DNA of 64,000 bases from Labrenzia sp. R4_2. Its GTDB lineage: Bacteria > Pseudomonadota > Alphaproteobacteria > Rhizobiales > Stappiaceae. The notes below the pieces were generated by a model that was not told the DNA's origin, ran no database searches, and worked only from the letters and a program-made list of their open reading frames with translations. This document shows, one piece after another, positions 1-64,000 of this stretch (position 1 is its first letter; every line of letters starts with the position of its first letter). The position numbers and the translations under genes were made by a program. Location of the stretch: assembly GCF_017743865.1 (NCBI RefSeq), contig NZ_JAGHRJ010000005.1:186001-250000 (forward strand), in the 5' to 3' direction.

Positions 1-1
1 G

Positions 2-940
2 CGCGAAGAAGCTCCAAACGCAGACCTTCAAAGTGTGCCGATGTTGCGTGGCCGGATTGTTAGCCTCAACGGCATCAGCAGCGATGATTTCGTGCCCGCC
101 CAAGAAGGGTCCGACTGGGTACTGCGCGGCGACCGCGGCATCACTTACGAGGCTACGCTCCCGCCGAACTCGGAACTGGCGACCGGTGAATGGTGGCTGC
201 AAGACTATTCCGGGCCTCCACTGGTCTCCTTTGACGCGGAGGCTGCAACAGACCTCGGCCTCAAGATTGGCGACACCGTTTCTGTGAACGTTCTTGGCCG
301 CGAAATCTCCGCAGAGATTGCAAATACGCGGGACGTGGAATGGCAGTCGCTTGGCATCAACTTCGTCATGGTGTTCTCGCCAAACACATTTGCCGGGGCG
401 CCGCATGCGCATCTGATGACCCTTGGCTGGGATGATAACGTCCAGACAGATACCGAGTTGGCCTTGTTAAAGACCGTCTCCAGCAGCTTCCCGACCGTCA
501 CCAGCGTCCGCGTGAAAGATGCGATCTCCCAGGTGAACAACATCGTGGCTCAGCTCGCATGGGCGATCCGCGGCGCCTCCTCCATAACGCTGATTGCCAG
601 CATTCTTGTCTTGGCAGGCGCACTCGCCGCCGGGCATCGCAGCCGCATCTATGACGCCGTCATCTTGAAGACCATTGGCGCCACACGAACGCGGCTGATC
701 CTGGCCTATGGCCTCGAATATGCGATCCTTGGCCTTGTTACAGCAGTGTTTGCCGTTTTGGCGGGCGGCATTGCTGCCTGGTATGTCATCACTGCAATCA
801 TGGGCGGAACCTTTACGCTGCTGCCAGTTACAGCGTTCAGTGCTGCCCTAATCGCGCTTGTCCTGACTGTCGGTTTCGGCCTGATCGGAACCTGGCGCGT
901 TCTTGGCGAAAAACCTGCACCGGTTCTTAGAAACCTCTGA
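2..940 (+). CDS. ABC transporter permease, FtsX family (3' part)
   Basis: The frame is open to the left edge, so only the last 312 residues are visible and the start lies outside the window. The visible part begins in a periplasmic domain. Three hydrophobic segments follow near the C-terminus (around residues 190-215, 235-265 and 275-300 of the visible part), the second containing an Ala/Gly-rich stretch. It ends in a Trp-Arg-Val-Leu and Pro-Val-Leu-Arg tail. This C-terminal FtsX arrangement is typical of YbbP-like permeases that work with a YbbA-type ATPase in lipoprotein or lysophospholipid handling at the inner membrane. The partner ATPase would be expected just upstream, outside the window. 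Family assignment is firm; substrate is unknown. Confidence 0.85.
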   Translation, partial: REEAPNADLQSVPMLRGRIVSLNGISSDDFVPAQEGSDWVLRGDRGITYEATLPPNSELATGEWWLQDYSGPPLVSFDAEAATDLGLKIGDTVSVNVLGREISAEIANTRDVEWQSLGINFVMVFSPNTFAGAPHAHLMTLGWDDNVQTDTELALLKTVSSSFPTVTSVRVKDAISQVNNIVAQLAWAIRGASSITLIASILVLAGALAAGHRSRIYDAVILKTIGATRTRLILAYGLEYAILGLVTAVFAVLAGGIAAWYVITAIMGGTFTLLPVTAFSAALIALVLTVGFGLIGTWRVLGEKPAPVLRNL

Positions 941-1084
941 TACGGCCAAAGACGGTGTTAACCGTCAGAAAAATTTCATCAAACTCACCGCAGATGTGCG
1001 CCGGTTCATGACCGGCGCGCCTTGCGTCATGCGATTATCTTGGATATCGGAAGAGAGATTTATCTCTTAAAGGGGCACTCCGAA

Positions 1085-1858
1085 ATGCCGGGCTATCGTT
1101 TGAAATCCATGTTTAAGACCACTCTAGCAGCCTCAATTGCGGCTTTGACCATGCTGTCAGCCGTGCCGGCCGCTCAAGCTGAAAGCCCGTTTCACACTGG
1201 CGTTTGGCAGCTGAATGACCCTGCCGGCAAGCGCGGCCTCGTTGTCAGTGACTGGCTGGTTTGGGAAGACGGCCTGCCGAAGCGCTGGCTTTACCGCCGC
1301 GCGGGAACCAATGACGCCAACCAGTTTGATTTCTTCACCCGCTCAATCGGTGACAGCGGTTTCACGCCGGTCGGCATCCGCGTTTATCGGACCGGTGAGC
1401 ATGAGATGAAATACACCATCTCTGAAAAGGGGAAGGATCCGATCGAGGTTTCCGCGAACCGTTTGTCGATCCCGAACTACAAGAATTCTTGCCTCTCGGT
1501 TGAAAACAAGGGCAACCGGCTGACCGGCGGCACCTGGACCGGCACACCGCAGTCTGCCGGAAAAAAACTCCGCCTGACCAAATCCAAGCTGACCATTGAT
1601 GGAAACGCGCGCAATGTGACCGTCGAAGATGTTCGCGTGGGTCGTGTCGGAATCATGGAGGACGGCAAACCCTTGGCGTTTTTCACGGATGCTGGCGGCG
1701 ATTATGGCGTTCTTCAGTGGTTCAAGCCGGGCGTAACGCCGGAAGTCATGCGCGACACCACAAAAGAAGTTATGGATTTCAAGGCAGAAGAAATCTTCCG
1801 CTGGCCACAAGGCACTTGCGATCGGCAGATCGAAAGCCGTCTTAAAGCCATGAAATAA
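1085..1858 (+). CDS. Secreted hypothetical protein
   Basis: This is a 257-residue protein of unknown function. The start at 1085 is chosen because an AGGGG stretch lies about 8 nt upstream; an ATG at 1109 (MFKTTLAAS...) is an alternative and gives a shorter signal peptide. The N-terminus is a clear Sec signal peptide with an AQA-type cleavage site near residue 34. The mature part is rich in beta-prone Trp/Gly/Thr stretches with two Cys (in NSCLS and GTCDR), suggesting one disulfide in a periplasmic beta-rich protein. I do not recognise the family. It stands alone between the permease and the Bax-inhibitor gene. Confidence 0.7.
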   Translation: MPGYRLKSMFKTTLAASIAALTMLSAVPAAQAESPFHTGVWQLNDPAGKRGLVVSDWLVWEDGLPKRWLYRRAGTNDANQFDFFTRSIGDSGFTPVGIRVYRTGEHEMKYTISEKGKDPIEVSANRLSIPNYKNSCLSVENKGNRLTGGTWTGTPQSAGKKLRLTKSKLTIDGNARNVTVEDVRVGRVGIMEDGKPLAFFTDAGGDYGVLQWFKPGVTPEVMRDTTKEVMDFKAEEIFRWPQGTCDRQIESRLKAMK

Positions 1859-1877
1859 GAACTCTTCTTAATCATAA

Positions 1878-1895
1878 GGCCCGGAAATACGGGCC
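1878..1895 (+). terminator. Weak hairpin after secreted protein gene
   Basis: A GGCCCG / CGGGCC inverted repeat with a 6-nt loop lies 20 nt after the stop codon at 1858. No T-run follows, so it may be only a transcript-end stabiliser. Confidence 0.35.
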
Positions 1896-2027
1896 GTAGC
1901 AGAAAGATTGCGATTTTTTCAGGAAAGTCATCTTGTGCTAGGGTCCGTATTCTCCCATATGTTGAGGGAGCTGTGCTGCAGGACTCCCTGCGCGCACAAG
2001 TTTTGAACGAAGGGGAATCTTAAGACC

Positions 2028-2792
2028 ATGTCGACCTTTGATCGCCAATCTCAAGGCGCTTACTCGGTTGCCGGCGCTCGTGCCGAGGCCGGCATCGATC
2101 AGGGCCTGCGCGCCTACATGCTGGGCGTATACAACTACATGACGTTCGGCCTCGCGCTGACCGGTTTCTTTGCCATCGGTACCTACATGATGTCCGTCGT
2201 AACCAACGACGCTGGCTCGATCGTAGGTTTGACACCGCTGGGCAACGCCATCTTCGCCTCACCGCTCAAATGGGTGGTTATGCTGGCGCCGCTCGGCATG
2301 GTGCTTTGGCTCTCGTTCCGGATCCAGTCCATGAGCGCGTCAACCGCTCGGACGATGTTCCTCGTCTACTCCGCCCTGATGGGTGTATCCCTATCCTCGA
2401 TCTTCATGGTTTATACCGGCGGATCGATCGCGCGCGTGTTCTTCATCACCGCAGCGTCCTTCGGTGCGCTGAGCATCTTCGGCTACACCACGAAGAAGGA
2501 CCTGTCCGCTTGGGGTTCGTTCCTGTTCATGGGCCTGATCGGTATCGTGATCGCCTCCCTGGTGAACATCTTCCTCGGATCTTCCGCGCTTCAGTTCGCG
2601 ATTTCTGTGATTGGTGTCCTCGTGTTCGCTGGCTTGACTGCCTACGACACACAGCAGATCAAGGAAATGTACTACGAGGGCGATTCCGGTGAAGTTGCCA
2701 CCAAGAAGTCCGTGATGGGCGCTCTGCGTCTCTACCTCGACTTCATCAACATGTTCCTGATGCTGCTGCAGTTGTTCGGCAACCGCGAATAA
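2028..2792 (+). CDS. Bax inhibitor-1/YccA family membrane protein
   Basis: This is a 254-residue integral membrane protein with about seven hydrophobic segments starting near residue 38 (NYMTFGLALTGFFAIG). The C-terminal half has the conserved family stretch around residues 205-215 with YDTQQIK, followed by the Arg/Tyr-Leu-Asp-Phe-Ile-Asn segment. YccA/BI-1 proteins sit in the inner membrane and are linked to modulation of FtsH proteolysis or to a pH-sensitive calcium leak. Length and motifs are normal for the family. It appears to be a single-gene unit: a strong terminator follows 25 nt after the stop codon. Confidence 0.93.
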   Translation: MSTFDRQSQGAYSVAGARAEAGIDQGLRAYMLGVYNYMTFGLALTGFFAIGTYMMSVVTNDAGSIVGLTPLGNAIFASPLKWVVMLAPLGMVLWLSFRIQSMSASTARTMFLVYSALMGVSLSSIFMVYTGGSIARVFFITAASFGALSIFGYTTKKDLSAWGSFLFMGLIGIVIASLVNIFLGSSALQFAISVIGVLVFAGLTAYDTQQIKEMYYEGDSGEVATKKSVMGALRLYLDFINMFLMLLQLFGNRE

Positions 2793-2814
2793 TCTGCGCA
2801 CCATCATAATGTAG

Positions 2815-2846
2815 AAAGCCCGGCCATTGCGCCGGGCTTTTTGTTG
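2815..2846 (+). terminator. Rho-independent terminator
   Basis: An AAGCCCGGC / GCCGGGCTT stem with a short loop is followed by a T-rich run, 25 nt after the Bax-inhibitor stop codon. Confidence 0.9.
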
Positions 2847-2945
2847 TCTTCCGACAAAAGATGTCGCTTCCAAATTTCAGATGGTCAGCACGTGAAAAAC
2901 GGGTAAGTGGCGACCGCTCCGGGTTTCGATCCGTGCGCCCCTGTG

Positions 2946-3335
2946 TCAGGCGTCGACGACCCGAAGATGCTTTTTCTTTTCCAGAACTCTCAGGACCTGC
3001 GAAAGATCGTGGCCACGTTTCAGAATCATGCCACCAGTCGCGACGACCGAATATGCGCCCTGCCGCCGCGCAAGTTTAGGATCCTTTTCGATGCGATAAA
3101 GAGGCATTTCAGAGGCGCGGCGGAAAATTGAGAAAACAGCCCTGTCATTCAGAATGTCAATTGCGTAGTCCCGCCACTCACCATCGGCGACCATGCGGCC
3201 ATAGAGCCTGAGGATGACATCGAGTTCCCGGCGGTTGAAGGACACCACTGGTAAGGAGGGTGGAGCTTTTTGCCCAGATCCATTGAGGCTCAAGCTCCGG
3301 CTGTGCTGAGATGCGCTATCATCGGCTTCGCTCAT
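2946..3335 (-). CDS. DUF2794 domain-containing protein
   Basis: This is a 129-residue cytoplasmic protein. The start at 3335 is fixed by a GGGAGGCG ribosome-binding site right upstream; a longer reading to 3395 has none. The N-terminal 35 residues are low-complexity (Ser/Asp rich). The conserved core follows, with FNRRELDVILRLYG, DRAVFSIFRRASEMPLYRIEK and a Lys-rich tail. This matches the DUF2794 family, which is nearly confined to Alphaproteobacteria. No biochemical role is known to me. It lies convergent to the Bax-inhibitor gene. Confidence 0.85.
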   Translation of the reverse strand: MSEADDSASQHSRSLSLNGSGQKAPPSLPVVSFNRRELDVILRLYGRMVADGEWRDYAIDILNDRAVFSIFRRASEMPLYRIEKDPKLARRQGAYSVVATGGMILKRGHDLSQVLRVLEKKKHLRVVDA

Positions 3336-3393
3336 TCCGCCTCCCTTTTGAACCGCCTTGCACCCTGCACTGCTGTCAGCATTTGCCCGGCGC

Positions 3394-3411
3394 ATGTCAT
3401 CCAGATGTCAT
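3394..3411 (+). promoter_or_regulatory. Candidate Pho box
   Basis: ATGTCAT-CCAG-ATGTCAT matches the enterobacterial/rhizobial Pho box consensus CTGTCAT-N4-CTGTCAT at 12 of 14 fixed positions. It reads on the plus strand, away from DUF2794 (start 3335) and toward the candidate small RNA at 3611. The distance to that RNA is long (about 200 nt), so regulation of either neighbour is uncertain. Confidence 0.35.
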
Positions 3412-3574
3412 GATGGTCGCGGTTCGCCGGGAATTGCAAGTGCAGGCCGGAAGAAAGCTGAGAAACGGTTGCTTTCATTCATCAATCGTGACCGAAAAAC
3501 ATCAAAAACTGACGCATGGGCAACTTTTCAAGAAAGAATACCAAAATTTTCATGTTTTCGCCGCATTCCAGCCC

Positions 3575-3604
3575 TTGGCCAGCCAAAAAGCACACCCATA
3601 TTAG
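3575..3604 (+). promoter_or_regulatory. Candidate sigma-70 type promoter for sRNA
   Basis: TTGGCC (3575-3580) and TATTAG (3599-3604) are separated by 18 nt. Transcription would start near 3611 and run into the terminator at 3718-3745. Confidence 0.4.
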
Positions 3605-3610
3605 CATCAT

Positions 3611-3745
3611 ACCTTGATGGGAACGGTCTACGGGCACCGCGGTATGCAATAGCCCCCCAGCCCCCCGTGGTGAATGTAGAGCGACCAGATTTTTTGAGTC
3701 AAACATCAGGGCAACTGAAGGGCCGGCAACACGCCGGCCCTTTTC
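3611..3745 (+). ncRNA. Candidate small RNA, about 135 nt, with C-rich loop
   Basis: No credible ORF lies between 3336 and 3852, yet a strong intrinsic terminator ends at 3745. A plausible promoter sits about 135 nt before it. Inside the predicted transcript, CACCGCGG (3635-3642) pairs with CCGTGGTG (3665-3672), one G-U pair included. This leaves a 22-nt loop holding two runs of C (CCCCCC and CCCC). C-rich loops that can pair with purine-rich ribosome-binding sites are common in alphaproteobacterial trans-acting sRNAs. Identity with a known Rfam family cannot be tested here. The first 200 nt of the gap (3412-3610) show nothing else. Confidence 0.42.
3718..3745 (+). terminator. Rho-independent terminator of candidate sRNA
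   Basis: A perfect 8-bp GGGCCGGC / GCCGGCCC stem with a 5-nt loop is followed by TTTT on the plus strand. No plus-strand protein gene lies upstream for more than 900 bases, so it points to a non-coding transcript. Confidence 0.85.
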
Positions 3746-3852
3746 ATTACCTGACACCTTTGGCGGACAGTCTCAAGAATTCCGGCAGTTTTCCCGAACC
3801 GAAAACGTTTCAAGCTTCCCCTGGGGACGCCTTGTAGTATTCTTTTCCCAAG

Positions 3853-4371
3853 ATGACTCTTGACCTGATTGATCTTCGTGCGGCGAGACCGGCAGACTGC
3901 GAAGCGCTCGCCAGCATCCATAGCGAAGCCTGGCTCGGCGCTTATCGCGGCGTGTTACATGGCCTTGACCTTCAGCGAATGGTCTCAAGGCGCGGCGAAA
4001 ACTGGTGGCGCGGAGCTCTGTCGCGCGGCGTCAACATCAAGATCCTTTCCGTTGCTGATGTCCCGGCCGGATATGCCACCTTCGGCCCGTGCCGGCTAAC
4101 GAACACCAGCATGGATGGCGAGATATACGAACTTTATCTCAAACCGGAATATCAGGGCCTGGGTTTCGGCCGGAGGCTTTTTGAAGACATCCGGGCTTCG
4201 TTCCTCGAGCAACATGGCTCGGGGCTTGCCGTCCAGGTGCTTAGCGACAACACGCCCGCCCGGGAATTCTATCGTGCGGTGGGAGGCCAAATCGCCGGGA
4301 AATCATGGCACCGGATCGGCGGTAGACGGCTCGAATTGCTCATCTACATCTGGCCGAGGCGAACGCTCTGA
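3853..4371 (+). CDS. GNAT family N-acetyltransferase
   Basis: This is a 172-residue acetyl-CoA-dependent acyltransferase. The GNAT fold is visible: an N-terminal RPADCEALASIHSEAW strand-helix, a central beta-strand with EIYELYLKPEYQGLGFGRRLFE (residues ~92-114), which contains the acetyl-CoA pyrophosphate loop Q/RxxGxG/A as QGLGFG, and a C-terminal ARxFYxxxGG signature (AREFYRAVGGQ). The substrate is not predictable. The start ATG has no clear ribosome-binding site. It is a solitary gene; an atypical 150-nt gap separates it from ppa. Confidence 0.87.
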   Translation: MTLDLIDLRAARPADCEALASIHSEAWLGAYRGVLHGLDLQRMVSRRGENWWRGALSRGVNIKILSVADVPAGYATFGPCRLTNTSMDGEIYELYLKPEYQGLGFGRRLFEDIRASFLEQHGSGLAVQVLSDNTPAREFYRAVGGQIAGKSWHRIGGRRLELLIYIWPRRTL

Positions 4372-4523
4372 CAGGCTCACCTTTATGCCTTCCAAGACAA
4401 GGATCTGGCGCGCCCGCGCCACTTCCGGATCATTAATCAATTAGGTGCAATGCAAAACTAAAGACTTGAACTTCTGTCTTCGGATTGCGATAGACGGCGC
4501 AACGATCCAACAGGAGTTCACAG

Positions 4524-5063
4524 ATGCGTATTGACGCCGTGCCGATTGGCAAAAACCCGCCGGAAGACATCAACGTGATTGTTGAGGTTCCCGTTGGCGG
4601 TGAACCGATCAAGTATGAGATGGATAAAGAAGCAGGCGCGATGTATGTCGACCGCTTCCTCTACACGCCCATGCGCTATCCGGGGAACTACGGCTTCGTC
4701 CCGCACACACTTTGCGGCGATGGCGATCCGATCGACGTGGTTGTCGTCAACCAGCGTCCTGTTGTACCTGGCGCCATCATGACGTGCCGTCCGATTGGCG
4801 TTCTCCTGATGGAAGACGAGTCCGGCCAGGATGAAAAGATCATTGCGGTTCCGAGCCACAAGATCACCAAGCGCTATGACGGTGTTTCGGACATTACCGA
4901 CCTGCCGCAAATCACGATCGATCAGGTCAAGCACTTCTTCGAGCACTACAAGGATCTGGAGCCTGGCAAATGGGTGAAAGTGACGGGTGTTGAAGGCGCA
5001 GAAGCTGCGAAACGCATGATTGTGGAATCAATCGAGCGCGCCAAGACGGAAGCGGCCGAATAA
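4524..5063 (+). CDS. ppa: Inorganic pyrophosphatase
   Basis: This is a 179-residue soluble family I inorganic pyrophosphatase, hydrolysing PPi to two phosphates and so pulling biosynthetic reactions forward. The family signature is plain: the Asp-rich [11 protein letters not shown] stretch around residues 65-75 supplies Mg2+ ligands, with YGFVPHT just before it and [10 protein letters not shown] at the C-terminus. AGGAG lies 7 nt before the ATG. Length matches bacterial hexameric enzymes. It is a single-gene unit between GNAT and the convergent metallopeptidase gene. Confidence 0.97.
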
Positions 5064-5100
5064 ATGCAGCCCGACTATCCTTGAGGCTGCCGCCGCTGCA

Positions 5101-5535
5101 TCACCTGTCGGCAGCGGCCTCGAGACGCTCCATGTCCTGATCGCTCAAACCGAAATGGTGACCGATCTCATGGATAAGCACATGGGCGACCACATCTCCG
5201 AGCGTTTCGTCCATTGCGGCCCAATAATCCAGAATGGGCCGGCGGAAGAGCCAGATACGATTTGGCATTTGCCCGGTATGGGACAGCTCTTCGCCCTCGT
5301 CCAAGCCGACACCTTCAAACAATCCAAGCAGATCGTGCGGATCTTCGATCGACAGTGCATCGAGAACATCATCAGGTGCGTATTCGGCAAGTGTGATCTG
5401 CAAATTGCCGCAGCGAAGCAGCAGATCGTCCGGCATGGTTGCCAGTGTTTCGCTGGCCATTGCCTCAAAGTCTTTCAGGTCCGGCGCTTTGAGGTCGGTC
5501 CAGTGGCTTCGGCTGATTGGATGAATTGACGCCAT
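5101..5535 (-). CDS. Metallopeptidase family protein (zincin)
   Basis: This is a 144-residue protein with HEIGHHFGLSDQDM at residues 122-135, which is the extended HExxHxxGxxD zinc-binding motif of the small minimal gluzincin/metzincin-like family often annotated as metallopeptidase (PF06262 type). The start at 5535 (MASIHPISR) is preferred because upstream codons of the longer reading lack homology-like character; GGAG sits about 12 nt upstream. There is no signal peptide, so it is cytoplasmic. Its substrate is unknown. It is convergent with ppa. Confidence 0.85.
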   Translation of the reverse strand: MASIHPISRSHWTDLKAPDLKDFEAMASETLATMPDDLLLRCGNLQITLAEYAPDDVLDALSIEDPHDLLGLFEGVGLDEGEELSHTGQMPNRIWLFRRPILDYWAAMDETLGDVVAHVLIHEIGHHFGLSDQDMERLEAAADR

Positions 5536-5606
5536 ATTTTGTTCCAGGCTCCAGTGAGCGCTGTATTTCCTTTTTCGCGAGCCTCCCAACTCAGTTGGAA
5601 GATTAC

Positions 5607-5864
5607 CTAGAGGTAGGTAACGGTAAGGTAAATCACCAGACCAATTGCAAACATCAAACCAAGCGACCGGCCGATGCGCGTACCCCAGACTTCGATGTGG
5701 TCATCGGCATCCTTATCGGCCGCGCTCATATGGTCCCGCGCACGATCGGCCATACGAACAAAGGTCGAGCCAACAACCGTTTCGCTTTCCGCTTGCGCAC
5801 GGTCAATCGCTCTCAGCGCCTCGTCGCGCCTTTCCTGATCGGCCTTGTGTTTTGACGTGCTCAT
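5607..5864 (-). CDS. Small single-pass membrane protein
   Basis: This is an 85-residue protein whose ATG overlaps the stop of the upstream dsbB-like gene in an ATGA, so the two are translationally coupled. The first 60 residues are highly charged and helical (many Asp, Glu, Arg, Ala). The last 20 form one transmembrane helix (LMFAIGLVIYLTVTYL). I do not recognise a family. Context suggests a small accessory of the DsbB-like protein, but this is inference only. Confidence 0.7.
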   Translation of the reverse strand: MSTSKHKADQERRDEALRAIDRAQAESETVVGSTFVRMADRARDHMSAADKDADDHIEVWGTRIGRSLGLMFAIGLVIYLTVTYL

Positions 5865-6385
5865 GCCGGTGACTTTGCCATGGGAACCCGGAATTTCAAA
5901 ATTCCGGCAGCAAGAAGCCCAAGTCCGGCCAACCCGGCAGATGCAACAGCATTCCACCCGGCAAAGGACAGGCCCAGCATCCGCCAGCTGGCTTCGGTGC
6001 AGCTCACAACCCGGGTCGATTGCAAGGCTTGCAGCATGTTGGAAGCAGATGCCGGCGCCGCGGACCCACCGCCGCAATCATTCGGGCCATCCCAGAACTG
6101 CCATTCCGCTCCGGCCTGATAAATCCCGAGACCAGCCCCATAAGCGAACACGCCCGCGACTGCAAGCAACAGGACCGCGGCAATCCCTTTGCGACCGGAC
6201 ACCAAGGCAACCAATGCAACAAGGGCCAGCGGCAACCCGGTATAATAAGGAATTCGCTGCTCCAAACACAGCTTGCAGGGGACATAACCGCCAATCAGCT
6301 GATATCCCCAAGCCGTTCCAATCACCAAAAGGCCACCGGCCAATAGCAGGAGTGTTAACGACTGCGCCAGTTTTTCAGCGGACAT
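5861..6385 (-). CDS. Disulfide bond formation protein B family
   Basis: This is a 174-residue protein with four hydrophobic segments, matching DsbB-family quinone reductases that reoxidise periplasmic DsbA. The first periplasmic loop carries the CKLC motif at residues 37-40. The second loop has Cys104 (NDCGGG) and Cys129 (VVSCTEASW). That is the full set of four redox Cys expected. The start at 6385 is the first Met after the DedA stop codon and is 14 nt from it, consistent with an operon dedA-like - dsbB-like - small protein. The alphaproteobacterial DsbB/DsbI branch is divergent, so I leave the symbol blank. Confidence 0.88.
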   Translation of the reverse strand: MSAEKLAQSLTLLLLAGGLLVIGTAWGYQLIGGYVPCKLCLEQRIPYYTGLPLALVALVALVSGRKGIAAVLLLAVAGVFAYGAGLGIYQAGAEWQFWDGPNDCGGGSAAPASASNMLQALQSTRVVSCTEASWRMLGLSFAGWNAVASAGLAGLGLLAAGILKFRVPMAKSPA

Positions 6386-6399
6386 CGGATCCTCATTGC

Positions 6400-6978
6400 T
6401 TAGATAAACTTCAGCGCGGCGAAACCGCCGACCAAAAGCACGACGAACAGGGTGAACATAAGACCGAGGCGTTTCTCGATAAAGTCCTTGATCGGCGGGC
6501 CAAAGAAATACAGGAGCCCAGCGACAATGAAGAACCGGATCCCCCGGGAAACAATGCTCGCAAGTATAAAGATTGGCAGGCTTAGGCCTGCTGCCCCGGA
6601 GGCAACTGTAATCACCTTGTAGGGAAACGGGGTTACACCGGCGATAAACACGAACCACCAGCCCCACTCGGCGAAGATATGGCGGAATTCCTCGACGTAG
6701 TGGAGTTTGCCATAGAACGCGAGCACCGGCTGTGCAACCTGTTCGAACAGGAACATTCCGATGAAATAGCCGAATACACCACCGGCCACAGAGGTCAGCG
6801 TGCACAGCAGCGCATACCACCAGGCCTTCTCGCGCCGGGCGATGACCATCGGGATCAACAAGATGTCCGGCGGGATCGGAAAGAACGAGCTTTCGACAAA
6901 CGAAACCGACCCCAGCGCTGTAGGTGCGCGCGGTCCGGCAGCAAGGGACAGGGTCCAGTCATAAAGGCGTCTGATCAT
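6400..6978 (-). CDS. DedA/YqaA-like membrane protein
   Basis: This is a 192-residue membrane protein of the SNARE-associated (VTT/DedA) family, YqaA subgroup; DedA proteins act in membrane lipid flipping and proton-motive-force homeostasis. The start at 6978 has GGAGG 5 nt upstream. Family hallmarks seen are VSFVESSFFPIPPDILLIP (residues ~26-44), a glycine-rich G-x-x-x-G helix, and the second amphipathic re-entrant loop with GVTPFPYKVITVASGAAGL. It is the first gene of a three-gene minus-strand operon with the DsbB-like protein. Confidence 0.9.
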   Translation of the reverse strand: MIRRLYDWTLSLAAGPRAPTALGSVSFVESSFFPIPPDILLIPMVIARREKAWWYALLCTLTSVAGGVFGYFIGMFLFEQVAQPVLAFYGKLHYVEEFRHIFAEWGWWFVFIAGVTPFPYKVITVASGAAGLSLPIFILASIVSRGIRFFIVAGLLYFFGPPIKDFIEKRLGLMFTLFVVLLVGGFAALKFI

Positions 6979-7137
6979 GACGCCTCCATACCTGCTGCAA
7001 CGCAAAAAGTCACCTGACGAAATTCAGGCTGGGAACGGTTTGACGCGATGGTGGCGCACTAGAGGCAACTGCCCCCCTCAAACGAGCGCCTAACGGTAAG
7101 CCCATTGAAATCTGCAGATAAATGACGAGTGTATAGA

Positions 7138-7222
7138 TGGTGCCCCCCGCCGGAATCGAACCGGCACTCCCGAAGGAACGGGATTTTGAATCCCGCGCGT
7201 CTACCAGTTCCGCCAGAGGGGC
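7138..7222 (-). tRNA. tRNA-Leu (anticodon CAA)
   Basis: The minus strand folds as a class II tRNA of 85 nt including an encoded CCA. The acceptor GCCCCTC pairs with GGGGGGC. The anticodon loop TTCAAAA gives CAA. A variable arm and the T-loop GGTTCGATTCC are present. Confidence 0.97.
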
Positions 7223-7619
7223 AACTGACACCGAGGTGCGTGAATATCACCGCCCCCGTGCCGATGCAAGCAGAGATACGCCTCAAATCCGCAAACTATC
7301 CACGATCATTTCGAAGGGCCGTCTGAAGTCAGCATTGACCTTACCAGCCGCTGCATCATTGCACCGCATGAACCACAGAACTAAAGCATAAAGCGCTGAA
7401 TGAGCTTGGGCGGAGATCTGAAACTGCGGCAAACATTTGTGTAGCCTCTAGCGCTGGCACCCGCACCGCAGTCTTGCGCAGCAAGGAGATCCAACAATGC
7501 GCAGGTCACTGCGCTGATTGCATGCGCTTGACCAACTTTAAGAAATTTTGCCGGCGAAGAAAGGCGCAAATTGTGCGCTTTTTCTAGACAAGCTTTTTAC
7601 CTTTCGATACATCTTCACC
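7223..7619. other. Intergenic gap, no feature seen
   Basis: This gap lies between tRNA-Leu and the divergently oriented CYTH-CHAD gene. Short ORFs here lack ribosome-binding sites and recognisable motifs. It presumably carries both promoters. Confidence 0.5.
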
Positions 7620-9185
7620 ATGACCAAATCAGCACGTGAAATCGAGCTCAAACTCGAACTGGACCCGGCAGCGCAGGACGAGATCAAGCGGTCCGGCGCA
7701 CTCAAGGATTTTGCCGCCTCCCGATCGCTCACCAAGACCCTGCAATCCATCTATTTCGACACGCCGGATCAAGCTTTGCGCCAGGCCAAGATCTCCTTGC
7801 GTGTGCGCAAATCCGGCCGCAGCTGGGTGCAAACCGCTAAGCTTGGAACTGGCGTGATGGGCGGCCTGTCCTCGCCGATTGAAGCCGAACACGCCGTTTC
7901 CGGACGTGCGCTCGATTTTTCTGTCATTGAAGATGCTGACGTGCGCGCAAAACTTGTCGAGACGATCGGCGACGCCAGCGTATCTGAGTGCTTTGAAACG
8001 GTCATGAAGCGCACAACGCGACAACTGACGCGGGAAACCGATGGCGCACATATCGAACTTGCCTTCGACACCGGCAACATTCTGGCCGGGCCGGAAAGCC
8101 ACCCGCTGGTCGAGCTGGAGATGGAACTAAAGGCTGGACCAAGCGCCGCGCTTTTTGAAGTTGCCAAACAGCTTCTAAATGATGTGCCGTTCCGCTTTTC
8201 ACCTTACAGCAAGGCCGAACGCGGCTACCGGTTCGCCGAAGGCCAACCGGACGGAAAAGCCGTTCCCTTCTTCGCTGAAAACGTGGTGTTTGAGCAAGGC
8301 ATCACAGTGGAACATGCTTTCCGCGATGTGTTGCGGTCCTGCCTGACGCAGATTGCGGAAAACCGCCTGGCGGTTCTCGCCAGTGAAGACCCGGAAGGGC
8401 CGCATCAGCTGAGGGTTGGCCTGCGCCGGCTCCGCAGTGCATTCCGGCTGTTCAAGCCAGCCCTTAATCCGGCGACCATGACGTCGCTGGACCAACTGGC
8501 CAGAACCATCGCGGCCGAAGCCGGTGCCTTGCGCGATTTCGATGTTCTGATTGACGAGATCGTCGAACCGGTCGTGGACAAAGCACCGGAAAGCATTTCC
8601 TTCGACGCCCTGCTAGCCGATCTTCATGCGTCCCGCGGCAAGGACACCCGCACCGCACTGGTCACCCATCTAAAATCCGCAGAGGTGAACGCGTTCCTGC
8701 TCGATCTGGCGGCATACACGGAAGGCCGGGGATGGCTCGACCCGGAGAACTTTGACCAGAGCAGCCTTCTGGCGCAGCCAATCGAGGATTTTGCAGCTCA
8801 AGCCCTCGCCAAACAGTGGAAGAAGGTCAACAAATACGGCAAGCGTCTGGACGAGTTGAACATCCCGGAGCGTCACGAGATGCGCAAGGCCATGAAAAAA
8901 CTGCGCTATGGCATTGAGTTTTTCGGGAGCCTTTACCCGAAAGATACGGTCAAACCGCTGCTCAAGCGGATGAAACGCCTGCAGGATATCTTCGGCTATC
9001 TCAATGATGTCGCCATGGCAGAACGCCTTCCCGAAATGAGCAATGTGACCGGCAAGAATGCGTTGACCGCCGGACAAGCCATCGGATTCACGATCGGCTG
9101 GCATGAAGCCCAGAGCCAAGCCATGTGGCAGCACGCGCGGGGTTATTGGGATGCGACCAAGGATGTGCCGAAGTTTTGGTCGTAG
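7620..9185 (+). CDS. CYTH and CHAD domain-containing protein
   Basis: This is a 521-residue cytoplasmic protein. The CYTH domain (residues 1-~205) opens with EIELKLEL, the ExExK metal/triphosphate-binding signature of class IV adenylate cyclase/thiamine-triphosphatase tunnel folds. The CHAD domain (residues ~235-500) has the two histidine-bearing basic helices HQLRVGLRRLRSAFRLF and RHEMRKAMKKLRYGIEFF that bind polyphosphate. CYTH-CHAD fusions such as E. coli YgiF are inorganic triphosphatases. The start at 7620 (MTKSAREIELK) puts ExExK at the normal N-terminal position. It is a single-gene unit. Confidence 0.93.
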   Translation: MTKSAREIELKLELDPAAQDEIKRSGALKDFAASRSLTKTLQSIYFDTPDQALRQAKISLRVRKSGRSWVQTAKLGTGVMGGLSSPIEAEHAVSGRALDFSVIEDADVRAKLVETIGDASVSECFETVMKRTTRQLTRETDGAHIELAFDTGNILAGPESHPLVELEMELKAGPSAALFEVAKQLLNDVPFRFSPYSKAERGYRFAEGQPDGKAVPFFAENVVFEQGITVEHAFRDVLRSCLTQIAENRLAVLASEDPEGPHQLRVGLRRLRSAFRLFKPALNPATMTSLDQLARTIAAEAGALRDFDVLIDEIVEPVVDKAPESISFDALLADLHASRGKDTRTALVTHLKSAEVNAFLLDLAAYTEGRGWLDPENFDQSSLLAQPIEDFAAQALAKQWKKVNKYGKRLDELNIPERHEMRKAMKKLRYGIEFFGSLYPKDTVKPLLKRMKRLQDIFGYLNDVAMAERLPEMSNVTGKNALTAGQAIGFTIGWHEAQSQAMWQHARGYWDATKDVPKFWS

Positions 9186-9310
9186 AGTATCATCCGCAAA
9201 TCGGCGGGCATATCCCGTGAACGTGTTGTCTATCACATTTGTGTTGCACCCGGCTTGATATGCAAACACCAGACTTGATAGGCACTTTCAAATCACGGGA
9301 TTGATGAAAC

Positions 9311-9838
9311 ATGGCAGCCATTGGCACCCAAAACCGCTATGCGGCTCCCTCCAGGTTGTTGCATTGGGCAATCGCGCTGCTTGTGCTGTTGACCTGGCCG
9401 TTGGGGCTGATGATTGGGTTTGCCAAGAAAGATGTCGTGCTCGATTTCTATCTCTTGCACGAGAGCATCGGGTTTCTTGTTTTGTGGCTCATGCTGATCC
9501 GGGTCGGGAACCGCTGGCTGAACAGACCGCCGCGTCACGAGGCTCCCCCGCTTGAGCGGTATGCCGCCGAAGCGGTCCACGGTCTCTTGTATTTGTTTTT
9601 GATCCTCATGCCGGTCTCGGGTTTTCTTGCCACCAATGCGCATGGTTTTCCGCTGAAGTGGTTCGGTATTGTTGAGGTGTGGAGCCCGATCGGCAAAAGC
9701 CCGGATATCGCACCAATCTTTTCAGCAGTTCACGAATGGAGCGCCTGGATTCTGCTTGGATTGTTCGCCGTCCATATTGGCGCAGTGCTGGTGCATCATG
9801 TCATCCGCAAGGACGACACGCTTTTCCGGATCATCTGA
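9311..9838 (+). CDS. Cytochrome b561
   Basis: This is a 175-residue inner-membrane b-type cytochrome with four transmembrane helices. Histidines at the expected ends of helices are in SRLLHWAIAL (residue ~18), YLLHESIGFLV (~52), and in the last helix HIGAVLVHHVIRKD (~155-164). This is the prokaryotic cytochrome b561 (CybB-like) pattern, transferring electrons between quinol and periplasmic acceptors. The stop codon region overlaps the convergent ferric-reductase-like gene by 8 bp. Confidence 0.92.
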   Translation: MAAIGTQNRYAAPSRLLHWAIALLVLLTWPLGLMIGFAKKDVVLDFYLLHESIGFLVLWLMLIRVGNRWLNRPPRHEAPPLERYAAEAVHGLLYLFLILMPVSGFLATNAHGFPLKWFGIVEVWSPIGKSPDIAPIFSAVHEWSAWILLGLFAVHIGAVLVHHVIRKDDTLFRII

Positions 9839-10466
9839 CGCGCCCGGCCTGCCTATTGGGATTGGCAACCGCACGACCAGACCAGATCCTGAGATCCCGG
9901 ATTGCCTTGAGGGTGGCGACAACCACGGCAACACAGAGGATTGCCTTGGTGACGGGCTCCATGGTCCCTTCAATCAGAAACGCGTGAGCCGAGCCACCCA
10001 CCACAACACCCAATGCAAGGGTCGAATGGATCTTCTGCCAGGTTTTCGGACGCCAACGAAGACGCCGCCGCAGCACCGCGACTAACCCTGCAGCAAAGAT
10101 GCACCACATGGCGATGACACCCCATGCGGAAAAGGGTGTCGGGGACCTGAGTAAAAGCGCATCAACGACATCCGGCGGGCTGGTGACCCACAATCCGCCA
10201 ACGTGAAGGACCACCATCAAGACCAGCATCCCCCCAACCCAGCGATGGACGGACCTGCTCTTTGCAAGAGACACCCCTGGCAACGATCCGCTTGCCAGGA
10301 GCGGCTGCAAAACCATCAAGGCCATTGCCAAGATGCCGGCGAAACCGGAAGCAATGTAAATCGGGTCCCGCCATGCCAGCAAAGGGCTAAAAGCGGCCGC
10401 CACCAGCGGAGCAATCACAACTGCGCCTATTAGACCCCAAAGAATGGCCTTTTGGGATGGTTTCAT
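9831..10466 (-). CDS. Ferric reductase-like transmembrane protein
   Basis: This is a 211-residue protein with about six transmembrane helices of the ferric reductase-like transmembrane domain (MsrQ/YedZ type). Likely haem-ligand histidines lie in SVHRWVGGMLVLMVVLH and, in a later helix pair, KIHSTLALG and SAHAF. MsrQ proteins carry haem b and feed electrons from the quinone pool or flavin to a periplasmic partner. No FAD/NAD domain is attached. The gene follows the Tat-exported protein at 10483 with a 16-nt gap, so that protein is the probable partner, a pairing distinct from the usual MsrP. Confidence 0.85.
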   Translation of the reverse strand: MKPSQKAILWGLIGAVVIAPLVAAAFSPLLAWRDPIYIASGFAGILAMALMVLQPLLASGSLPGVSLAKSRSVHRWVGGMLVLMVVLHVGGLWVTSPPDVVDALLLRSPTPFSAWGVIAMWCIFAAGLVAVLRRRLRWRPKTWQKIHSTLALGVVVGGSAHAFLIEGTMEPVTKAILCVAVVVATLKAIRDLRIWSGRAVANPNRQAGRVR

Positions 10467-10482
10467 TCCAAACGCGGCCTGA

Positions 10483-10968
10483 TTATGCCGGGTTTAAAAC
10501 AAAATGCGCTTCAAGGCTCTTGTCTTGAGAACTCGGCATCACAGGGCGCAAAAACACGGTTTCAAAGTCACCGCTGTCATAGGCAAGGTGCCCGTGCGGC
10601 TGGCCAAAGGCTGGCACAATTTGGGGCATTTCAAGCCGGAATACACCATTCTCGTCGGTGAGAGTAGCCCCGTGGCTCTCCGGATCCCGTTCATGTCCTT
10701 CCGTCGTATGTGCCCAAATCTGGATCCGTTGTCCCGCCAATGGCGCACCGTCACCGGCCCGGCGCACAGTTCCCGTCATCCAGAAGCCGCCGCCGCCAAT
10801 ACGGTCCACGATCGGCGCTCCAGGCCGGTAGTTGTTGGCGCCGCCGCGCATCGACGGTGTCGGGGCAACACCTTTTGCTTGCGCAGGAACAATCAGTCCG
10901 GAAGCGCTGGTTACAATTGCCGCACCGCCAGCTGCAAGAATGGTCCGGCGGGAGAAATCGACTGCCAT
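10483..10968 (-). CDS. Tat-exported intradiol-dioxygenase-like protein
   Basis: This is a 161-residue protein with a twin-arginine signal (DFSRRTILAAGG, AQA cleavage near residue 33). The start at 10968 has AGGAGGA 6 nt upstream; the longer reading is rejected. The mature domain looks like the beta-sandwich of intradiol ring-cleavage dioxygenases: a GTVRRAGDGAPLAGQRIQIW opening, a DENGVFRL strand and a QPHGHLAYD segment that parallels the Fe-binding PxHxH region. It is shorter than true catechol dioxygenases and the Tyr ligands are not evident. It is probably a two-gene operon with the haem membrane protein downstream. Confidence 0.75.
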   Translation of the reverse strand: MAVDFSRRTILAAGGAAIVTSASGLIVPAQAKGVAPTPSMRGGANNYRPGAPIVDRIGGGGFWMTGTVRRAGDGAPLAGQRIQIWAHTTEGHERDPESHGATLTDENGVFRLEMPQIVPAFGQPHGHLAYDSGDFETVFLRPVMPSSQDKSLEAHFVLNPA

Positions 10969-11210
10969 GAATATCCTCCTATCGGTCGGAAAAAGTCGGA
11001 CGCTGCACATTATTGCAGCGCATTACCGCAGGATATAATGCAGATCGGGACATTTCCGAGGCCACGGCCAAGACTTGAGCCATTCCTGAGCCTCACGGTT
11101 TCGTGAGCGAAAGACGAACGGTCCCTTCATATCAGGAAGATGACAGAGCTTGAGCAGACTGACCTCCCAAATAATTGCCCAAAGTTTGCGAGCGGGGTAA
11201 GCAAACAGGG

Positions 11211-11741
11211 ATGCAACCAAGACAACATCCACAGCCGCCGGCCGATGCAATTGTCCTGCTGGGAGCTGCGGTCTGGACAGGCGGGCGGCCCAGTCCGACA
11301 CTGTTCCGAAGGATCGAACATGCAGCCGCGCTTTATCACGCCGGCGCGGCGCCGGTTGTTGTTGGATGTGGCGGGCTTGGAAACCATCCCCCGGCAGAAG
11401 CTGAGGTCATGAAACGCGAGCTGATCGCTTTGGGTGTCCCGGAAAGCGCGATCCGCACCGAGATCCGGTCACGAAACACCTTGGAAAATGCCGTCTTTTC
11501 CGCACGGATCTTGCGACGGGAGAAGCTTGAAAATATTCTGATCGTCTCCGACCGGTATCATCTGCCTCGGGCGGTTTTGTGTTTCAAAACGCTCGGATTT
11601 TCAGCGGCAGGTTCTGGCCCTGGACGTTCCGTTTCAAAGACACCGCTCAACAGATGGCTCTATGCCTGTCTTCGAGAAACGGCAGCTTATCCGCTTTATC
11701 TGGCCAAGATGCGTGCGATACGAAAACGGTCTCGCTTTTGA
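11211..11741 (+). CDS. YdcF family (DUF218) protein
   Basis: This is a 176-residue DUF218 protein. Conserved elements are DAIVLLGAAVWTGGRPSPTLFRRIEHAAALY, GCGGLGNHPPAEAEVMKRELIALGVP and EIRSRNTLENAVFSARIL with the SDRYHLPRA segment. The E-x-x-S-x-x-T-x-x-N triad-like motif appears as EIRSRNTLEN. Related YdcF/SanA/ElyC proteins act in envelope maintenance; YdcF binds S-adenosylmethionine. The ATG at 11211 is preferred; an in-frame TTG at 11175 extends it by 12 residues. It is convergent with phnF. Confidence 0.85.
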   Translation: MQPRQHPQPPADAIVLLGAAVWTGGRPSPTLFRRIEHAAALYHAGAAPVVVGCGGLGNHPPAEAEVMKRELIALGVPESAIRTEIRSRNTLENAVFSARILRREKLENILIVSDRYHLPRAVLCFKTLGFSAAGSGPGRSVSKTPLNRWLYACLRETAAYPLYLAKMRAIRKRSRF

Positions 11742-11759
11742 CCGGGCCAGCCGCTCACA

Positions 11760-12497
11760 TCATTGCCCATTCACAACAAGCTGGATCCTGTCAGCAGCGG
11801 CGCGCGTGCGGGTGTATTGCAGCGGACGGCCATCAGGATCGACATTAACGCTTTCAATGACCACAACCGGCTGTCCCAAGGCGATGCCAAGTTGCTGAGC
11901 GTCCTCAGTATCGACCAGTTCTGCAGAAATCCGGCTTTCTCGCCGGCTGTAGTCCTTGATGCCGCCCCGGCGCAAAGCTTCGGTAATGGTGCCGCATTCC
12001 GCGTAGTCGGCCACCAAATTCGGAACCCGGGCCTGCTCAAGCCAGCTGGTTCCAACCATCATTGGCACACTGTCGGCAACACGTAAGGTCTTGAGGCGGA
12101 TCAACGGCGTTCCCAACGGAACCTCCAAGTGCTGCGCCAACAACGCATCCGCATCTTCGATTTCTGACCCAATTAAACGGCCGCTTGGCGAGCGGTCCTG
12201 GCCGGAGACAATCTCCGAAAACCGTGTCCGGGCATTGATGGGGTAGCTCAGCGGAGCGCTCGCCACAAACGTCCCCCGGCCTTGATCAGCGCGCAAAAGC
12301 CCCTCCGCCGTTAACGCAGCGATGGCCCGGCGGACCGTATGCCGGTTCACTCCGAACCGGGACGCAATCTCGGATTCCGGCGGAAGGCGGCTGCCTTTTT
12401 CGTAGCCACCGGCGGCGATTTCGCCCTTCAGCATTTCCATGATCTGGCGCCAAACGGCAATGCCTGCAGCCCGGTCCAGTTTGCTTTGTCCTGTCAT
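11760..12497 (-). CDS. phnF: Phosphonate metabolism regulator, GntR/HutC family
   Basis: This is a 245-residue repressor. The N-terminal winged helix (residues ~12-80) has GSRLPPESEIASRFGVNRHTVRRAIAALTAEG, typical of GntR, followed by a UTRA ligand domain (~100-240) of the HutC subfamily. Divergent position from phnG and the UTRA domain identify it as PhnF. Its start codon at 12497 lies inside a Pho box (12491-12508) and it faces a perfect 10-bp inverted repeat at 12540-12563, its probable operator. It would repress the phn operon until a phosphonate-derived ligand is present. Confidence 0.93.
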   Translation of the reverse strand: MTGQSKLDRAAGIAVWRQIMEMLKGEIAAGGYEKGSRLPPESEIASRFGVNRHTVRRAIAALTAEGLLRADQGRGTFVASAPLSYPINARTRFSEIVSGQDRSPSGRLIGSEIEDADALLAQHLEVPLGTPLIRLKTLRVADSVPMMVGTSWLEQARVPNLVADYAECGTITEALRRGGIKDYSRRESRISAELVDTEDAQQLGIALGQPVVVIESVNVDPDGRPLQYTRTRAAADRIQLVVNGQ

Positions 12498-12508
12498 GCG
12501 CCCGTCAT
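12491..12508 (+). promoter_or_regulatory. Pho box upstream of phnG
   Basis: CTGTCAT-GCGC-CCGTCAT matches CTGTCAT-N4-CTGTCAT at 13 of 14 fixed positions and reads toward phnG (start 12633). It overlaps the phnF start codon. PhoB binding here would activate phnG transcription under phosphate starvation. Confidence 0.72.
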
Positions 12509-12539
12509 CAAATTTCGCTACTCAAGAGTCAATAAGTTT

Positions 12540-12563
12540 ATTTGTCTATACAAATAGACAAAT
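12540..12563. promoter_or_regulatory. Putative PhnF operator
   Basis: ATTTGTCTAT is repeated as a perfect inverted repeat with a 4-bp spacer (ACAA). It lies 32-49 bp after the Pho box, where transcription should begin, so a bound GntR protein would block initiation. GTCTATAC inside it resembles the core reported for mycobacterial PhnF sites. Confidence 0.75.
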
Positions 12564-12632
12564 TGAGTCTACAACCCGCTCACGCACCGGCCTCAAACTC
12601 TCAAAGCGGCCAACAAACACAGAGGCGTGTTC

Positions 12633-13106
12633 ATGACCGAGACCACACCGTCTTCCACAATTGCCGGCGACCAAGCCGCCCGGCAGAAGAACCTTGCCAT
12701 TCTCGCCCAGGCTCCAGCCGAAATCCTGGACCAGAAATTCAATAGCCTAACGCCACCACCTTACGAACTTGTGCGCCAGCCGGAGACGGGTCTGGTGATG
12801 GTCCGTGGCCGGATGGGCGGGACCGGCAGCCCGTTTAACCTTGGAGAAGTGACCGTGACCCGCTGCGTTGTCCGCCTCGACAGCGGAGAAACCGGCAGCG
12901 CCTACGCACTTGGCCGCGACAAAACCAAGGCTCTGCAATCGGCCGTCATTGACGCCCTATGGCAGCGCGGTGAGACGCGGGCACAAATCGAGACGGACAT
13001 CATCGGCCCGCTTTCGAACAGCCAGACGGAGCGCAAAACCACCGTCCGCGAGGAAACCGAAGCAACGCGGGTCAATTTCTTCACGATGGTGCGGGGAGAC
13101 AACTGA
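12633..13106 (+). CDS. phnG: Phosphonate C-P lyase system protein PhnG
   Basis: This is a 157-residue component of the PhnG2H2I2J2 carbon-phosphorus lyase core. PhnI with PhnG/H/L forms alpha-D-ribose 1-phosphonate 5-triphosphate from ATP and the phosphonate. Conserved stretches are LVRQPETGLVMVRGRMGGTGSPFNLGE and VTVTRCVVRLDSG, followed by GYAxGRD-like YALGRDKTKALQSAVIDAL. The ATG at 12633 follows an AGAGG ribosome-binding site; a GTG 6 nt earlier is an alternative. It is the first gene of the operon and overlaps phnH by one base (TGATG). Confidence 0.96.
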   Translation: MTETTPSSTIAGDQAARQKNLAILAQAPAEILDQKFNSLTPPPYELVRQPETGLVMVRGRMGGTGSPFNLGEVTVTRCVVRLDSGETGSAYALGRDKTKALQSAVIDALWQRGETRAQIETDIIGPLSNSQTERKTTVREETEATRVNFFTMVRGDN

Positions 13107-13717
13107 TGACCGCAACCGCTGCACTTGCCGCCGGATTTGCAGATCCTGTTCACGACGCACAAGGGTGTTTCCGGACCATTATGAACGCTATGGCGCGACC
13201 GGGAACGCTTCAGGTCCTTGGTCAAACCCATCTCACACCGCCAGCGCCGCTGACACCAGCAGCCGCAGCCATCGCGCTCACCCTGTTCGACTATGACACG
13301 CCTGTCTGGCTCGACAAACAGCTTGCGCAGTCCGAGAGCGTAAAGGCCTTCCTTCGCTTTCACACGGGCGCACCAATCGTATGCGAACCTGTCGAGGCAG
13401 CCTTTGCCCTGATCGCAGATCCGGCCAACATGCTGCCGCTTGCAAGCTTCAATCAGGGCTCGGCGGAATACCCGGACACGTCCACGACACTCATCCTGAT
13501 AGGCCAAAACCTGAACAACGCAGACGGTGTTATGCTCGAAGGGCCCGGCATCAAGGACACGCAAACGTTTGAAACAGCCCCAGTGCCGCAATTGTTCTGG
13601 GATCAGGTCATTTCCAACAACGCCCAATTCCCACGCGGTGTCGACCTGATCTTCGCAGGCACTGACACCATCGCAGCCCTTCCCCGCTCCACCTCAGTCA
13701 CTCTAAAGGAGGCCTGA
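13106..13717 (+). CDS. phnH: Phosphonate C-P lyase subunit PhnH
   Basis: This is a 203-residue subunit of the C-P lyase core complex, related in fold to PLP-dependent enzymes but without the cofactor lysine; it dimerises and contacts PhnJ. Seen are the N-terminal GFADPVHDAQGCFRTIMNAM segment (residues ~8-28, typical F-R-x-x-M-x-A-M-A-R-P-G) and the C-terminal PRGVDLIFAG stretch. It starts by overlapping the phnG stop, and GGAGG in its 3' end serves phnI. Length is normal. Confidence 0.96.
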   Translation: MTATAALAAGFADPVHDAQGCFRTIMNAMARPGTLQVLGQTHLTPPAPLTPAAAAIALTLFDYDTPVWLDKQLAQSESVKAFLRFHTGAPIVCEPVEAAFALIADPANMLPLASFNQGSAEYPDTSTTLILIGQNLNNADGVMLEGPGIKDTQTFETAPVPQLFWDQVISNNAQFPRGVDLIFAGTDTIAALPRSTSVTLKEA

Positions 13718-13721
13718 GCCC

Positions 13722-14843
13722 ATGTATGTTGCTGTAAAGGGTGGCGAGAAGGCCATCCGCAATGCCCACAAGCTAACCGCCAAGCGGCGCCGCGGTGACA
13801 CCTCCGTTCCCGCGCTGACACTGGAGCAAATCGCCGAACAGCTGTCACACGCGGTGGCGCGGGTGATGGGGGAAGGTTCGCTCTATGACGAAACGCTCGC
13901 TGCTCTTGCAATTAAGCAATCGCGCGGCGACCTGATCGAAGCCGCTTTCCTGATGCGTGCCTACAGGACGACGCTGCCGCGGTTCGGCTACAGCCAGCCC
14001 GTCGACACGGCTAAGATGCTTGTCGAACGGCGGATCTCGGCCACATATAAGGACTTGCCGGGCGGCCAGATGCTCGGCCCGACCTTTGACTACAGCCACC
14101 GGCTTCTGGATTTTGCGCTGGCCGCTGAAGGGGAAGGCGGAGACCTTGATGCAGAAACGTCTCCGGTTGAAGACGAACCGATGCCGCGCGTCACCGATCT
14201 CCTCGGAGATGAAGGCCTCATTGAACCGGACCCGGCAGCCGATGAAAACGCGCCGGTGGGCGATCTCACCCGCGACCCGCTGTCTTTCCCGGCAGACCGG
14301 GACCTGCGCCTGCAAAATCTTGCACGGGGCGACGAGGGCTTCTTGCTCGCGCTCGCGTACTCCACACAGCGCGGTTACGGCCGCACGCACCCTTTTGCCG
14401 GTGAAATTCGGTACGGTGAGGTCGAAGTGGAGTTTTTCGCGGAAGAACTCGGCTTTGCCGTCACCCTTGGCTCAATCAAGGTGACCGAGTGCCAGATGAT
14501 CAACCAGTTTGCTGGATCGGCGAAGACTCCGCCCGCCTTTACGCGCGGCTACGGCCTCGTTTTCGGACAAGTCGAACGCAAGGCCATGTCCATGGCCATG
14601 GTTGACCGGTCTCTGCGCTGGGAAGAACTCGGCGAAGAACAGGTTGCCCCGGCCCAGGACGGTGAATTCGTTCTCTCCCACTCCGACAACATTCAGGCAA
14701 CCGGTTTCGTCGAACACCTGAAACTCCCGCACTATGTCGACTTCCAGGCCGAACTCGATCTGGTGCGCCGCATGCGCGGCGAGTGGTTCGAAAAACGGGC
14801 GCGCGAAGACGCCGAAACCGCTGCCAAAGAGGCTGCGGAATGA
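13722..14843 (+). CDS. phnI: C-P lyase core nucleosidase subunit PhnI
   Basis: This is a 373-residue protein. PhnI is the nucleosidase that, with PhnG, PhnH and PhnL, displaces adenine from ATP to attach the phosphonate to ribose C1. The N-terminus MYVAVKGGEKAI is the canonical PhnI start, GGAGG lies 10 nt before it, and the conserved YSTQRGYGRTHPFAGEIRYGEVEV (residues ~212-235) and SIKVTECQMINQF blocks are present. The C-terminal ~20 residues are Glu/Ala-rich. Its ATGA junction with fosX indicates coupled translation. Confidence 0.97.
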   Translation: MYVAVKGGEKAIRNAHKLTAKRRRGDTSVPALTLEQIAEQLSHAVARVMGEGSLYDETLAALAIKQSRGDLIEAAFLMRAYRTTLPRFGYSQPVDTAKMLVERRISATYKDLPGGQMLGPTFDYSHRLLDFALAAEGEGGDLDAETSPVEDEPMPRVTDLLGDEGLIEPDPAADENAPVGDLTRDPLSFPADRDLRLQNLARGDEGFLLALAYSTQRGYGRTHPFAGEIRYGEVEVEFFAEELGFAVTLGSIKVTECQMINQFAGSAKTPPAFTRGYGLVFGQVERKAMSMAMVDRSLRWEELGEEQVAPAQDGEFVLSHSDNIQATGFVEHLKLPHYVDFQAELDLVRRMRGEWFEKRAREDAETAAKEAAE

Positions 14844-15268
14844 GCAGTGGCCTCAGCCATATGACCTTCATCGTCAGTGATCTGGACAAGATGACCAGCA
14901 TCCTGACAGATGTCTTGAAAGCAGAAGAAGTCTACGACAGCGGCCAGGAAACCTTCTCCTTGTCGGAGGAAAAGTTCTTCCTGGTCGGCGATGTCTGGAT
15001 CGCAATCATGAAAGGCGCACCACTTTCCGAGCGCACCTACAATCACGTTGCCTTCAAGATCGAAGAACAGGATTTCGAGGCCCGGCTCGCCGCGATCCAA
15101 TCGCTCGGCCTTGAGTTCAAGCCACCGCGCGACCGCGTCGAAGGTGAAGGCAGGTCCATCTACTTCTACGACGCCGACAATCATTTGTTCGAGCTGCACA
15201 CCGGCACACTGGAAATGCGGCTCGAAAGCTATCGCAAAATTCTCGATGAACGGAGGGCCGCACAATGA
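14840..15268 (+). CDS. fosX: Fosfomycin hydrolase FosX-type (VOC family)
   Basis: This is a 142-residue vicinal-oxygen-chelate protein embedded between phnI and phnJ with ATGA overlaps on both sides. It matches FosX, the Mn2+-dependent epoxide hydrolase that opens fosfomycin with water rather than glutathione. The metal ligands are at the expected places: His7 (GLSHMTF), His69 (TYNHVAF) and Glu118 (NHLFELH). The catalytic base Glu44 of FosX is present in SLSEEKFFL. VEGEGRSIYFYDADNH also matches. A FosX in the phn operon is known from Mesorhizobium loti; there its fosfomycin activity is low, so a native role on an epoxyphosphonate or other phosphonate is possible. Confidence 0.9.
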   Translation: MSSGLSHMTFIVSDLDKMTSILTDVLKAEEVYDSGQETFSLSEEKFFLVGDVWIAIMKGAPLSERTYNHVAFKIEEQDFEARLAAIQSLGLEFKPPRDRVEGEGRSIYFYDADNHLFELHTGTLEMRLESYRKILDERRAAQ

Positions 15269-16200
15269 ACGCCACGGCTCAGATTTTCGATCAGGGTGAA
15301 TACAATTTCGCCTATCTCGATGAACAAACAAAACGCATGATCCGCCGCGCGATCCTGAAGGGCATCGCGATCCCCGGATACCAGGTGCCTTTTGCCTCAC
15401 GCGAAATGCCGATGCCCTACGGCTGGGGCACCGGCGGGGTTCAGGTCACCGCTTCGATCCTTGGCAAGGATGATTGCCTGAAGATGATCGACCAAGGCTC
15501 GGACGACACAACCAATGCGGTCTCCTTGCGCGGGTTCTTCGAAAAGACCGCGAACGTGCGCACGACCTATGAAACGTCCGAGGCAACCGTCATTCAGACC
15601 CGCCACAGGATCCCGGAAAAGAAACTGCGTGAAGACCAGGTCTTGGTGTTCCAGGTCCCGATCCCCGAACCGCTTCGTTTTTTGGAGCCGCGGGAAACGG
15701 AAACCCGCAAGATGCATGCCCTCGAAGACTACGGCCTCATGCACGTGAAACTCTACGAGGACATCGCCAAGAACGGCCACATCGCCACCACATACGCCTA
15801 TCCGGTGATGGTCAATGACCGGTATGTGATGGACCCCTCCCCGACGCCGAAATTCGACAATCCGAAGATCGACGAAATGGCCGCGCTGCAGCTTTATGGC
15901 GCGGGCCGGGAAAAACGCATCTACGCAATCCCGCCCTACACCAAGGTGAAGAGCCTCGACTTTGAGGACTATCCGTTCGAGGTCCAGAAGTTCGACAAGC
16001 CGTGCGGGCTGTGCGGCGCAGAGCATGTCTATCTCGACGAGGTCATTCTCGATGACAAGGGCGGGCGCATGTTCGTTTGCTCAGACAGTGACTATTGCGA
16101 AGAACGGCGCGCCGCAGGGCATGTCGGACCGATGGCTGCAAACCCGGCGGCCCAGCAAATCGGCGGACACGGCACAAACGCAGAGGAGGCGTCCCGATGA
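15265..16200 (+). CDS. phnJ: Carbon-phosphorus lyase PhnJ (radical SAM)
   Basis: This is a 311-residue protein; PhnJ is the radical S-adenosylmethionine enzyme that cleaves the C-P bond of 5-phosphoribosyl 1-phosphonate, releasing the hydrocarbon. The unusual cluster motif C-x2-C-x21-C-x5-C is complete: CGLC around residues 249-252, then VCSDSDYC. The N-terminal YNFAYLDEQTKRMIRRAILKGIAIPGYQVPFASREMPMPYGWGTGG region carries the glycyl-radical glycine area. Length is slightly above E. coli PhnJ owing to a short C-terminal tail. It overlaps fosX and phnK by ATGA. Confidence 0.98.
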   Translation: MNATAQIFDQGEYNFAYLDEQTKRMIRRAILKGIAIPGYQVPFASREMPMPYGWGTGGVQVTASILGKDDCLKMIDQGSDDTTNAVSLRGFFEKTANVRTTYETSEATVIQTRHRIPEKKLREDQVLVFQVPIPEPLRFLEPRETETRKMHALEDYGLMHVKLYEDIAKNGHIATTYAYPVMVNDRYVMDPSPTPKFDNPKIDEMAALQLYGAGREKRIYAIPPYTKVKSLDFEDYPFEVQKFDKPCGLCGAEHVYLDEVILDDKGGRMFVCSDSDYCEERRAAGHVGPMAANPAAQQIGGHGTNAEEASR

Positions 16201-16985
16201 ACGTCTTTCAGGCTGACGACCCGCTGCTGCAGGTCCATAATGTAACCCGCTATTACGGAGACCGGATCGGATGTACCGACGTCTCCTTCGATCTTTGGCC
16301 CGGCGAAGTACTGGCCATAGTCGGGGAAAGCGGTTCAGGCAAAACAACCCTTTTGAACTGCCTGTCGACACGCCTTGCCCCGACTGCAGGCGCTATCGAA
16401 TACCGCATGCGCGATGGATCGATGCGCAACCTCTATCAGCTGTCGGAAGCCGAACGCCGCTTGCTGATGCGCACCGATTGGGGATTTGTGCATCAGAACG
16501 CTGCCGACGGTCTGCGCATGAACGTCTCAGCCGGTGCCAATGTCGGCGAACGGCTGATGGCGGTCGGCGATCGGCATTACGGCAAGATCCGCGAAACGGC
16601 AGATGATTGGCTGGGCCGGGTGGAGATCGCCAGTGACCGGATCGACGATAATCCGCGCTCATTTTCAGGCGGCATGCGGCAACGGCTGCAAATTGCCCGA
16701 AATCTCGTAACCCATCCGCGGCTGGTCTTCATGGACGAACCGACCGGCGGTCTGGATGTTTCGGTGCAGGCGCGTTTGCTCGATCTTCTGCGCCGGCTTG
16801 TGGCCGATCTCGGTCTGTCGGTTGTCATCGTAACCCACGATCTGGCGGTCGCCCGTCTGCTGTCCCACCGGATCATGGTGATGCGTCACGGCCGGGTGAT
16901 AGAAGCGGGATTGACCGATCAGGTTCTGGACGATCCTCGCGAGCCTTACACCCAGTTGCTTGTCTCCTCCATTTTGCAGGTCTGA
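16197..16985 (+). CDS. phnK: C-P lyase ATP-binding protein PhnK
   Basis: This is a 262-residue ABC-type ATPase without a membrane partner; PhnK docks on PhnJ of the core complex and with PhnL drives substrate turnover. Walker A is GESGSGKTT (residues ~42-50), the signature is SFSGGMRQR (~152-160), Walker B is LVFMDEPTGGLD, and the H-loop is VTHD. The start at 16197 overlaps the phnJ stop (ATGA). The ORF is open further upstream but that part is the phnJ coding region in another frame. Confidence 0.96.
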   Translation: MNVFQADDPLLQVHNVTRYYGDRIGCTDVSFDLWPGEVLAIVGESGSGKTTLLNCLSTRLAPTAGAIEYRMRDGSMRNLYQLSEAERRLLMRTDWGFVHQNAADGLRMNVSAGANVGERLMAVGDRHYGKIRETADDWLGRVEIASDRIDDNPRSFSGGMRQRLQIARNLVTHPRLVFMDEPTGGLDVSVQARLLDLLRRLVADLGLSVVIVTHDLAVARLLSHRIMVMRHGRVIEAGLTDQVLDDPREPYTQLLVSSILQV

Positions 16986-16987
16986 TC

Positions 16988-17692
16988 ATGCCAGTGCGTC
17001 TTTATCTCAATAGTGTCGGCAAGTCTTTCACCATGCACCTTCAGGGCGGCACGGTGATCCCGGTTGTCGAAAACGTTGAATTCTCTGTCGATGCCGGAGA
17101 ATGCGTGGTCCTTGGCGGCCCGTCCGGAGCGGGCAAGAGCTCGATCCTGAAAATGATCTACGGCAACTACCGCTGTGATCAGGGACAGATCCTAGTGACT
17201 GTTGGTGATGAGATCATCAACGTTGCAGATGCGGAGCCGCGCCAGGTCTTGCGGCTGCGGGACAACACAATCGGTTATGTCAGCCAGTTCCTCCGCACGA
17301 TCCCTCGTGTTTCTGCCGAGGAAGTGGTCGCCGAACCGCTAGTTGCCCAAGGCACAAGCGAAGCGGAAGGGCTCGATACGGCGCGCAGCCTGCTCTCCCG
17401 GCTGAATGTCCCCGAGCGGCTCTGGAAGCTGCCACCGGCAACCTTTTCCGGAGGCGAACAACAGCGGGTCAACATTGCTCGCGGTTTCATCGCACACTAC
17501 CCGATCCTGCTCCTTGACGAACCCACCGCCTCGCTGGACGCCGCGAACCGCGCTGTTGTCGTCCGCCTGGTGGAAGAGAAGAAAGCCAAAGGAGTTGCCA
17601 TGGTTGGGATCTTGCACGATGAGGATGTCCGGCAGGAAATCGCCGACAGGGTCATCGACGTCACCAGCTTCAGCGCCGACGTGGCTGCTTAA
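16988..17692 (+). CDS. phnL: C-P lyase ATP-binding protein PhnL
   Basis: This is a 234-residue second ABC-type ATPase of the C-P lyase system; it binds the PhnK dimer on the core complex. Walker A is GGPSGAGKSS (residues ~39-48), the signature is TFSGGEQQRVNIARGF, and Walker B is ILLLDEPTASLD. The C-terminus HDEDVRQEIADRVIDV is typical of PhnL. It starts 2 nt after the phnK stop codon and is the last gene of the first phn block: a 105-nt gap with a Pho box follows. Confidence 0.96.
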   Translation: MPVRLYLNSVGKSFTMHLQGGTVIPVVENVEFSVDAGECVVLGGPSGAGKSSILKMIYGNYRCDQGQILVTVGDEIINVADAEPRQVLRLRDNTIGYVSQFLRTIPRVSAEEVVAEPLVAQGTSEAEGLDTARSLLSRLNVPERLWKLPPATFSGGEQQRVNIARGFIAHYPILLLDEPTASLDAANRAVVVRLVEEKKAKGVAMVGILHDEDVRQEIADRVIDVTSFSADVAA

Positions 17693-17719
17693 CCGAAAAA
17701 AATTGCCCGGAGCGATGGC

Positions 17720-17737
17720 ATGTCACAGAACAGTCAT
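17720..17737 (+). promoter_or_regulatory. Candidate internal Pho box before DUF1045-phnM-phnN
   Basis: ATGTCAC-AGAA-CAGTCAT matches CTGTCAT-N4-CTGTCAT at 11 of 14 fixed positions. It sits in the only sizeable gap of the phn cluster, 61 bp before the DUF1045 start, and reads in the right direction. It would give the second half of the locus its own phosphate-starvation promoter. Confidence 0.5.
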
Positions 17738-17797
17738 CGCTTCTGGCTAAGGGCTTTGCTTCGGCCATGTCCGGTCTCCTAATTCGCGACTTTTTCC

Positions 17798-18547
17798 ATG
17801 CGCTACGCCATCTATTTCGCAGCCGACGCTGACGCACCGCTCATGCGGCTAGGCAACACCTGGTTGGGCCGTGATCCCTTCACCGGATCACGACTTCAGC
17901 AACCGCCCTTTCCGGGCCTGGATCCCGCTCGCTTCGAAGATCTGACAACCAGCCCCCGGCGGTACGGATTTCATGGCACGTTGAAAGCCCCGTTCTCGCT
18001 TGCAAAAGATGCAACCGAAGACGCCTTGATCGCTGCCTGTGCCAGATTTGCAGAGACCGTTGCCCCTTTTGAACTGCAGGAACTTAGCGTCAATCAACTT
18101 GGCAAGTTCCTCGCGCTGACCCCGGCTCAGGCAGAGCCAGATCTGGAAGCCTTTGCGTCTCTGTGTGTGCGCCAGTTTGAACCGTTCCGCGCGCCTTTGA
18201 GCGCCGAGGATCTGGACCGGCGGCGCCAGGCAAACCTCACGCCCAAACAGGACGCATATGTCGAGACCTGGGGCTATCCATATATTTTCGACGAGTTCCG
18301 CTTCCACATGACGCTGTCCAACATGCTGGAGGACGACGAGGAGGCTGCACTCCTGGCGCGGAGCGCGGAAACGCATTTTGAATCCGTCACCAATTCAGCG
18401 CTTACCTGCCGCCACTTCGGTCTTTATGTCGAACCAGAGCGCGGCGCCGCGTTTGATGTCCACCGTATATTTAAACTGACGGGCCCGCAAAGCCCTATCT
18501 CTGCGCTTAAAAACACGCTGGCAAACTCCAACGAGGAAGTCTCATGA
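17798..18547 (+). CDS. DUF1045 protein of phosphonate operon (2H phosphoesterase-like)
   Basis: This is a 249-residue protein of the TIGR03223/DUF1045 family, found almost only in phn operons. Two H-x-T-x motifs, HGTLKAPF (residues ~54-61) and HMTLSNM (~171-177), are the hallmark of 2H phosphoesterases, which act on cyclic phosphates. In this pathway it could open 5-phosphoribosyl 1,2-cyclic phosphate, the C-P lyase product, a step otherwise done by PhnP, which is not in this window. That assignment is inference from fold and context. It overlaps phnM by ATGA. Confidence 0.9.
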   Translation: MRYAIYFAADADAPLMRLGNTWLGRDPFTGSRLQQPPFPGLDPARFEDLTTSPRRYGFHGTLKAPFSLAKDATEDALIAACARFAETVAPFELQELSVNQLGKFLALTPAQAEPDLEAFASLCVRQFEPFRAPLSAEDLDRRRQANLTPKQDAYVETWGYPYIFDEFRFHMTLSNMLEDDEEAALLARSAETHFESVTNSALTCRHFGLYVEPERGAAFDVHRIFKLTGPQSPISALKNTLANSNEEVS

Positions 18548-19701
18548 GCACGCATCCGAAACTCTTCAAAAATGCCAAGCTGGTTCTGGCGGAAGACGTG
18601 ATCAACGGCTCTTTGACCGTCGATCCGGACGGCCTGATTTCCGATATCGGATCAGCAACTGAGGCCGTGGGGCACGACTGTGAAGGCGATTTCCTTCTGC
18701 CGGGCTTGATCGAGCTGCACACCGATCACCTCGAAGTACACTATGCTCCGAGGCCGAAGGTCCGATGGAACCCGGTTGCGGCCGTTCAGGCACATGATGC
18801 CCAGATCGCCTGTGCCGGCATAACAACCGTGTTTGACGCGCTCCGCGTTGGCATGGATGAGGATGATGACAGCAACGACACCATGAAGGTCGCAGACATG
18901 CGGGCCCTCGCAGATGCAATTGAAACGGGTCAGAAGGAAAACCGACTGCGCGCAGATCACTACATCCACCTGCGCTGCGAAGTCTCCGCGCCGGATGTCA
19001 TCCGAGCCTACAACTACTTTGATGGAGACGACCGCGTCCGGCTCGTCTCCCTGATGGACCACACACCCGGTCAGCGCCAGTTCGTATCGCTCGATTCCTA
19101 CATCAGCTACTATCAGGGCAAGCGCGGCTTCACCGACGAGCAGATGGCCGAATTCATAGAAATGCGCAAAGCCAGGGCCGACAAGAACACCCCGGGCAAC
19201 CGCAAGGCGATTGCCGCACATGCGGACGAAAACACAATCGCAATTGCCAGCCATGATGACGCGACCATTGCCCATGTTGATGAAGCGATTGCGCTGAACA
19301 CCAAGATTGCGGAATTCCCGACCACAGTGGAAGCGGCCAAAGCATCGCATGAGGCCGGCATGGCCGTTTTGATGGGCGCACCGAACGTGGTGCGCGGTGG
19401 CTCCCACTCCGGTAACGTTTCGGCCCGTGAACTCGCCGAAGCCGGATACCTCGATGTCCTGTCGTCGGACTATATTCCGGCATCGCTGCTGCAGGCGGCG
19501 TTCCAGCTTGCGGACGAGATCGATGGCATCACCCTGCCGAAAGCAGTTTCAACGGTAACGTCGACACCGGCGAAAGCCATAGGCCTTTCCGACCGCGGTG
19601 TGCTGGAGCCCGGCAAACGGGCGGATCTCATTCAGGTCAAGCTGGTTGGCAATGTGCCGATTGTACGCGGTGTCTGGCGCGAAGGCCGCCGTGTTGCCTG
19701 A
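18544..19701 (+). CDS. phnM: RPnTP hydrolase PhnM (amidohydrolase family)
   Basis: This is a 385-residue amidohydrolase-fold enzyme; PhnM removes pyrophosphate from alpha-D-ribose 1-phosphonate 5-triphosphate, giving the 5-phosphate used by PhnJ. Metal-binding motifs seen are PGLIELHTDHLEVHYAPRP (residues ~57-75), HLRCEV, SLMDHTPGQRQF and IASHDDATIAHVDEAI (~235-250). Length is normal. It is coupled to DUF1045 upstream; phnN begins inside or just after its 3' end. Confidence 0.97.
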   Translation: MSTHPKLFKNAKLVLAEDVINGSLTVDPDGLISDIGSATEAVGHDCEGDFLLPGLIELHTDHLEVHYAPRPKVRWNPVAAVQAHDAQIACAGITTVFDALRVGMDEDDDSNDTMKVADMRALADAIETGQKENRLRADHYIHLRCEVSAPDVIRAYNYFDGDDRVRLVSLMDHTPGQRQFVSLDSYISYYQGKRGFTDEQMAEFIEMRKARADKNTPGNRKAIAAHADENTIAIASHDDATIAHVDEAIALNTKIAEFPTTVEAAKASHEAGMAVLMGAPNVVRGGSHSGNVSARELAEAGYLDVLSSDYIPASLLQAAFQLADEIDGITLPKAVSTVTSTPAKAIGLSDRGVLEPGKRADLIQVKLVGNVPIVRGVWREGRRVA

Positions 19702-20278
19702 CGCCCGAATGCACGCGCAGGACAAAGTCGGCCCAGGCCGGATGATCTTGGTTGTCGGCCCGAGCGGGGCCGGCAAGGACACGCTCATGGCCGCCTTGAA
19801 GGACCGAGTGAAGGATAATGACAGCGTTGTTTTTGCCCGACGCGCGGTCACTCGGGATGCCGATGCCAGTTCTGAAGATCACGACACACTGAGCCGGTTT
19901 GACTTCGAGACCCTTGTCTCAGCAGGCAATGTAGCCTTGTCATGGGAAGCCCATGGATTGGGGTATGTTGTGCCCCAGTCTTATGACCGTGCAATTCGAG
20001 ACGGCAAAACGGTCATCGCCAACGGCTCCCGGAAGGTGCTGAAAGAAGCGTCGGAAAAGTATGAAACAGCCATCGTCCTTCTGATCACCGCCCCAGTCGA
20101 GATTTTAGCCGAACGCCTTGCTGCCCGGGGCCGGGAAACCCGCGAGGATATTGAAGCCCGTTTGAAACGCGCGGACCTGGAACCGCAGAACGTTCCGAAC
20201 CTTATCCGGATCGAAAACACCGGCACCATAGAGACGGCGGTTTCCGCAATGATGACGGCACTCAACATCCAGAGTTAG
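19691..20278 (+). CDS. phnN: Ribose 1,5-bisphosphokinase PhnN
   Basis: This protein is about 195 residues. PhnN phosphorylates ribose 1,5-bisphosphate to PRPP, linking phosphonate breakdown to nucleotide synthesis. The guanylate-kinase-like fold starts with a Walker A, VVGPSGAGKDT, and continues with FARRAVTRDADASSEDHD and ANGSRKVLKEA. Start choice is uncertain: a GTG at 19691 overlaps the phnM 3' end and has GAAGG 5 nt upstream; an ATG at 19709 has no such site and would remove six residues. The stop codon overlaps the convergent asmA-like stop codon. Confidence 0.93.
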   Translation: MLPDARMHAQDKVGPGRMILVVGPSGAGKDTLMAALKDRVKDNDSVVFARRAVTRDADASSEDHDTLSRFDFETLVSAGNVALSWEAHGLGYVVPQSYDRAIRDGKTVIANGSRKVLKEASEKYETAIVLLITAPVEILAERLAARGRETREDIEARLKRADLEPQNVPNLIRIENTGTIETAVSAMMTALNIQS

Positions 20279-23184
20279 TTCTGGCCCTGGCCTTGCTCCG
20301 GCTCTTGCGATTTCTGGCGCCCGAAAACGTTGCCCAACAAGCCGGGTGGCAGCCCAAAGCCTTCTTCGACGGCCTTCAGCACTTCTTCGTCGTCAACGTC
20401 GCCATCGATCACTTTCTCGATGTCAATCTGGGTTTGACCACCAGTGGCACGTTGGATCACCTGATTCGCGGTGTCGGTCAGGCTTTCTGGCACATCCGCT
20501 TCGCCCTTCAGGATCGAGATCAGTTCACCACCGACTTGTTCCAATTGCTCGTAGGCCGCCTGCGGATTTTCCAAGATGCCCGCAATGTCAGGATAGATGC
20601 GCGGATCACTCCAGGACCCATCCACCACAATCGGTACGCCCAGCCCAGCCATCGTCTTGTCGGTGCCTTTCGGGCGCGGCATGGGAGCCTGGCCTTCCAG
20701 TGTCGCCACAATTCTTGGCTCCACCCGCCAGGACAGCCGTTGATTGGGCATATCCGTGGTGCCGCCGCCGCTCATGCGGATCAACGGCCCGATCAGAGAC
20801 AGGTCACTGGTGGTCGCAATTCCGTTTTCGATCTGAAAAGAAGCCCCGAGCGAAGAAAAATCCGTCTTCTCGGAGGGGCTCGCCTGCCATCCAAGCAAGG
20901 TCTCAACTGAGAGGCTGCGCACCATCTGCGGAATATTGATCCCGCGGATTGCGCCGTCTTCAAACATGTAGCTGGCGGTGCCTTTGAGGTTCTGAACCAT
21001 CTGCTGCTCGCTGGCACCTGACGTTGTTACATCCAGGCCAATGAGCGTTTTGCCTTCAATCCAGGTGAAGTCCGCCGCGTCCCGAAGAAGCGGATAGGCA
21101 TTGAGGCCGGAGAGGTCAAACTTTGCCGACAATGCAGGTGTTGCAGCTGCACCATTCAGCCTGACGGAGCCCGTGCCTGTGCCGTCGTAAAGCGACAGTT
21201 TCTCAAGATCCGCCGTTAAAACTCCATCCTGGATCGCAACCGAGAGAGCGCTTTGTCCAATCCGGATCTTGTCCATACGGATCTCGTTTGCAGTTGCCTT
21301 GAAGTCGACATTCGCAGCTCTCAGGCCCGAAAAATCGATCGGCTCTGTGCTCCAGGGTTTGCCCGCAGCCGGAGGTGCCGCCGCCGCTGGTGCTGAACCA
21401 CTGCCGCTGCCAGGCTGAGCCGCGGGCTGTCCACCGGCTGATCCTCCGCCAAGGTAAGGATCCAAGACGAGCTCGCGCAAATCAAGACGCGCCGTCACCG
21501 TCGGCTTGCCGCCCAGGGTCACACGGCCATTGGCTTCGCCGGAGGATTCATCCAGCGTGAAGCGTGTCTCCTCGAACGAAATCGTGTCCCCTTGAAACCC
21601 GAAAATTCCGGACGCACTGAACGCCCCCAAGCCACCACCGGCCGCCAAGGGCTGCCCCATCCAGGCCATCAAACCTCGAAGGTCGGCCGTTTGCATCCGA
21701 GCTGCGCCATCCACGGTGCTTGGCAGTTGAGCAGATCCATCAAACCCGACGCTCAACCTATTGCCTTTAAGGGAAACAGAAACTGCGCCGGATTGACCTG
21801 CCAACAATTTGGACGTATCGGCTTCACCAGTCAAACTGAACCCTTCTCCGCGCCAGGTCAGTGCACCGCTTGCAGACAGTGGGGCTTCAAGTCCTTGCAT
21901 CTCTAGAGCAAGAGACAGTCCGGTAATCCGGTCGGCTTCCGGGTCGCCGCCCACAGCGTCTGCCAAGCCAAGTCCGCCAATTTCGCCTTCCGAGATGTTC
22001 ACCGATCCGTTGACATCCAACCCTGCCAGCATTTCTTCACCTGTCAGACCAACCGTTTCAAATGCCAGATCGGCGCTCAACAGCCCGCTTGCCGGCAGCT
22101 CCTGACCGGCGAGAAGCAACAAATCCGCAATCGACCCGTCTTTCAGGACAAGCCGGCCGGAGACTTCCGGAACCAATCCAGAGAGATCCGCATCGGCCGC
22201 ACCGCCAAGGGAAAGCTGGCCCAATACCAAATGAAGATCTGATACTGAAACGGCTGCTTCAGAGCCCCGCACTTGTGCATCAAACTGGTAAGCGCCTGGA
22301 TCTGCATCGAGCGACTGTCCGCCCAGCGCGGCTAGAGTTTTTAACGACGGTCCTGACGCAGCGATCGCGAGTTCAGCACGGACCGGCTCCAGTCCTGTGG
22401 TCCCCTTGATCGTGATGGAGTTTTCTGACGAAGTCAGAGCCAAATCGACGGGCACCTGGTCGCCGGATGCCAATCCCAGCGGGTTGGACAACGTGCCCGA
22501 AACCTCGAGAGGAACGTCCTGAAATTGGAAATCGGAGGTAAGCTGGACATCCCCGGTTAAGTCCGGTGCAGCGAGCGCAAGGTTGAGGGCCTGAATGACA
22601 AAGTTCTGATCTGCCGTGGCATCAATGTAGGTCAGCTCGCCGTTGGTGATCTGGAGACTGTCGACACCAATGCTCTCCAGATATCCCTCGCCGGAATCAG
22701 CCACGGCGTTGTCTGCAACGCTGTCTGGTGCGGACTGAGTGCTATCACCTGCCGAAGCGTTGCCTTCTTCAGCTTCGCCTGTCAGAACTTCCAAGGACCG
22801 GCGCGGTGCCCAGCTGGTGGCGCCGTTTGCGTTTTTCTCGAGATAGATCAGCGGTTCGTCGAGTGCGATGCCGGTAACTTTCACATTGCCCGACAGCAGA
22901 CCAGACCAGGCAAGACCGAAGTCCATGCGTTTGGCTTTGGCGAACTCAATACCGTCCGCGCCAGCGGCACCGGAAATACCAATGTCTTCCGCCGTCAACT
23001 GAAAGCCGGGAAAGAGTGACAAGGAAACAGGGCCATCAAGCCGGACGCGCCAACCGAAACGGTTGTCGATCTGTTGGACCACCTGCTGCTTGATCTGATC
23101 CTTGGGCAGGAAAAACGGAACCACAAGAAGAGCGGTGACAACCAGAAACAGGAAGCTGCCCAGACCGATCAAAAGCCGTTGCAT
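20275..23184 (-). CDS. AsmA family protein
   Basis: This is a 969-residue envelope protein. An N-terminal transmembrane anchor (residues ~3-25) is followed by the AsmA N-domain with DNRFGWRVRLDGPVSLSLFPG, long repetitive beta-strand stretches, a Pro/Gly/Ala-rich linker around residues 580-610 (GQPAAQPGSGSGSAPAAAAPP), and the AsmA C-domain with DVTTSGASEQQMVQNLKGTASYMFEDGAIRGINI. AsmA-like proteins resemble eukaryotic VPS13 lipid bridges and are thought to move phospholipids between the membranes. It ends in a Gln-rich tail. The gene is monocistronic and convergent with phnN. Confidence 0.93.
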   Translation of the reverse strand: MQRLLIGLGSFLFLVVTALLVVPFFLPKDQIKQQVVQQIDNRFGWRVRLDGPVSLSLFPGFQLTAEDIGISGAAGADGIEFAKAKRMDFGLAWSGLLSGNVKVTGIALDEPLIYLEKNANGATSWAPRRSLEVLTGEAEEGNASAGDSTQSAPDSVADNAVADSGEGYLESIGVDSLQITNGELTYIDATADQNFVIQALNLALAAPDLTGDVQLTSDFQFQDVPLEVSGTLSNPLGLASGDQVPVDLALTSSENSITIKGTTGLEPVRAELAIAASGPSLKTLAALGGQSLDADPGAYQFDAQVRGSEAAVSVSDLHLVLGQLSLGGAADADLSGLVPEVSGRLVLKDGSIADLLLLAGQELPASGLLSADLAFETVGLTGEEMLAGLDVNGSVNISEGEIGGLGLADAVGGDPEADRITGLSLALEMQGLEAPLSASGALTWRGEGFSLTGEADTSKLLAGQSGAVSVSLKGNRLSVGFDGSAQLPSTVDGAARMQTADLRGLMAWMGQPLAAGGGLGAFSASGIFGFQGDTISFEETRFTLDESSGEANGRVTLGGKPTVTARLDLRELVLDPYLGGGSAGGQPAAQPGSGSGSAPAAAAPPAAGKPWSTEPIDFSGLRAANVDFKATANEIRMDKIRIGQSALSVAIQDGVLTADLEKLSLYDGTGTGSVRLNGAAATPALSAKFDLSGLNAYPLLRDAADFTWIEGKTLIGLDVTTSGASEQQMVQNLKGTASYMFEDGAIRGINIPQMVRSLSVETLLGWQASPSEKTDFSSLGASFQIENGIATTSDLSLIGPLIRMSGGGTTDMPNQRLSWRVEPRIVATLEGQAPMPRPKGTDKTMAGLGVPIVVDGSWSDPRIYPDIAGILENPQAAYEQLEQVGGELISILKGEADVPESLTDTANQVIQRATGGQTQIDIEKVIDGDVDDEEVLKAVEEGFGLPPGLLGNVFGRQKSQEPEQGQGQN

Positions 23185-23329
23185 ATCAATGTCTCCTCGT
23201 GGCGAATCGCCACAATGTAGACCAAACCGACCGGCAACATGCCGGTAGATTTTGACAAAAGGTGGAAAAACGGCGGTTTATCAGGAATTTCCGTTGCAAG
23301 GCAAGTTTGGCAGTACCGATTTGGTCTGC

Positions 23330-24481
23330 TTAAATCCGGAAAGCCGTCATGTGGTTGTCCCACGCAAAACCTGCGGGTCGGGCCAGTATTTCCGCCCGCT
23401 CTCCTGGATCTGAGAGATAGGAAACGCCGCCATTCCCATCGGAGATCAGAAAACTTCCCTGATCAATAGGGGCAACACCGCACCCATCAGAGATGTTTTG
23501 GTGGCCAAGATAGTCCCCGGTCTCTGCCTTCCAGAAAAGAGTTTTGCCGCCACGCGGCGCGGACGTTGCAATCACACTTTGATCTGTGGTGGCCGTCACA
23601 GACCCGATATAGTTTTCAAGCTGGCCCATAAGCTTCCCGGGCAGGTCCAACAAAACCGGCGCTTCATCCCTTGAAATGACGGCAACCAGCGGCGGAGTGT
23701 CTGTCTTCGAGCCTTCAAACTGCCCACCAACCCAAGCCCGGCCTGCCCCGTCCAAAGCCATGTGCCGCAAAGACAACTGATGCAGGGATCTGTCCAAACG
23801 ATGCTCTGCCAGCAGGTCTCCGGTTTTGACATCCAGGAACACCACGGATGGCGACATGGTCTCCAAGTTGAGCTTTTCGCGCCCGTGGTCGGGGTGCGTT
23901 TCAATCCCGCCATTTGCAACAATCAGGACAGTGCCATCCGGGCTCAACAAAACCTCATGCGGGCCAATTCCGTGACTGTCGAATTCGCCCAGCCGGGTGA
24001 TGGTCTCTCCACTCAAGTCATAGACGCCGACAACACCGCGAGCAGACGCAAAATCATTCTCCACCGCGAAGAGAATTTGCCCGTCCTTTGAAAAACAGCC
24101 GTGCCCGTAAAAGTGTCGGCCGGGGGCGGCAACGATGGTCTGCATTGGCTTACCGGAAAATGGCCAGGCAACGATCGCAAACGTTCCCGGGCGGCGGGCA
24201 AACGCGGCCAGGCAATCTCCCGTATCGGACACCGCAATGCCGTGACCGCGCCCGGGCAGTAAGATTTCCGCCTGGATCTGGCCCAGATCGTCGAGCACGG
24301 CTATGCCATATCCGCCCGCAGACTTCTTGAAAGCGCTGGCAAAGAGAGGCGCATCTGAAGAGCTCAGCAACCCCGCCCCGAGACCGGATCCTGCAAAAGC
24401 CGGGAGCGCAACCAGTCCGCCCAGCGCGGACAAAAAACCGCGCCTGGAAAACTCGACCGGCTTAGTCGCCATCAAGGGCAT
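23330..24481 (-). CDS. DUF1513 Tat-exported beta-propeller-like protein
   Basis: This is a 383-residue protein with a twin-arginine signal peptide (EFSRRGFLSALGG). The start at 24481 has GGAGG 5 nt upstream and overlaps the 3' end of the upstream imelysin gene by 20 bp. The mature part has repeated beta-blade-like segments (GRGHGIAVSDTGD, HGCFSKDGQILFAVEN, GIGPHEVLLSPDGTVLIVANGGIETHPDHGR), as in the DUF1513 family. These proteins regularly close imelysin/di-haem iron operons and are periplasmic; a role in iron or haem handling is inferred from context only. Confidence 0.9.
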   Translation of the reverse strand: MPLMATKPVEFSRRGFLSALGGLVALPAFAGSGLGAGLLSSSDAPLFASAFKKSAGGYGIAVLDDLGQIQAEILLPGRGHGIAVSDTGDCLAAFARRPGTFAIVAWPFSGKPMQTIVAAPGRHFYGHGCFSKDGQILFAVENDFASARGVVGVYDLSGETITRLGEFDSHGIGPHEVLLSPDGTVLIVANGGIETHPDHGREKLNLETMSPSVVFLDVKTGDLLAEHRLDRSLHQLSLRHMALDGAGRAWVGGQFEGSKTDTPPLVAVISRDEAPVLLDLPGKLMGQLENYIGSVTATTDQSVIATSAPRGGKTLFWKAETGDYLGHQNISDGCGVAPIDQGSFLISDGNGGVSYLSDPGERAEILARPAGFAWDNHMTAFRI

Positions 24482-25535
24482 TGAACCCTCCGGCAAGTCC
24501 CAATGCGCCCGCGACCCGCTCACCAACAAGACGCTGAAGAGAATTCAACGAGATAACCAAGAGCGACAACTGACCATAGGCGCCGGAGGGTTCAAACGTC
24601 TCACGCAATGGCGGCTGGAGCTTACCAAGAGTTTTCAAGGCGTTTTCGAACTCAAAGGTCATCGACCCGATTAGCCAAGCGTGTTCCTCCGGCATCATGG
24701 GTTCAAGATCCATGCTCTGGATCGCAGCCAATATCCCGTCCATTTCGGATGTCAGAAACACAACACCATTGCCGGACCGGGAGAACGGGATCCGGTTCGG
24801 CCTCGCCTTCTCTTCCGAGCTTCCAAGCGCAGGCGCAATGTTTTGGTCCCCAACGACGATCAGCGCCGTGGACAGCGTTTGAAACACATCTTCCAAGGCT
24901 TCCTGGTCGGTCTGATAACGGGCGTTGCTGCCGCCGGTTTCCAGAAGAGTTTTCGAGAAACCATCGGCATCGAACCAGGAGAGCATGACGTCCTGGGCAA
25001 TGCTGGCAACATTCTCAGAGATCGCCAGCGCATAAGAACACGTGAAGTCCCCGCGCTCCCCCTCTTCGCCAAGTACGACGGCGCCGGTCTTGTCGAATGC
25101 AATCAACTGAAGCGCTGTCAGCCCTTGCAAAGCCACACTTTTTTCCGACAGGCTTTCCGCCGTCCTTACGCTCTCATCTTGACCGCCATAGAGCTTGCGG
25201 ATCTGCCTTTGCGCAATGCCGCGTGGATCCGGCTGGAAGGCGAGACGGCTGATGCGGTCGTCTTCAATCAGGGGGCCAAGCCGCAGGAAATGGATGCGGG
25301 CAAACTGACTAACAGCATCTGAGAACACAACCTTGAAATCCGACTTCGCCTCATCCGTCGGTGCTTGGCAGACCTCTTTGACAGCCTCCGGCAAGCGGGC
25401 TGCAACATCAGAAAAAACCCTGGTCTCAGGTTGAATGTAGCCGGCAATCATCTTCTCGATCGGCTGCGTGAGATCAGCTGCAACTGCCGGCCATGTCATC
25501 AGGACCGCAGCCGCGGAGACAAGAATTCGCTTCAT
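24462..25535 (-). CDS. Imelysin family protein (second copy)
   Basis: This is a 357-residue periplasmic protein with a Sec signal peptide (MKRILVSAAAVLMTWPAVAA). It is the more divergent of two imelysin-like genes here: length and helical layout fit PF09375, with LGPLIEDDRISRLAFQPDPRGIAQRQIRKL and LTALQLIAFDK, but the GxHxxE motif seen in the first copy is replaced by the L-T-A-L-Q region. Such second copies are typical in this operon. The start overlaps the di-haem oxidase stop by one base (TGATG), so translation is coupled. Confidence 0.88.
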   Translation of the reverse strand: MKRILVSAAAVLMTWPAVAADLTQPIEKMIAGYIQPETRVFSDVAARLPEAVKEVCQAPTDEAKSDFKVVFSDAVSQFARIHFLRLGPLIEDDRISRLAFQPDPRGIAQRQIRKLYGGQDESVRTAESLSEKSVALQGLTALQLIAFDKTGAVVLGEEGERGDFTCSYALAISENVASIAQDVMLSWFDADGFSKTLLETGGSNARYQTDQEALEDVFQTLSTALIVVGDQNIAPALGSSEEKARPNRIPFSRSGNGVVFLTSEMDGILAAIQSMDLEPMMPEEHAWLIGSMTFEFENALKTLGKLQPPLRETFEPSGAYGQLSLLVISLNSLQRLVGERVAGALGLAGGFNALDGD

Positions 25536-27064
25536 CAAAGGGACTCCAGAAACCGGATGAGAGAGACGCGGTCGTTCGGCTCCATGGCGACCACCTGATT
25601 GCGGGCAGCTTCCGCTTCCCCGCCGTGCCACAGAACCGCTTCGAGCAGATTGCGCGCCCGGCCATCGTGCAGGAAACGGGTATGATTGTTGACCGTTTCC
25701 GTCAAGCCAATGCCCCAGAGCGGCGGGGTCCGCCACTCACGGCCCGAGGCATCGCCAACTGGGCGGTTGTCGGCCAGACCTTCGCCCATGTCATGCAGCA
25801 AGAGATCCGTATAAGGCCAGATCAGCTGAAACTGATGCGCCTGAGTTTTCGCATCCCGTCGCGTGACATATTTCGGCTGATGACAATTGGCGCAGCCCAC
25901 GTCGTAGAACAGCTCTTTGCCACGCAGAACTTGCGGATCAGATACATCGCGCCGGGCCGGAACTGCCAGGTTCTCCGAATAGAATGTAACCAATTCCATG
26001 ACCGGATCAGGCGCTTCCGACACCCCGAGATGCGCCTGTTCGCCGTGCGGCAAAACCCGGCATTCGGTCTGGCGTTGTGTGCAATCGCCATAATTGTCCG
26101 GTTTGTCCGGCGAACTGATGCCGATATCGCCAGAAAAGGCGCCGGCCGTCTGATCACGGATGTTCGGGTTGGACGCCTTCCAGCCGAACCGGCCGATGGT
26201 CAGCTCACCTGTCCGGCCGTCCCGGACCCGACTGACTTTGCCGGAAATCCCGTCTCCATTCAGATCATCAGGATCCGCCAAGGCTTCAATATCCCCGGGG
26301 TGAATCGCCTGCAGCAATCCGAGACCAATCATCGGCGGTGCGACCCGCGGCGAGATCAAGGTTTCGGGATGCATTTCGCCAAATCCAAGATCCCGGATCT
26401 TGTAGACGGGCTTTTGCAAGATAGCCGTTTGGCCGCTATTCAGCGGGACCACGATCTCTTCGTGTTCAATGTCGAAACGCCCTTCCCCGGCAAGGCCTGG
26501 GACAGCAAAAGCCTGAAACTGCCCGCCATATGTCGGCTCTGGGATGCGGAGCAGTCTTTTGTCCTGAAGGGCCGCCCGTTCTTCATCGTTTTGTGGCGGA
26601 ATGGAAAGGCGCAGGAAGAGGGAAACAGCCTCATCGCCCGGACGCGGCGGCCGCCCGCGGCCATCCTTCAAGTGGCAGCCCTGGCAGGAGCGCGCATTAT
26701 AGAGGGGCCCCAAACCGTCGGACGCCTTGGTGGAGGCAGGCGACGAGGCCCAGAACTTCTTGAAAAGCCCGTTGCCAACCTTGAAATTTTGCTCTTGCTC
26801 GAACGTCAGATTTGCAGTGGCATGAGAAAAAGCATCGCGGTTGATGCGCTTACGGGACGTACCGGCACCGCCCTGCATCTGTTCAAAGGTTTCTGCCTTG
26901 GAAAAATCATCGGTGAGCGGGAGGACGCTTAAAACCTTGGTCCGGTCCTGCTCTGACAGATCATCGCGATGGCTCAACAGCCCATCAGCCAAGGCGGTCT
27001 GGCCAATCAGGCCTGCACATAAAACAGCAGCGCCCAAAATGGCGCTTTGTCCTGGGACAGTCAT
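25535..27064 (-). CDS. Di-haem oxidoreductase (DUF1111 family)
   Basis: This is a 509-residue periplasmic c-type cytochrome of the family sometimes called thiol oxidoreductase. A signal peptide ends near ALA27. Two CxxCH haem sites are visible: CQGCH at residues 127-131 and CANCH near residue 380. Family blocks are FKKFWASSP, SDGLGPLYNARSCQGCH and RFLHDGRARNLLEAVLWHGGEAE near the C-terminus, resembling the MauG/peroxidase tail. It probably oxidises or reduces iron or a partner protein for the imelysins beside it. It lies second in the operon, 87 nt after the first imelysin gene. Confidence 0.93.
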   Translation of the reverse strand: MTVPGQSAILGAAVLCAGLIGQTALADGLLSHRDDLSEQDRTKVLSVLPLTDDFSKAETFEQMQGGAGTSRKRINRDAFSHATANLTFEQEQNFKVGNGLFKKFWASSPASTKASDGLGPLYNARSCQGCHLKDGRGRPPRPGDEAVSLFLRLSIPPQNDEERAALQDKRLLRIPEPTYGGQFQAFAVPGLAGEGRFDIEHEEIVVPLNSGQTAILQKPVYKIRDLGFGEMHPETLISPRVAPPMIGLGLLQAIHPGDIEALADPDDLNGDGISGKVSRVRDGRTGELTIGRFGWKASNPNIRDQTAGAFSGDIGISSPDKPDNYGDCTQRQTECRVLPHGEQAHLGVSEAPDPVMELVTFYSENLAVPARRDVSDPQVLRGKELFYDVGCANCHQPKYVTRRDAKTQAHQFQLIWPYTDLLLHDMGEGLADNRPVGDASGREWRTPPLWGIGLTETVNNHTRFLHDGRARNLLEAVLWHGGEAEAARNQVVAMEPNDRVSLIRFLESL

Positions 27065-27151
27065 AAGGTTCGCATCCTGAATTACGCCCGCCAGAGCCCC
27101 AATTCCGGCGGGCAATAATGGCGGGCAGCAGAACCACCCGCCATAAGGGTC

Positions 27152-28414
27152 TTACTCAAAAACTGCAGTCGGGTTGTCCAAGCTGTCAGAGCCTTCGAAA
27201 GCAATCTCATCGAGCTCAAGCACTTTCACGACACGCTCGATCGACGCGGTCTGGTCAACCAGCGCATCAACAGCCGCTTGAACGACAGCGTTGCCCTCGT
27301 CGTTGCCTTCGCCGATCATCTGATCATACGCTTCACCAGCTTCGGCGCGCGCTTTCATCGCTTCGAATGCAGCCAGCGTGGCGTCCAGCTTGGTTTGCAT
27401 TTCTTGCGCTAGAGCCGGATCTTTCGCGGCGACCATCTCGGCAAGGGATGCGCCCTTCACATCGTTGCCGAGCGGGCTCTTGTATTCACCGAAATAGACG
27501 TTCCGGATGCCGACAACATCGTTGTAGTGAGACATGTGCGTGTTGTCGGAGAAGCAGTCATGCTCTTCTTCCGGATCGTGCAGCATGAGGCCAAGCTTCA
27601 TCCGCTCACCGGCCAGTTCGCCATAAGAAAGAGAGCCCATTCCGGTCAGGATGGTCGCCAGACCGCCGGCTTCCCCCTTGCCGCCCAGTTCTTCGCGCGC
27701 AGCTCCGCCCGGTGCCCAGGCAGCAACCATTTCCTCAAGATCGGTAATCAGAAGTTCCGTCGCAGCTTTGAGGTATTGCGCACGACGCTCGCAATTGCCA
27801 CCCGTGCAATTGGCTGCATCGAAATCACTGGCCGGACGATTGCCGGCACCTGCATCTGTGCCGTTGAGATCTTGCCCCCAAAGCAGAAATTCGATTGCGT
27901 GGTAACCGGTGGCCACGTTGGCTTCAACTTCCCCTGCTTCCTGCAGGGATTCGGCCAGAAGAGCCGGCGTGATCACGCTGGCATCGATGGTCTCGCCCCC
28001 GACTTTCAGGGTCGGATTGGCAATCACGTTGGCTGCATAAAATGCGTTCTCTTCGGAATCCTCGCCATAAGAAACGTCGACATAATCGATCAGTCCCTCA
28101 TCCAGCGGCCAGGCGTTCACCTTGCCTTCCCAATCGTCGACGATGGCATTGCCGAAACGGTAGGCTTCTGTCTGCTGATACGGGTTGCGAGCTTCGATCC
28201 AGGCTTTGCGCGCCGCGGCCAGGTTGGCGTCGGTCGGCTCGGCAATCAGCTTGTCGATCGCGCCCTGGAGCGTTTTTGCTGTTTCAAGAGAGTCGGAATA
28301 CTTGGCATAAGCAATATCGCTGTATGTGCCGAGAACATCGGCAGGCGCTGCGGCCATTGCAGGCGTTGCCAGAAGGGTTGTTGCCGCAAGAAGCGCGCGC
28401 GTTAGGGATTTCAT
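27152..28414 (-). CDS. Imelysin family protein (IrpA-like)
   Basis: This is a 420-residue periplasmic protein with a Sec signal peptide (AMAAAPA cleavage near residue 22). It carries the imelysin GxHxxE motif as GYHAIEFLLWGQD at residues 170-182. Imelysins/IrpA proteins are iron-regulated, two four-helix-bundle proteins needed for growth at low iron in some bacteria; the motif is thought to bind metal. It is the first gene of the iron operon (imelysin, di-haem protein, imelysin 2, DUF1513). A palindrome resembling the Irr box lies about 155 bp upstream, which suggests iron/haem control. Confidence 0.94.
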   Translation of the reverse strand: MKSLTRALLAATTLLATPAMAAAPADVLGTYSDIAYAKYSDSLETAKTLQGAIDKLIAEPTDANLAAARKAWIEARNPYQQTEAYRFGNAIVDDWEGKVNAWPLDEGLIDYVDVSYGEDSEENAFYAANVIANPTLKVGGETIDASVITPALLAESLQEAGEVEANVATGYHAIEFLLWGQDLNGTDAGAGNRPASDFDAANCTGGNCERRAQYLKAATELLITDLEEMVAAWAPGGAAREELGGKGEAGGLATILTGMGSLSYGELAGERMKLGLMLHDPEEEHDCFSDNTHMSHYNDVVGIRNVYFGEYKSPLGNDVKGASLAEMVAAKDPALAQEMQTKLDATLAAFEAMKARAEAGEAYDQMIGEGNDEGNAVVQAAVDALVDQTASIERVVKVLELDEIAFEGSDSLDNPTAVFE

Positions 28415-28569
28415 TGGATTGTTCCTAAATCCGGGGCAATGCAAACGGCCGGAGACCCGATCTGCATGCATTTTTGAAAAATCTGCAGCGCGATCCTGCG
28501 CCGCCCGGACAATGAAAAACATTTCATGAATAAAAAAGTCAAGTTATAAAATTGAGAAAAATCAATATA

Positions 28570-28584
28570 TTAGAATGATTCCAA
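28570..28584. promoter_or_regulatory. Candidate Irr box (iron control element)
   Basis: TTAGAAT-G-ATTCCAA is a near-perfect palindrome that resembles the rhizobial Irr/ICE consensus (TTTAGAA...TTCTAAA). It lies in the AT-rich 352-bp gap between the imelysin operon (start 28414) and the terB-like gene (start 28767). Nothing else is recognised in this gap. Confidence 0.5.
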
Positions 28585-28766
28585 AAAAGTTGAAGGTCAA
28601 AATCCACTTTTCTGCACTATTCAAAAGTTTTAAACCGCTTCCCAACTGTTTGATGCTAAACATGGAATAAGCCCTGTCGGGCCAAGAGAGAGTTTGAGAC
28701 TACGTAGTACACCTAAGTGCACTGCCGAATGGCTGGTCCGCCGGCCAAACAACAGGGACTGACCGT

Positions 28767-29240
28767 ATGCTGAACGCGCTGAAGAGCTTCGTCCGGGAGA
28801 TCACGTTCGGAGACAGTGGCAAGAAAACATTTGCCGAGGACGACAAGCGGCTCGCAGCCGCCGCACTGCTGTTTCATCTGGTAGACATCGACGGCATCAT
28901 TGAAGACAGCGAGAGCGAGAAACTTCGGCAGATTCTGCAGGCGCGTTATGAGCTCTCTGACGAAGAGACCAGCGAACTGATCGCAGCGGCCAAACAGCGC
29001 GATGAAGAGGCGGTCGACCTTTACGGCTTCACCTCCGTTTTGAAACGCACGACAGACGAAGCGGAACGCCTCGCCATCATCGAGATGATGTGGGAAATCG
29101 TTTATGCGGACGGCCACGTGCATGAATTTGAAGACAACACCATCTGGCGGGTTGCCGAGCTGCTGGGAGTTTCGTCCCGGGACCGGATGACACTGCGCCA
29201 CAAGGTGGCCAAAACCGCGCCGGAAGCTGACGAGGCTTGA
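28767..29240 (+). CDS. TerB-like tellurite resistance domain protein
   Basis: This is a 157-residue all-helical cytoplasmic protein of the TerB (TerB-like, PF05099) superfamily. The two internally related Asp-rich segments that bind metal in TerB are visible as HLVDIDGIIEDSESEKLRQIL (residues ~33-53) and IVYADGHVHEFEDNTIWRVAELLGV (~111-135). Stand-alone TerB-like proteins of Alphaproteobacteria have no settled role; tellurite resistance should not be assumed. It is a single gene ahead of the amidotransferase gene. Confidence 0.88.
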   Translation: MLNALKSFVREITFGDSGKKTFAEDDKRLAAAALLFHLVDIDGIIEDSESEKLRQILQARYELSDEETSELIAAAKQRDEEAVDLYGFTSVLKRTTDEAERLAIIEMMWEIVYADGHVHEFEDNTIWRVAELLGVSSRDRMTLRHKVAKTAPEADEA

Positions 29241-29333
29241 GGCTCACAAATCTTAAGGCTTTATCACAATCGCGGCGCAACCAAACCGCGCAAGAGACTC
29301 GATTTTTTCAGGCTGCTCGCTAATATTGGATCT

Positions 29334-30089
29334 ATGGATTTTTCTTCGAACCACGGAACGTATCGCCCCAAAGTGCTGATTGTCCTGCACCAGGAACATT
29401 CCTCGCCCGGACGGGTGGGGCACGAGCTGGTGAAACGCGGTTTTGCACTCGACATTCGCAAACCCCGCTTTGGTGACAGCCTCCCGGATACCATGCGCGA
29501 CCATGCCGGTGCCGTTATCTTTGGCGGACCGATGAGCGCCAATGATCCGGACGGGTTCGTTCAAAAGGAAATCGACTGGATCAAGGTTCCGCTTCAGGAA
29601 GAAGCACCGTTTCTCGGCATTTGCCTTGGTGCGCAGATGATGGTGAAGCAGCTTGGCGGCGCAGTTTCCGGTCACCGGGATGAGCTGGTTGAAATCGGCT
29701 ATTACCCGCTGAAACCAACCGACGCGGGTAAAGACCTGATGGATTGGCCCAAGAAAGTGTATCAGTGGCACCGGGAAGGGTTCGATCTGCCGTCGGGCGC
29801 GGATCTGCTGGCAACCAGCCCAACTTATCCCAACCAGGCCATTCGCGTTGGTCCGGCGGCATACGGGATTCAGTTCCACCCGGAACTCACCCACCAAATG
29901 ATGGTGAAATGGACCACAAAGGGCGCTCCGCGGATGGAACTTCCCGGGGCGCAGCAACGCCGCGATCATTTTGCCGGACGCTTCGTCTACGACACCGCGG
30001 TCCGCGCTTGGCTGGACCGGTTTCTGGACCTTTGGATTGGCACCGCCGAAGCGCCTGTTCAGCACGGCCGTTTAAAGGCGGCCGAGTAA
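29334..30089 (+). CDS. Class I glutamine amidotransferase
   Basis: This is a 251-residue protein with the full class I catalytic triad: nucleophile Cys in FLGICLGAQMM (residues ~93-103), and His-x-Glu in YGIQFHPELTH (~178-188). It resembles free-standing GATase1 proteins of the YfeJ/gamma-glutamyl-GMP-like group that act alone (for example hydrolysing a gamma-glutamyl bond) rather than as a synthetase subunit. Substrate unknown. A shared bidirectional terminator separates it from the convergent pyc gene. Confidence 0.9.
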   Translation: MDFSSNHGTYRPKVLIVLHQEHSSPGRVGHELVKRGFALDIRKPRFGDSLPDTMRDHAGAVIFGGPMSANDPDGFVQKEIDWIKVPLQEEAPFLGICLGAQMMVKQLGGAVSGHRDELVEIGYYPLKPTDAGKDLMDWPKKVYQWHREGFDLPSGADLLATSPTYPNQAIRVGPAAYGIQFHPELTHQMMVKWTTKGAPRMELPGAQQRRDHFAGRFVYDTAVRAWLDRFLDLWIGTAEAPVQHGRLKAAE

Positions 30090-30116
30090 GCCGCTCTTTG
30101 CATCGCTTGGAGGAGT

Positions 30117-30146
30117 AAAAGGGCCGCTTGCGCGGCCCTTTATTTA
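30117..30146. terminator. Bidirectional Rho-independent terminator
   Basis: An AAAGGGCCGC / GCGGCCCTTT stem with a 4-nt loop is flanked by A-rich and T-rich runs. It serves the amidotransferase (plus) and pyc (minus) genes. Confidence 0.85.
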
Positions 30147-33100
30147 TGCCTCGAACACCACCAGGAGGTCTTTGGCATCGATCTGAGCACCCGGTGTGAC
30201 GAGCACTTCGGAGACCTTGCCATCGCGCTCGGCGTGAAGGGCGGTTTCCATCTTCATGGCTTCGATCGAGACGAGCACATCGCCGGCCTTGACCTCCTGT
30301 CCGGCAGCAATCGCAACCGTGGAGATGACGCCCGGCATTGGCGCACCAACATGGGCCGCATTGCCGTCTTCGGCCTTGCGCATGGCAGCTGCCCCGACCG
30401 CACCATGCGCCCTGTCCGGAACCTTGACGTTGCGCGGCTGACCGTTGAGCTCGAAGAAGACTTTCTTCTCGCCCTTCTCATCGGTTTCACCGATGGCCTG
30501 ACAGCGGACCACAAGTGTCTTGCCGGGCTCCAGATCAACAAAGATCTCGTCGCCTGATTCAAGACCGTAGAAATAGACCGGTGTCGGCAGCACGGAGGTC
30601 GGTCCATATTGCTGCTGCGCCTTGTCGAAATCGGTGAAGACCTTCGGGTACATCAGATAGGATGCCAGCTCCGTATCATCGATGTCGTGACCTGTTGCAG
30701 CCGCAGCGGCTGCCCGTTCAGCTTCAAGGTCCGCCTCTTCCAGCAGAGACCCCGGGCGAACGGTAATCGGCTTTTCCCCTTTCAGCGCTTTTTCCTGAAT
30801 TGCCTTCGGCCATCCGCCCGGAGACTGGCCGAGGTCACCATGCAGCATCTTCACGACACTGTCCGGGAAGGCAACATCCTTGGCCGGGTCTTCGACATCG
30901 GCAACGCTGAGGCCCTGGCTCACCATCATCAGCGCCATGTCGCCAACCACCTTGGAGGATGGCGTTACCTTGACGATGTCGCCAAACATTTGGTTGGCAT
31001 CGGCATACGCTTGGGCAACTTCGTGCCAGCGTGTTTCCAGACCGAGAGACCGCGCCTGTTCCTTCAGGTTGGTGAACTGTCCGCCAGGCATTTCGTGTAG
31101 GTAAACCTCTGAAGCTCCAGAGCGAAGGTCGCTTTCAAACGCTCTGTACTGCGCGCGAACGGCTTCCCAATAGAAGGAGATCTGGCGGATTGTCGCCGCA
31201 TCAAGGCCCGTATCCCGATCCGTGCCCCGCAGCGCCTCCACAATAGATCCAAGGCACGGCTGCGACGTCAGACCGGACAAGGCATCCATGGCCGCATCGA
31301 CCGCATCGACCCCGGCTTCAACGGCGGCCAAAATGGTGGAGGCCGCAATGCCAGAGGTGTCATGGGTGTGGAAGTGGATCGGCAGGCCGACCTCTTCTTT
31401 CAGCGCTGTCACCAGGATCTTGGCCGCCTGCGGCTTCAACAACCCAGCCATGTCCTTGATGCCGAGGATATGGGCACCGGCTGCTTCCAGTTCCTTCGCC
31501 AGATTGACGTAGTATTTCAAATCATATTTCGGACGCGCACTGTCCAGCATATCGCCGGTGTAGCAAAGCACACCCTCACAGAGTTTTCCGGTTTCCTGGA
31601 CCGCATCCATGGAAACGCGCATATTCTCAACCCAGTTCAGACAGTCAAAGACGCGGAAAAGATCCACGCCGTTTTCGGCTGCCTGATGGACGAAGAACTT
31701 GACCACATTGTCCGGATAGTTGGTGTAACCAACCCCGTTCGAGCCCCGCAACAGCATCTGGAGCAGGATGTTCGGCGCTCGTTCGCGGATCTGATGCAGC
31801 CGCTCCCAGGGGCTTTCCGTCAAGAAGCGCATGGACACGTCGAACGTGGCACCGCCCCAGCATTCCAGGGAAAAGAGCGTCGGCAGACCGGTCGCATAAG
31901 CATCCGCGATGTTGACGATGTCGTGGGAGCGCATGCGGGTCGCCAGCAAAGACTGGTGGCCGTCACGCATCGTCGTGTCGGTGAGAAGCGCTCTTTTTTC
32001 CGACTTCATCCAGTCGGCAAAGCCTTTCGGACCGAGCTCATCCAGAAGCTGGCGCGTACCCTTGGGTTTCTCATCGCCAAAATCCGGTACGACCGGCGCG
32101 GCCGCATCTTTCGGCGGGCGCACCCGGTCCTTGGTCTCCGGGTGCCCGTTGACCGAGACGTCGGCAATATAGGTGAGCAGCTTGGTTGCCCGATCCTGGC
32201 GTTTTGTCTGTTCAAACAGCGCAGGCGTGTCGTCGATGAAGCGGGTGGTATAGGTTTGGGCGCGGAAATCGGCATGATCGATTATGTTTTCCAAAAACAC
32301 CAGATTGGTCGCGACGCCGCGGATCCGGAACTCACGCAAGGCGCGGTCCATGCGTTTGCGCGCATCTTCGGCCGTCGGCGCCCAGGCCGTCACTTTTTCA
32401 AGAAGCGGATCATAGAACCGGGTGATCACCGCCCCTGAATAAGCGGTCCCGCCATCGAGGCGGATACCGAAGCCGGTCGCGCCGCGATACGCGGTGATGC
32501 GGCCATAATCCGGAATGAAGTTTTGCTCCGGATCTTCCGTGGTGATCCGGCATTGCAAGGCGTGACCGTTGAGGCGAATGTTCTCCTGCGCCGGGACACC
32601 GCTTTCCGGCGTTCCGATCTTTTCACCATCGGCGATGTGGATCTGTGCCTGGACGATATCGATGCCGGTGACTTCTTCGGTCACCGTGTGTTCGACCTGG
32701 ACCCGAGGGTTGACTTCGATGAAGTAAATCGCGCCCGTGTCTGCATCCATCAGGAACTCGACAGTTCCCGCGCCGCGATAGTTCACCGCCCGGCCAATTT
32801 TCAGACCGTATTCGCAAAGCTCGCCGCGCTTGGCATCATCGAGATAAGGCGCCGGGGCCCGCTCGACCACCTTCTGGTGGCGCCGCTGGATCGAGCAATC
32901 CCGCTCAAAGAGATGAACAACAGTTTCACCGTCCCCAAGGATCTGGACTTCGACGTGGCGCGCCCGTTGAACCAGTTTCTCCAGATAAATCTCGTCCTTG
33001 CCGAAGGCGGCCTTGGCTTCCCGCTTGGCAGCCAGCACTTCCTTTTCAAGAGTTGCCTCGTCCGGAATGACGCGCATGCCCCGGCCACCGCCGCCCCAGG

Positions 33101-33584
33101 ACGCTTTCAACATCACCGGGTAGCCGATCTCCAGAGCCTGCTTCTTGATCTCATTCAGATCGTCAGGTAGTGGGTCCGTTGCCGGCATGACCGGCACGCC
33201 AGCCTCGATTGCCAGGTTGCGGGCGGCCACCTTGTTGCCCAGACGGCGCATCGTCTCGGATTTTGGCCCGATAAAGGTGATCCTAGCCGTTTCGCAGGCA
33301 TCCACGAATTCCGGGCTTTCCGACAACAGGCCATAGCCCGGGTGAATGGCGTCAGCGCCGGAATGTTTGGCAACTCGAATAATCTCGTCGATGGACAGAT
33401 AAGCCTCGATCGGACCAAGACCCTTGCCGACCTGATACGCCTCATCGGCCTTGAACCGATGCAGAGCCAGTTTGTCTTGCTCGGCATAGATCGCAACGGT
33501 CTTCAGACCGAGTTCGTTGGCAGCCCGGAAAACCCGGATTGCAATTTCAGACCGGTTCGCAACGAGAATTTTTCTTATCGCCAA
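30144..33584 (-). CDS. pyc: Pyruvate carboxylase
   Basis: This is a 1146-residue biotin enzyme making oxaloacetate from pyruvate, bicarbonate and ATP. Domain order is biotin carboxylase (residues ~1-450, ILVANRSEIAIRVFRAANELG and the GGGGRGMR ATP loop), carboxyltransferase (~525-800, MRDGHQSLLATRMRS with metal ligands), allosteric/PYC-OADA linker, and a C-terminal biotinyl domain with EAMKMETALHAE. Start choice: TTG at 33584 gives the canonical (M)AIRKILVANRSEIA and has AGGGGGAG 8 nt upstream. GTG/ATG codons at 33623 and 33614 lack a ribosome-binding site. Size equals rhizobial pyruvate carboxylases. Confidence 0.97.
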   Translation of the reverse strand: MAIRKILVANRSEIAIRVFRAANELGLKTVAIYAEQDKLALHRFKADEAYQVGKGLGPIEAYLSIDEIIRVAKHSGADAIHPGYGLLSESPEFVDACETARITFIGPKSETMRRLGNKVAARNLAIEAGVPVMPATDPLPDDLNEIKKQALEIGYPVMLKASWGGGGRGMRVIPDEATLEKEVLAAKREAKAAFGKDEIYLEKLVQRARHVEVQILGDGETVVHLFERDCSIQRRHQKVVERAPAPYLDDAKRGELCEYGLKIGRAVNYRGAGTVEFLMDADTGAIYFIEVNPRVQVEHTVTEEVTGIDIVQAQIHIADGEKIGTPESGVPAQENIRLNGHALQCRITTEDPEQNFIPDYGRITAYRGATGFGIRLDGGTAYSGAVITRFYDPLLEKVTAWAPTAEDARKRMDRALREFRIRGVATNLVFLENIIDHADFRAQTYTTRFIDDTPALFEQTKRQDRATKLLTYIADVSVNGHPETKDRVRPPKDAAAPVVPDFGDEKPKGTRQLLDELGPKGFADWMKSEKRALLTDTTMRDGHQSLLATRMRSHDIVNIADAYATGLPTLFSLECWGGATFDVSMRFLTESPWERLHQIRERAPNILLQMLLRGSNGVGYTNYPDNVVKFFVHQAAENGVDLFRVFDCLNWVENMRVSMDAVQETGKLCEGVLCYTGDMLDSARPKYDLKYYVNLAKELEAAGAHILGIKDMAGLLKPQAAKILVTALKEEVGLPIHFHTHDTSGIAASTILAAVEAGVDAVDAAMDALSGLTSQPCLGSIVEALRGTDRDTGLDAATIRQISFYWEAVRAQYRAFESDLRSGASEVYLHEMPGGQFTNLKEQARSLGLETRWHEVAQAYADANQMFGDIVKVTPSSKVVGDMALMMVSQGLSVADVEDPAKDVAFPDSVVKMLHGDLGQSPGGWPKAIQEKALKGEKPITVRPGSLLEEADLEAERAAAAAATGHDIDDTELASYLMYPKVFTDFDKAQQQYGPTSVLPTPVYFYGLESGDEIFVDLEPGKTLVVRCQAIGETDEKGEKKVFFELNGQPRNVKVPDRAHGAVGAAAMRKAEDGNAAHVGAPMPGVISTVAIAAGQEVKAGDVLVSIEAMKMETALHAERDGKVSEVLVTPGAQIDAKDLLVVFEA

Positions 33585-34408
33585 ACGCCCACTCCCCCTA
33601 ATAATCCGCAACATGCAAGGCACATTTCGGCAAGATTTCTACTTACGTCGAAGCCAATTGAAAAGGGGCAGCATGCTTGTCCTTTTTTCAGAAAGTGAAA
33701 TATTTTTGCTCTGACGGCGATAAACCTTAGAAAAATGGGCACAAATCCTACGCCTGGGGATGAGCACTTATGGGAGATTTTTCTGCTGGCGGCCCGTCTC
33801 ACTTCGCAGTGCGAACGCCAAACCACGCCCCAATCTGAAACAATCTCCTGTCACCGAAGCGGAAAATCGTAAACACCCGGGAGATTTCTTAGGCGCTCAA
33901 TCGGTGTTTCGAGGCAACGGTCTACCAGATCGGGTAGGAACAAATCAAAAACATGATCAAAACACCGATTCGTCAGCGATTCGTTCTGCATGTGTCCATG
34001 GTTAATGGCGAAAGGCCCAGCATGCCCGAAAAACGAATCTTTTTTTGGTTTGGAGATTGACAGGCTTTTTGCCCCAAAATTCAGACTCGAGGTGATTTGG
34101 CGCAAATCCCTGAGCAGATTCAGCATTTCGTACTAATATATGGATTCAAATCCACATTTCGTAGGGAACAAATCCTGAATCCCCAAGAGTCCGCGATTCG
34201 GTTTCGGTTTGTTCCAGAGTCGTTCTCCACAACTTTCTGGATACACATTGATACAACGAAGGAATAGCGAGAGCGCGTCGAAAAAGGGCAGGACAGAGCC
34301 ACAACGCCTATGCTAGACACGCGCATCCGAGTTCAGGGCACGTGCCTTGGGAGAGCAGGCCGCCGGACCGGCGCGCCATACACTGAGATTTCTGACCGCA
34401 TCACCTCT
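33585..34408. other. 824-bp gap with nested inverted repeats
   Basis: No convincing protein gene lies here; short ORFs lack ribosome-binding sites and motifs. An 11-bp perfect inverted repeat, AATCGGTGTTT (33899-33909) with AAACACCGATT (33960-33970), encloses a CTACC / GGTAG hairpin (near 33932-33947). A 14-bp palindrome TGGATTCAAATCCA is at 34141-34154. The gap divides the divergent pyc and helicase genes and must hold both promoters. It is unusually long for this genome segment. Confidence 0.5.
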
Positions 34409-37400
34409 ATGTCCCGCCCCCAAACCCTGCAATTACCGCCGAGCGCCCGCTCCCGCACGGTCACAGCCGTGCTTGGGCCAACCAACACCGGCAAGACGCA
34501 CCTTGCGATCGAGCGCATGCTGGCGCAGCCGTCGGGTTTGATCGGTCTGCCGTTGCGGCTTTTGGCACGGGAGGTTTATGGGCGGATTGCCCAACGCGCC
34601 GGGACCGACACCGTTGCCTTGATCACCGGCGAAGAGAAGATCATTCCGAAACAGCCGCGGTTCTGGGTGTCCACGGTCGAGGCCATGCCACTCGATCTGA
34701 ACACCGAGTTTGTCGCTATCGACGAAGTGCAGTTGGCCGGCAATCTCGACCGCGGCCACGTCTTCACGGACAGGATCCTGAACCTGCGCGGCCGCTCCGA
34801 AACACTCCTTTTGGGGTCTGCCACGGCACGCCCGCTTCTTGAAAGGCTGATCCCGGGGCTGAATGTTGTCACCCGTCCGCGCATGTCGATCCTCTCCTAT
34901 GCCGGATCGAAAAAGGTCTCCCGCCTGCCCGCACGATCAGCAATCGTCGCGTTTTCATCCGATGAGGTTTACTCGATCGCCGAACTGTTGCGCCGCCAGC
35001 GGGGCGGAGCGGCGGTGGTCCTTGGCTCGCTGAGCCCTAGAACCCGGAATGCGCAGGTCGACCTGTTCCAGAACGGCGATGTCGATCATCTGGTAGCAAC
35101 TGACGCAATCGGCATGGGCCTCAATCTGGATGTCCATCACATCGCTTTTGCCGGCAACCGGAAATACGACGGGTATCAGTATCGCCAGCTGACGCCTTCG
35201 GAAATGGGTCAAATCGCCGGACGGGCCGGCCGCCACACTAAAGACGGCACCTTCGGGGTCACCGGCCGCGTCGATCCGCTGGACGATGATTTGATCGAAC
35301 AAATCGAAAGCCACCATTTTGACAGCCTGAAAGTGCTGCAATGGCGCAACAGTGCTTTGGATTTTTCATCCACCAATGCATTGCGCCGCAGCCTTGATTT
35401 ACCGCCTCGGGAAGAGGGTTTGGCCCGCGCGCCGACTGGCGACGACATCACGGCGCTTGAACATTTATTGCGCGATAGCGCAATTTCTGACATGGCAAAG
35501 GGCGCAAAATCAGTAGAACTGCTATGGGATGTGTGTCAGGTCCCCGATTATCGGAAGATCGCCCCGGCCAATCATGGGGACCTTCTGGCAACCATTTACA
35601 ACCACCTGATGCGCCACAATGCGATTGAAGATGACTGGTTCGCCCGTCAATTGGCCTTCGCAGACCGTGTAGATGGTGATATCGACACACTCGCGAACCG
35701 GATCGCTCATATCCGGACCTGGACGTATGTCGCGAACCGCCCTGACTGGCTGGCCGATCCGGCCCATTGGCAGGACGTGACCCGCGGCATAGAAGACAAA
35801 CTATCTGACGCCCTTCACGACCGGCTGACACAGCGGTTCGTGGATCGGCGGACAAGTGTATTGATGCGACGTTTGAGAGAGAACGCAATGCTGGAAGCGG
35901 AAATTACATCGAGTGGGGATGTGCTCGTCGAAGGTCAGCACATCGGAAATCTGCTTGGCTTCCGGTTTGCCCCTGATGCGGCGGCCGAAGGCCCGGACGG
36001 AAAAACGGTCCGTGCTGCCGCACAAAAAGCCCTGACCACGGAAATCGAATCCCGTGCGGAAAAGCTTGGCAAATCAGAGAACAGTGATTTTGTCCTGACA
36101 TCGGATGGTGCCATCCGATGGCGCGGTGAACCTGTAGCCAGATTGTCCCCGACCGACGATGTTCTGGCCCCGGCGGCTCTGCTTTTGGCCGATGAGCACC
36201 TGACAGGCCCGGCGCGCGACACCGTGCAGAACCGTCTGGATCTTTGGGTAAAGGCCCAGGTTGATACTCTTTTGAAACCGCTGATGGACCTGAAGACAGG
36301 TGAAGGGCTCGAAGGCCTCGCGCGCGGCATTGCATTCCGGATCGTCGAAGGACTCGGCATCCTGGAACGTCAGGACGCCTCTGACGAAATCCGTCAGCTG
36401 GACCAGGACATGCGCGCGTCCTTGCGCAAGCACGGTGTCCGCTTCGGCGCTTACACAATTTTTGTTCCGGCACTTTTAAAACCGGCTCCAAGCCAGTTGC
36501 TTGCCCAGCTCTGGGCCCTGAAGCACGGCGAGCTGGACATGAACGGCATGGAAGAACTGCCGCAATTGTCAGCCTCAGGCCGGACATCCATTCCGGTCAA
36601 CCCGGAAATCCAGCCGGCGCTTTATAAGGTTGTCGGGTTCCGCGTGTGCGGCCCGCGGGCTGTACGCGTTGACATCCTGGAGCGTCTTGCCGATCTCATC
36701 CGTCCGCTGATTGCTTGGAAACCGCTCGACAGCGAAGTCGCTCCGCCGGAAGGGGCAATCGAAACCGGTGGCGGCTTTACCGTGACGGTTGCCATGACGT
36801 CGCTGCTGGGCTGTGCCGGGGAAGATTTTTCCGCTGTTCTGAAGTCCCTCGGCTACCGTCTGGAAACAAAGGAAGTCCAGCGTCCGGCAACGCCAAAAGC
36901 AGAAGCCACCGAAGCGACGCCAGACACAGCCGAACCCGCTGCAGTTACGGACACACCCGCGACTGAGGCAGAGGCGCCTGCCGAAAGTGCTGAGACCGAA
37001 GTTGCTGCTACTGAAACAGCTGAAGCCTCTGAGACTTCTGCAGCGGAACAAGCTGCCGAAGAAGCACCCGCGACTGCCGGCGCTGAAACGCCCGCAGAGG
37101 CACCAGCTTCAGAAGCCGCGGATGCCCAGACGGCAGAACCAACGCCGGCCGGCGAACCGGAAATGGAAACTGTCACCATCGAAATCTGGCGCCCAGGCCG
37201 TCAAGACCGCCGCCCGCGCGGCCGCCAAGACCAACGCCGGGGTGGTGACAATCGCAAGCAGCAAGGTCCCAAAGGCGCTCCAGGAGAACGCCGCCACGGT
37301 AAACCTGGCAAAGGCGGTCCGAACAAGGGGCGCGCCGGTCAGAAACCCTTTGATGGGGGCAACCGCCGCGACAAAGCACCGAAAGACAAGCCGATCGACC

Positions 37401-37465
37401 CGAACTCGCCTTTTGCAGCCTTGATGGCGCTCAAGGAGAACATGGGCGACAAGGACAAGAAGTAA
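34409..37465 (+). CDS. Suv3-like RNA helicase with long C-terminal tail
   Basis: This is a 1018-residue superfamily 2 helicase of the SUV3/mitochondrial degradosome type. Seen are Walker A GPTNTGKTH (residues ~22-30), DEVQ as motif II (AIDEVQLAG), SATARP, and motif VI QIAGRAGRHTKDG. A Suv3 C-terminal region follows. From about residue 830 the sequence becomes Ala/Glu/Thr/Pro-rich for some 90 residues and then Arg/Gly/Lys-rich (GRQDRRPRGRQDQRRG), ending in KENMGDKDKK. The tail looks disordered and RNA-binding. The start at 34409 gives MSRPQTLQLPPSARSRTVTAVLGPTNTGKT; an upstream ATG at 34310 would add 33 residues without family character. Confidence 0.93.
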   Translation: MSRPQTLQLPPSARSRTVTAVLGPTNTGKTHLAIERMLAQPSGLIGLPLRLLAREVYGRIAQRAGTDTVALITGEEKIIPKQPRFWVSTVEAMPLDLNTEFVAIDEVQLAGNLDRGHVFTDRILNLRGRSETLLLGSATARPLLERLIPGLNVVTRPRMSILSYAGSKKVSRLPARSAIVAFSSDEVYSIAELLRRQRGGAAVVLGSLSPRTRNAQVDLFQNGDVDHLVATDAIGMGLNLDVHHIAFAGNRKYDGYQYRQLTPSEMGQIAGRAGRHTKDGTFGVTGRVDPLDDDLIEQIESHHFDSLKVLQWRNSALDFSSTNALRRSLDLPPREEGLARAPTGDDITALEHLLRDSAISDMAKGAKSVELLWDVCQVPDYRKIAPANHGDLLATIYNHLMRHNAIEDDWFARQLAFADRVDGDIDTLANRIAHIRTWTYVANRPDWLADPAHWQDVTRGIEDKLSDALHDRLTQRFVDRRTSVLMRRLRENAMLEAEITSSGDVLVEGQHIGNLLGFRFAPDAAAEGPDGKTVRAAAQKALTTEIESRAEKLGKSENSDFVLTSDGAIRWRGEPVARLSPTDDVLAPAALLLADEHLTGPARDTVQNRLDLWVKAQVDTLLKPLMDLKTGEGLEGLARGIAFRIVEGLGILERQDASDEIRQLDQDMRASLRKHGVRFGAYTIFVPALLKPAPSQLLAQLWALKHGELDMNGMEELPQLSASGRTSIPVNPEIQPALYKVVGFRVCGPRAVRVDILERLADLIRPLIAWKPLDSEVAPPEGAIETGGGFTVTVAMTSLLGCAGEDFSAVLKSLGYRLETKEVQRPATPKAEATEATPDTAEPAAVTDTPATEAEAPAESAETEVAATETAEASETSAAEQAAEEAPATAGAETPAEAPASEAADAQTAEPTPAGEPEMETVTIEIWRPGRQDRRPRGRQDQRRGGDNRKQQGPKGAPGERRHGKPGKGGPNKGRAGQKPFDGGNRRDKAPKDKPIDPNSPFAALMALKENMGDKDKK

Positions 37466-37884
37466 TTCCGGGCGACGATCAAAAGTCGGCTGCCGCCTCA
37501 AATCAGGGCAGCCTGCGTGTCGACAAGTGGCTCTGGTACGCCAGGGTCACAAAATCCCGTTCCCTTGCACAGAAACTGGCTGCAGGCGGACATGTCCGGA
37601 TCAACAAGGACAAGATTTCCTCCGCCAGCAAGACCATCAAAACCGGCGACGTTTTAACCATTGCCTTGGAACGTCGCATTCTTGTTTTGAAAGTGGTTGC
37701 ACTTGGCTCTCGGCGCGGACCTTACGAAGAAGCAAAAAAACTCTACGAAGACCTGTCCCCGCCACCGCCGCCAAAGGCCGAAGCGCCACCTCCCCCCCCC
37801 GGACAGAGGGAGCCTGGCAGCGGGCGGCCAACAAAACGTGACCGGCGCAAAATGGATGCTTTCAGGCAAGAGGATGAACACTAA
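37465..37884 (+). CDS. S4 domain RNA-binding protein, no standard start codon
   Basis: The S4 domain is clear: LRVDKWLWYARVTKSRSLAQKL...GGHVRINKDKISSASKTIKTGDVLTIAL, like Hsp15 (HslR), the heat-shock protein that rescues nascent-chain-blocked 50S subunits. A polyproline tract (SPPPPPKAEAPPPPP) and basic tail RPTKRDRRKMDAF follow. The frame is open from 37354 to 37884, but no ATG, GTG or TTG occurs before the S4 domain. An ATT at 37465 overlaps the helicase stop (TAATT) and has AAGGA about 10 nt upstream, so it is my working start; CTG at 37513 is the other option. Coupling or frameshift from the helicase gene is possible. Confidence 0.82.
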   Translation: MPGDDQKSAAASNQGSLRVDKWLWYARVTKSRSLAQKLAAGGHVRINKDKISSASKTIKTGDVLTIALERRILVLKVVALGSRRGPYEEAKKLYEDLSPPPPPKAEAPPPPPGQREPGSGRPTKRDRRKMDAFRQEDEH

Positions 37885-38111
37885 AAGCTCTATGAGCCTG
37901 ATCCGTTTTATGAATCTTGAAAAAAAGGAAATAGCTTTCTCAAACAGAGCTGCGATGCGACCTGTTGAACGCTTGCACCCGCCTGCCAAAAGCGATACCC
38001 AACTGCAATAATAAAGGCAGCAGAGGTCAGAGCCTGCGCATCAAACCGACGCCAGATGACTGCATCCGGTTACAACTTTCGTACCCGATGCTCTGACTAA
38101 AGAGGATTGCG

Positions 38112-38444
38112 ATGACCTACGTCGTCACAGACAACTGTATCAAGTGCAAATACACCGACTGCGTTGAGGTGTGTCCAGTTGATTGTTTCTATGAAGGCGA
38201 AAATTTCCTCGTCATCAACCCGGACGAATGCATCGACTGCGGTGTTTGCGAGCCGGAATGCCCGGCTGAAGCAATTCTTCCGGATACGGAACCAGGTCTC
38301 GAGAAGTGGATCGAAATCAACGCCGAATATTCGGAAAAATGGCCGAACATTACGGAAAAGAAAGATCCAATGCCCGATGCAGATAAATTTGACGGGCAGG
38401 AGAACAAACTGGAGAAGTACTTTTCTCCAAATCCGCCGGCATGA
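38112..38444 (+). CDS. fdxA: Ferredoxin FdxA (7Fe-8S type)
   Basis: This is a 110-residue ferredoxin of the [3Fe-4S][4Fe-4S] class. Cysteines are arranged as [17 protein letters not shown] (residues 9-25) and [12 protein letters not shown] (~40-51), with the long C-terminal extension typical of FdxA in Alphaproteobacteria ([27 protein letters not shown]). AGAGGA lies before the ATG. It probably carries electrons at low potential in the cytoplasm. The gene stands alone ahead of carD, a conserved neighbourhood in this class of bacteria. Confidence 0.97.
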
Positions 38445-38527
38445 TTCGCTTATCTGAAGTTGCGATAAATTCGTAAATCTCGAAATCCGCAACCTGAGAT
38501 AAGTTCAAAACACTATTGATTACAGCT

Positions 38528-38552
38528 GCCTGAGCGGAACCTTCGCTCGGGC
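38528..38552 (+). terminator. Hairpin after fdxA
   Basis: GCCTGAGCG pairs with CGCTCGGGC across a 7-nt loop (one G-U pair), 84 nt after the fdxA stop codon. It lacks a T-run, so termination strength is uncertain. Confidence 0.4.
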
Positions 38553-38832
38553 CCTAATACTGTTTCGCGCCCGCGAAAGAGTTCCTCTTTAATTTTCCAC
38601 AAAAGTATGTTACATTGTTTCGATAGTCGCCAACCACGAGAATAACCCCAAAAACGGAGTCGTGCTTACGTGTCCCGTGATCTTTATCTTCCGGGCCGCG
38701 AGTGATCCCGACAGCTTATGTATCCAAGCAAGGTTCTAGAGTGGAATTCGACGACTGACCAGCCCGACACGCCGCATATCAACAGGCGTTCCAAGATTTG
38801 GACGTCAAAGCGATTGCGTGCCGCACAAACAA

Positions 38833-38871
38833 GGACCGTTTCAGCGGTCCATTTCTGGTCTGCAATAGACC
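38833..38871 (+). promoter_or_regulatory. Tandem hairpins in carD leader
   Basis: GGACCG-N6-CGGTCC (38833-38850) is followed after 6 nt by GGTCT-N5-AGACC (38857-38871), 27 nt before the carD ATG. GGTCC of the first hairpin and GGTCT/GACC of the second could also pair with each other, allowing two alternative folds. Confidence 0.4.
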
Positions 38872-38898
38872 GCTAACTGCGCAGGAGAAACTACGAGT

Positions 38899-39498
38899 AT
38901 GGCAACAAACACCAAAAAGACCGCGCAGCGTCAAGGTTTCAAGACTGGCGAGTACATCGTTTACCCGGCTCACGGCGTAGGCCAGATTACCGCCATTGAA
39001 GAACAAAACGTAGCAGGTCACTCTTTGGAGTTGCTCGTCATCGTTTTTGAACAGGACAAGATGACACTTCGCGTCCCGGTCGCGAAAATCGCATCTGTGG
39101 GAATGCGGAAGCTCGGCGACCCGGCTGCTGTCAAGAAGGCACTCGAAACAGTCCAGGGACGTCCGCGCATCAAGCGGACAATGTGGAGCCGCCGTGCCCA
39201 GGAATACGAAGCGAAAATCAACTCCGGCGATCTGATTGCAATTTCGGAAGTCGTCCGGGACCTTTTCCGCTCGGAGAGCCAGCCGGAGCAGTCCTACTCC
39301 GAACGCCAGCTTTACGAAGCTGCCTTGGATCGTATGGCACGCGAAATTGCCGCAGTGAACAAATGCTCGGAAACCGAAGCAATCAAGGAAATCGAGCAGA
39401 ACCTCGCGAAGTCACCAAGCCGCATTAAAGCAGCAGCCGCAGCTGCTGCCGCGGCAGAAGATGGCGAAGATGGCGACGACACTGAAGAGGCCGCCTGA
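38899..39498 (+). CDS. carD: CarD family transcriptional regulator
   Basis: This is a 199-residue RNA polymerase-binding protein. The N-terminal CarD/CdnL RNAP-interaction domain is seen as FKTGEYIVYPAHGVGQITAIEEQ (residues ~14-36), followed by the Ala/Glu-rich helical DNA-binding domain with AQEYEAKINSGDLIAISEVVRDLFR. An Ala-rich acidic tail ends the protein (AAAAAAAAEDGEDGDD). CarD stabilises open promoter complexes at rRNA and other promoters. AGGAG precedes the ATG by 10 nt and a strong terminator follows. The leader has two hairpins that may be regulatory. Confidence 0.96.
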   Translation: MATNTKKTAQRQGFKTGEYIVYPAHGVGQITAIEEQNVAGHSLELLVIVFEQDKMTLRVPVAKIASVGMRKLGDPAAVKKALETVQGRPRIKRTMWSRRAQEYEAKINSGDLIAISEVVRDLFRSESQPEQSYSERQLYEAALDRMAREIAAVNKCSETEAIKEIEQNLAKSPSRIKAAAAAAAAAEDGEDGDDTEEAA

Positions 39499-39530
39499 AA
39501 GGCTGCTGATCGCTGATCTTTCAATTGCGA

Positions 39531-39557
39531 AAAGGCCCGGAGCAATCCGGGCCTTTT
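39531..39557 (+). terminator. Rho-independent terminator of carD
   Basis: AAGGCCCGGA / TCCGGGCCTT stem with a 4-nt loop is followed by TTT, 33 nt after the carD stop codon. Confidence 0.9.
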
Positions 39558-39761
39558 TCTTACGTCCAACGGCGAGCAACCGTCAGCAAGATCAGCGGGC
39601 AGTCATATCGAGACGCTTTCACGCCCGCTGATCTAGACTGCAGCAATTCTCTACCCTTCTGTCACGACATTGTGCGTATTCGTGCGTCCGTGCGTTTTCG
39701 AAGTGATCTATTCTGACTTTGGGTCCGTAGTATCACTAACGTCACGCCTGGAGTGCTACAC

Positions 39762-40637
39762 ATGTCCACGTCTATGAGTGAAAGAAGGCATTTGGTGAAA
39801 GCGGCGATGAAAGCGCCGTATTTGACCCGTGAGGAAGAGCTGGAGCTCGCCATTCAGTGGCGGGACAACAAAGACGAAAAGGCTCTGGAGAAACTTTCTC
39901 TGTCCCACATGCGGTTGGTCATTGCCGTTGCCTCGCGGTTCAAGAACTTCGGCCTTAATCTCGGTGACCTGATCCAGGAAGGTCATGTTGGGCTGCTGGA
40001 GGCAGCTGCGAGGTTCGAACCGGAACGTGAGGTTCGCTTTTCGACGTACGCCACTTGGTGGATCCGCGCCTCAATCCAAGACTATATTCTTCGGAACTGG
40101 TCCATCGTCCGGGGCGGCACGTCCTCTTCTCAAAAGGCGTTGTTCTTCAATCTCCGCCGATTGCGCGCAAAGCTGTCCAACAATCAGACACCTCTGACAG
40201 ACAGCGAGCTGCATCAAAAGATCGCAGACGCCATTGGCGTGAAGCAATCTGATGTCGCTGTCATGAATGCGCGTTTGTCCGGACCCGACACGTCACTGAA
40301 CGCACCGGTAACAGACACAGAAGGGTCCAGCGCCGACCGTCAGGATTTCCTCGTTTCTGATGCACCGCAACCAGATGAGATCGTCACAGAGAACATCGAC
40401 GCAGAACGGCGTAACACATGGCTCGCATCTGCGCTGGACGTCTTGAGCGAGCGGGAACTCAAGATTGTCCGCGAACGGCGCTTGTCTGAAAACGGTGCGA
40501 CACTTGAATCACTCGGCAAGAAACTCGGCATTTCCAAGGAACGCGTGCGCCAGATCGAAAGCCGTGCACTTCAGAAGCTGAAGTCTGCACTGCTGGCAAA
40601 CCAACCGGACAAGTCGGTTTACGCCATTTCGATGTAA
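39762..40637 (+). CDS. rpoH: RNA polymerase sigma-32 factor, RpoH2-type
   Basis: This is a 291-residue sigma factor. Region 2 has DLIQEGHVGLLEAAARFEPEREVRFSTYATWWIRASIQDYILRNWSIVR. The RpoH box that distinguishes sigma-32 factors is present as SSSQKALFFNLRRLRAKL (residues ~123-140). Region 4.2 is LGKKLGISKERVRQIESRALQKLK. Many Alphaproteobacteria have two RpoH proteins; RpoH2 paralogues respond to oxidative or photo-oxidative stress, and this sequence reads closer to that type (inference). The start at 39762 has GGAG about 8 nt upstream; an in-frame GTG 9 nt earlier is less likely. Confidence 0.93.
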   Translation: MSTSMSERRHLVKAAMKAPYLTREEELELAIQWRDNKDEKALEKLSLSHMRLVIAVASRFKNFGLNLGDLIQEGHVGLLEAAARFEPEREVRFSTYATWWIRASIQDYILRNWSIVRGGTSSSQKALFFNLRRLRAKLSNNQTPLTDSELHQKIADAIGVKQSDVAVMNARLSGPDTSLNAPVTDTEGSSADRQDFLVSDAPQPDEIVTENIDAERRNTWLASALDVLSERELKIVRERRLSENGATLESLGKKLGISKERVRQIESRALQKLKSALLANQPDKSVYAISM

Positions 40638-40640
40638 GAT

Positions 40641-40669
40641 AAGCCCGGGCCATCGCCCGGGCTTTTTTG
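40641..40669 (+). terminator. Rho-independent terminator of rpoH
   Basis: AAGCCCGGGC / GCCCGGGCTT stem with a 5-nt loop is followed by TTTT, directly after the rpoH stop codon. Confidence 0.92.
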
Positions 40670-40688
40670 ATCGTATTTCTCGAGGTGG

Positions 40689-42158
40689 TCAGTCTACAAC
40701 CAGCTTGACCGAAGTCCCTGCCGGAATTGGCTCGTTCGGGCTCAGATCATTCAGAATTGAGAAAAATTCCAGGCGCCGGGACGGCTCGACACCGCTCATG
40801 CCTACGGCGAGCTTGCGCGGCGTATCGCCCGCCTGAGTGGTCACCACCTTGATCCTGAGAGATCGCAGGCGCGCACGTTCTGTCGGCGTCAATTGCCGAA
40901 AGCTCTCAATCGTTCTCCGGAAATCCTGGTCAAACTGATCCGACGGAGACCGGCTTGCAAAGATGAACCGGTACCCGGTCTTGCCGATCCGGACAACAGC
41001 TATCCGGAAGGACCACCCTTGGGTGATGGCAGCGCCTGTCACGGCCGGCAGACCACCGATTGTTGTTTCGCGCACACTTTGCGGCAACAGTCCATTGATC
41101 CAGCCGGACGTCATGTAATCGGCAAGACTGGAATAAGTGCTGACGTCAGCTCCATCAAAACGAATCGCCGTACCAGACCCGTTGCTTGCAAGGACAGCTT
41201 CCGGCGAGTTCTCCAGGATATACCCGGACGGCACCGTGAAACCGATGCCAAGCGCCTTGTGCAGGAAGGACCTTCCACGCACAAACCCCTCAAGGGGGTC
41301 ATCACCATACAACATGCCGTCGATCTGGCTGAGGTACCGGGTGCGATCCCGCTCACCGATACCAGGGGCGCCGATTTGCCGCGCAGAGCGCACCGCGATT
41401 TGAAGCCGCTCGGGCGTAGACGGGTGCGAAGACAGGAAATCGGGCGCTGAACTGCCCTCTTTTCCAGCCGTTTGGTATTGCGCAAATTTCGCCATGGACC
41501 GCAGAAAACGGGCCGCCGCGTAGGGATCAAACCCGGCTTTCGCCAGAGTTTTGACACCAATAGCGTCCGCCTCAAGCTCCTGGACCTGGCTGAAACGCGC
41601 GAAGGACAGTTGGGAGGAGACAATGGCCTTGCGCGCCACTTCCGTGTCCTGAACCACATCAGTTAGGATTTGATCTGCAAGTTCCCGCGCTTCTGCCCGT
41701 TGCTGGCGTTTGATGGCGTGATTTGCTGTCACGTGCGCCATTTCGTGAGCCAGCACCGCGGCCATTTCGGACGTGTCATTGGCCAAGGCCAAGAGCCCTC
41801 GCGTGACATAAAGATACCCGCCCGGAAGCGCAAAGGCGTTGATCGCCGGGGAGTTCAAAATGGTGATTTTATAGCTTTGCGACGGATCCTGTGAAGCAGC
41901 AACCAGACGGCCGACCACGCTGGCAACGGCACGCTCCGCCCCGGGGTCTTCGTAGACGCCCCCATAGGTCGCTACGACCCGCGGGTGTTCCCGCGCCCCG
42001 ATGTCTGCTGCAAGGCTTGGCCGAAGAGTGCCAGGCGCGACAGTTCCAACCGAGGTTCCATCGCCAAGCAATTGGCATCCGGCAAGCGCAAGGGCCGCGC
42101 CGGCAAGGACAGCCATCCGCAAACGCGCCTTCAAACGCTTACCAAGCCTGCTGCCCAT
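40689..42158 (-). CDS. M48 family metalloprotease lipoprotein with LysM-like end
   Basis: This is a 489-residue protein with a lipoprotein signal peptide: a basic n-region, hydrophobic core, and LALAGC lipobox near residue 28. The peptidase M48 domain has the zinc motif HEMAH in VLAHEMAHVTANHA, and the third ligand Glu in QVQELEADAIGVKTL. The C-terminal region (VVTTQAGDTPRKLAVGM...LNDLSPNEPIPAGTSVKLV) looks like a LysM-type module. It resembles BepA/YfgC periplasmic proteases that clear misassembled outer-membrane proteins. The start is uncertain: a GTG at 42212 would overlap the upstream nuclease gene; the ATG at 42158 gives the best signal peptide. Confidence 0.9.
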   Translation of the reverse strand: MGSRLGKRLKARLRMAVLAGAALALAGCQLLGDGTSVGTVAPGTLRPSLAADIGAREHPRVVATYGGVYEDPGAERAVASVVGRLVAASQDPSQSYKITILNSPAINAFALPGGYLYVTRGLLALANDTSEMAAVLAHEMAHVTANHAIKRQQRAEARELADQILTDVVQDTEVARKAIVSSQLSFARFSQVQELEADAIGVKTLAKAGFDPYAAARFLRSMAKFAQYQTAGKEGSSAPDFLSSHPSTPERLQIAVRSARQIGAPGIGERDRTRYLSQIDGMLYGDDPLEGFVRGRSFLHKALGIGFTVPSGYILENSPEAVLASNGSGTAIRFDGADVSTYSSLADYMTSGWINGLLPQSVRETTIGGLPAVTGAAITQGWSFRIAVVRIGKTGYRFIFASRSPSDQFDQDFRRTIESFRQLTPTERARLRSLRIKVVTTQAGDTPRKLAVGMSGVEPSRRLEFFSILNDLSPNEPIPAGTSVKLVVD

Positions 42159-42189
42159 TGGAACAGAAGCCGGTATATCAGCCAAGTTT

Positions 42190-43017
42190 TCAGTCCCGGT
42201 TTTGGCCGTCACGACCTGCCCTTTTTTGCTCGACAACAATCAGCTGCTCTGGATGATCCCACGCCATGAGCGGCCCATCTTTCACATCCAAAACACCGCG
42301 AATTTCGACAGCCTTCTGAGCAAGGTCCTCAAATGACAATCCGATCTCAGACAGATGCGTGGCAATCGCGTCCTCTTCGCTGCGCGCGATCGTCACGGTG
42401 AAATCCATTTTCCAGTACGTTCCAAAATTCAGATAGCGGGTGCGCGGGGTTTTTCCAAGGGAAACAATACGGCCTTGGACAATCACATAGTCTCCAGCAG
42501 CTTCCAGCAGCAGGTTCGGATTGCCCGCCCAGTACACCGGCGCAGCACGGTTCTGCCCCCACAGACCGTGCCCGGCACGGCGCGCAGATTGTTCACTCTC
42601 GCGAAGGAGCTTTGCGCACGCAGCACCGGAGGCTTGCGGCATGAAAATCGCCTCGCCCGCGGCCAGAAGTTCTTTTTGAAACAACGTCTGAGCTGAGTTC
42701 GCATTCCTCACGATTATCGCAGGTGTCATTTGCCAGCGGTTTTTAGGACCAATCGGCAATGCCTGAAAGTTGGCCTCATTGGCGGTCGGTCCGATACTCT
42801 GATGCCCGCCCGCCAAAACAGGCAAGACTTCACTGGCGTAGTAGTGCTGCCCAGCAGCATCTGAAAATACACCAGTTTCTCCGGTCTCAACGACCGGGAC
42901 AGGCATGACGTTTTCTGAGACACAGGAGCCAAGCTCGGCATGAGCGCTGGTGGCAAGGAAGACAGAGAACGCGGCAACCACGGCAACCATCCACATTTGT
43001 CGTTGCCAGCAAGCCAC
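42190..43017 (-). CDS. Secreted thermonuclease family protein
   Basis: This is a 275-residue secreted protein with a signal peptide (MWMVAVVAAFSVFLATSAHA). The start is taken as the GTG at 43017, which has GGGAGGG 9 nt upstream; other upstream codons lack a site. The C-terminal half matches the staphylococcal-nuclease (TNase-like) fold of alphaproteobacterial thermonuclease family proteins: ARRAGHGLWG and YVIVQGRIVSLGKTPRTRYLNFGTYWKMDFTV. The first half, with TGVFSDAAGQHYYASEVLPV, looks like a degraded oligonucleotide-binding fold, so nuclease activity is uncertain. It is co-oriented with the M48 gene. Confidence 0.75.
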   Translation of the reverse strand: MACWQRQMWMVAVVAAFSVFLATSAHAELGSCVSENVMPVPVVETGETGVFSDAAGQHYYASEVLPVLAGGHQSIGPTANEANFQALPIGPKNRWQMTPAIIVRNANSAQTLFQKELLAAGEAIFMPQASGAACAKLLRESEQSARRAGHGLWGQNRAAPVYWAGNPNLLLEAAGDYVIVQGRIVSLGKTPRTRYLNFGTYWKMDFTVTIARSEEDAIATHLSEIGLSFEDLAQKAVEIRGVLDVKDGPLMAWDHPEQLIVVEQKRAGRDGQNRD

Positions 43018-43250
43018 GACGGTACGCCCTCCCTTGTTCTCTAAACTTCCGCGCTCCTGTTTTCTGACCTGAAAGACAGGCAGAAAACCCTGACAGCGCA
43101 CCTTACCGAAAAGCCCTTCCTTTCGGCTAAGCGGCAAATACGGCGCACCTAAGACAGATGCGGATTTCCTGTAGAAATATCTGCCGATCCGGGCCCACCT
43201 GCCTTAACACTCGCCATCCCGCACAATTCATGATACTCGAGCAAGCGATA

Positions 43251-43327
43251 GGCCCCGTAGCTCAGCAGGATAGAGCATCAGATTCCTAATCTGAGGGTCA
43301 CAGGTTCGAATCCTGTCGGGGTCACCA
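43251..43327 (+). tRNA. tRNA-Arg (anticodon CCT)
   Basis: A 77-nt cloverleaf with encoded CCA: acceptor GGCCCCG pairs with CGGGGTC, anticodon loop TTCCTAA gives CCT, T-loop TTCGAAT. tRNA-Arg(CCT) genes are common integration sites, and accessory DNA follows here. Confidence 0.97.
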
Positions 43328-43354
43328 ATCTTTTCAATGAGTTACGTACACTGC

Positions 43355-43395
43355 ACCGTTTCAATTGGAAGATTTGAAACGGTTTTTGAAACGGT
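43355..43395. repeat. Three copies of a 10-mer beside tRNA-Arg (arm-site-like)
   Basis: TTGAAACGGT occurs at 43374-43383 and 43386-43395 as a direct repeat with a 12-bp period, and inverted (ACCGTTTCAA) at 43355-43364. The set lies 27 nt after the tRNA 3' end. Clustered short repeats next to a tRNA gene are typical of tyrosine-recombinase arm sites in an attachment region. No integrase gene is visible. Confidence 0.55.
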
Positions 43396-43485
43396 TTTCG
43401 CTAAACGAAAGCTCCGGTCGAGGCATGATCAACCGATTCGACGGTCACATGCTGATCAATGACACGTAGCTCTTGACCTAATGGG

Positions 43486-43500
43486 ATGAACTGCCTTCCC
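43486..43500. repeat. IS1111-type left inverted repeat
   Basis: Exact reverse complement of 44811-44825. Confidence 0.9.
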
Positions 43501-43552
43501 ACCGAGACGCAGCTATTGTTGCGCGTATTGGTGGAGAAGAAGGAGCATTCTG

Positions 43553-44581
43553 ATGGACATCACGGTTCTTGGGATTGATCTGGGCAAGTCGGTTTGTAGC
43601 CTTGCGGGGCTTGATGCCAGCGGCGCTGTAGTTTTTCGCAAACGCCTCCAACGATTCCGGTTGCTGGATTTCTTGGCGGAGTTGCCAAGCTGTATTGTCG
43701 CAATGGAAGCCTGCGGGGGCGCACATCACATCGGGCGCTTCTGCCTCGAACATGGGCATGAGCCCCGATTGATGTCGCCGCTGTATGTCCGACCTTATGT
43801 GAAGGTTCACAAGAATGACGACCGCGATGCGGAGGCGATCGCCGAAGCCGCCACCCGACCGACCATGTCATTCGTCGCAATCAAATCCGAAGAACAGCTC
43901 GACCTCCAGGCATTACACCGCGCGCGGGAACGTCTGGTGTCAGACAGAACTCGACTGATCAATCAGGGGCGTGGCTTTCTGATGGAACGCGGCATCCGTG
44001 TCGGCACAGGCCGTCACGTATTCCAGAAAGAGCTGACAAAGTTGACGACGCAGGGCACCGTCGATCTATCTCCCCGGATCGTCTTGATGCTCTCAGACAT
44101 GGCATCTGAGCTGGGCGAGATCAACCGGCGGGTTGCTGCCATGGATGCCGAGATCAAATCGCTGGCCAAAACCGACGCCGACATGCAGCGACTGATGGAG
44201 ATCCCCGGCGTTGGTCCGACGATCGCCTCAGCTCTCGTCGCGGCCGTCGGCACGGGAAGCAGCTTTAGCAAAGGCCGCGATCTTGCAGCTTGGCTCGGGC
44301 TCGTTCCACGACAAATCACAACGGGTGGAAAGGCAAAGCTGATCGGCATTTCGAAGCATGGAAATCGCTACTTGCGCAAGCTCTTCATCCATGGAGCACG
44401 AACGGTGCTTCACCTCGTGCAGAACAGGACGTCGCCGATAACGCGATGGGCGGATGGTCTGAAAGAGCGAACGCATGTGAACGTCGCCGCGGTGGCTATG
44501 GCCAACAAGATGGCGCGGATTGCCTGGGCCGTTTTGACGAAAGGTGAGCGATACCGAGCCACTGCGTTGGTTGGTTCGTAA
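43553..44581 (+). CDS. IS110 family transposase (IS1111 group)
   Basis: This is a 342-residue DEDD recombinase. The N-terminal RuvC-like domain has LGIDLGKS (first Asp, residue 9), IVAMEACGGAHH (Glu) and KNDDRDAEAIAEAATRP (two Asp, near residues 88-95). The C-terminal Tnp20 domain has IPGVGPTIASALVAAVG and DLAAWLGLVPRQITTGGKAKLIGISKHGNRYLRKLFIHGA, where a serine (GIS) acts as nucleophile. AAGGAG lies 8 nt before the ATG. No frameshift or stop interrupts it, so the element could be active. IS110 enzymes are guided by an RNA made from the element's own non-coding end. Confidence 0.95.
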   Translation: MDITVLGIDLGKSVCSLAGLDASGAVVFRKRLQRFRLLDFLAELPSCIVAMEACGGAHHIGRFCLEHGHEPRLMSPLYVRPYVKVHKNDDRDAEAIAEAATRPTMSFVAIKSEEQLDLQALHRARERLVSDRTRLINQGRGFLMERGIRVGTGRHVFQKELTKLTTQGTVDLSPRIVLMLSDMASELGEINRRVAAMDAEIKSLAKTDADMQRLMEIPGVGPTIASALVAAVGTGSSFSKGRDLAAWLGLVPRQITTGGKAKLIGISKHGNRYLRKLFIHGARTVLHLVQNRTSPITRWADGLKERTHVNVAAVAMANKMARIAWAVLTKGERYRATALVGS

Positions 44582-44810
44582 ATCCGGGCGAGACGAAAAG
44601 ACAAAGGAAACTGCGGGCGAGAAGGAGATGGACCAACGACCAATCGGCGTTCTGTAAGTCTGACGGGGAGCATGGCTCTCGAGTGCCGATGAGCTAACGA
44701 GACACAGGACGCGCGACTTCCCATCTTGGTCAGAGGCAAATCGAATGGCCTCACAAACAGACCGAATACATAGAAGCAGGGTCAACGGTGCATCGACAAA
44801 TCGCTTGCAG
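44582..44810 (+). ncRNA. Probable bridge/seekRNA region of the IS1111 element
   Basis: In IS1111-group elements the guide RNA is encoded in the right, post-transposase end. This 229-nt stretch has no ORF of its own, is several times longer than the left end, and has locally complementary tracts. Loop sequences matching donor and target were not resolved by eye. Confidence 0.4.
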
Positions 44811-44825
44811 GGGAAGGCAGTTCAT
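44811..44825. repeat. IS1111-type right inverted repeat
   Basis: Exact reverse complement of 43486-43500. Confidence 0.9.
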
Positions 44826-44919
44826 ACATGCTCCCCTGAAAAATCCTCGTTTTGAGGTTAGTCTGTTCCCAATTGAAGGAAACAGACGATGAAGCGATAT
44901 CTGAATAGCCCCGCGTTTT

Positions 44920-44986
44920 CTAGACGCCTTCGGAGTTCATTTCCTGCTGCCGTTCAAACTCAACGGGTGACAGCATCCCGTTTCTG
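44920..44986 (-). pseudogene. IS3 family transposase, C-terminal remnant
   Basis: The minus strand encodes RNGMLSPVEFERQQEMNSEG followed by a stop codon. L-S-P-V-E-F-E is the usual end of IS3-family OrfB transposases. The rest of the gene is missing; the neighbouring IS1111 element ends 95 bp away. Confidence 0.75.
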
Positions 44987-45032
44987 AGTGCGGACGGTCA
45001 ATTGCGATGGTCGACAATGGTGAGAATGTACA

Positions 45033-45196
45033 ATGTCCCAGCAAGCCGCGTTAGATTACCAACTTCCGGAGATATCTGAGGCTGATCGGGCCACAACGGC
45101 AGGCGGCCCGCGGTGCGGAATTGTCGGTGAGACAGGCGAGGGTTTCAAGGTCTATGTCGCACAGTGCATGGTACGCTCATCATCGGCCCCCATCAT
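45033..45196 (+). other. Unassigned sequence in decayed region
   Basis: An open frame beginning MSQQAALDYQLPEISEADRA runs from 45033, but it passes into the antisense of the next remnant and has no recognisable domain. I cannot call it a gene. Confidence 0.3.
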
Positions 45197-45325
45197 CTAT
45201 GCGCCAACTGGCCGGAGGATGGTTCCGCCGAGCTCCAGTAATTCGCGCAGGGCATCAAGCAGCCTGAGGCGGTTGTAGGCGGCCAGCTCGTGCGCCGCGC
45301 GTTGACGGTAAGGGCGCCCCGCGTT
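45197..45325 (-). pseudogene. Unidentified 42-residue C-terminal gene fragment
   Basis: The minus strand reads NAGRPYRQRAAHELAAYNRL and continues RLLDALRELLELGGTILRP to a stop at 45197. The helical, coding-like character and the abrupt frame change at about 45326, where the methyltransferase-helicase fragment begins, mark a deletion junction between two mobile-element genes. The parent family is not recognised. Confidence 0.45.
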
Positions 45326-45867
45326 CTTGTCGAGCGAGCAGGTTTGCGCGTGTCTCGGCAAGTTCGTTCAGGACCATGGATCCACCGTCGATCTCGGCAA
45401 GGATGGCGAGAAGGCCGGTGCCTGCCGAAGGTTCGAGCACCAGATCGTCCGGCCCGACCGCCGCTGCCGTCAGAACCGCAAGGCCAAGCGGAATAGGCGT
45501 CGAGAATTGCTGAAAGGTCTGGCTTTCCTCCGATCCACCCGTTTGCGTTGGCAGGAGATCCGCAATCCTGGTGAGGGTGGAAAGCCGTAAATCCTGAGAC
45601 CCGGCTTTACGGAAAAGCGCCTTTCCGTATTTGCGCAGGAAGAGAACGGTTGCCCCCTCGCAAGTCTCGTAGGCCATCTTCCAGTCCCAGGCGCCGCTGG
45701 CGTCGGAGGCATCGAAGGCGATTTCCATCGCAGAACGGAGCGGGGCGGTGTCGATGCGTTCGCCTCGGTCGATATGCGATGGAAGGAACTGCGCCGCCAC
45801 GAAGATCGCGGAACGACGGAAACGGAGCGGCAGAAGGCGCCACTGCGGAAGGGAAAGTTATGTTCAT
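45326..45867 (-). pseudogene. Strawberry-notch-like methyltransferase/helicase, N-terminal fragment
   Basis: The fragment encodes AWDWKMAYETCEGATVLFLRKYGKALF, then SEESQTFQQFSTPIPLGLAVLTAAAVGPDDLVLEPSAGTGLLAILAEIDGG and LNELAETRANLL. This is the start of the very large (1400+ residue) strawberry-notch-like methylase-helicase proteins carried by alphaproteobacterial conjugative elements. The class I methyltransferase motif I is EPSAGTGLLA. The protein stops short after about 180 residues, and the first 20 codons from the ATG at 45867 lie in another frame. It is therefore a broken relic of an integrative conjugative element. Confidence 0.75.
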
Positions 45868-46219
45868 TGGGAAGACCTTGGGAGAGCGGGACGGGATCGA
45901 GCCGTGCAGTATTCTCTCAACCGCACCGACTCATATCCGTCCGGTCGCACTCTCCCTCTCACGCTCCGGGCGTGACGCATCGCCAACATGGGATCCGAGC
46001 CATGCGGCCGACTGTGGCGAGCTTGAAGAGTAATTGTCAAAACAGGTAGGGCTGAACCCGTTGAACCCAATCGCATACCGGGCGCATCGAAGCATGCCAG
46101 ATCAGCAGGTGAGATATATTCCCTCCCGGTTGCGATCGCTCATATCAATTCAATAATCATAGACATCTATGTTATTCTCTGCTACTGCGCCTTAAGCGTT
46201 CTGAAATCGTGAGGCAAAC
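45868..46219. other. Gap upstream of universal stress gene
   Basis: It contains a 14-bp palindrome (46158-46171) and presumably the promoter of the stress gene. No gene is seen. Confidence 0.5.
46158..46171. promoter_or_regulatory. Palindrome shared with TRAP promoter
   Basis: CATAGA-CA-TCTATG lies 49 bp before the start at 46220. The same half-sites flank a longer palindrome at 62535-62562 ahead of the TAXI gene; both sites sit in the context TCATAGACATCTA and ATCTATGTTAT. Confidence 0.55.
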
Positions 46220-47044
46220 ATGACTATCAAGAATATCTTGCTTGTACATTCAGGCACCTCCGGCTTCCCAAGCAGTCTTCGTCACGCCTCAAAAATCGCC
46301 GCCAAGCACAATGCATGGTTAACTGGAGTGTACGGAAGCGATATTTCTTTTTTCGATCAGGTATTGGGACTGACAGAAGATCTGGTCAAGAAACTAGGCG
46401 TGGTGAGAAATGCCAAAATTGAATCGTCACACGAGCTATTCGAAGACGTTACCAATTCGTTAGGCCTGACAGATCGGGCTCAATTCCTCATGCCCGAAAC
46501 AGTTGGCAATCTCTCGTTGCCTGAAATTGCCCGAAACTTCGACTTTGTCGTAACAGGGTGTCAACCCAAGTTGCCGACAGACGAATTTCGCGCCGTTAGC
46601 CCGGATCTGTTGGCGCTGCAGAGCGGCAGGCCTGTTCTTGTTGTTCCCGATCAATTCGAAGCAGAACAGTTGGGCAGTCATACGCTTGTCGCCTGGGATG
46701 GCAAGCGAGCCGCCGCCAGAGCATTGAATGACGCAATGAATATCCTTGAAGAAAGGCCCCGAAAGGTCTCATTGCTGACGGTGGGTGACATATTGCCGAG
46801 CTTTCCTGAAGGAACGGACATTTTTACCCACTTGGAACGGCACGGCGTTAACGTTGAAAAAATAGCGTGCCCCAAACCTACCAACAGCGTTGCAAAAACG
46901 ATCCAAAAAACAGCCGCCGAAATTGGCGCTAAATTGGTTGTGATGGGTGCCTATGAGCACAGCAAGTTCTCACAAGATCTGTTTGGCGGCGTGACCCATG
47001 AACTGATACGGTCAACCAAGGTACCGGTATTCATGTCGCACTAA
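46220..47044 (+). CDS. Universal stress protein family protein (tandem UspA)
   Basis: This is a 274-residue cytoplasmic protein with two UspA-like halves, the first (residues ~4-145) degenerate. The second half ends in the usual nucleotide-binding style motif LVVMGAYEHSKFSQDLFGGVTHELIRSTKVPVFMSH, where G-x-x-x-H-S-K-x-x-x-x-x-F-G-G-V-T replaces the G-2x-G-9x-G-S/T loop. The start has GAGG 5 nt upstream. Such proteins accompany TRAP or aromatic catabolism genes in many bacteria. The palindrome before it matches one before the TRAP genes, hinting at shared control. Confidence 0.88.
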   Translation: MTIKNILLVHSGTSGFPSSLRHASKIAAKHNAWLTGVYGSDISFFDQVLGLTEDLVKKLGVVRNAKIESSHELFEDVTNSLGLTDRAQFLMPETVGNLSLPEIARNFDFVVTGCQPKLPTDEFRAVSPDLLALQSGRPVLVVPDQFEAEQLGSHTLVAWDGKRAAARALNDAMNILEERPRKVSLLTVGDILPSFPEGTDIFTHLERHGVNVEKIACPKPTNSVAKTIQKTAAEIGAKLVVMGAYEHSKFSQDLFGGVTHELIRSTKVPVFMSH

Positions 47045-47617
47045 CCCGATTGATTTCGCAGGCATGTGCCAGATCCGTCTCGCAGTCTGCACCACGATGC
47101 CGGTGGGACCAAAGCCCGACAACCCAGACACCATGTATTTGATATCCCGGAAATACGCGACACTTCGGGCTCTTTTGTCCAGTAACCTCATTTAGCATAT
47201 TAAAACGATGCTCATCCTGCAGCCAGCAGTAGCCGATGTGTCTTATGAGCCAGATGTCAAGCTGCCAACGGCCGAACGCCGGCACTCCCAAGCCCCAGGG
47301 CAGAAGGTTTGATCGGCTGGATGGGCTCGGTGTTTCGAAGGCCCATGGAAATCCGGCGCCCGGCTTTACTTGATTTGCCGGTGCGCGGCAGGCTCCAGCT
47401 TTGTTCACTCTTATGAACTGGCATACGCTTAGAGCATCGTGCGATAACCCTGCACCATGGCGGTCAGCTGCCTACCGTGGTTTACTTCAACCAAATCGAA
47501 TCCCGCCGGAAGGGAAAAGTTGCTTAAATCATATCGTAAATTTTCCCGGCCTCGGCCAGTAGCTTATATCTGTACATGTTCGACTTGTGGCATCGGTGTG
47601 AAAAGGAGAAGTATTTG
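47045..47617. other. 573-bp gap, possible decayed DNA
   Basis: No gene is supported. A minus-strand ORF (47031-47408) has no ribosome-binding site or motif. A 15-mer AGAGCATCGTGCGAT at 47431-47445 recurs at 58676-58690. The IclR promoter must lie near 47540-47600. Confidence 0.45.
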
Positions 47618-48409
47618 GTGCAGAAGATAGCGGGTCGACAGAGAATCGAGTCTGTAGTCGTTGGATCAAGACTTCTGGAAGTTTTAATTCAAAGAAACGA
47701 TGCTATATCTTTAACAGCATTGTCCAAGGCCGCTGAAATGGTGCCGGCAAAAGCGCATCGCTATCTCGCCAGCTATGTCGCAACCGGTCTGATCGTCCAG
47801 GATGAAAACACGGGACTGTACGATCTTGGCCCTTTGGCGCTCGATCTTGGCCTGGCATCGATCCGACGCCTGAACGTGTTGGAGATCGCCCATCCTCACA
47901 TGATCGAACTTAGAGACGAAACGGGTGAAACCACCTCTTTGTCCGTATGGGGCAATTTCGGGCCGACTCTCGTACGATGGGTGCCCAGTAACGCACCTGT
48001 CAGTATATCTGTAAATGTAGGCTCTGTGCTGCCGCTCCTGACCTCCTCCAACGGTCGAATATTTGCCGCATACTCCGAGCCTGAAAAGATCGAACCCATG
48101 ATTGAAGCCGAGCTTCGTCAAAACATGGTTTCCCTGGAGAAAGCAGGCCTTGGGACGCGGAAAAAAATTGACGAATTGCTGAAAAAAACGCGCGAGCGAG
48201 GCATTTCCGAGGCTGTCGGTTTAGTCGTTCCGTCAATTTCCTCGCTGAGTTGTCCTGTTTTTGATCGGGAAAACTCGATTACCGCTGCCCTGACGGTAGT
48301 CGGCGTCACCAAAACGATCTCTACCGAAACCGACAGTTCCGTCGCCGCAAAATTGCGCAAGACCGCTGCTACGGTATCAAAGAAACTTGGCGCCAAGTTA
48401 GAGAGCTGA
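47618..48409 (+). CDS. IclR family transcriptional regulator
   Basis: This is a 263-residue regulator. The N-terminal winged helix-turn-helix (residues ~8-70) has IESVVVGSRLLEVLIQRNDAISLTALSKAAEMVPAKAHRYLASYVATGLI, and the C-terminal IclR effector domain (~85-255) has LGPLALDLG, TGETTSLSVWG, LPLLTSSNGRIFAAY and SISSLSCPVFD. AAGGAG lies 6-9 nt before TTG 47615 and GTG 47618, so one of these is the start rather than the ATG at 47576. IclR proteins often control aromatic-acid catabolism; it heads the catabolic cluster and is a candidate regulator of it. Confidence 0.92.
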   Translation: MQKIAGRQRIESVVVGSRLLEVLIQRNDAISLTALSKAAEMVPAKAHRYLASYVATGLIVQDENTGLYDLGPLALDLGLASIRRLNVLEIAHPHMIELRDETGETTSLSVWGNFGPTLVRWVPSNAPVSISVNVGSVLPLLTSSNGRIFAAYSEPEKIEPMIEAELRQNMVSLEKAGLGTRKKIDELLKKTRERGISEAVGLVVPSISSLSCPVFDRENSITAALTVVGVTKTISTETDSSVAAKLRKTAATVSKKLGAKLES

Positions 48410-48700
48410 TTTTTTAGGCTTGCGCGCCGATAGAACGGCCACATCGGAGCCCGACCTCTTTCCGCAAGGGTCCCTGATCGTAACCTGCCCCTTTAGCCCT
48501 GGCAAACGGCCATTCAAGGAGACAGGTCACAGGCCTAGGTTTCCGCGCGGTTCATCGGTGCTGTTCCGCAGCATTCGAAACCACACAGCGTTCTTACCAG
48601 ATCGACGGACATCCGACCGGACTCGGTTGAACGTCCGTCGATCCTAATATGTAAGAGCATCTTGTCTGCGTTTCTTCGAACGCAGGATACGCTTGTTCTT
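48410..48700. other. Gap between IclR and amidohydrolase genes
   Basis: Convergent 3' ends. A CTGCGTT-N6-AACGCAG hairpin (48664-48683) lies just beyond the amidohydrolase stop codon but lacks a T-run. Nothing else is seen. Confidence 0.4.
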
Positions 48701-49927
48701 TTACGCGTTTTGCTTCCACTCGGACATGACCGGATCCAGGTTAAACAACTTTTGCGCGTTTCCACCCAGAATATTGCGTTTTGCCGCCTCATCCAGAAAG
48801 GGAATGTCATAGATGGTGCTGGGCAAATCCATATCCCAATGCGGATAGTCAGAGGAATACAGCAATTGTGTTTCCGCATTCATCATCTTGAATGTGACCT
48901 CGAGGGCCTCTTTGTTGTCCACGAGTTCGATGGGTTGTGAGGAATAGAACATCTCACGCATGTAATCGCTTGGCTTCTTCTTGAGGAGCGGCGCATCCGA
49001 TGTGCGCATCATGTATTCATTGTCCAATCTCTGCATAAGGAAAGGAATCCATGCAAGCCCGCTCTCAATCCACATGGTGTTCAGCTTAGGGAAGCGCTCA
49101 GGCATACCATTCAACACCCAGTTCGTCATGTGAATAATATTACAAAAACTGAACCCAAGAGCATGAACCGAGATGAACTTGTTGAGCTGAGCGAGAGATG
49201 TATCCGCCCAATGATAGGCCGCATGAAAACCGAGCGGCATACCGTGCTCTTCCAGCTTGGCATAGATACGCATATTCGCGTTGTCATGCACCGGGCGTTT
49301 CAAATAACCGGTTGACAGAAATCCTACGACTCCTTTCCGCTCGGTGAACTCGTCAATGATCTTTTCAGCTTCATGCGGTTCGTTCATTGGAAGGTAGACC
49401 ATCGAGACGATGCGTTTATCTTCCTCCAGGATACGCTCACAAAGCCAGCGGTTATAGGCGCGGGCCATCGCAACCTCGACTTCGACCTGCGGGTGGGTCG
49501 CAAGCAGCAACATCGGTGTTGGAAACAGGCAGGCCATATCGACCCCCATCGCATCCATCCAACGTCGCGCGAGGGTAATGTCGCGATGCGGCTTCTCGGG
49601 AACAATTTCCTTGTTACGCCCGGCATAGCGTGTCACGCGCCCCGCCATGTCCTGAGAGCCGATCGCTTGCGGGATCAGGCCTGCACGCCCCACATTTCCC
49701 GCGGACAGACCAAGGTGCCGCATGACAGGGTCGTCCATGTACTGCAGGATCTCGGGAAGAGCTTCCGTTTCATAGTGGTGGCTATCCACGTCACAAATGA
49801 AAAAATCTTTGTAATTCCGGTCCTCTGCTTGCTTTCTCGCATTTTTCAAAAGTTTGGTTGTATTGAACTCCTTGATCGCGGGGTCGCTATCCGAACCGAA
49901 GCTCATGGTATTCGATGTAAGAGACAT
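48701..49927 (-). CDS. Amidohydrolase-2 family protein (ACMSD/decarboxylase-like)
   Basis: This is a 408-residue TIM-barrel protein of the COG2159 amidohydrolase-related group, whose members include ACMSD, LigW and gamma-resorcylate decarboxylases. Metal-site elements are ICDVDSHHYE (residues ~43-52), LGFHAAYHW (~233-241), and YSSDYPHWD near the C-terminus (~365-373). GGGAG lies 9 nt before the ATG. It is the last gene of a minus-strand unit after the Rieske ferredoxin and a small unknown gene. It likely removes a carboxylate or hydrolyses an intermediate of the aromatic pathway; the exact reaction cannot be told. Confidence 0.88.
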   Translation of the reverse strand: MSLTSNTMSFGSDSDPAIKEFNTTKLLKNARKQAEDRNYKDFFICDVDSHHYETEALPEILQYMDDPVMRHLGLSAGNVGRAGLIPQAIGSQDMAGRVTRYAGRNKEIVPEKPHRDITLARRWMDAMGVDMACLFPTPMLLLATHPQVEVEVAMARAYNRWLCERILEEDKRIVSMVYLPMNEPHEAEKIIDEFTERKGVVGFLSTGYLKRPVHDNANMRIYAKLEEHGMPLGFHAAYHWADTSLAQLNKFISVHALGFSFCNIIHMTNWVLNGMPERFPKLNTMWIESGLAWIPFLMQRLDNEYMMRTSDAPLLKKKPSDYMREMFYSSQPIELVDNKEALEVTFKMMNAETQLLYSSDYPHWDMDLPSTIYDIPFLDEAAKRNILGGNAQKLFNLDPVMSEWKQNA

Positions 49928-49948
49928 ATTATCTCACTCCCATAAAAT

Positions 49949-50248
49949 TTATTGTTTCAGCGTCTGCCACATACCCAGCTCGAATACCGCCACATCGGCA
50001 GCCTCGAGAATTCCTGTCGCGGCAACCGCAACATCCGTCGCCGAAACGTCGTTGTTTTCCGGGAACGCAGAGAATTCCTTGTCATTTTCCCGCATTTTCG
50101 CAAACGCGGTCACGATTTCCGCAAATAGCGCCTGCAACTGCGCGGAGCTCAGTTGACTGGTTTCAAGCGCGCGAAGCGCGCCCAGGACTTCGTTGACCGA
50201 TACGTTCAGCGCCGGGGTTTCCGGTGTTACTTTTTCAAATCTCGACAT
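49949..50248 (-). CDS. Small helical protein of unknown function
   Basis: This is a 99-residue soluble, probably all-helical protein (EVLGALRALETSQLSSAQLQALFAEIVTAFAKMRE). GGAGGT lies 5 nt before the ATG, and its start overlaps the 3' end of the Rieske ferredoxin gene by 14 bp, so it is expressed with it. No family is recognised and no Cys, His cluster or transmembrane segment is present. It lies between a Rieske ferredoxin and an amidohydrolase, and might be a small structural or assembly partner of either. Confidence 0.72.
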   Translation of the reverse strand: MSRFEKVTPETPALNVSVNEVLGALRALETSQLSSAQLQALFAEIVTAFAKMRENDKEFSAFPENNDVSATDVAVAATGILEAADVAVFELGMWQTLKQ

Positions 50249-50600
50249 AGATACCTCCATCCCGTTCGGTCACTTTGTAGCGCTTAAGGCGAATTTTCGG
50301 ATCGCCTACCGCTTCCCCTGTTTCCATTTTGAACTCCCAGCCGTGCCAGGGGCATACGAAGTGCATCTCGCTATCGTCGAAGTTCTGCCTGAGAGCGCGT
50401 TGCTGGTCGTCAAACTCGACACATACCTTGGGCATTTTGAGCCCTTCGCAGACGGGGCCACCCTGATGCGGGCACACGTTTTTATATGCGACGACATTTC
50501 CTTTGTGGCGGATAACGCCGATCTCGACACCTTCGATCTCGCAGATCTTGGCGGTCGTGTCGTTGAGGTCCGACGATGCACACAACAGTTTTTCCGGCAT
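50235..50600 (-). CDS. Rieske [2Fe-2S] ferredoxin
   Basis: This is a 121-residue soluble Rieske protein of the dioxygenase-ferredoxin type. Cluster ligands are Cys43-x-His45 (NVCPHQGGPVCEG) and Cys83-x2-His86 (FVCPWHGWEF). The ribosome-binding site GGAGGAG precedes the ATG. It lacks a signal peptide or transmembrane helix. The oxygenase in this cluster already has a reductase with its own plant-type [2Fe-2S] domain, so a separate Rieske ferredoxin is unexpected. It is the first gene of its unit, divergent from a MarR gene. Confidence 0.92.
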   Translation of the reverse strand: MPEKLLCASSDLNDTTAKICEIEGVEIGVIRHKGNVVAYKNVCPHQGGPVCEGLKMPKVCVEFDDQQRALRQNFDDSEMHFVCPWHGWEFKMETGEAVGDPKIRLKRYKVTERDGGIYVEI

Positions 50601-50640
50601 TAAGAGCTCCTCCGTTTATTGCCAGGCTGCCTCACCAAAA

Positions 50641-50661
50641 ATAGTAAGATTGCCTTACTAT
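50641..50661. promoter_or_regulatory. Putative MarR operator
   Basis: ATAGTAAG and CTTACTAT form a perfect 8-bp inverted repeat with a 5-bp spacer. It lies in the divergent promoter region, 41 bp before the Rieske ferredoxin start and 110 bp before the MarR start. Confidence 0.65.
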
Positions 50662-50771
50662 AAGACGCATGCTACCATTGTCAATAATATAAGAACTCTA
50701 AGTTAAGGCTCCGCGACATCGACCAGGTTCAGTCCCCCTCCCGCAAACGCGGCCTCGGAGCATCGCTTCGT

Positions 50772-51158
50772 TTGGCCTATCATCTCTATGGCAAGCTGTT
50801 GCAGAAGCAGCTGATCGATTCGAAACTGAGCATGGCGCAGTACATTCATCTCAGAGTTCTGCGGGAAGAAACTTGCCTTACCCAATCCGAGCTTTCTGCG
50901 ATCCTGGGCATCGAAAAGGCTTCTTCGACGCGCGTTCTGGATGAACTTGACAAGAGAGATCTCTTGCTGCGCGAACGAAGTGCGAAAGATAGACGTGTCG
51001 TTGTCGTTCGCCTTTCGGATCAAGGCCGGGAGAAAATCGACCAGGTCATGAAATCCGCAAGGGTTGCGGCCGATCACGCATCGAAGGGCTTCGAAGAAGA
51101 GGAGCTTGCCCAGCTTTTCAAAGCAATGGACAAACTGATCGACAACCTCTCCTCGTGA
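50772..51158 (+). CDS. MarR family transcriptional regulator
   Basis: This is a winged-helix regulator of at least 128 residues: MAQYIHLRVLREETCLTQSELSAILGIEKASSTRVLDELDKRDLLLRERSAKDRRVVVVRLSDQG, with the wing motif DRR. The start is uncertain. TTG at 50772 has CGGAG 11 nt upstream. The open frame runs back to 50688 with a plausible family-like N-terminus (LRDIDQVQSPSRKRGLGASLRLAYHLYG) but contains no ATG or GTG. It is divergent from the Rieske ferredoxin unit and flanks a palindromic operator, so it likely regulates that unit and itself. Confidence 0.88.
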   Translation: MAYHLYGKLLQKQLIDSKLSMAQYIHLRVLREETCLTQSELSAILGIEKASSTRVLDELDKRDLLLRERSAKDRRVVVVRLSDQGREKIDQVMKSARVAADHASKGFEEEELAQLFKAMDKLIDNLSS

Positions 51159-51203
51159 TTGTCGTTGCCCCGATCCACAGGCAATTCAGGAACGCAAAAT
51201 ATA

Positions 51204-52130
51204 TTACGGGGCGACAGCCAATATTATCACGCCGGCTCCGGCCAGTATCGAAGCAAAGTAGAATCTGGAACCCGGCCGGTTCTCGGTTTTGAAAACGTGA
51301 CCGGCCAGCCAGGCTGCGAAGAACATCTCGACCGAAGAAATTATCGCGACCACCGTTACATTGGTGAACATCAACGAAAAGAACAATGCCACCTGACCCA
51401 GTGTCATCGAGCTGCCCGCAAGCAATTGCCAGCCGGTTGGCTTATGTATGCGCAACATGAATGTGGACCAATTGCGGAAACGAAAGCCCGCGGAGGCGCC
51501 AAAGCAAACCAATCCGGTCACCGCTCCGATAAAAACGCCTGCAAGCGGGTCCGGAAGCGTCTGCATTGCCAGTTTTCGAGCGACGAATGATCCTCCGTAA
51601 CCTGCTGCAGAGCTAAACGCCATTACACGCCCTTCGGTTTTTTCCTTGGTCGTGCGCTCTGGTACGGACCTGACGGCAGTCGGTCTTGAAGGAGTGTTCG
51701 CCATCATGATCAGAACGCCTCCTGTGACAAGGAGAAAGGCAATCACGATTGTCGATGTGATGATTTCGCCGAGCAGCAGAAACGCAAAGATCGCAGCGAA
51801 CACAGGGATCAGTCTCCGAATGAACCCTGTCTCAACCGCCCCGGCCAGCTCAACCGACCGGAAAAGAGTTAGCCGGCCCAGCACATTTCCCAGCAAGCCG
51901 GCAAGAACAAAATAGCCAACCCCGATGAGCGCCGCTTCTCCATAGGCTGGAAACGGCGACCCTATCGCCAGCCAAAGCAGGCCTGAAACCAGGGCCGTCA
52001 TCAGAACCGACAGAAACACGTCGTTTCCCCGGCCCTGAACGGACTGTGAGCTCTTGGCGATGGCAACGGAACTTAGCGCATAACAAAACGCCCCGAACGC
52101 GGCCAGCAAGCCGCCGAAACCAGCCGTCAT
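51204..52130 (-). CDS. EamA/DMT family transporter
   Basis: This is a 308-residue inner-membrane protein with ten predicted transmembrane helices in two EamA repeats (about residues 1-135 and 165-308). The first repeat ends LVTGGVLIMMA, the second LAGAGVIILAVA. Drug/metabolite transporters of this kind export small organic molecules; in this cluster it may export a pathway intermediate or import substrate. It is the last gene of the minus-strand catabolic unit, 27 nt after the gene upstream. The C-terminus is convergent with the MarR gene. Confidence 0.9.
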   Translation of the reverse strand: MTAGFGGLLAAFGAFCYALSSVAIAKSSQSVQGRGNDVFLSVLMTALVSGLLWLAIGSPFPAYGEAALIGVGYFVLAGLLGNVLGRLTLFRSVELAGAVETGFIRRLIPVFAAIFAFLLLGEIITSTIVIAFLLVTGGVLIMMANTPSRPTAVRSVPERTTKEKTEGRVMAFSSAAGYGGSFVARKLAMQTLPDPLAGVFIGAVTGLVCFGASAGFRFRNWSTFMLRIHKPTGWQLLAGSSMTLGQVALFFSLMFTNVTVVAIISSVEMFFAAWLAGHVFKTENRPGSRFYFASILAGAGVIILAVAP

Positions 52131-52157
52131 CGGCTATAGTCGGACCGGGTTTCGGAG

Positions 52158-52601
52158 TTACCTGGCATTTGTGACAAGTTGCTCCATGAAACGCTCGGAC
52201 GACATGATCTCACGCAACGGCAGGTTCTCCTGAGCTTCCATGAGATCCGATGAAAACGTCAAACCCCGTCCATCCCAGAACCACCAGTAGATGATTTCAC
52301 CCTTCTTTCCTCGAATGGGCATTCTAAAGATCGGAAATTTACGTTCGCTATGCGGGATTTCGGCATTGCCCACGCGAGAATGTTTCAACTCAAGCTTCTT
52401 CAGAACCGCCGACAATGGAACCATCGCCAAGGGTGCATTTTCGGCTGTCAGAACGGCGACATTCTCGGGCCGGCTCTCGTACGGACCCTTGAGAAACTTG
52501 ACCACCGGAGGATAGCTTGGATGGATGTGCGTTAGCTGAATGTAGGCCAAACCATTGGGCGTTTCGACCTCAACGATATCTCCAGGCAAATACTCTTCCA
52601 T
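52158..52601 (-). CDS. Unknown protein of the catabolic operon
   Basis: This is a 147-residue soluble protein. The N-terminal part (EEYLPGDIVEVETPNGLAYIQLTHIHPSYPPVVKFLKG) has the look of a small SH3-like beta-barrel, and the C-terminal part is aromatic-rich (IIYWWFWDGRGLTF). It has no Cys and no signal peptide. GGGAG precedes the ATG, and it follows the decarboxylase-like gene by 13 nt. The first part faintly resembles Imm26-type barrels, but I would not assign that. It may be an accessory of the pathway enzymes. Confidence 0.7.
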   Translation of the reverse strand: MEEYLPGDIVEVETPNGLAYIQLTHIHPSYPPVVKFLKGPYESRPENVAVLTAENAPLAMVPLSAVLKKLELKHSRVGNAEIPHSERKFPIFRMPIRGKKGEIIYWWFWDGRGLTFSSDLMEAQENLPLREIMSSERFMEQLVTNAR

Positions 52602-52614
52602 TTTGAAACTCCCG

Positions 52615-53607
52615 CTAAAGGCTGTAAGCTTCCAACGTCGAAGGATGAAACAGCTCCTCGATCTCGACCCGGCGTGGCGAAAGCCCTTGGCTTGCGTGAT
52701 AATCGAGAAACCGGTTCAGGACATGGGAGTTCTCGGCAACGCCGTAACTCCAGGGATCGTTCCCCATCAGGGTGTGAACGCGGTTCAGGTTATCCTCGAC
52801 GAACGGCATCGTAACTTTGGTCGCGGAGGTGTCCGAAAGCGCGTCTTCCGCCAGCCGCTTTGACTGGGTGAAAGCCTTGAGCAAGGCAGCCGGCAGGAAT
52901 GGATATTCCTCCGCCAAGCTTCGCCGTACTCCCAGAACATGCATGATCGGGAAGATCCGAGTACGTTGGAAATAGGCTTCAGCCGCGGAGATACTGTCGG
53001 AAAACAAGCGCCCGACATGTGGATGACCTTCGGAGAAGCAACGAGGCCATCGCGGCCCGACGAAACCGTCGATCTCGCCCGCCGCGAGCATGCCGTTCAA
53101 GGTGCTGCCCTCCGGCGCCTCCTCCATCACGATATCGTCCGGCAACTGAACCTTGATCTTCTCAGGCCGGCCGGGCGTGTCCATCCCGCCTCGCACCCAG
53201 ATGATATCGGACGGCTTCACGCCGTGTTCTTCTTCGAGAATACCACGCACCCACACATTGGCGGAAAGCTGGTATTCGGCAATGCCAATGCGCTTCCCCT
53301 TCAGGTCACCGGGCTTTTCTATACCCTTGTCCGTCCGGATATAAACCGACGTGTGCCGGAAGGCACGGCTCAGGAAAACAGGGATCGCAACATAATGCGG
53401 ATCGCCCCTGGCAACGGAGATCGAATAGGACGACAGCGAAAGCTCGCTGATATCGAACGCATGATGCCGGAAGGCACGGAAGAACATCTCCTCCGGCGAC
53501 AGCAGCATCGGAATGGGGTCGACCCCGTCGATTTGCACTCGGCCATCCACGATCGCACGCGTCCGGTCATAGTTTCCCATTGCAAGAGAAAGTTTCAGAT
53601 TGCTCAT
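52615..53607 (-). CDS. 4,5-Dihydroxyphthalate decarboxylase-like protein
   Basis: This is a 330-residue protein of the Pht5 family, which uses a periplasmic-binding-protein fold but is cytoplasmic. Seen are LSLAMGNYDRTRAIVDGRVQIDGVDP (residues ~5-30), EMFFRAFRHHAFDISELSLSSY (~39-60), IGIAEYQLSANVWVRG (~106-121) and the C-terminal DPWSYGVAENSHVLNRFLDYHASQGLSPRRV, all characteristic. There is no signal peptide, which argues against an ABC solute-binding role. Pht5 converts 4,5-dihydroxyphthalate to protocatechuate. The start overlaps the dehydrogenase stop by ATGA. Confidence 0.88.
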   Translation of the reverse strand: MSNLKLSLAMGNYDRTRAIVDGRVQIDGVDPIPMLLSPEEMFFRAFRHHAFDISELSLSSYSISVARGDPHYVAIPVFLSRAFRHTSVYIRTDKGIEKPGDLKGKRIGIAEYQLSANVWVRGILEEEHGVKPSDIIWVRGGMDTPGRPEKIKVQLPDDIVMEEAPEGSTLNGMLAAGEIDGFVGPRWPRCFSEGHPHVGRLFSDSISAAEAYFQRTRIFPIMHVLGVRRSLAEEYPFLPAALLKAFTQSKRLAEDALSDTSATKVTMPFVEDNLNRVHTLMGNDPWSYGVAENSHVLNRFLDYHASQGLSPRRVEIEELFHPSTLEAYSL

Positions 53608-54791
53608 CCTGTCGGCTTTCGATGTTTTGTGTTGCGTTGATGCTGAAGTTCGACCGGCTGGCCGGATCTGGCAGAGCGTAGAATTGCATGGCAAACCTCA
53701 AGGCTCGCCAATCCCCACTCCCCGCTCTGGACGGGGGGGGCATCCTCTCGAACTGCCGCGACCAGCGCATCAATGACCGTTCTGCGCGGAGCAGGACCGA
53801 ATTGCGCTTCAATGAAGCTACGCCTGGTATCGCCAAAGACCTCGATACCGTCCGGCATCAGTTTAAGATCCGCTCGATCGCAAAGGGCGATCACCGGACC
53901 GAAATGTTCGTTGTGTTTGGCTTGGATCGTCGTTCCATTGCCAAAAGTTCGGGTCGTCTTAAGGCGAACCTCGTCTTCTGGCGTAAGGTCCATCAGGGCT
54001 CGGCGCGCCCCTCCATATGATCCGGGGGTCTTGGGTTGCCCCAACTCACCGACATTATTCATCCAGATATCGCTGTCGAAATGGGCATAACCTGAATAGG
54101 TCAAATTGGCGATGCAACCTGTCTCGAAGGTCATGAGCGCGCTGAACGCGCCTTCGGTCGGTCGCTTGGAATCCCAAGCTCCGGTCATTGCATAGATCTT
54201 TTCGGCTATCCCGCCAGCCAGTCTCCGGACGACATCGATTTGGTGAATTGCCTGACTGAAGAGAACGCCTCCCCCCTCTTCCGTGCGCAGTTCTTCAGGT
54301 CGTCGCGGCCGATAGAGAAAATCGGTATAGTTCAGCGCCTGGATCATACGCAGTCGACCAAATTCACCGCTTTCAATCAGCTGCGCGGCAAGCTCAACAG
54401 GAGGGTCGAAACTGTGACTGGGACCAACGATCAAATGCACACCTGCCTTGCGCGTGGCGGTTATCATTTTTTCGGCATCTGCCATGGAGATCGCCAACGG
54501 TTTTTCGACAAGAACATGCTTACCGGCACTCGCCGCCGCCAGGACATGGTCCACATGCATCTGATGAGGGGTGGCGATGTAAATCGCTTCGACAGACGGA
54601 TCGGCGCATAACGCTTCAACGGTCTCATAACTCTTGCCGCCATATTCTGTTTCGAAGGCGGCACGGCTTTGCTCTCTGGGAGCGGCGGCAGCGATGAGCT
54701 TTACACGGGAATCGACATCGAACGTCGGCACCATGAGCATGAACGCACGCCCAAGGCCAGCGACGCCGAGGCGAACCGGATCACAGGTCAA
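53604..54791 (-). CDS. Gfo/Idh/MocA dehydrogenase (phthalate dihydrodiol DH-like)
   Basis: This is a 395-residue NAD(P)-dependent oxidoreductase. The Rossmann motif is LGVAGLGRAFMLMVP (residues ~7-21) and the family EKP motif is VLVEKPLAIS (~93-102). The GGVLFSQAIHQIDVVRRL segment bears the catalytic His region. It resembles Pht4, cis-4,5-dihydroxy-4,5-dihydrophthalate dehydrogenase. The start codon is TTG at 54791, chosen because GGGGAGG lies 7 nt upstream; it overlaps the reductase gene by 11 bp. Its place next to the Pht5-like gene matches phthalate operons. Confidence 0.92.
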   Translation of the reverse strand: MTCDPVRLGVAGLGRAFMLMVPTFDVDSRVKLIAAAAPREQSRAAFETEYGGKSYETVEALCADPSVEAIYIATPHQMHVDHVLAAASAGKHVLVEKPLAISMADAEKMITATRKAGVHLIVGPSHSFDPPVELAAQLIESGEFGRLRMIQALNYTDFLYRPRRPEELRTEEGGGVLFSQAIHQIDVVRRLAGGIAEKIYAMTGAWDSKRPTEGAFSALMTFETGCIANLTYSGYAHFDSDIWMNNVGELGQPKTPGSYGGARRALMDLTPEDEVRLKTTRTFGNGTTIQAKHNEHFGPVIALCDRADLKLMPDGIEVFGDTRRSFIEAQFGPAPRRTVIDALVAAVREDAPPVQSGEWGLASLEVCHAILRSARSGQPVELQHQRNTKHRKPTG

Positions 54792-55719
54792 GAACCAGCC
54801 TCCCCGATTTCGCCCGCGACACGCAGATCATGATGTAATCGCCTTTTTCCTCGTCCATCAAAACCATGTCGCGATGATCGGCTTCCCCCACCAGGAGACG
54901 GGTCTTGCACGTTCCACATGTTCCGCTTTCACATGAACTGCTCGTCGCAAAACCGGCATCCCGAAGCGCTTCCAAGATTGAGCGATCTTTAGGAACGGTG
55001 ACTGTTTCCCCGCTCTTTTTCAGTTCCACTTCGAAGGCGACGTCGTCCTGACGCACCACATCGACCGGTTTAAAGTCCTCAAAATGGATCCGCCCCTCCG
55101 GCCAATGGCCGGAAACTGCCTTGATCTCGTCCATTAAAGGCTTTGGTCCACAGCAAAAGACATGTGTTGCTCTTGGCGTGACTAGATCGTCCCAGAAATC
55201 ATAAACCGCGTCAGGATCGCCGTTGTCATGATGAACTATGATCCTGCCCTCGAAGGCTTCGTTCAGCTCCGCAAGATAGGCAGCCTCTTCTGCGCTTCGA
55301 GTGACGTATATGATGCGTAGCGCTTTGCCTTTTTTGTCGAGATATCGCGCCATGGAATAAATCGGCGTAATACCAATGCCGCCTGCTATCAGTAGATACT
55401 TCTGAACATCCGTCAGGGGGAAATCGTTCTCCGGCGGCTCAATATTCAGCTCGGAACCAACATGCGCATCGTCATGCATCGACGCGGATCCGCCTCGAGA
55501 TTGCGGCTCACGTTTGATGGCAACGACGTATTCAGTCGGCTCGAAACCGTCGTTCACGAGCGAGTAACGGCGCATGGCACCTGACGGCGTTTCGACTGTG
55601 ATATGCGCACCTGGATCGAAACTGGGAAGCTTACAGTCGCCGACCGGAACCAACGTGAATTCCACGATGCTCGGTGTCAAAACGATTCTACTTGCGACTC
55701 GCATTCTCATTTGCTGCAT
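54781..55719 (-). CDS. Phthalate-dioxygenase-type reductase (FMN, [2Fe-2S])
   Basis: This is a 312-residue class IA reductase: FMN-binding domain (RRYSLVND, residues ~50-57), NADH domain (LIAGGIGITPIYSMARYL and VFCCGPKPLMDEI), and a C-terminal plant-type [2Fe-2S] with ligands Cys263, Cys268, Cys271 and Cys299. This order (FMN-NADH-2Fe2S) is that of phthalate dioxygenase reductase and VanB. It passes electrons from NADH straight to the oxygenase gene product encoded upstream. GGGAGGA precedes the ATG. A CTTAG-N4-CTAAG-type site lies 33 bp before its start. Confidence 0.95.
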   Translation of the reverse strand: MQQMRMRVASRIVLTPSIVEFTLVPVGDCKLPSFDPGAHITVETPSGAMRRYSLVNDGFEPTEYVVAIKREPQSRGGSASMHDDAHVGSELNIEPPENDFPLTDVQKYLLIAGGIGITPIYSMARYLDKKGKALRIIYVTRSAEEAAYLAELNEAFEGRIIVHHDNGDPDAVYDFWDDLVTPRATHVFCCGPKPLMDEIKAVSGHWPEGRIHFEDFKPVDVVRQDDVAFEVELKKSGETVTVPKDRSILEALRDAGFATSSSCESGTCGTCKTRLLVGEADHRDMVLMDEEKGDYIMICVSRAKSGRLVLDL

Positions 55720-55751
55720 GAATTCCTCCCAGTCGGATCGCGATAGAATTT

Positions 55752-55765
55752 ATTAGATAGCTAAG
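55752..55765. promoter_or_regulatory. Shared catabolic operator, copy 1
   Basis: ATTAG-ATAG-CTAAG differs by one base from the CTTAG-N4-CTAAG palindromes at 58503 and 62590. It lies 33-46 bp before the reductase start. Confidence 0.6.
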
Positions 55766-55831
55766 TTATTGAAGTCAACCGCTTGGCAATCTGCTGAAAC
55801 GTTACGTATTTTCCGTGGCCTAACGAGTTGC

Positions 55832-57004
55832 TTAAGTATTCCGTCCAGGCAGTGCCGCGGCGTTTCTTCTACCCGCGATATGATGCTGTCCGAGCTGTTG
55901 AACCGATTTGCAGCCAATGAAAATCAGTGTTCTGCGCACTTCGTCCTCCAGTATCGACAGGGCTTGCGCCGCCCCATCGCGGCCACCGGCCGCCAGGCCG
56001 TATAATGTCGCCCGGCCGAGAAGTACGCCGTGTGCCCCCAAAGCAAGCGCCTTTACGATATCGCTGCCCCGCCGAATGCCGCCGTCCAGCAGAACGGTTG
56101 CATCGCGGTCTAGTTGTCCGGCAATGTCCTCAATGACTTCGATGGTCGCGGGCGCACCATCGAGTTGGCGACCCCCGTGATTTGACACGATGACTCCATC
56201 AGCGCCCTCCTTGCAGGCGCGTAACGCGTCCTCCCCGCACATTATGCCTTTGATCAGCAGCGGTCCGTTCCATTGTTTGCGAATACGCCGAACATCGTCC
56301 CAGGAAAAATGAGGATTCCGTTGGGAACGGGTGAAATCCGCCAGCGCTGCGTCGCTTACCCCCTCCCCCAGGAACGCCACAAGATTCTGTAATCGTGGCC
56401 TGTTTCTGCCAAGCCAAACCGAACCCAGCCATCTAGGATGCATCAGCCCGTCCAGGATTACGGGAGCGCTCATTTTGATTTCATGTGAGAAACCGTGCCG
56501 TAAATCACGCTCGCGTTTTCCCCCAACCAAAGAGTCGACCGTGACAATCAGCGCCGCATAGCCGGCATTGGCGGCACGCTCTATGAGCGCCTCGGAAAAG
56601 CCCGGTTTTCCCCACGGATAAAGCTGGAACCAAAGAGGACTATCCGTTTGTTGTGCAATCGCTTCCATTGATGTGTTGGACGCCGTGGAAACCGCGAAAC
56701 CGACACCCGCACCTTGGGCGGCACTTGCCAGATGCAAATCCCCTTTCGGCCAATAGATCCCGTTCAAACCCGTCGGGCCAATAATGAAAGGTGCAGAGAA
56801 TTTTTGGCCAAATAGATTGACCGAAAGATCGACCATGCCACCGTTAAGAATTTTGGGTCTTAACTGAATATCCTCATATGCCTGCCTGTTTCTCTGCAGA
56901 GTAACTTCGTCTTCAGCCCCGCCGTCAAGAAAATCGAACACCACCCGTGGCAAGCGAATGCGGGCCAATCGTCGCAAGTCGTCAATGTTGATGGGTTGGC
57001 TCAT
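55832..57004 (-). CDS. FMN-dependent alpha-hydroxy-acid oxidase/dehydrogenase
   Basis: This is a 390-residue TIM-barrel flavoenzyme of the LldD/mandelate dehydrogenase/glycolate oxidase family. Characteristic parts are FDFLDGGAEDEVTLQRNR (residues ~24-41), PFIIGPTGLNGIYWPKGDLHLASAA, QLYPWGKPG, and the catalytic SNHGGRQLDGAP with base His (~273). FMN phosphate-binding DGGIRRGSDIVKALALGA follows. It oxidises a 2-hydroxy acid to the 2-oxo acid. Its place between oxygenase and reductase genes is unusual for phthalate operons and suggests an extra side-chain oxidation step. The start at 57004 is the first reasonable Met. Confidence 0.93.
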   Translation of the reverse strand: MSQPINIDDLRRLARIRLPRVVFDFLDGGAEDEVTLQRNRQAYEDIQLRPKILNGGMVDLSVNLFGQKFSAPFIIGPTGLNGIYWPKGDLHLASAAQGAGVGFAVSTASNTSMEAIAQQTDSPLWFQLYPWGKPGFSEALIERAANAGYAALIVTVDSLVGGKRERDLRHGFSHEIKMSAPVILDGLMHPRWLGSVWLGRNRPRLQNLVAFLGEGVSDAALADFTRSQRNPHFSWDDVRRIRKQWNGPLLIKGIMCGEDALRACKEGADGVIVSNHGGRQLDGAPATIEVIEDIAGQLDRDATVLLDGGIRRGSDIVKALALGAHGVLLGRATLYGLAAGGRDGAAQALSILEDEVRRTLIFIGCKSVQQLGQHHIAGRRNAAALPGRNT

Positions 57005-57151
57005 CTTACTTGCCGATTTGCTTTGCCACAGCCCGCGACACCCCAAGATTACACCCTTGCAGCGACGACACATCGCCCCCTCCGCTCACGAAAGAACCAC
57101 CCAAGACCGCGTGCGGCCTCAGGCGGATCCGGGAGGAAATTTCAGCAGAAC

Positions 57152-58432
57152 CTATTCTGCAGCGACTGTTTTTCCCGAAGTGTTGAGAAGTGTTCGCCAG
57201 TCGGTTTCTTTCGGGTAAACCCCCTCGTGGGAGTTGATCAAAACCTGCGGGATCTCGGAATCCGTTCCGATTGCCTGACCACCTTCGGCTACTTTTTTAG
57301 CCGCATCCGCCATCAGGCGGCGGAATTCGACAATGGCCAGGTCTGACGCACCGAGGACATCGGTGTGGCGCTGGACGCGCGCGCCCATCGACACCCACAT
57401 CGCAATATCCTGGTTGGGAATGCCCTTGATACCAGTAAAATTGCCTTCCTTCATCGCATCACGATCCTGAAGGAAATCGTTGTCCAAGGTGCGCAGGCAA
57501 CGCCATTTGTCATCGACATCCACACCCGGCACCGCATGCGTGAACCGGCGCCACTCGTCCGTTGTCGGGACGTTCGGCCCATCCCAAGCAATGAAGTGGA
57601 AAGCGGTTTCCTCATCATTGATTGGCACAATCACCGCGGCCACCCTGTAATTGTTGTTGGGCGGTATCAGCGAGTAGTAGGGCGCAACGAATTCGGTAAC
57701 CCGAATGTAATTGTGCGTAGCCGCGTTCTTGATGGGAGTACGGATCGCGGCATAGTGAAACCCATAACTTGTCGTTTCCGTTTGCATGCGAGGCGATTTG
57801 TCGGTCGAGGGCCGATACCATGACTTTTCGTCCGCCGCCGCACCTTCGACTTTGGCTGGAACCATGTCAGATGAATGCAGCGAAGACGAGTGCGCGCTGT
57901 CGATCTGGCCTTCGTGGATCTGCGCCCAATTCGCGGGGATTCGGATCTTTAGGATTGCGATCGGAGAATCCGCGCGCGGTGCAAATGCCGGCGGTTGAAA
58001 CTCCGGCATTTCGTCTTTGTCGCCAAGCCAAGCCCAGACGAAACCGCCCCACTCGCGAACGGGGTAGGAACGGTGCTTCACCTTGTCCATCAGAGGACTG
58101 CCTTCCGGCTCCGACGACATAGCGACAACGTTGCCGTCAACGTCCATTTTCCAGCCATGATAGAGGCAGCGAAGCCCGCATTCCTCATTTCGGCCAAAGA
58201 CCAGCGAAGCCTTGCGGTGCGGGCAAAGCTCATCCAACAGGCCCAAGCGCCCCTTTGAATCGCGAAATGCCACATAGCTTTCGCCGAGAACTTCAACGCG
58301 AAGCGGCTTGCCGTCCGGCTCTTCCACCTCTTCGATCAGGCAAACAGGAGTCCAATGCTGACGCATCAGCCGCGCCATCGGGGCGTCGCCGGTCACACGG
58401 GTCAGCAGTTCATTCTCTTCGGGTGTAAGCAT
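57152..58432 (-). CDS. Rieske non-haem iron oxygenase, phthalate 4,5-dioxygenase-like
   Basis: This is a 426-residue terminal oxygenase. The Rieske domain has Cys70-x-His72 and Cys89-x2-His92 (CPHR...CLYHGW). The mononuclear Fe site is Asp178, His181 and His186 in EGQIDSAHSSSLH. Size and the IPANWAQIHEGQIDSAHSS segment fit the phthalate 4,5-dioxygenase/OhpA-type homotrimeric alpha-only branch. GGGAG lies 6 nt before the ATG at 58432. The substrate is inferred to be a carboxylated aromatic. The operator CTTAG-CTTT-CTAAG is 71-84 bp upstream. Confidence 0.94.
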   Translation of the reverse strand: MLTPEENELLTRVTGDAPMARLMRQHWTPVCLIEEVEEPDGKPLRVEVLGESYVAFRDSKGRLGLLDELCPHRKASLVFGRNEECGLRCLYHGWKMDVDGNVVAMSSEPEGSPLMDKVKHRSYPVREWGGFVWAWLGDKDEMPEFQPPAFAPRADSPIAILKIRIPANWAQIHEGQIDSAHSSSLHSSDMVPAKVEGAAADEKSWYRPSTDKSPRMQTETTSYGFHYAAIRTPIKNAATHNYIRVTEFVAPYYSLIPPNNNYRVAAVIVPINDEETAFHFIAWDGPNVPTTDEWRRFTHAVPGVDVDDKWRCLRTLDNDFLQDRDAMKEGNFTGIKGIPNQDIAMWVSMGARVQRHTDVLGASDLAIVEFRRLMADAAKKVAEGGQAIGTDSEIPQVLINSHEGVYPKETDWRTLLNTSGKTVAAE

Positions 58433-58779
58433 TTGATCTCCCTCCTCCACGGACCGCCACGTTAAAAAACACCATCGGGCGGCTTATGGCTTCTCCAGTA
58501 TTCTTAGCTTTCTAAGTTTAAGCTGTCAACTGGAGGGCAGAATTTTTTCGCCTGCTATTGCAGGATCCCGAAACCCTGACTTCGGAGTTTCCCGCTGCCG
58601 TGAAATCCGGCCTCCCCTCGTCCAACGCGAAGGCCGCACAACGGCTGTTGTTGGAGATGAAAACTCTATGAATTCAGAGCATCGTGCGATGCTTTTATGG
58701 GAGGTTCCGGCAACTGACCTAAGCGTGAAAGGTTCATGGCCGATGCACGATCTATTTGCGCCTTTTGAGAAAAATCTTG
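58433..58779. other. Promoter gap upstream of oxygenase gene
   Basis: It contains the shared operator (58503-58516) and a GCATCG-TG-CGATGC palindrome (58679-58692), part of a 15-mer also present at 47431. No gene is seen. Confidence 0.45.
58503..58516. promoter_or_regulatory. Shared catabolic operator, copy 2
   Basis: CTTAG-CTTT-CTAAG, a perfect 5-bp half-site palindrome, lies 71-84 bp before the oxygenase start. Confidence 0.65.
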
Positions 58780-59334
58780 CTAGAGTTCCAACCACGAATG
58801 CATTTTTCTCATGAGCAACGGCATTACGTAACGCGTATTCAAACCTGTCAGAACGAATGCCACCAAAAACAAAGAAATCGGTGCAGATACGTTTTCGGTT
58901 AGCGGCTTTAACGCGTGGTATATTATGATCAGCAACGGATAGACACCTAGCATACTGACCACCCAGCGTTTCCAAAAAAGCGGTTGCTTTTGCACATCCT
59001 CAATCGGCTCGTTGACGACAGCGTCGCAGCGAATCTTTGCGGAAGAATTGCTCAGTTGGTGTCGGAGTTCTCGACCGATGTAGCCGGGCAAATCCCGACC
59101 ATCTGATTTGAGCTGGCTGACGTCGAAACTCAAGGAAAATAAAACTTCGCCACCATGGGCGCTTCGCATTTGCCCGCTGCTCTCCGCGTTCCTGTCCGCA
59201 GAAACGATATCGACGGTTAAATCATGAATAGCTTGCGTTACGCGCGTCAGATCTTCCGGCAGAGCTGTAATTGTAAGTATCAAGCCCGACCCGTTGCCTA
59301 CCGGTGCCGGTTGACCTGCCTGAATTTTTGACAT
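58780..59334 (-). CDS. Antibiotic-biosynthesis-monooxygenase-like membrane protein
   Basis: This is a 184-residue protein. The N-terminal ~105 residues form a soluble domain with no clear catalytic motif. The C-terminal part has FWKRWVVSMLGVYPLLIIIYHALKPL and SLFLVAFVLTGLNTRYVMPLLMRKMHSWL, the two-helix membrane tail found in ABM-superfamily membrane proteins (COG3224 type). The start at 59334 has GGGTGG 7 nt upstream. It lies 126 nt after the TRAP permease gene on the same strand. The assignment rests mainly on the tail; function is unknown. Confidence 0.65.
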   Translation of the reverse strand: MSKIQAGQPAPVGNGSGLILTITALPEDLTRVTQAIHDLTVDIVSADRNAESSGQMRSAHGGEVLFSLSFDVSQLKSDGRDLPGYIGRELRHQLSNSSAKIRCDAVVNEPIEDVQKQPLFWKRWVVSMLGVYPLLIIIYHALKPLTENVSAPISLFLVAFVLTGLNTRYVMPLLMRKMHSWLEL

Positions 59335-59459
59335 GTGTAGACCACCCGTTGGTATCAGCAAGTCCAATCAAGCGGTCGAACTGATCGTAATTCTTCAAAA
59401 CGCAGGTGCCGTCCGGTCGAGTGAATGTTTTCCATATTCCATTCGCACGTCGACCGGGA

Positions 59460-61364
59460 CTAAGGATTTTCGACGTTTCTCACCCTCGCAGAAAACACGA
59501 ACTGTCGTACGATCAACCCGGCAATCAGCAAGATGCACAAGCCGGATACGACGGGATAAGGGCTTACAGCCCCCACCGCCGCAACCGTTAGAAGGACTCT
59601 TTCCCAGGTGAGCAGTTCGGTCTTGATCAATCCCTCTATCGAGGCTGCGATGGCGAACGCGCCGAAGAACGCCCCGACCACTGCGAGAGTGTTTGCCAAA
59701 GGCCCGAGCTCCAGAAGTATTCCCGGATTCCAGACGAAGGCGAAAGGTAACAAAAATCCAACGATTGCAAGCCTTACGGCCGAGAAGGCAATTTTGAAGG
59801 GATCCTCGTCGGCGATCGCAGACGCGGCAATGGCTGCAACAGCGATCGGAGGAGTTAGTGCAGACAAGATCGCATAGTAGAGCAAGAACATTTGGCTCGG
59901 AAGGATCGGGAAGCCGAGCTTGGATAGCGCCGGTCCCACGAGCACGGCCGCCAGAATATAGGCGCTCGGGGTCGGCATCCCCAGACCGAGAACGATCGTG
60001 ACGGTTGCGGCAATCACGAGCGTCAGTATTGGCTGCGCATCGCTAACGGTTAGAATCACATTCGCTGATTTCATCCCAAGGCCGGTCATGGACAATCCGC
60101 CAATAACCAGGCCCGCAGCAGCACATGCACCGGCAACCGGCAAGATCTGCAGAGTGGTTGTTCCAAGACCTTCCACGATTTGCCAAGGCGAAAGCCGCGT
60201 TTCTTTCAGGATCAATGAAGCGACAATCGTGACAAGGACGCCGACACCAGCCGTAAACGTCGGTGAATAACCGAGTATCAGCGCAACGATAATACCGATG
60301 ATAGGCAGCAAAAAGACCCAGCCGGTTTTGAACGTTTCCGTAGCGGTCGGAACCTCGTCTTCCGACGGCCGCAGGTCGTATTTGACCGAGCGCAAGTGCA
60401 CCTGGGCGAAAACGCCGGTATAATAAAGCAAAGCTGGTATCAGGGCCGCGAGCACAATCGAGTTATAGGAAATCCCCGAGTATTCGGCCATGATGAACGC
60501 CGCTGACCCCATGATCGGGGGCATCGCGCTACCACCGGTGGATGCTGCGACCTCCACCGCTCCTGCAAATCGGGCGCGATATCCAAGCCGTTTCATCACA
60601 GGGATAGTGATCGAACCGGTTGCGACGACATCGGAAGTGGGGCTGCCGGACATCGTTCCATATAATCCAGACGAGATGATCGCGATCTTGGCAGGTCCTC
60701 CTCTTGCGCGCCCGGTGACCAGAGCCGCAAGGTTAAAGAAGAAATCGCCGCCTCCTGCCTTTGACAGAAATGTTCCGAACATCACGAAAAGGAAAACGTA
60801 GCTCGCCACCACCTGAATCGGAACGCCAAACAAGCCGTCGGTCGTAAAAACGAGGATATCGAGCAGATATGTAAACTCACTAACCCGATGACCGAACGGA
60901 GGTGGCAGCAGATAGCCAAAAAGATTGTAGAACAGAAAGAGCAAGACAACCCCGGTGAGCCCCAAGCCGGTAGTACGCCGGGTCGCTTCGAGCGTCAGAA
61001 ACAGGAGCGAGGAACCGAAGAACAACTGATCAATCGTGAACTCATCCAGAATGCTTATCCGGTTCGCTATCGCTCCCGAAGTCATGAAGAAATAGACGCC
61101 GCAAGCAAGACTGAGAGCCGCTAGAATCCAGTCGTAGAAAGGAATCCGGTCCGGCGCTCTGGAGGTCGCTCCAATCGCCAGAAAAAGAATGGTGAATATC
61201 CCCGAAATAAAGAGAATACCCTGAATAAGCGGGTCAGCGATAATGAACAGATTTGAATGAACTACCCATATGGCGAAGGCCGCCGACAGTACCTTGACAA
61301 CGGTACTCATGGTAGGCGCGAGTTTTCTACGGCGGCCTGTTTCAGTCAGCGAAGGGAAGTCCAT
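59460..61364 (-). CDS. TRAP transporter fused permease (DctQM, TAXI type)
   Basis: This is a 634-residue membrane protein with about 17-18 helices, combining the small DctQ-like N-terminal part and the large DctM-like part. DctM hallmarks are GGGDFFFNLAALVTGRARGGPAKIAIISSGLYGTMSGSPTSDVVATGSITIPVMKRLGY and AAVEVAASTGGSAMPPIMGSAAFIMAEYSG. It uses a Na+ gradient to import an organic acid delivered by the TAXI binding protein upstream. Fused permeases of this length pair with TAXI-type proteins. The start ATG at 61364 is the outermost; MSTVVKV at 61310 is an alternative. Confidence 0.94.
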   Translation of the reverse strand: MDFPSLTETGRRRKLAPTMSTVVKVLSAAFAIWVVHSNLFIIADPLIQGILFISGIFTILFLAIGATSRAPDRIPFYDWILAALSLACGVYFFMTSGAIANRISILDEFTIDQLFFGSSLLFLTLEATRRTTGLGLTGVVLLFLFYNLFGYLLPPPFGHRVSEFTYLLDILVFTTDGLFGVPIQVVASYVFLFVMFGTFLSKAGGGDFFFNLAALVTGRARGGPAKIAIISSGLYGTMSGSPTSDVVATGSITIPVMKRLGYRARFAGAVEVAASTGGSAMPPIMGSAAFIMAEYSGISYNSIVLAALIPALLYYTGVFAQVHLRSVKYDLRPSEDEVPTATETFKTGWVFLLPIIGIIVALILGYSPTFTAGVGVLVTIVASLILKETRLSPWQIVEGLGTTTLQILPVAGACAAAGLVIGGLSMTGLGMKSANVILTVSDAQPILTLVIAATVTIVLGLGMPTPSAYILAAVLVGPALSKLGFPILPSQMFLLYYAILSALTPPIAVAAIAASAIADEDPFKIAFSAVRLAIVGFLLPFAFVWNPGILLELGPLANTLAVVGAFFGAFAIAASIEGLIKTELLTWERVLLTVAAVGAVSPYPVVSGLCILLIAGLIVRQFVFSARVRNVENP

Positions 61365-61523
61365 GCCTACACCGTTTCACGTTTGTTGTTTGAAAGTAAA
61401 TTGCCTGCACTGAACGTGCCTTGCCTGTGTTTACACATGCAAAGTCCGCAGCAATGCACTTGGCAGCAGTATGCAGCCAGCGCGCTGTTGCTTTTGCGGG
61501 CCGGCTGCATTGTCTGAAAGGTG

Positions 61524-62513
61524 TTACTTAATAAGACCCAATTCCATGTAAGCGCGCTTTGCACCGGCATGGAACGGAAGTGTGGTCTGAGAAACAAGCA
61601 GTTCTGGCGTCAACTGCTTCATCGCGTTGTGCACACCGCGAATTTCATCGATGTTTTCTGCGATATCTTTTGCGAGCATATAGCCGGTTTCTTCGGGCAG
61701 GCTCTCGGTCGTGATCACCATTGCACCCAGCGCGACCGTAACAACGTCATCAGATTGGTTGGCGTAACTTTCGCCGGGAATTGTATAGGTTCCCGTTCCA
61801 AATTTTGCGTTCGTCTTCTCAATGATTTCCTGGGGAACACTCAGAAGTACAACTTCATTACTTTTGTCAACTTTCCGGAACGACGAATGTCCCACAAAGA
61901 TGCCGTTAATAACCATGTCGGTCCGACCGTCGGTTATCAGGTCCGCTTGCTGTGCAGAGCCGCCCCGAACCAGAACTCCGCCGTTCGCTTCGATAGTAGC
62001 CTCATCATAGCCGGCTTCTTCGAGCATGAACGTCGTGATATTGGCCACGATGTTGCCCGCATTGTTGTTCGCGACGCGTATAGCCGCACCTGATTTCGCC
62101 AGATCGTCAATACTGTCGATCCCGTATTCATCGGCAATGGATTTTCTAAGAAAAAAATGCATCGGCGCCCAATTGTACATATACCCGATGGCCTGAATAT
62201 TGTTGATGGGTGCCTTGAACGGCTCTTCCCCGGCGAGCGCCAACTTGATCTCGGCGTCGTGGGCCAAACCTAAGTCCGTCCGACCTGCGCCCAGCAAAGC
62301 AATGTTTGCAAACCCGCCTCCGGTTGCTTGGTATGTAACGACACCACTGGGATCGTCAGCCTTAACTGCTCGGTCAATGCCAGCACCAAGCAGAGACCAA
62401 AGACCGGACGGGTTTCCTCCCGAAAGTGTGACGGTGACGCTTTCCGCAACTGCGCTGCCTGCAATTGCACACATTCCGATGGCCGCAATAACGGCTTTAA
62501 AACTCTTTTTCAC
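61524..62513 (-). CDS. TAXI family TRAP solute-binding protein
   Basis: This is a 329-residue periplasmic protein. The start is GTG at 62513, with GGGAGGA 5 nt upstream, giving a clean signal peptide (KKSFKAVIAAIGMCAIAGSAVA). Mature features are the TAXI-type VTVTLSGGNPSGLWSLLGAGIDRAV opening and VVTYQATGGGFANIALLGAGRTDLGL, with LVRGGSAQQADLITDGRTDMVI in the second lobe. It binds the substrate for the fused permease encoded 159 nt downstream. Two palindromes lie upstream (62535-62562 and 62590-62603). Confidence 0.93.
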   Translation of the reverse strand: MKKSFKAVIAAIGMCAIAGSAVAESVTVTLSGGNPSGLWSLLGAGIDRAVKADDPSGVVTYQATGGGFANIALLGAGRTDLGLAHDAEIKLALAGEEPFKAPINNIQAIGYMYNWAPMHFFLRKSIADEYGIDSIDDLAKSGAAIRVANNNAGNIVANITTFMLEEAGYDEATIEANGGVLVRGGSAQQADLITDGRTDMVINGIFVGHSSFRKVDKSNEVVLLSVPQEIIEKTNAKFGTGTYTIPGESYANQSDDVVTVALGAMVITTESLPEETGYMLAKDIAENIDEIRGVHNAMKQLTPELLVSQTTLPFHAGAKRAYMELGLIK

Positions 62514-62534
62514 AGGTTCCTCCCTCTCCATCCT

Positions 62535-62562
62535 CATAGACATCTAATGTTAGATATCTATG
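62535..62562. promoter_or_regulatory. 28-bp imperfect palindrome before TAXI gene
   Basis: CATAGA and TCTATG half-sites bound an inner ATCTAATGTTAGAT palindrome. The outer parts match the palindrome at 46158 upstream of the universal stress gene. It lies 22-49 bp before the TAXI start. Confidence 0.6.
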
Positions 62563-62583
62563 TTATATAGGCATAATGGATTG

Positions 62584-62609
62584 CCTGATCTTAGTCAACT
62601 AAGATCAGG
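62584..62609. promoter_or_regulatory. Shared catabolic operator, copy 3, in 11-bp inverted repeat
   Basis: CTTAG-TCAA-CTAAG (62590-62603) is the centre of a perfect 11-bp inverted repeat with a 4-bp spacer. It lies 77-90 bp before the TAXI start. A short T-run follows on the plus strand, but no plus-strand gene precedes it, so an operator is likelier than a terminator. Confidence 0.62.
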
Positions 62610-62689
62610 GTTTTTGGGTGGAGCCGATTTGCAGAGTTCTGCCGATTGCCCCATCGGCTCGTCACGAGAATGTCGCCAAGCGACAGGGC

Positions 62690-62986
62690 GCGGAGCGGCT
62701 TTCGGTCCGCCCCCGCCGCGGTATCGCTCTGAAGATCGAGGCGCCGTGTCTTCGAGGAAAACTTCCGCGTCTATGGTACGCGCAAGATCCGGCGGCAATT
62801 GCAGCGGGAGGGCTTCGATATCGCCCGTTTCACGTGGCCAGGCTTATGAGGGTCATGGGGCTTCAGGGGAACATTCGGGGCAAGCGGCTCAAAACGACGT
62901 TTCCGGACAAGTCCGCGCCAAACCCGCTCGACCGTATGAACCGCCCGTTCGACAATGCTGTCGGCTCACTGGCCTACGATGGCTAA
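62690..62986 (+). pseudogene. IS3 family OrfB transposase, frameshifted remnant
   Basis: The plus strand reads VFEENFRVYGTRKIRRQLQR and continues EGFDIARFT in one frame. After a shift near 62840 it reads LMRVMGLQGNIRGKRLKTTF and DKSAPNPLDRMNRPFDNA to a stop at 62986. These are consecutive parts of the HTH_21/OrfB region of IS3-family (IS407-like) transposases. The start, the DDE core and the 3' half are missing. It separates the catabolic cluster from the following MarR gene. Confidence 0.78.
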
Positions 62987-63501
62987 GAGGAAGCGTGGCC
63001 CTTGGTTGGCGGCACCCGAACCCCACGCGATGCGGCACGTCGTTCATCTTCCTCAAGATTTCGGATCATGACAGTCAGCGCTTTTCGCAACGTGGTTTGC
63101 TCGTCCTTCGTGAGGCTGGAAAGGGCGATATCATTGGCTTCGAGCGCAAGCGGTTCAAGCAGTTCACGAAGTTCCCAACCTTTCGCGGTCAGGAACGCAT
63201 GCAGACGACGTTTATTGCCCTCGACATTGCGCCGAACAATGTAGCCCAGTTCCTCCATGCGAATGAGTGCGGTATGTGCGGTCGGTTCCGTGAGGTGCGC
63301 TCTATCGCTCAGTTCGCGTTGAGACAGCCCGTCCTCTTGCCAGAGAATGCGGAGGAATATCCACTGCCCGAAGGTAACATTTTGGGTTTGAAGGCGGATC
63401 TGAAGAGAACGGTTGAAACCGCGCGCAGCCAGGCGCACCAGCCTCGCTATACGTTCAACGCCCGCCTCATCTGCCGCGCTATACTCAATTTGCTCGCTCA
63501 T
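62983..63501 (-). CDS. MarR family transcriptional regulator
   Basis: This is a 172-residue winged-helix regulator: FGQWIFLRILWQEDGLSQRELSDRAHLTEPTAHTALIRMEELGYIVRRNVEGNKRRLHAFLTAKGWELRELL, with the N-terminal and C-terminal helices of the dimer interface (ERIARLVRLAARGFNRSLQIRL; LSSLTKDEQTTLRKALTVMIRNLEED). GAGG lies close before the ATG. The 3' end overlaps the IS3 remnant by 4 bp, so the end may have been altered by that insertion. It may regulate the hydroxyacid dehydrogenase gene beside it or the catabolic cluster. Confidence 0.92.
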   Translation of the reverse strand: MSEQIEYSAADEAGVERIARLVRLAARGFNRSLQIRLQTQNVTFGQWIFLRILWQEDGLSQRELSDRAHLTEPTAHTALIRMEELGYIVRRNVEGNKRRLHAFLTAKGWELRELLEPLALEANDIALSSLTKDEQTTLRKALTVMIRNLEEDERRAASRGVRVPPTKGHASS

Positions 63502-63687
63502 GGCCTCATAAGATCAGCACGACGAGCTATTGCCAAGTCCCTGAAAAGCACCGCAGCCACTTACAGCACAACAAACTGCATTGCTGCACAGCCGGGTGCT
63601 CTTTTTCGCAGGGAGATCGCCTCGGGGTTTGCAGTTTACATGGAGCGGACTCTCATCAAGCATCAAGCGAAGTCCGGCCAGTTCACG

Positions 63688-64000
63688 TCAACCCTCCTGC
63701 ATGTTCGCCAACCGCTCTCTCCAAGCAGGTTCGACTTCGAGATTGCGGGTGTATTTCGGCAGATCGCCATCCATGAGGCGGGTGGCGTTTTCCACCAGAA
63801 CCTCCGGCATGATCGAATAAAGATCGATCGTATGACCCAGGATGTGCGGCGTAAGGACGACACGATCAAGCCCGCGCAGCGGGTGATCCGCCGGTAGCGG
63901 TTCGGTCTCAGTCACATCGAGGCCAACTCCCGAAAGATGACCTTCGGACATGACCTCGACCAAAGCGTCTTCGTCGATCAGTCCGCCACGGGATGTGTTC
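63688..64000 (-). CDS. D-2-hydroxyacid dehydrogenase, C-terminal part
   Basis: The gene runs off the right edge; the last 103 residues are visible and the start lies outside. NTSRGGLIDEDALVEVMSEG, GVGLDVTETEPLP and the catalytic-His segment LTPHILGHT are characteristic of NAD-dependent D-isomer specific 2-hydroxyacid dehydrogenases (PF02826/PF00389). The Glu of the relay is in TETEP. It may act with the catabolic genes or on a related 2-hydroxy acid. It lies 186 nt upstream of the MarR gene in the same orientation. Confidence 0.92.
   Translation of the reverse strand, partial: NTSRGGLIDEDALVEVMSEGHLSGVGLDVTETEPLPADHPLRGLDRVVLTPHILGHTIDLYSIMPEVLVENATRLMDGDLPKYTRNLEVEPAWRERLANMQEG

Follow-up and report, generated by a model that had tools for sequence, protein, structure and literature searches.

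A phthalate catabolic cluster with a predicted amidohydrolase-related oxygenase and a possible mandelate-type funnel in Labrenzia sp. R4_2

The closest described relative of the cluster studied here is the phthalate 4,5-pathway, represented by the oxygenase PDO of Comamonas testosteroni KF-1 and by the solved proteins 7wzd and 9jp7. Its three core enzymes match ours at 417-598 bits and most residues of the PDO pocket are kept; our cluster differs in the isoleucine that replaces F339 of PDO and in its additional genes, which encode a TAXI-TRAP importer, a small protein (s147), an EamA-family transporter, an FMN-dependent hydroxyacid enzyme (FMN_dh), a D-2-hydroxyacid dehydrogenase (HADH), a ThDP enzyme, an aldehyde dehydrogenase (AldDH) and an oxygenase trio.

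This trio is related to the amidohydrolase-related dinuclear oxygenases (AROs), namely AibH1H2/AibG/AibF of Rhodococcus, SfbO, the orphans 8sm7, 8sm8 and 8sm9, and PtmU3, with which it shares family PF04909, the dinuclear metal ligands and a Rieske ferredoxin (RFd) in the operon. However, the ARO of our locus belongs to a remote clade, at 81-122 bits from the five closest solved AROs and 43.9 bits from PtmU3. Its operon holds a single Amidohydro_2 gene, with no AibH1-like second subunit, and includes a small gene, s103, for which a search of seven more distant ARO loci found no counterpart. ARO-RFd pairs of haloarchaea are remotely related to ours.

The mandelate pathway, whose enzymes are named MdlB, MdlC and MdlD, is echoed by an FMN hydroxyacid dehydrogenase, a benzoylformate-decarboxylase-like (BFD-like) ThDP enzyme and an aldehyde dehydrogenase that cluster here too. 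Our locus departs from it by its D-2-hydroxyacid dehydrogenase, by the lack of an annotated mandelate racemase in the homologous clusters L114, L119 and L120 (from an incomplete gene table), by a proposed entry through the ARO, and by a proposed product that would be phthalate instead of benzoate. Finally, a TAXI-TRAP importer for ortho-phthalate was already reported in denitrifying bacteria (Sanz et al., cited in the available part of PMC13040137), with one TAXI protein and one fused permease beside phthalate genes, as here; our importer differs in accompanying an aerobic 4,5-pathway and an extra protein of about 185 amino acids next to the permease.

The phthalate route

The window is the whole stretch of 64,000 nucleotides that we analysed (contig NZ_JAGHRJ010000005.1, positions 186,001 to 250,000). 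Coordinates are those of the window, and every feature lies on its minus strand unless stated otherwise. The genes listed in a first-pass annotation, made from the letters alone, are all present as minus-strand ORFs, which were compared with Pfam and NCBIfam.

That annotation had proposed a Pht3/Pht2/Pht4/Pht5-type route, which the comparison with solved proteins supports. Pht3, the oxygenase component of phthalate 4,5-dioxygenase (57152-58450), scores 597.6 bits against PDO (7fjl/7v25/7v28) and, by a hand count on the alignment, keeps the pocket residues S182, R207, I256 and F280 (taken from the accessible text of PMC10511449 and PMC12445004). Pht4 (53604-54791) matches 7wzd, named 4,5-dihydroxyphthalate dehydrogenase, at 416.9 bits, and Pht5, 4,5-dihydroxyphthalate decarboxylase (52615-53607), matches 9jp7 at 429.8 bits. 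A Pht2-like FMN/[2Fe-2S] reductase of the PDR/VanB type was recognized with Pfam (54781-55719); its counterparts in homologous clusters carry the same family annotation. Given these matches to 4,5-pathway proteins, phthalate is a firm intermediate, and the cluster almost certainly encodes the ortho-phthalate 4,5-pathway. Terephthalate and isophthalate were rejected as main substrates: the cis-4,5-dihydrodiol dehydrogenase and the 4,5-dihydroxyphthalate decarboxylase are separate proteins here, which the available part of PMC13040137 gives as the mark of the ortho route.

Ring-cleavage genes, described at first pass as absent, are indeed missing from the window, but the same contig carries pcaQ-like, pcaD, pcaH and pcaG genes 13.5-17 kb past its edge (L121:15543-19031; adding 62000 to an L121 coordinate gives the window coordinate). 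pcaD, pcaH and pcaG exceed curated NCBIfam cut-offs while pcaQ falls short of its own (280 versus 303.8 bits), and protocatechuate ring cleavage is thus encoded by pcaH and pcaG (L121:17686-19031). The search for like clusters suggested at first pass was productive: the same gene arrangement recurs in other genomes and on plasmids, Pelagimonas phthalicica DSM 26923 being a named carrier, so the cluster is not a chance assembly.

Hydroxyacid genes and a possible funnel into phthalate

The enzymes noted at first pass as extra to the Pht route are all present. FMN_dh (55832-57004, PF01070; start 57004 favoured over 57073 by comparison with relatives) is a mandelate-dehydrogenase-like 2-hydroxyacid oxidase or dehydrogenase, whose top PDB match is (S)-mandelate dehydrogenase 6bfg (332.6 bits), followed by an L-lactate oxidase entry (305 bits). 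Its best NCBIfam model, L-lactate dehydrogenase, stays under the cut-off (323 versus 376 bits). Upstream, on the importer side of the window, are HADH (PF02826; 63688-64000, partial in the window, complete at L121:1688-2731), the BFD-like ThDP enzyme and AldDH. At E<=1e-20 the ThDP enzyme has 33 PDB matches, every one a benzoylformate decarboxylase entry and most of them variants of a single enzyme; with NCBIfam it reaches 133 of the 493 bits required for benzoylformate decarboxylase and 219 of the 456 set for a model of an unnamed ThDP protein. Neither AldDH nor HADH attains its curated cut-off, and the same holds for every gene of the putative funnel. FMN_dh, HADH and the ThDP enzyme fit the earlier suggestion that the substrate could be phthalate-like and bear a hydroxyacid side chain.

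Gene content was scored in the best 80 of 472 Pht3 relatives. The ARO occurs in 10 of these 80 loci, all 10 with FMN_dh, and FMN_dh itself occurs in 15 (identities of 67-99% in the 15 named loci). HADH (>=60%) accompanies FMN_dh in 12 of the 15 and appears in none of the 65 others, the remaining three being on contigs that end short. ThDP is present in 12 of the 15 FMN_dh loci and in 24 more, and in 21 of these 24 it comes with AldDH, without ARO or FMN_dh, which means that this pair is not specific to the ARO. Gene content is nested, the ARO within the oxidase/dehydrogenase, these within the decarboxylase, and all within the Pht loci. Such nesting suggests a mandelate-type funnel; it concerns largely one clade, so that the loci are not independent.

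We also considered 29 ARO loci from a further 18 genomes. Five of them have FMN_dh at a distance of up to 10 kb (0.36 expected) and four have a BFD-like ThDP gene in that range (0.20 expected), against 0/54 and 1/54 control ring-hydroxylating-oxygenase loci in the same genomes (Fisher P = 0.004 and 0.048, respectively). The placement test behind the expected values treats genes as independent, and the families were picked after the window was seen. Within this distance, 24 of the 29 have no FMN_dh and 25 no BFD-like ThDP gene. Tandem AROs were merged, congeners G378, G300, G382 and G288 dropped, and the set omits genomes with distant AROs only (G361, G113, G122, G306), as well as a second, distant ARO in G205; ARO and control positions were transferred by hand. 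The genome searches behind the ARO counts gave 21 of 385 in the class (E<=1e-30) and 7 of 397 in the order (E<=1e-80), our own genome being in both.

How could these genes work together? The TAXI-TRAP system would import phthalate, which Pht3 with its reductase, then Pht4 and Pht5, would turn into protocatechuate for cleavage by PcaGH. The peripheral module would make phthalate from a side-chain homologue. The ARO, with an Fe2 or Mn/Fe dinuclear centre, would draw electrons from its own RFd, with s103 as small partner, and hydroxylate the alpha carbon of an arylacetate; FMN_dh and HADH would each oxidize one enantiomer of the hydroxyacid, the BFD-like ThDP enzyme would release CO2, and the aldehyde dehydrogenase step would give phthalate. 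In this scheme the sequence itself establishes the gene families, ligand set, trio, nesting and palindrome; the reactions of the module, the split by enantiomer, the role of s103, the MarR target and the substrate are proposals. From gene content, a mandelate-type funnel probably feeds the phthalate route, and we lean, with caution, towards the whole account of a 4,5-pathway with a peripheral ARO/mandelate-type module.

Our best guess for the funnel substrate, a tentative one, is homophthalate (2-carboxyphenylacetate), which would pass through 2-carboxymandelate, phthalonate and 2-formylbenzoate to phthalate. A passing remark in the accessible part of PMC6498646 has homophthalate catabolized via the phenylacetate (paa) pathway, and our own genome has PaaA/PaaC-family genes, so homophthalate could go another way; we lowered our estimate for this substrate slightly because of that paper. 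More broadly, it is quite possible, though we stop short of favouring it, that this ARO clade consists of arylacetate alpha-hydroxylases (dinuclear barrel, RFd and s103) turning arylacetates into mandelates and opening an O2-dependent, CoA-free route to benzoates, from homophthalate to phthalate here and elsewhere probably from hydroxylated phenylacetates to protocatechuate. A literature search covering few subscription journals turned up no study in which an ARO acts on an arylacetate.

A less probable account that still carries weight is that the ARO operon oxidizes an aliphatic acid or an arylacetate other than homophthalate and merely adjoins the Pht genes, while the hydroxyacid oxidase, ThDP enzyme and AldDH serve phthalonate or 2-formylbenzoate-type compounds, for instance from phenanthrene. 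The accessible text of PMC11705938 reports the phenanthrene product 2-carboxybenzaldehyde in a marine Roseobacter, and the possible paa route of homophthalate points the same way, as do the 21 ARO-free clusters with ThDP and AldDH, the many other gene contexts of the ARO clade, and the operon's own promoter and MarR gene, whose operator-like palindrome has no second copy in the window or in L121. Against this stand FMN_dh in all 10 ARO-bearing phthalate loci of the best 80 of 472, and a second, divergent cluster in genome G459 (L160/L173), where the ARO trio is joined by Pht3 (58%), Pht4 (54%), Pht5 (59%), AldDH and a BFD-like ThDP enzyme.

If the funnel into phthalate is real, it represents a new entry into phthalate catabolism, present also on plasmids of marine bacteria, and adds benzylic hydroxylation of arylacetates to a metal-oxygenase family that databases label as amidohydrolases. 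For one ARO, the cluster supplies a pathway and a substrate that can be tested, together with a new partner protein and a promoter that is probably regulated.

The probable ARO, its ferredoxin and its small partner

The amidohydrolase-family protein (48701-49927, PF04909, Amidohydro_2) had first been called a decarboxylase, probably a misassignment in view of its ligand set and partner gene. Its top PDB entries are five AROs (8sm7, 8sm6, 8sm9, 6m1w and 8sm8, at 122 to 81 bits). The predicted metal ligands D48, H50, H235, E288, D360 and H363 and the second-sphere D365 are conserved in 58-59 of the 59 rows, which comprise the window and 58 ORFs drawn from 53 loci (55 of them distinct; L012 and L014 carry an ARO outside this set). 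They were paired with D25, H27, H211, E265, D337, H340 and D342 of AibH2 through motif and HMMER alignments, the alignment to AibH2 itself beginning past the first two ligands. The AibH2 positions come from the available part of PMC7782822, where only binuclear members are said to conserve the acid of the D-x-x-H-x-D motif, AibH1 lacking it; this acid, D365 here, is present in 58 of the 59 rows, contrary to a mononuclear member. The published marker of AROs is a Rieske protein encoded in one transcription unit with the oxygenase (PMC10811679, accessible part), and RFd (50235-50600, PF00355) is encoded on the same strand, overlapping s103. All this makes the protein very probably an oxygenase of the AibH2/SfbO kind, and its gene context points to an aromatic substrate.

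An ordinary metal-dependent decarboxylase of the gamma-resorcylate or 5-carboxyvanillate type, acting on a dicarboxylated aromatic, would belong to the same Pfam family, and 5-carboxyvanillate decarboxylase, below the five AROs (48.8 bits, 4.6e-12), ranks slightly above PtmU3. We rejected this improbable assignment on the far higher ARO scores, on D365, and on the co-operonic RFd, which it leaves unexplained.

The separate Rieske ferredoxin of the first-pass annotation is present and is likely to be the ARO's electron donor; its CxH...CxxH motif is kept in 50 of 50 rows. Many ring-hydroxylating oxygenases use Rieske-protein ferredoxins and Pht3 is in the same cluster, but a supply of electrons from RFd to Pht3 or another Rieske oxygenase is most improbable and was rejected, as Pht3-type oxygenases run on a reductase alone and this reductase is present, the reading frames of RFd and s103 overlap beside the ARO gene, and RFd occurs solely in the 10 ARO-bearing loci of the best 80 of 472.

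s103 (49949-50260, alternative ATG 50248) encodes a probably helical protein of about 100 amino acids, whose AF2 model is too weak to use (pLDDT 58.3). In profile searches, this conserved partner adjoins 52 of 58 ARO genes of the clade and none of the 70 Pht3 loci without ARO among the best 80 of 472.

A conserved candidate operator for MarR precedes the operon shared by RFd, s103 and the ARO. The sigma-70-like promoter TTGACA-16-TATAGT (50657-50684) has 11 of 12 consensus matches, the best of 13 in 48600-63600 (shuffles average 9.1), and its TTGACA is present in 12 of 12 aligned sequences, including L159. Overlapping the -10 box is the palindrome ATAGTAAG-GCAAT-CTTACTAT (50641-50661), which occurs at one site in the window at <=3 mismatches and in 0 of 100 shuffles; the 10 related loci share its core GTAAG-N5-CTTAC with the window but differ in the flanks. 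The divergent MarR-family gene (50772-51158, plus strand, PF01047), found at the same position in the 10 related ARO loci, may encode the protein that acts on this site and would govern the oxygenase operon. Since this gene splits the ferredoxin, small protein and ARO genes from the Pht genes, the cluster probably comprises at least two transcription units.

The RFd-s103-ARO trio also exists in other lineages, and some relatives carry two AROs in tandem (L129-L132, L140). Among independent clusters, L159 in G459 has RFd-s103-ARO-AldDH-SBP-ThDP next to pca genes, and Sinorhizobium L118 has ARO-AldDH-TctC-ThDP; in the reference searches, the surroundings of the L159, L160 and L118 AROs yielded neither FMN_dh nor a 2-hydroxyacid dehydrogenase. 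In Neorhizobium and Aminobacter, the ThDP enzymes next to the AROs belong to another family (PRK08266).

Importer, second regulator and minor genes

The TAXI-TRAP importer announced at first pass is present. Its solute-binding protein (61524-62543, the longest ORF starting at 62543; PF16868) and fused DctM-type permease (59460-61364) score 133 bits with TIGR02122 and 564 bits with TIGR02123, both over cut-off. A second MarR-family regulator (PF01047) is encoded at 62983-63501. A palindrome upstream of the TAXI gene was discarded: of 174 loci, just 2 match it exactly, and these, L004 and L121, represent this strain and a near twin.

An EamA-family transporter (51204-52130, PF00892) is encoded beside s147 (52158-52601), a 147-aa protein adjoining Pht5, which has no Pfam or NCBIfam match at E<=0.01. 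Its AF2 model (pLDDT 93.6) retrieves nothing from Foldseek at E<=0.001, the best PDB E-value being 0.13, and VIA-align gives only Z ~5 over 56-62 residues; the protein is conserved in 58 of the best 80 of 472 Pht3-related loci. The ~185-aa TM protein next to the permease (58780-59337) shows C-terminal hydrophobic segments by eye and no Pfam family above cut-off, and its relatives lie near TRAP genes in many of the same best 80 of 472 loci.

The phthalate core and its probable importer

The cluster lies within G000:C22:186001-250000 of a 5.66-Mb genome, and its closest named relative is that of Stappia sp. MMSF_3263 (L004), with a 100% identical oxygenase, Pht3. Every gene named in the first-pass annotation is present on the minus strand with an open frame. 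Pht3 aligns over 414 residues (597.6 bits) with the C. testosteroni KF-1 phthalate dioxygenase, whose structure is known; of the substrate-pocket residues that PMC10511449 and PMC12445004 name, it retains S182, R207, I256 and F280 by hand count on the alignment, and F339 becomes Ile. The dehydrogenase Pht4 matches 7wzd (416.9 bits) and the decarboxylase Pht5 matches 9jp7 (429.8 bits). Among the loci of the best 80 of 472 Pht3 relatives (66-100% identity), several on contigs that stop short, Pht4 occurs in 76/80, Pht5 in 73/80 and the reductase in 66/80. These homologies argue strongly for conversion of phthalate to protocatechuate.

Ring-cleavage genes had been reported absent, which is correct inside the window; just beyond its edge, however, the same contig carries genes for a PcaQ-like LysR regulator, PcaD, PcaH and PcaG (L121:15543-19031). 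L121 covers positions 248001-268000 of this contig. The three enzymes score over their cut-offs and the regulator reaches 280 of 303.8 bits; by these matches, protocatechuate cleavage is encoded on the window's own contig.

The cluster's TAXI-TRAP transporter is of the same kind as known phthalate importers, for which this is an established type according to part of PMC13040137. A protein of about 185 aa (58780-59337) with C-terminal hydrophobic segments, whose relatives lie near TAXI-TRAP genes in many related loci, is possibly an importer accessory. A perfect palindrome with 11-base arms (62584-62609) precedes the TAXI gene by 40 bases; among the loci compared, its core is matched only in the strain itself and its near twin. 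The small protein s147 (52158-52601) adjoins Pht5 in 58/80 loci of the same best 80 of 472; its fold is predicted with high confidence (pLDDT 93.6), family searches left it unassigned, and no PDB structure matched it clearly.

A putative dinuclear oxygenase and its Rieske ferredoxin

The 408-aa Amidohydro_2 protein had been read as an amidohydrolase-type decarboxylase, but both its PDB ranking and its ligand set favour an amidohydrolase-related dinuclear oxygenase (ARO). Its best matches are 8sm7 (122 bits), 8sm6 or SfbO (110), 8sm9 (107), 6m1w or AibH1H2 (86) and 8sm8 (82); the first decarboxylase, 5-carboxyvanillate decarboxylase, follows these five AROs at 49 bits, and PtmU3 comes next (44). 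In the relevant part of PMC10811679, 8SM6-8SM9 are described as AROs and a nearby small Rieske protein serves as search marker for them. All six AibH2 ligands listed in PMC7782822 (Asp25, His27, His211, Glu265, Asp337, His340) and the acid at 342, which the same paper describes as conserved in binuclear members only, have counterparts here: D48, H50, H235, E288, D360, H363 and D365, retained in 58-59/59 alignment rows. An ARO-type oxygenase is its most probable identity. At L127:10258-11574 (G060:C14), an Nramp-family gene starts 2 bases past an ARO gene, with an FMN-dependent 2-hydroxyacid oxidase gene 2 kb off. Nramp proteins are Mn/Fe importers, which would fit an Mn/Fe cofactor.

Genes for a Rieske ferredoxin (RFd; CxH...CxxH in 50/50 alignment rows), a small protein (s103) and the ARO form a tightly packed unit, divergent from a MarR gene. 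The trio also occurs in other Alphaproteobacteria, at 48-60% ARO identity. Ahead of it lies a promoter-like site, TTGACA-16-TATAGT, which ranks first among 13 in 15 kb; its -10 and the palindrome ATAGTAAG-N5-CTTACTAT overlap. TTGACA is common to 12/12 aligned sequences, and the palindrome core is conserved in 10 related loci with varying flanks; the independent locus L159 has a different repeat at roughly the same position.

In profile searches s103 adjoins 52/58 ARO genes of the clade (47/53 loci), and was found at 0/7 more distant ARO loci supplied to the search and in 0/70 Pht3 loci without ARO; its two matches beyond the ARO set (L012, L014) are both in ARO-bearing loci. The six clade loci lacking it include L146-L148, where the oxidase gene sits 0.1 kb from ARO. 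One may speculate that s103 couples RFd to ARO or stabilises ARO. On a Haloarcula plasmid (L170:7688-13120), a haloarchaeal ARO-Rieske pair is accompanied by an aldehyde dehydrogenase and a fused TRAP permease; the s103 profile found no match there.

Putative mandelate-type enzymes and a candidate substrate

The 2-hydroxyacid oxidase gene lies between those of Pht3 and the reductase. Its top PDB match is (S)-mandelate dehydrogenase (332.6 bits), then an L-lactate oxidase entry (305 bits); its top NCBIfam model, L-lactate dehydrogenase, scores under the cut-off. Upstream lie genes for a 2-hydroxyacid dehydrogenase, a ThDP enzyme, NadC and an aldehyde dehydrogenase, a set repeated in the plasmid clusters examined from Phaeobacter, Salipiger and Thioclava. 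At E<=1e-20 the ThDP enzyme has 33 PDB matches, every one a benzoylformate decarboxylase (BFD) entry and most of them variants of one enzyme; it has the NPGS and HE motifs typical of BFD but scores under the curated cut-off. The ThDP gene and nadC are adjacent in the plasmid clusters, and separated here by the genes of L121:4523-12512, which by eye include a TRAP importer and hydantoinase A/B, with an EutA/arylmalonate-decarboxylase-like protein under curated cut-offs.

Within the loci of the best 80 of 472 Pht3 relatives, the oxidase occurs in 15/80 and ARO in 10/80, always with the oxidase. The 2-hydroxyacid dehydrogenase (at least 60% identity) is found in 12/15 oxidase loci, the other three being on contigs that stop short, and in 0/65 remaining loci. 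ThDP occurs in 36/80, namely 12 of the 15 oxidase loci and 24 others, 21 of which have the aldehyde dehydrogenase. This nesting, ARO within oxidase/dehydrogenase within ThDP within Pht, matches the sequence of steps proposed below; because the clusters share ancestry it is suggestive and not a statistical test. Maritimibacter alkaliphilus HTCC2654 has two phthalate clusters on one contig (L009, L062), one with the ARO trio and one without, a natural comparison for the trio's role.

What route would these enzymes provide? In the proposed mandelate-type funnel, aryl diacids would enter through TAXI-TRAP. By analogy with AibH2/SfbO, electrons would pass from NADH through the reductase and RFd to ARO, whose dinuclear site would activate O2 for benzylic hydroxylation. 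From their families, the oxidase and dehydrogenase would oxidise the hydroxyacid and the ThDP enzyme decarboxylate the product, oxidation to phthalate would follow, and the Pht enzymes would yield protocatechuate. By reasoning, homophthalate is a candidate substrate: hydroxylated at the alpha carbon, oxidised, decarboxylated and then oxidised again as the aldehyde, it would lose exactly one carbon and become phthalate. Against this, PMC6498646 places homophthalate, in a passing remark, in the phenylacetate pathway, and PaaA/PaaC-family genes are present on a different contig of this genome. The first-pass observation is partly confirmed and its interpretation partly supported: the Pht core stands, the decarboxylase identity is probably wrong, and the absence of ring cleavage holds only inside the window. 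What is new is the peripheral, ARO-type variant attached to a common phthalate core; its substrate can now be tested directly.

ARO neighbourhoods in other genomes

ARO also occurs in contexts independent of this cluster. Genome G459 has RFd-s103-ARO-AldDH-SBP-ThDP (AldDH, aldehyde dehydrogenase) with divergent MarR and adjoining pca genes (L159), and an ARO trio with divergent Pht3 (58%), Pht4 (54%) and Pht5 (59%), AldDH and ThDP (L160/L173). The order is ARO-AldDH-TctC-ThDP in Sinorhizobium (L118), ARO-ThDP-2-hydroxyacid dehydrogenase in Neorhizobium (L168/L169) and AldDH-ARO-s103-RFd in Aminobacter (L116), with 4-hydroxybenzoate-3-monooxygenase and ThDP genes; the Neorhizobium and Aminobacter ThDP enzymes belong to a different family from that of our strain.

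At 29 ARO loci in 18 other genomes, the oxidase lies within 10 kb at 5/29 (0.36 expected under random placement, p ~2.5e-5) and a BFD-like ThDP enzyme at 4/29 (0.20 expected, p ~2e-5). As a control for general clustering of catabolic genes, 54 ring-hydroxylating-oxygenase loci from the same genomes gave 0/54 and 1/54 (Fisher one-sided p 0.004 and 0.048). Since most ARO loci have no such neighbour (24/29 for the oxidase, 25/29 for BFD-like ThDP), the clade is probably functionally mixed.

On the Phaeobacter (L114) and Salipiger (L119) plasmids, one of them typed conjugative, the cluster lies near Mu-type transposase/TniB/TniQ genes, with an identical transposase accession (WP_024099411.1) in both genera. 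The plasmid location near transposase genes, the common accession and the conjugative typing suggest that the cluster has recently spread.
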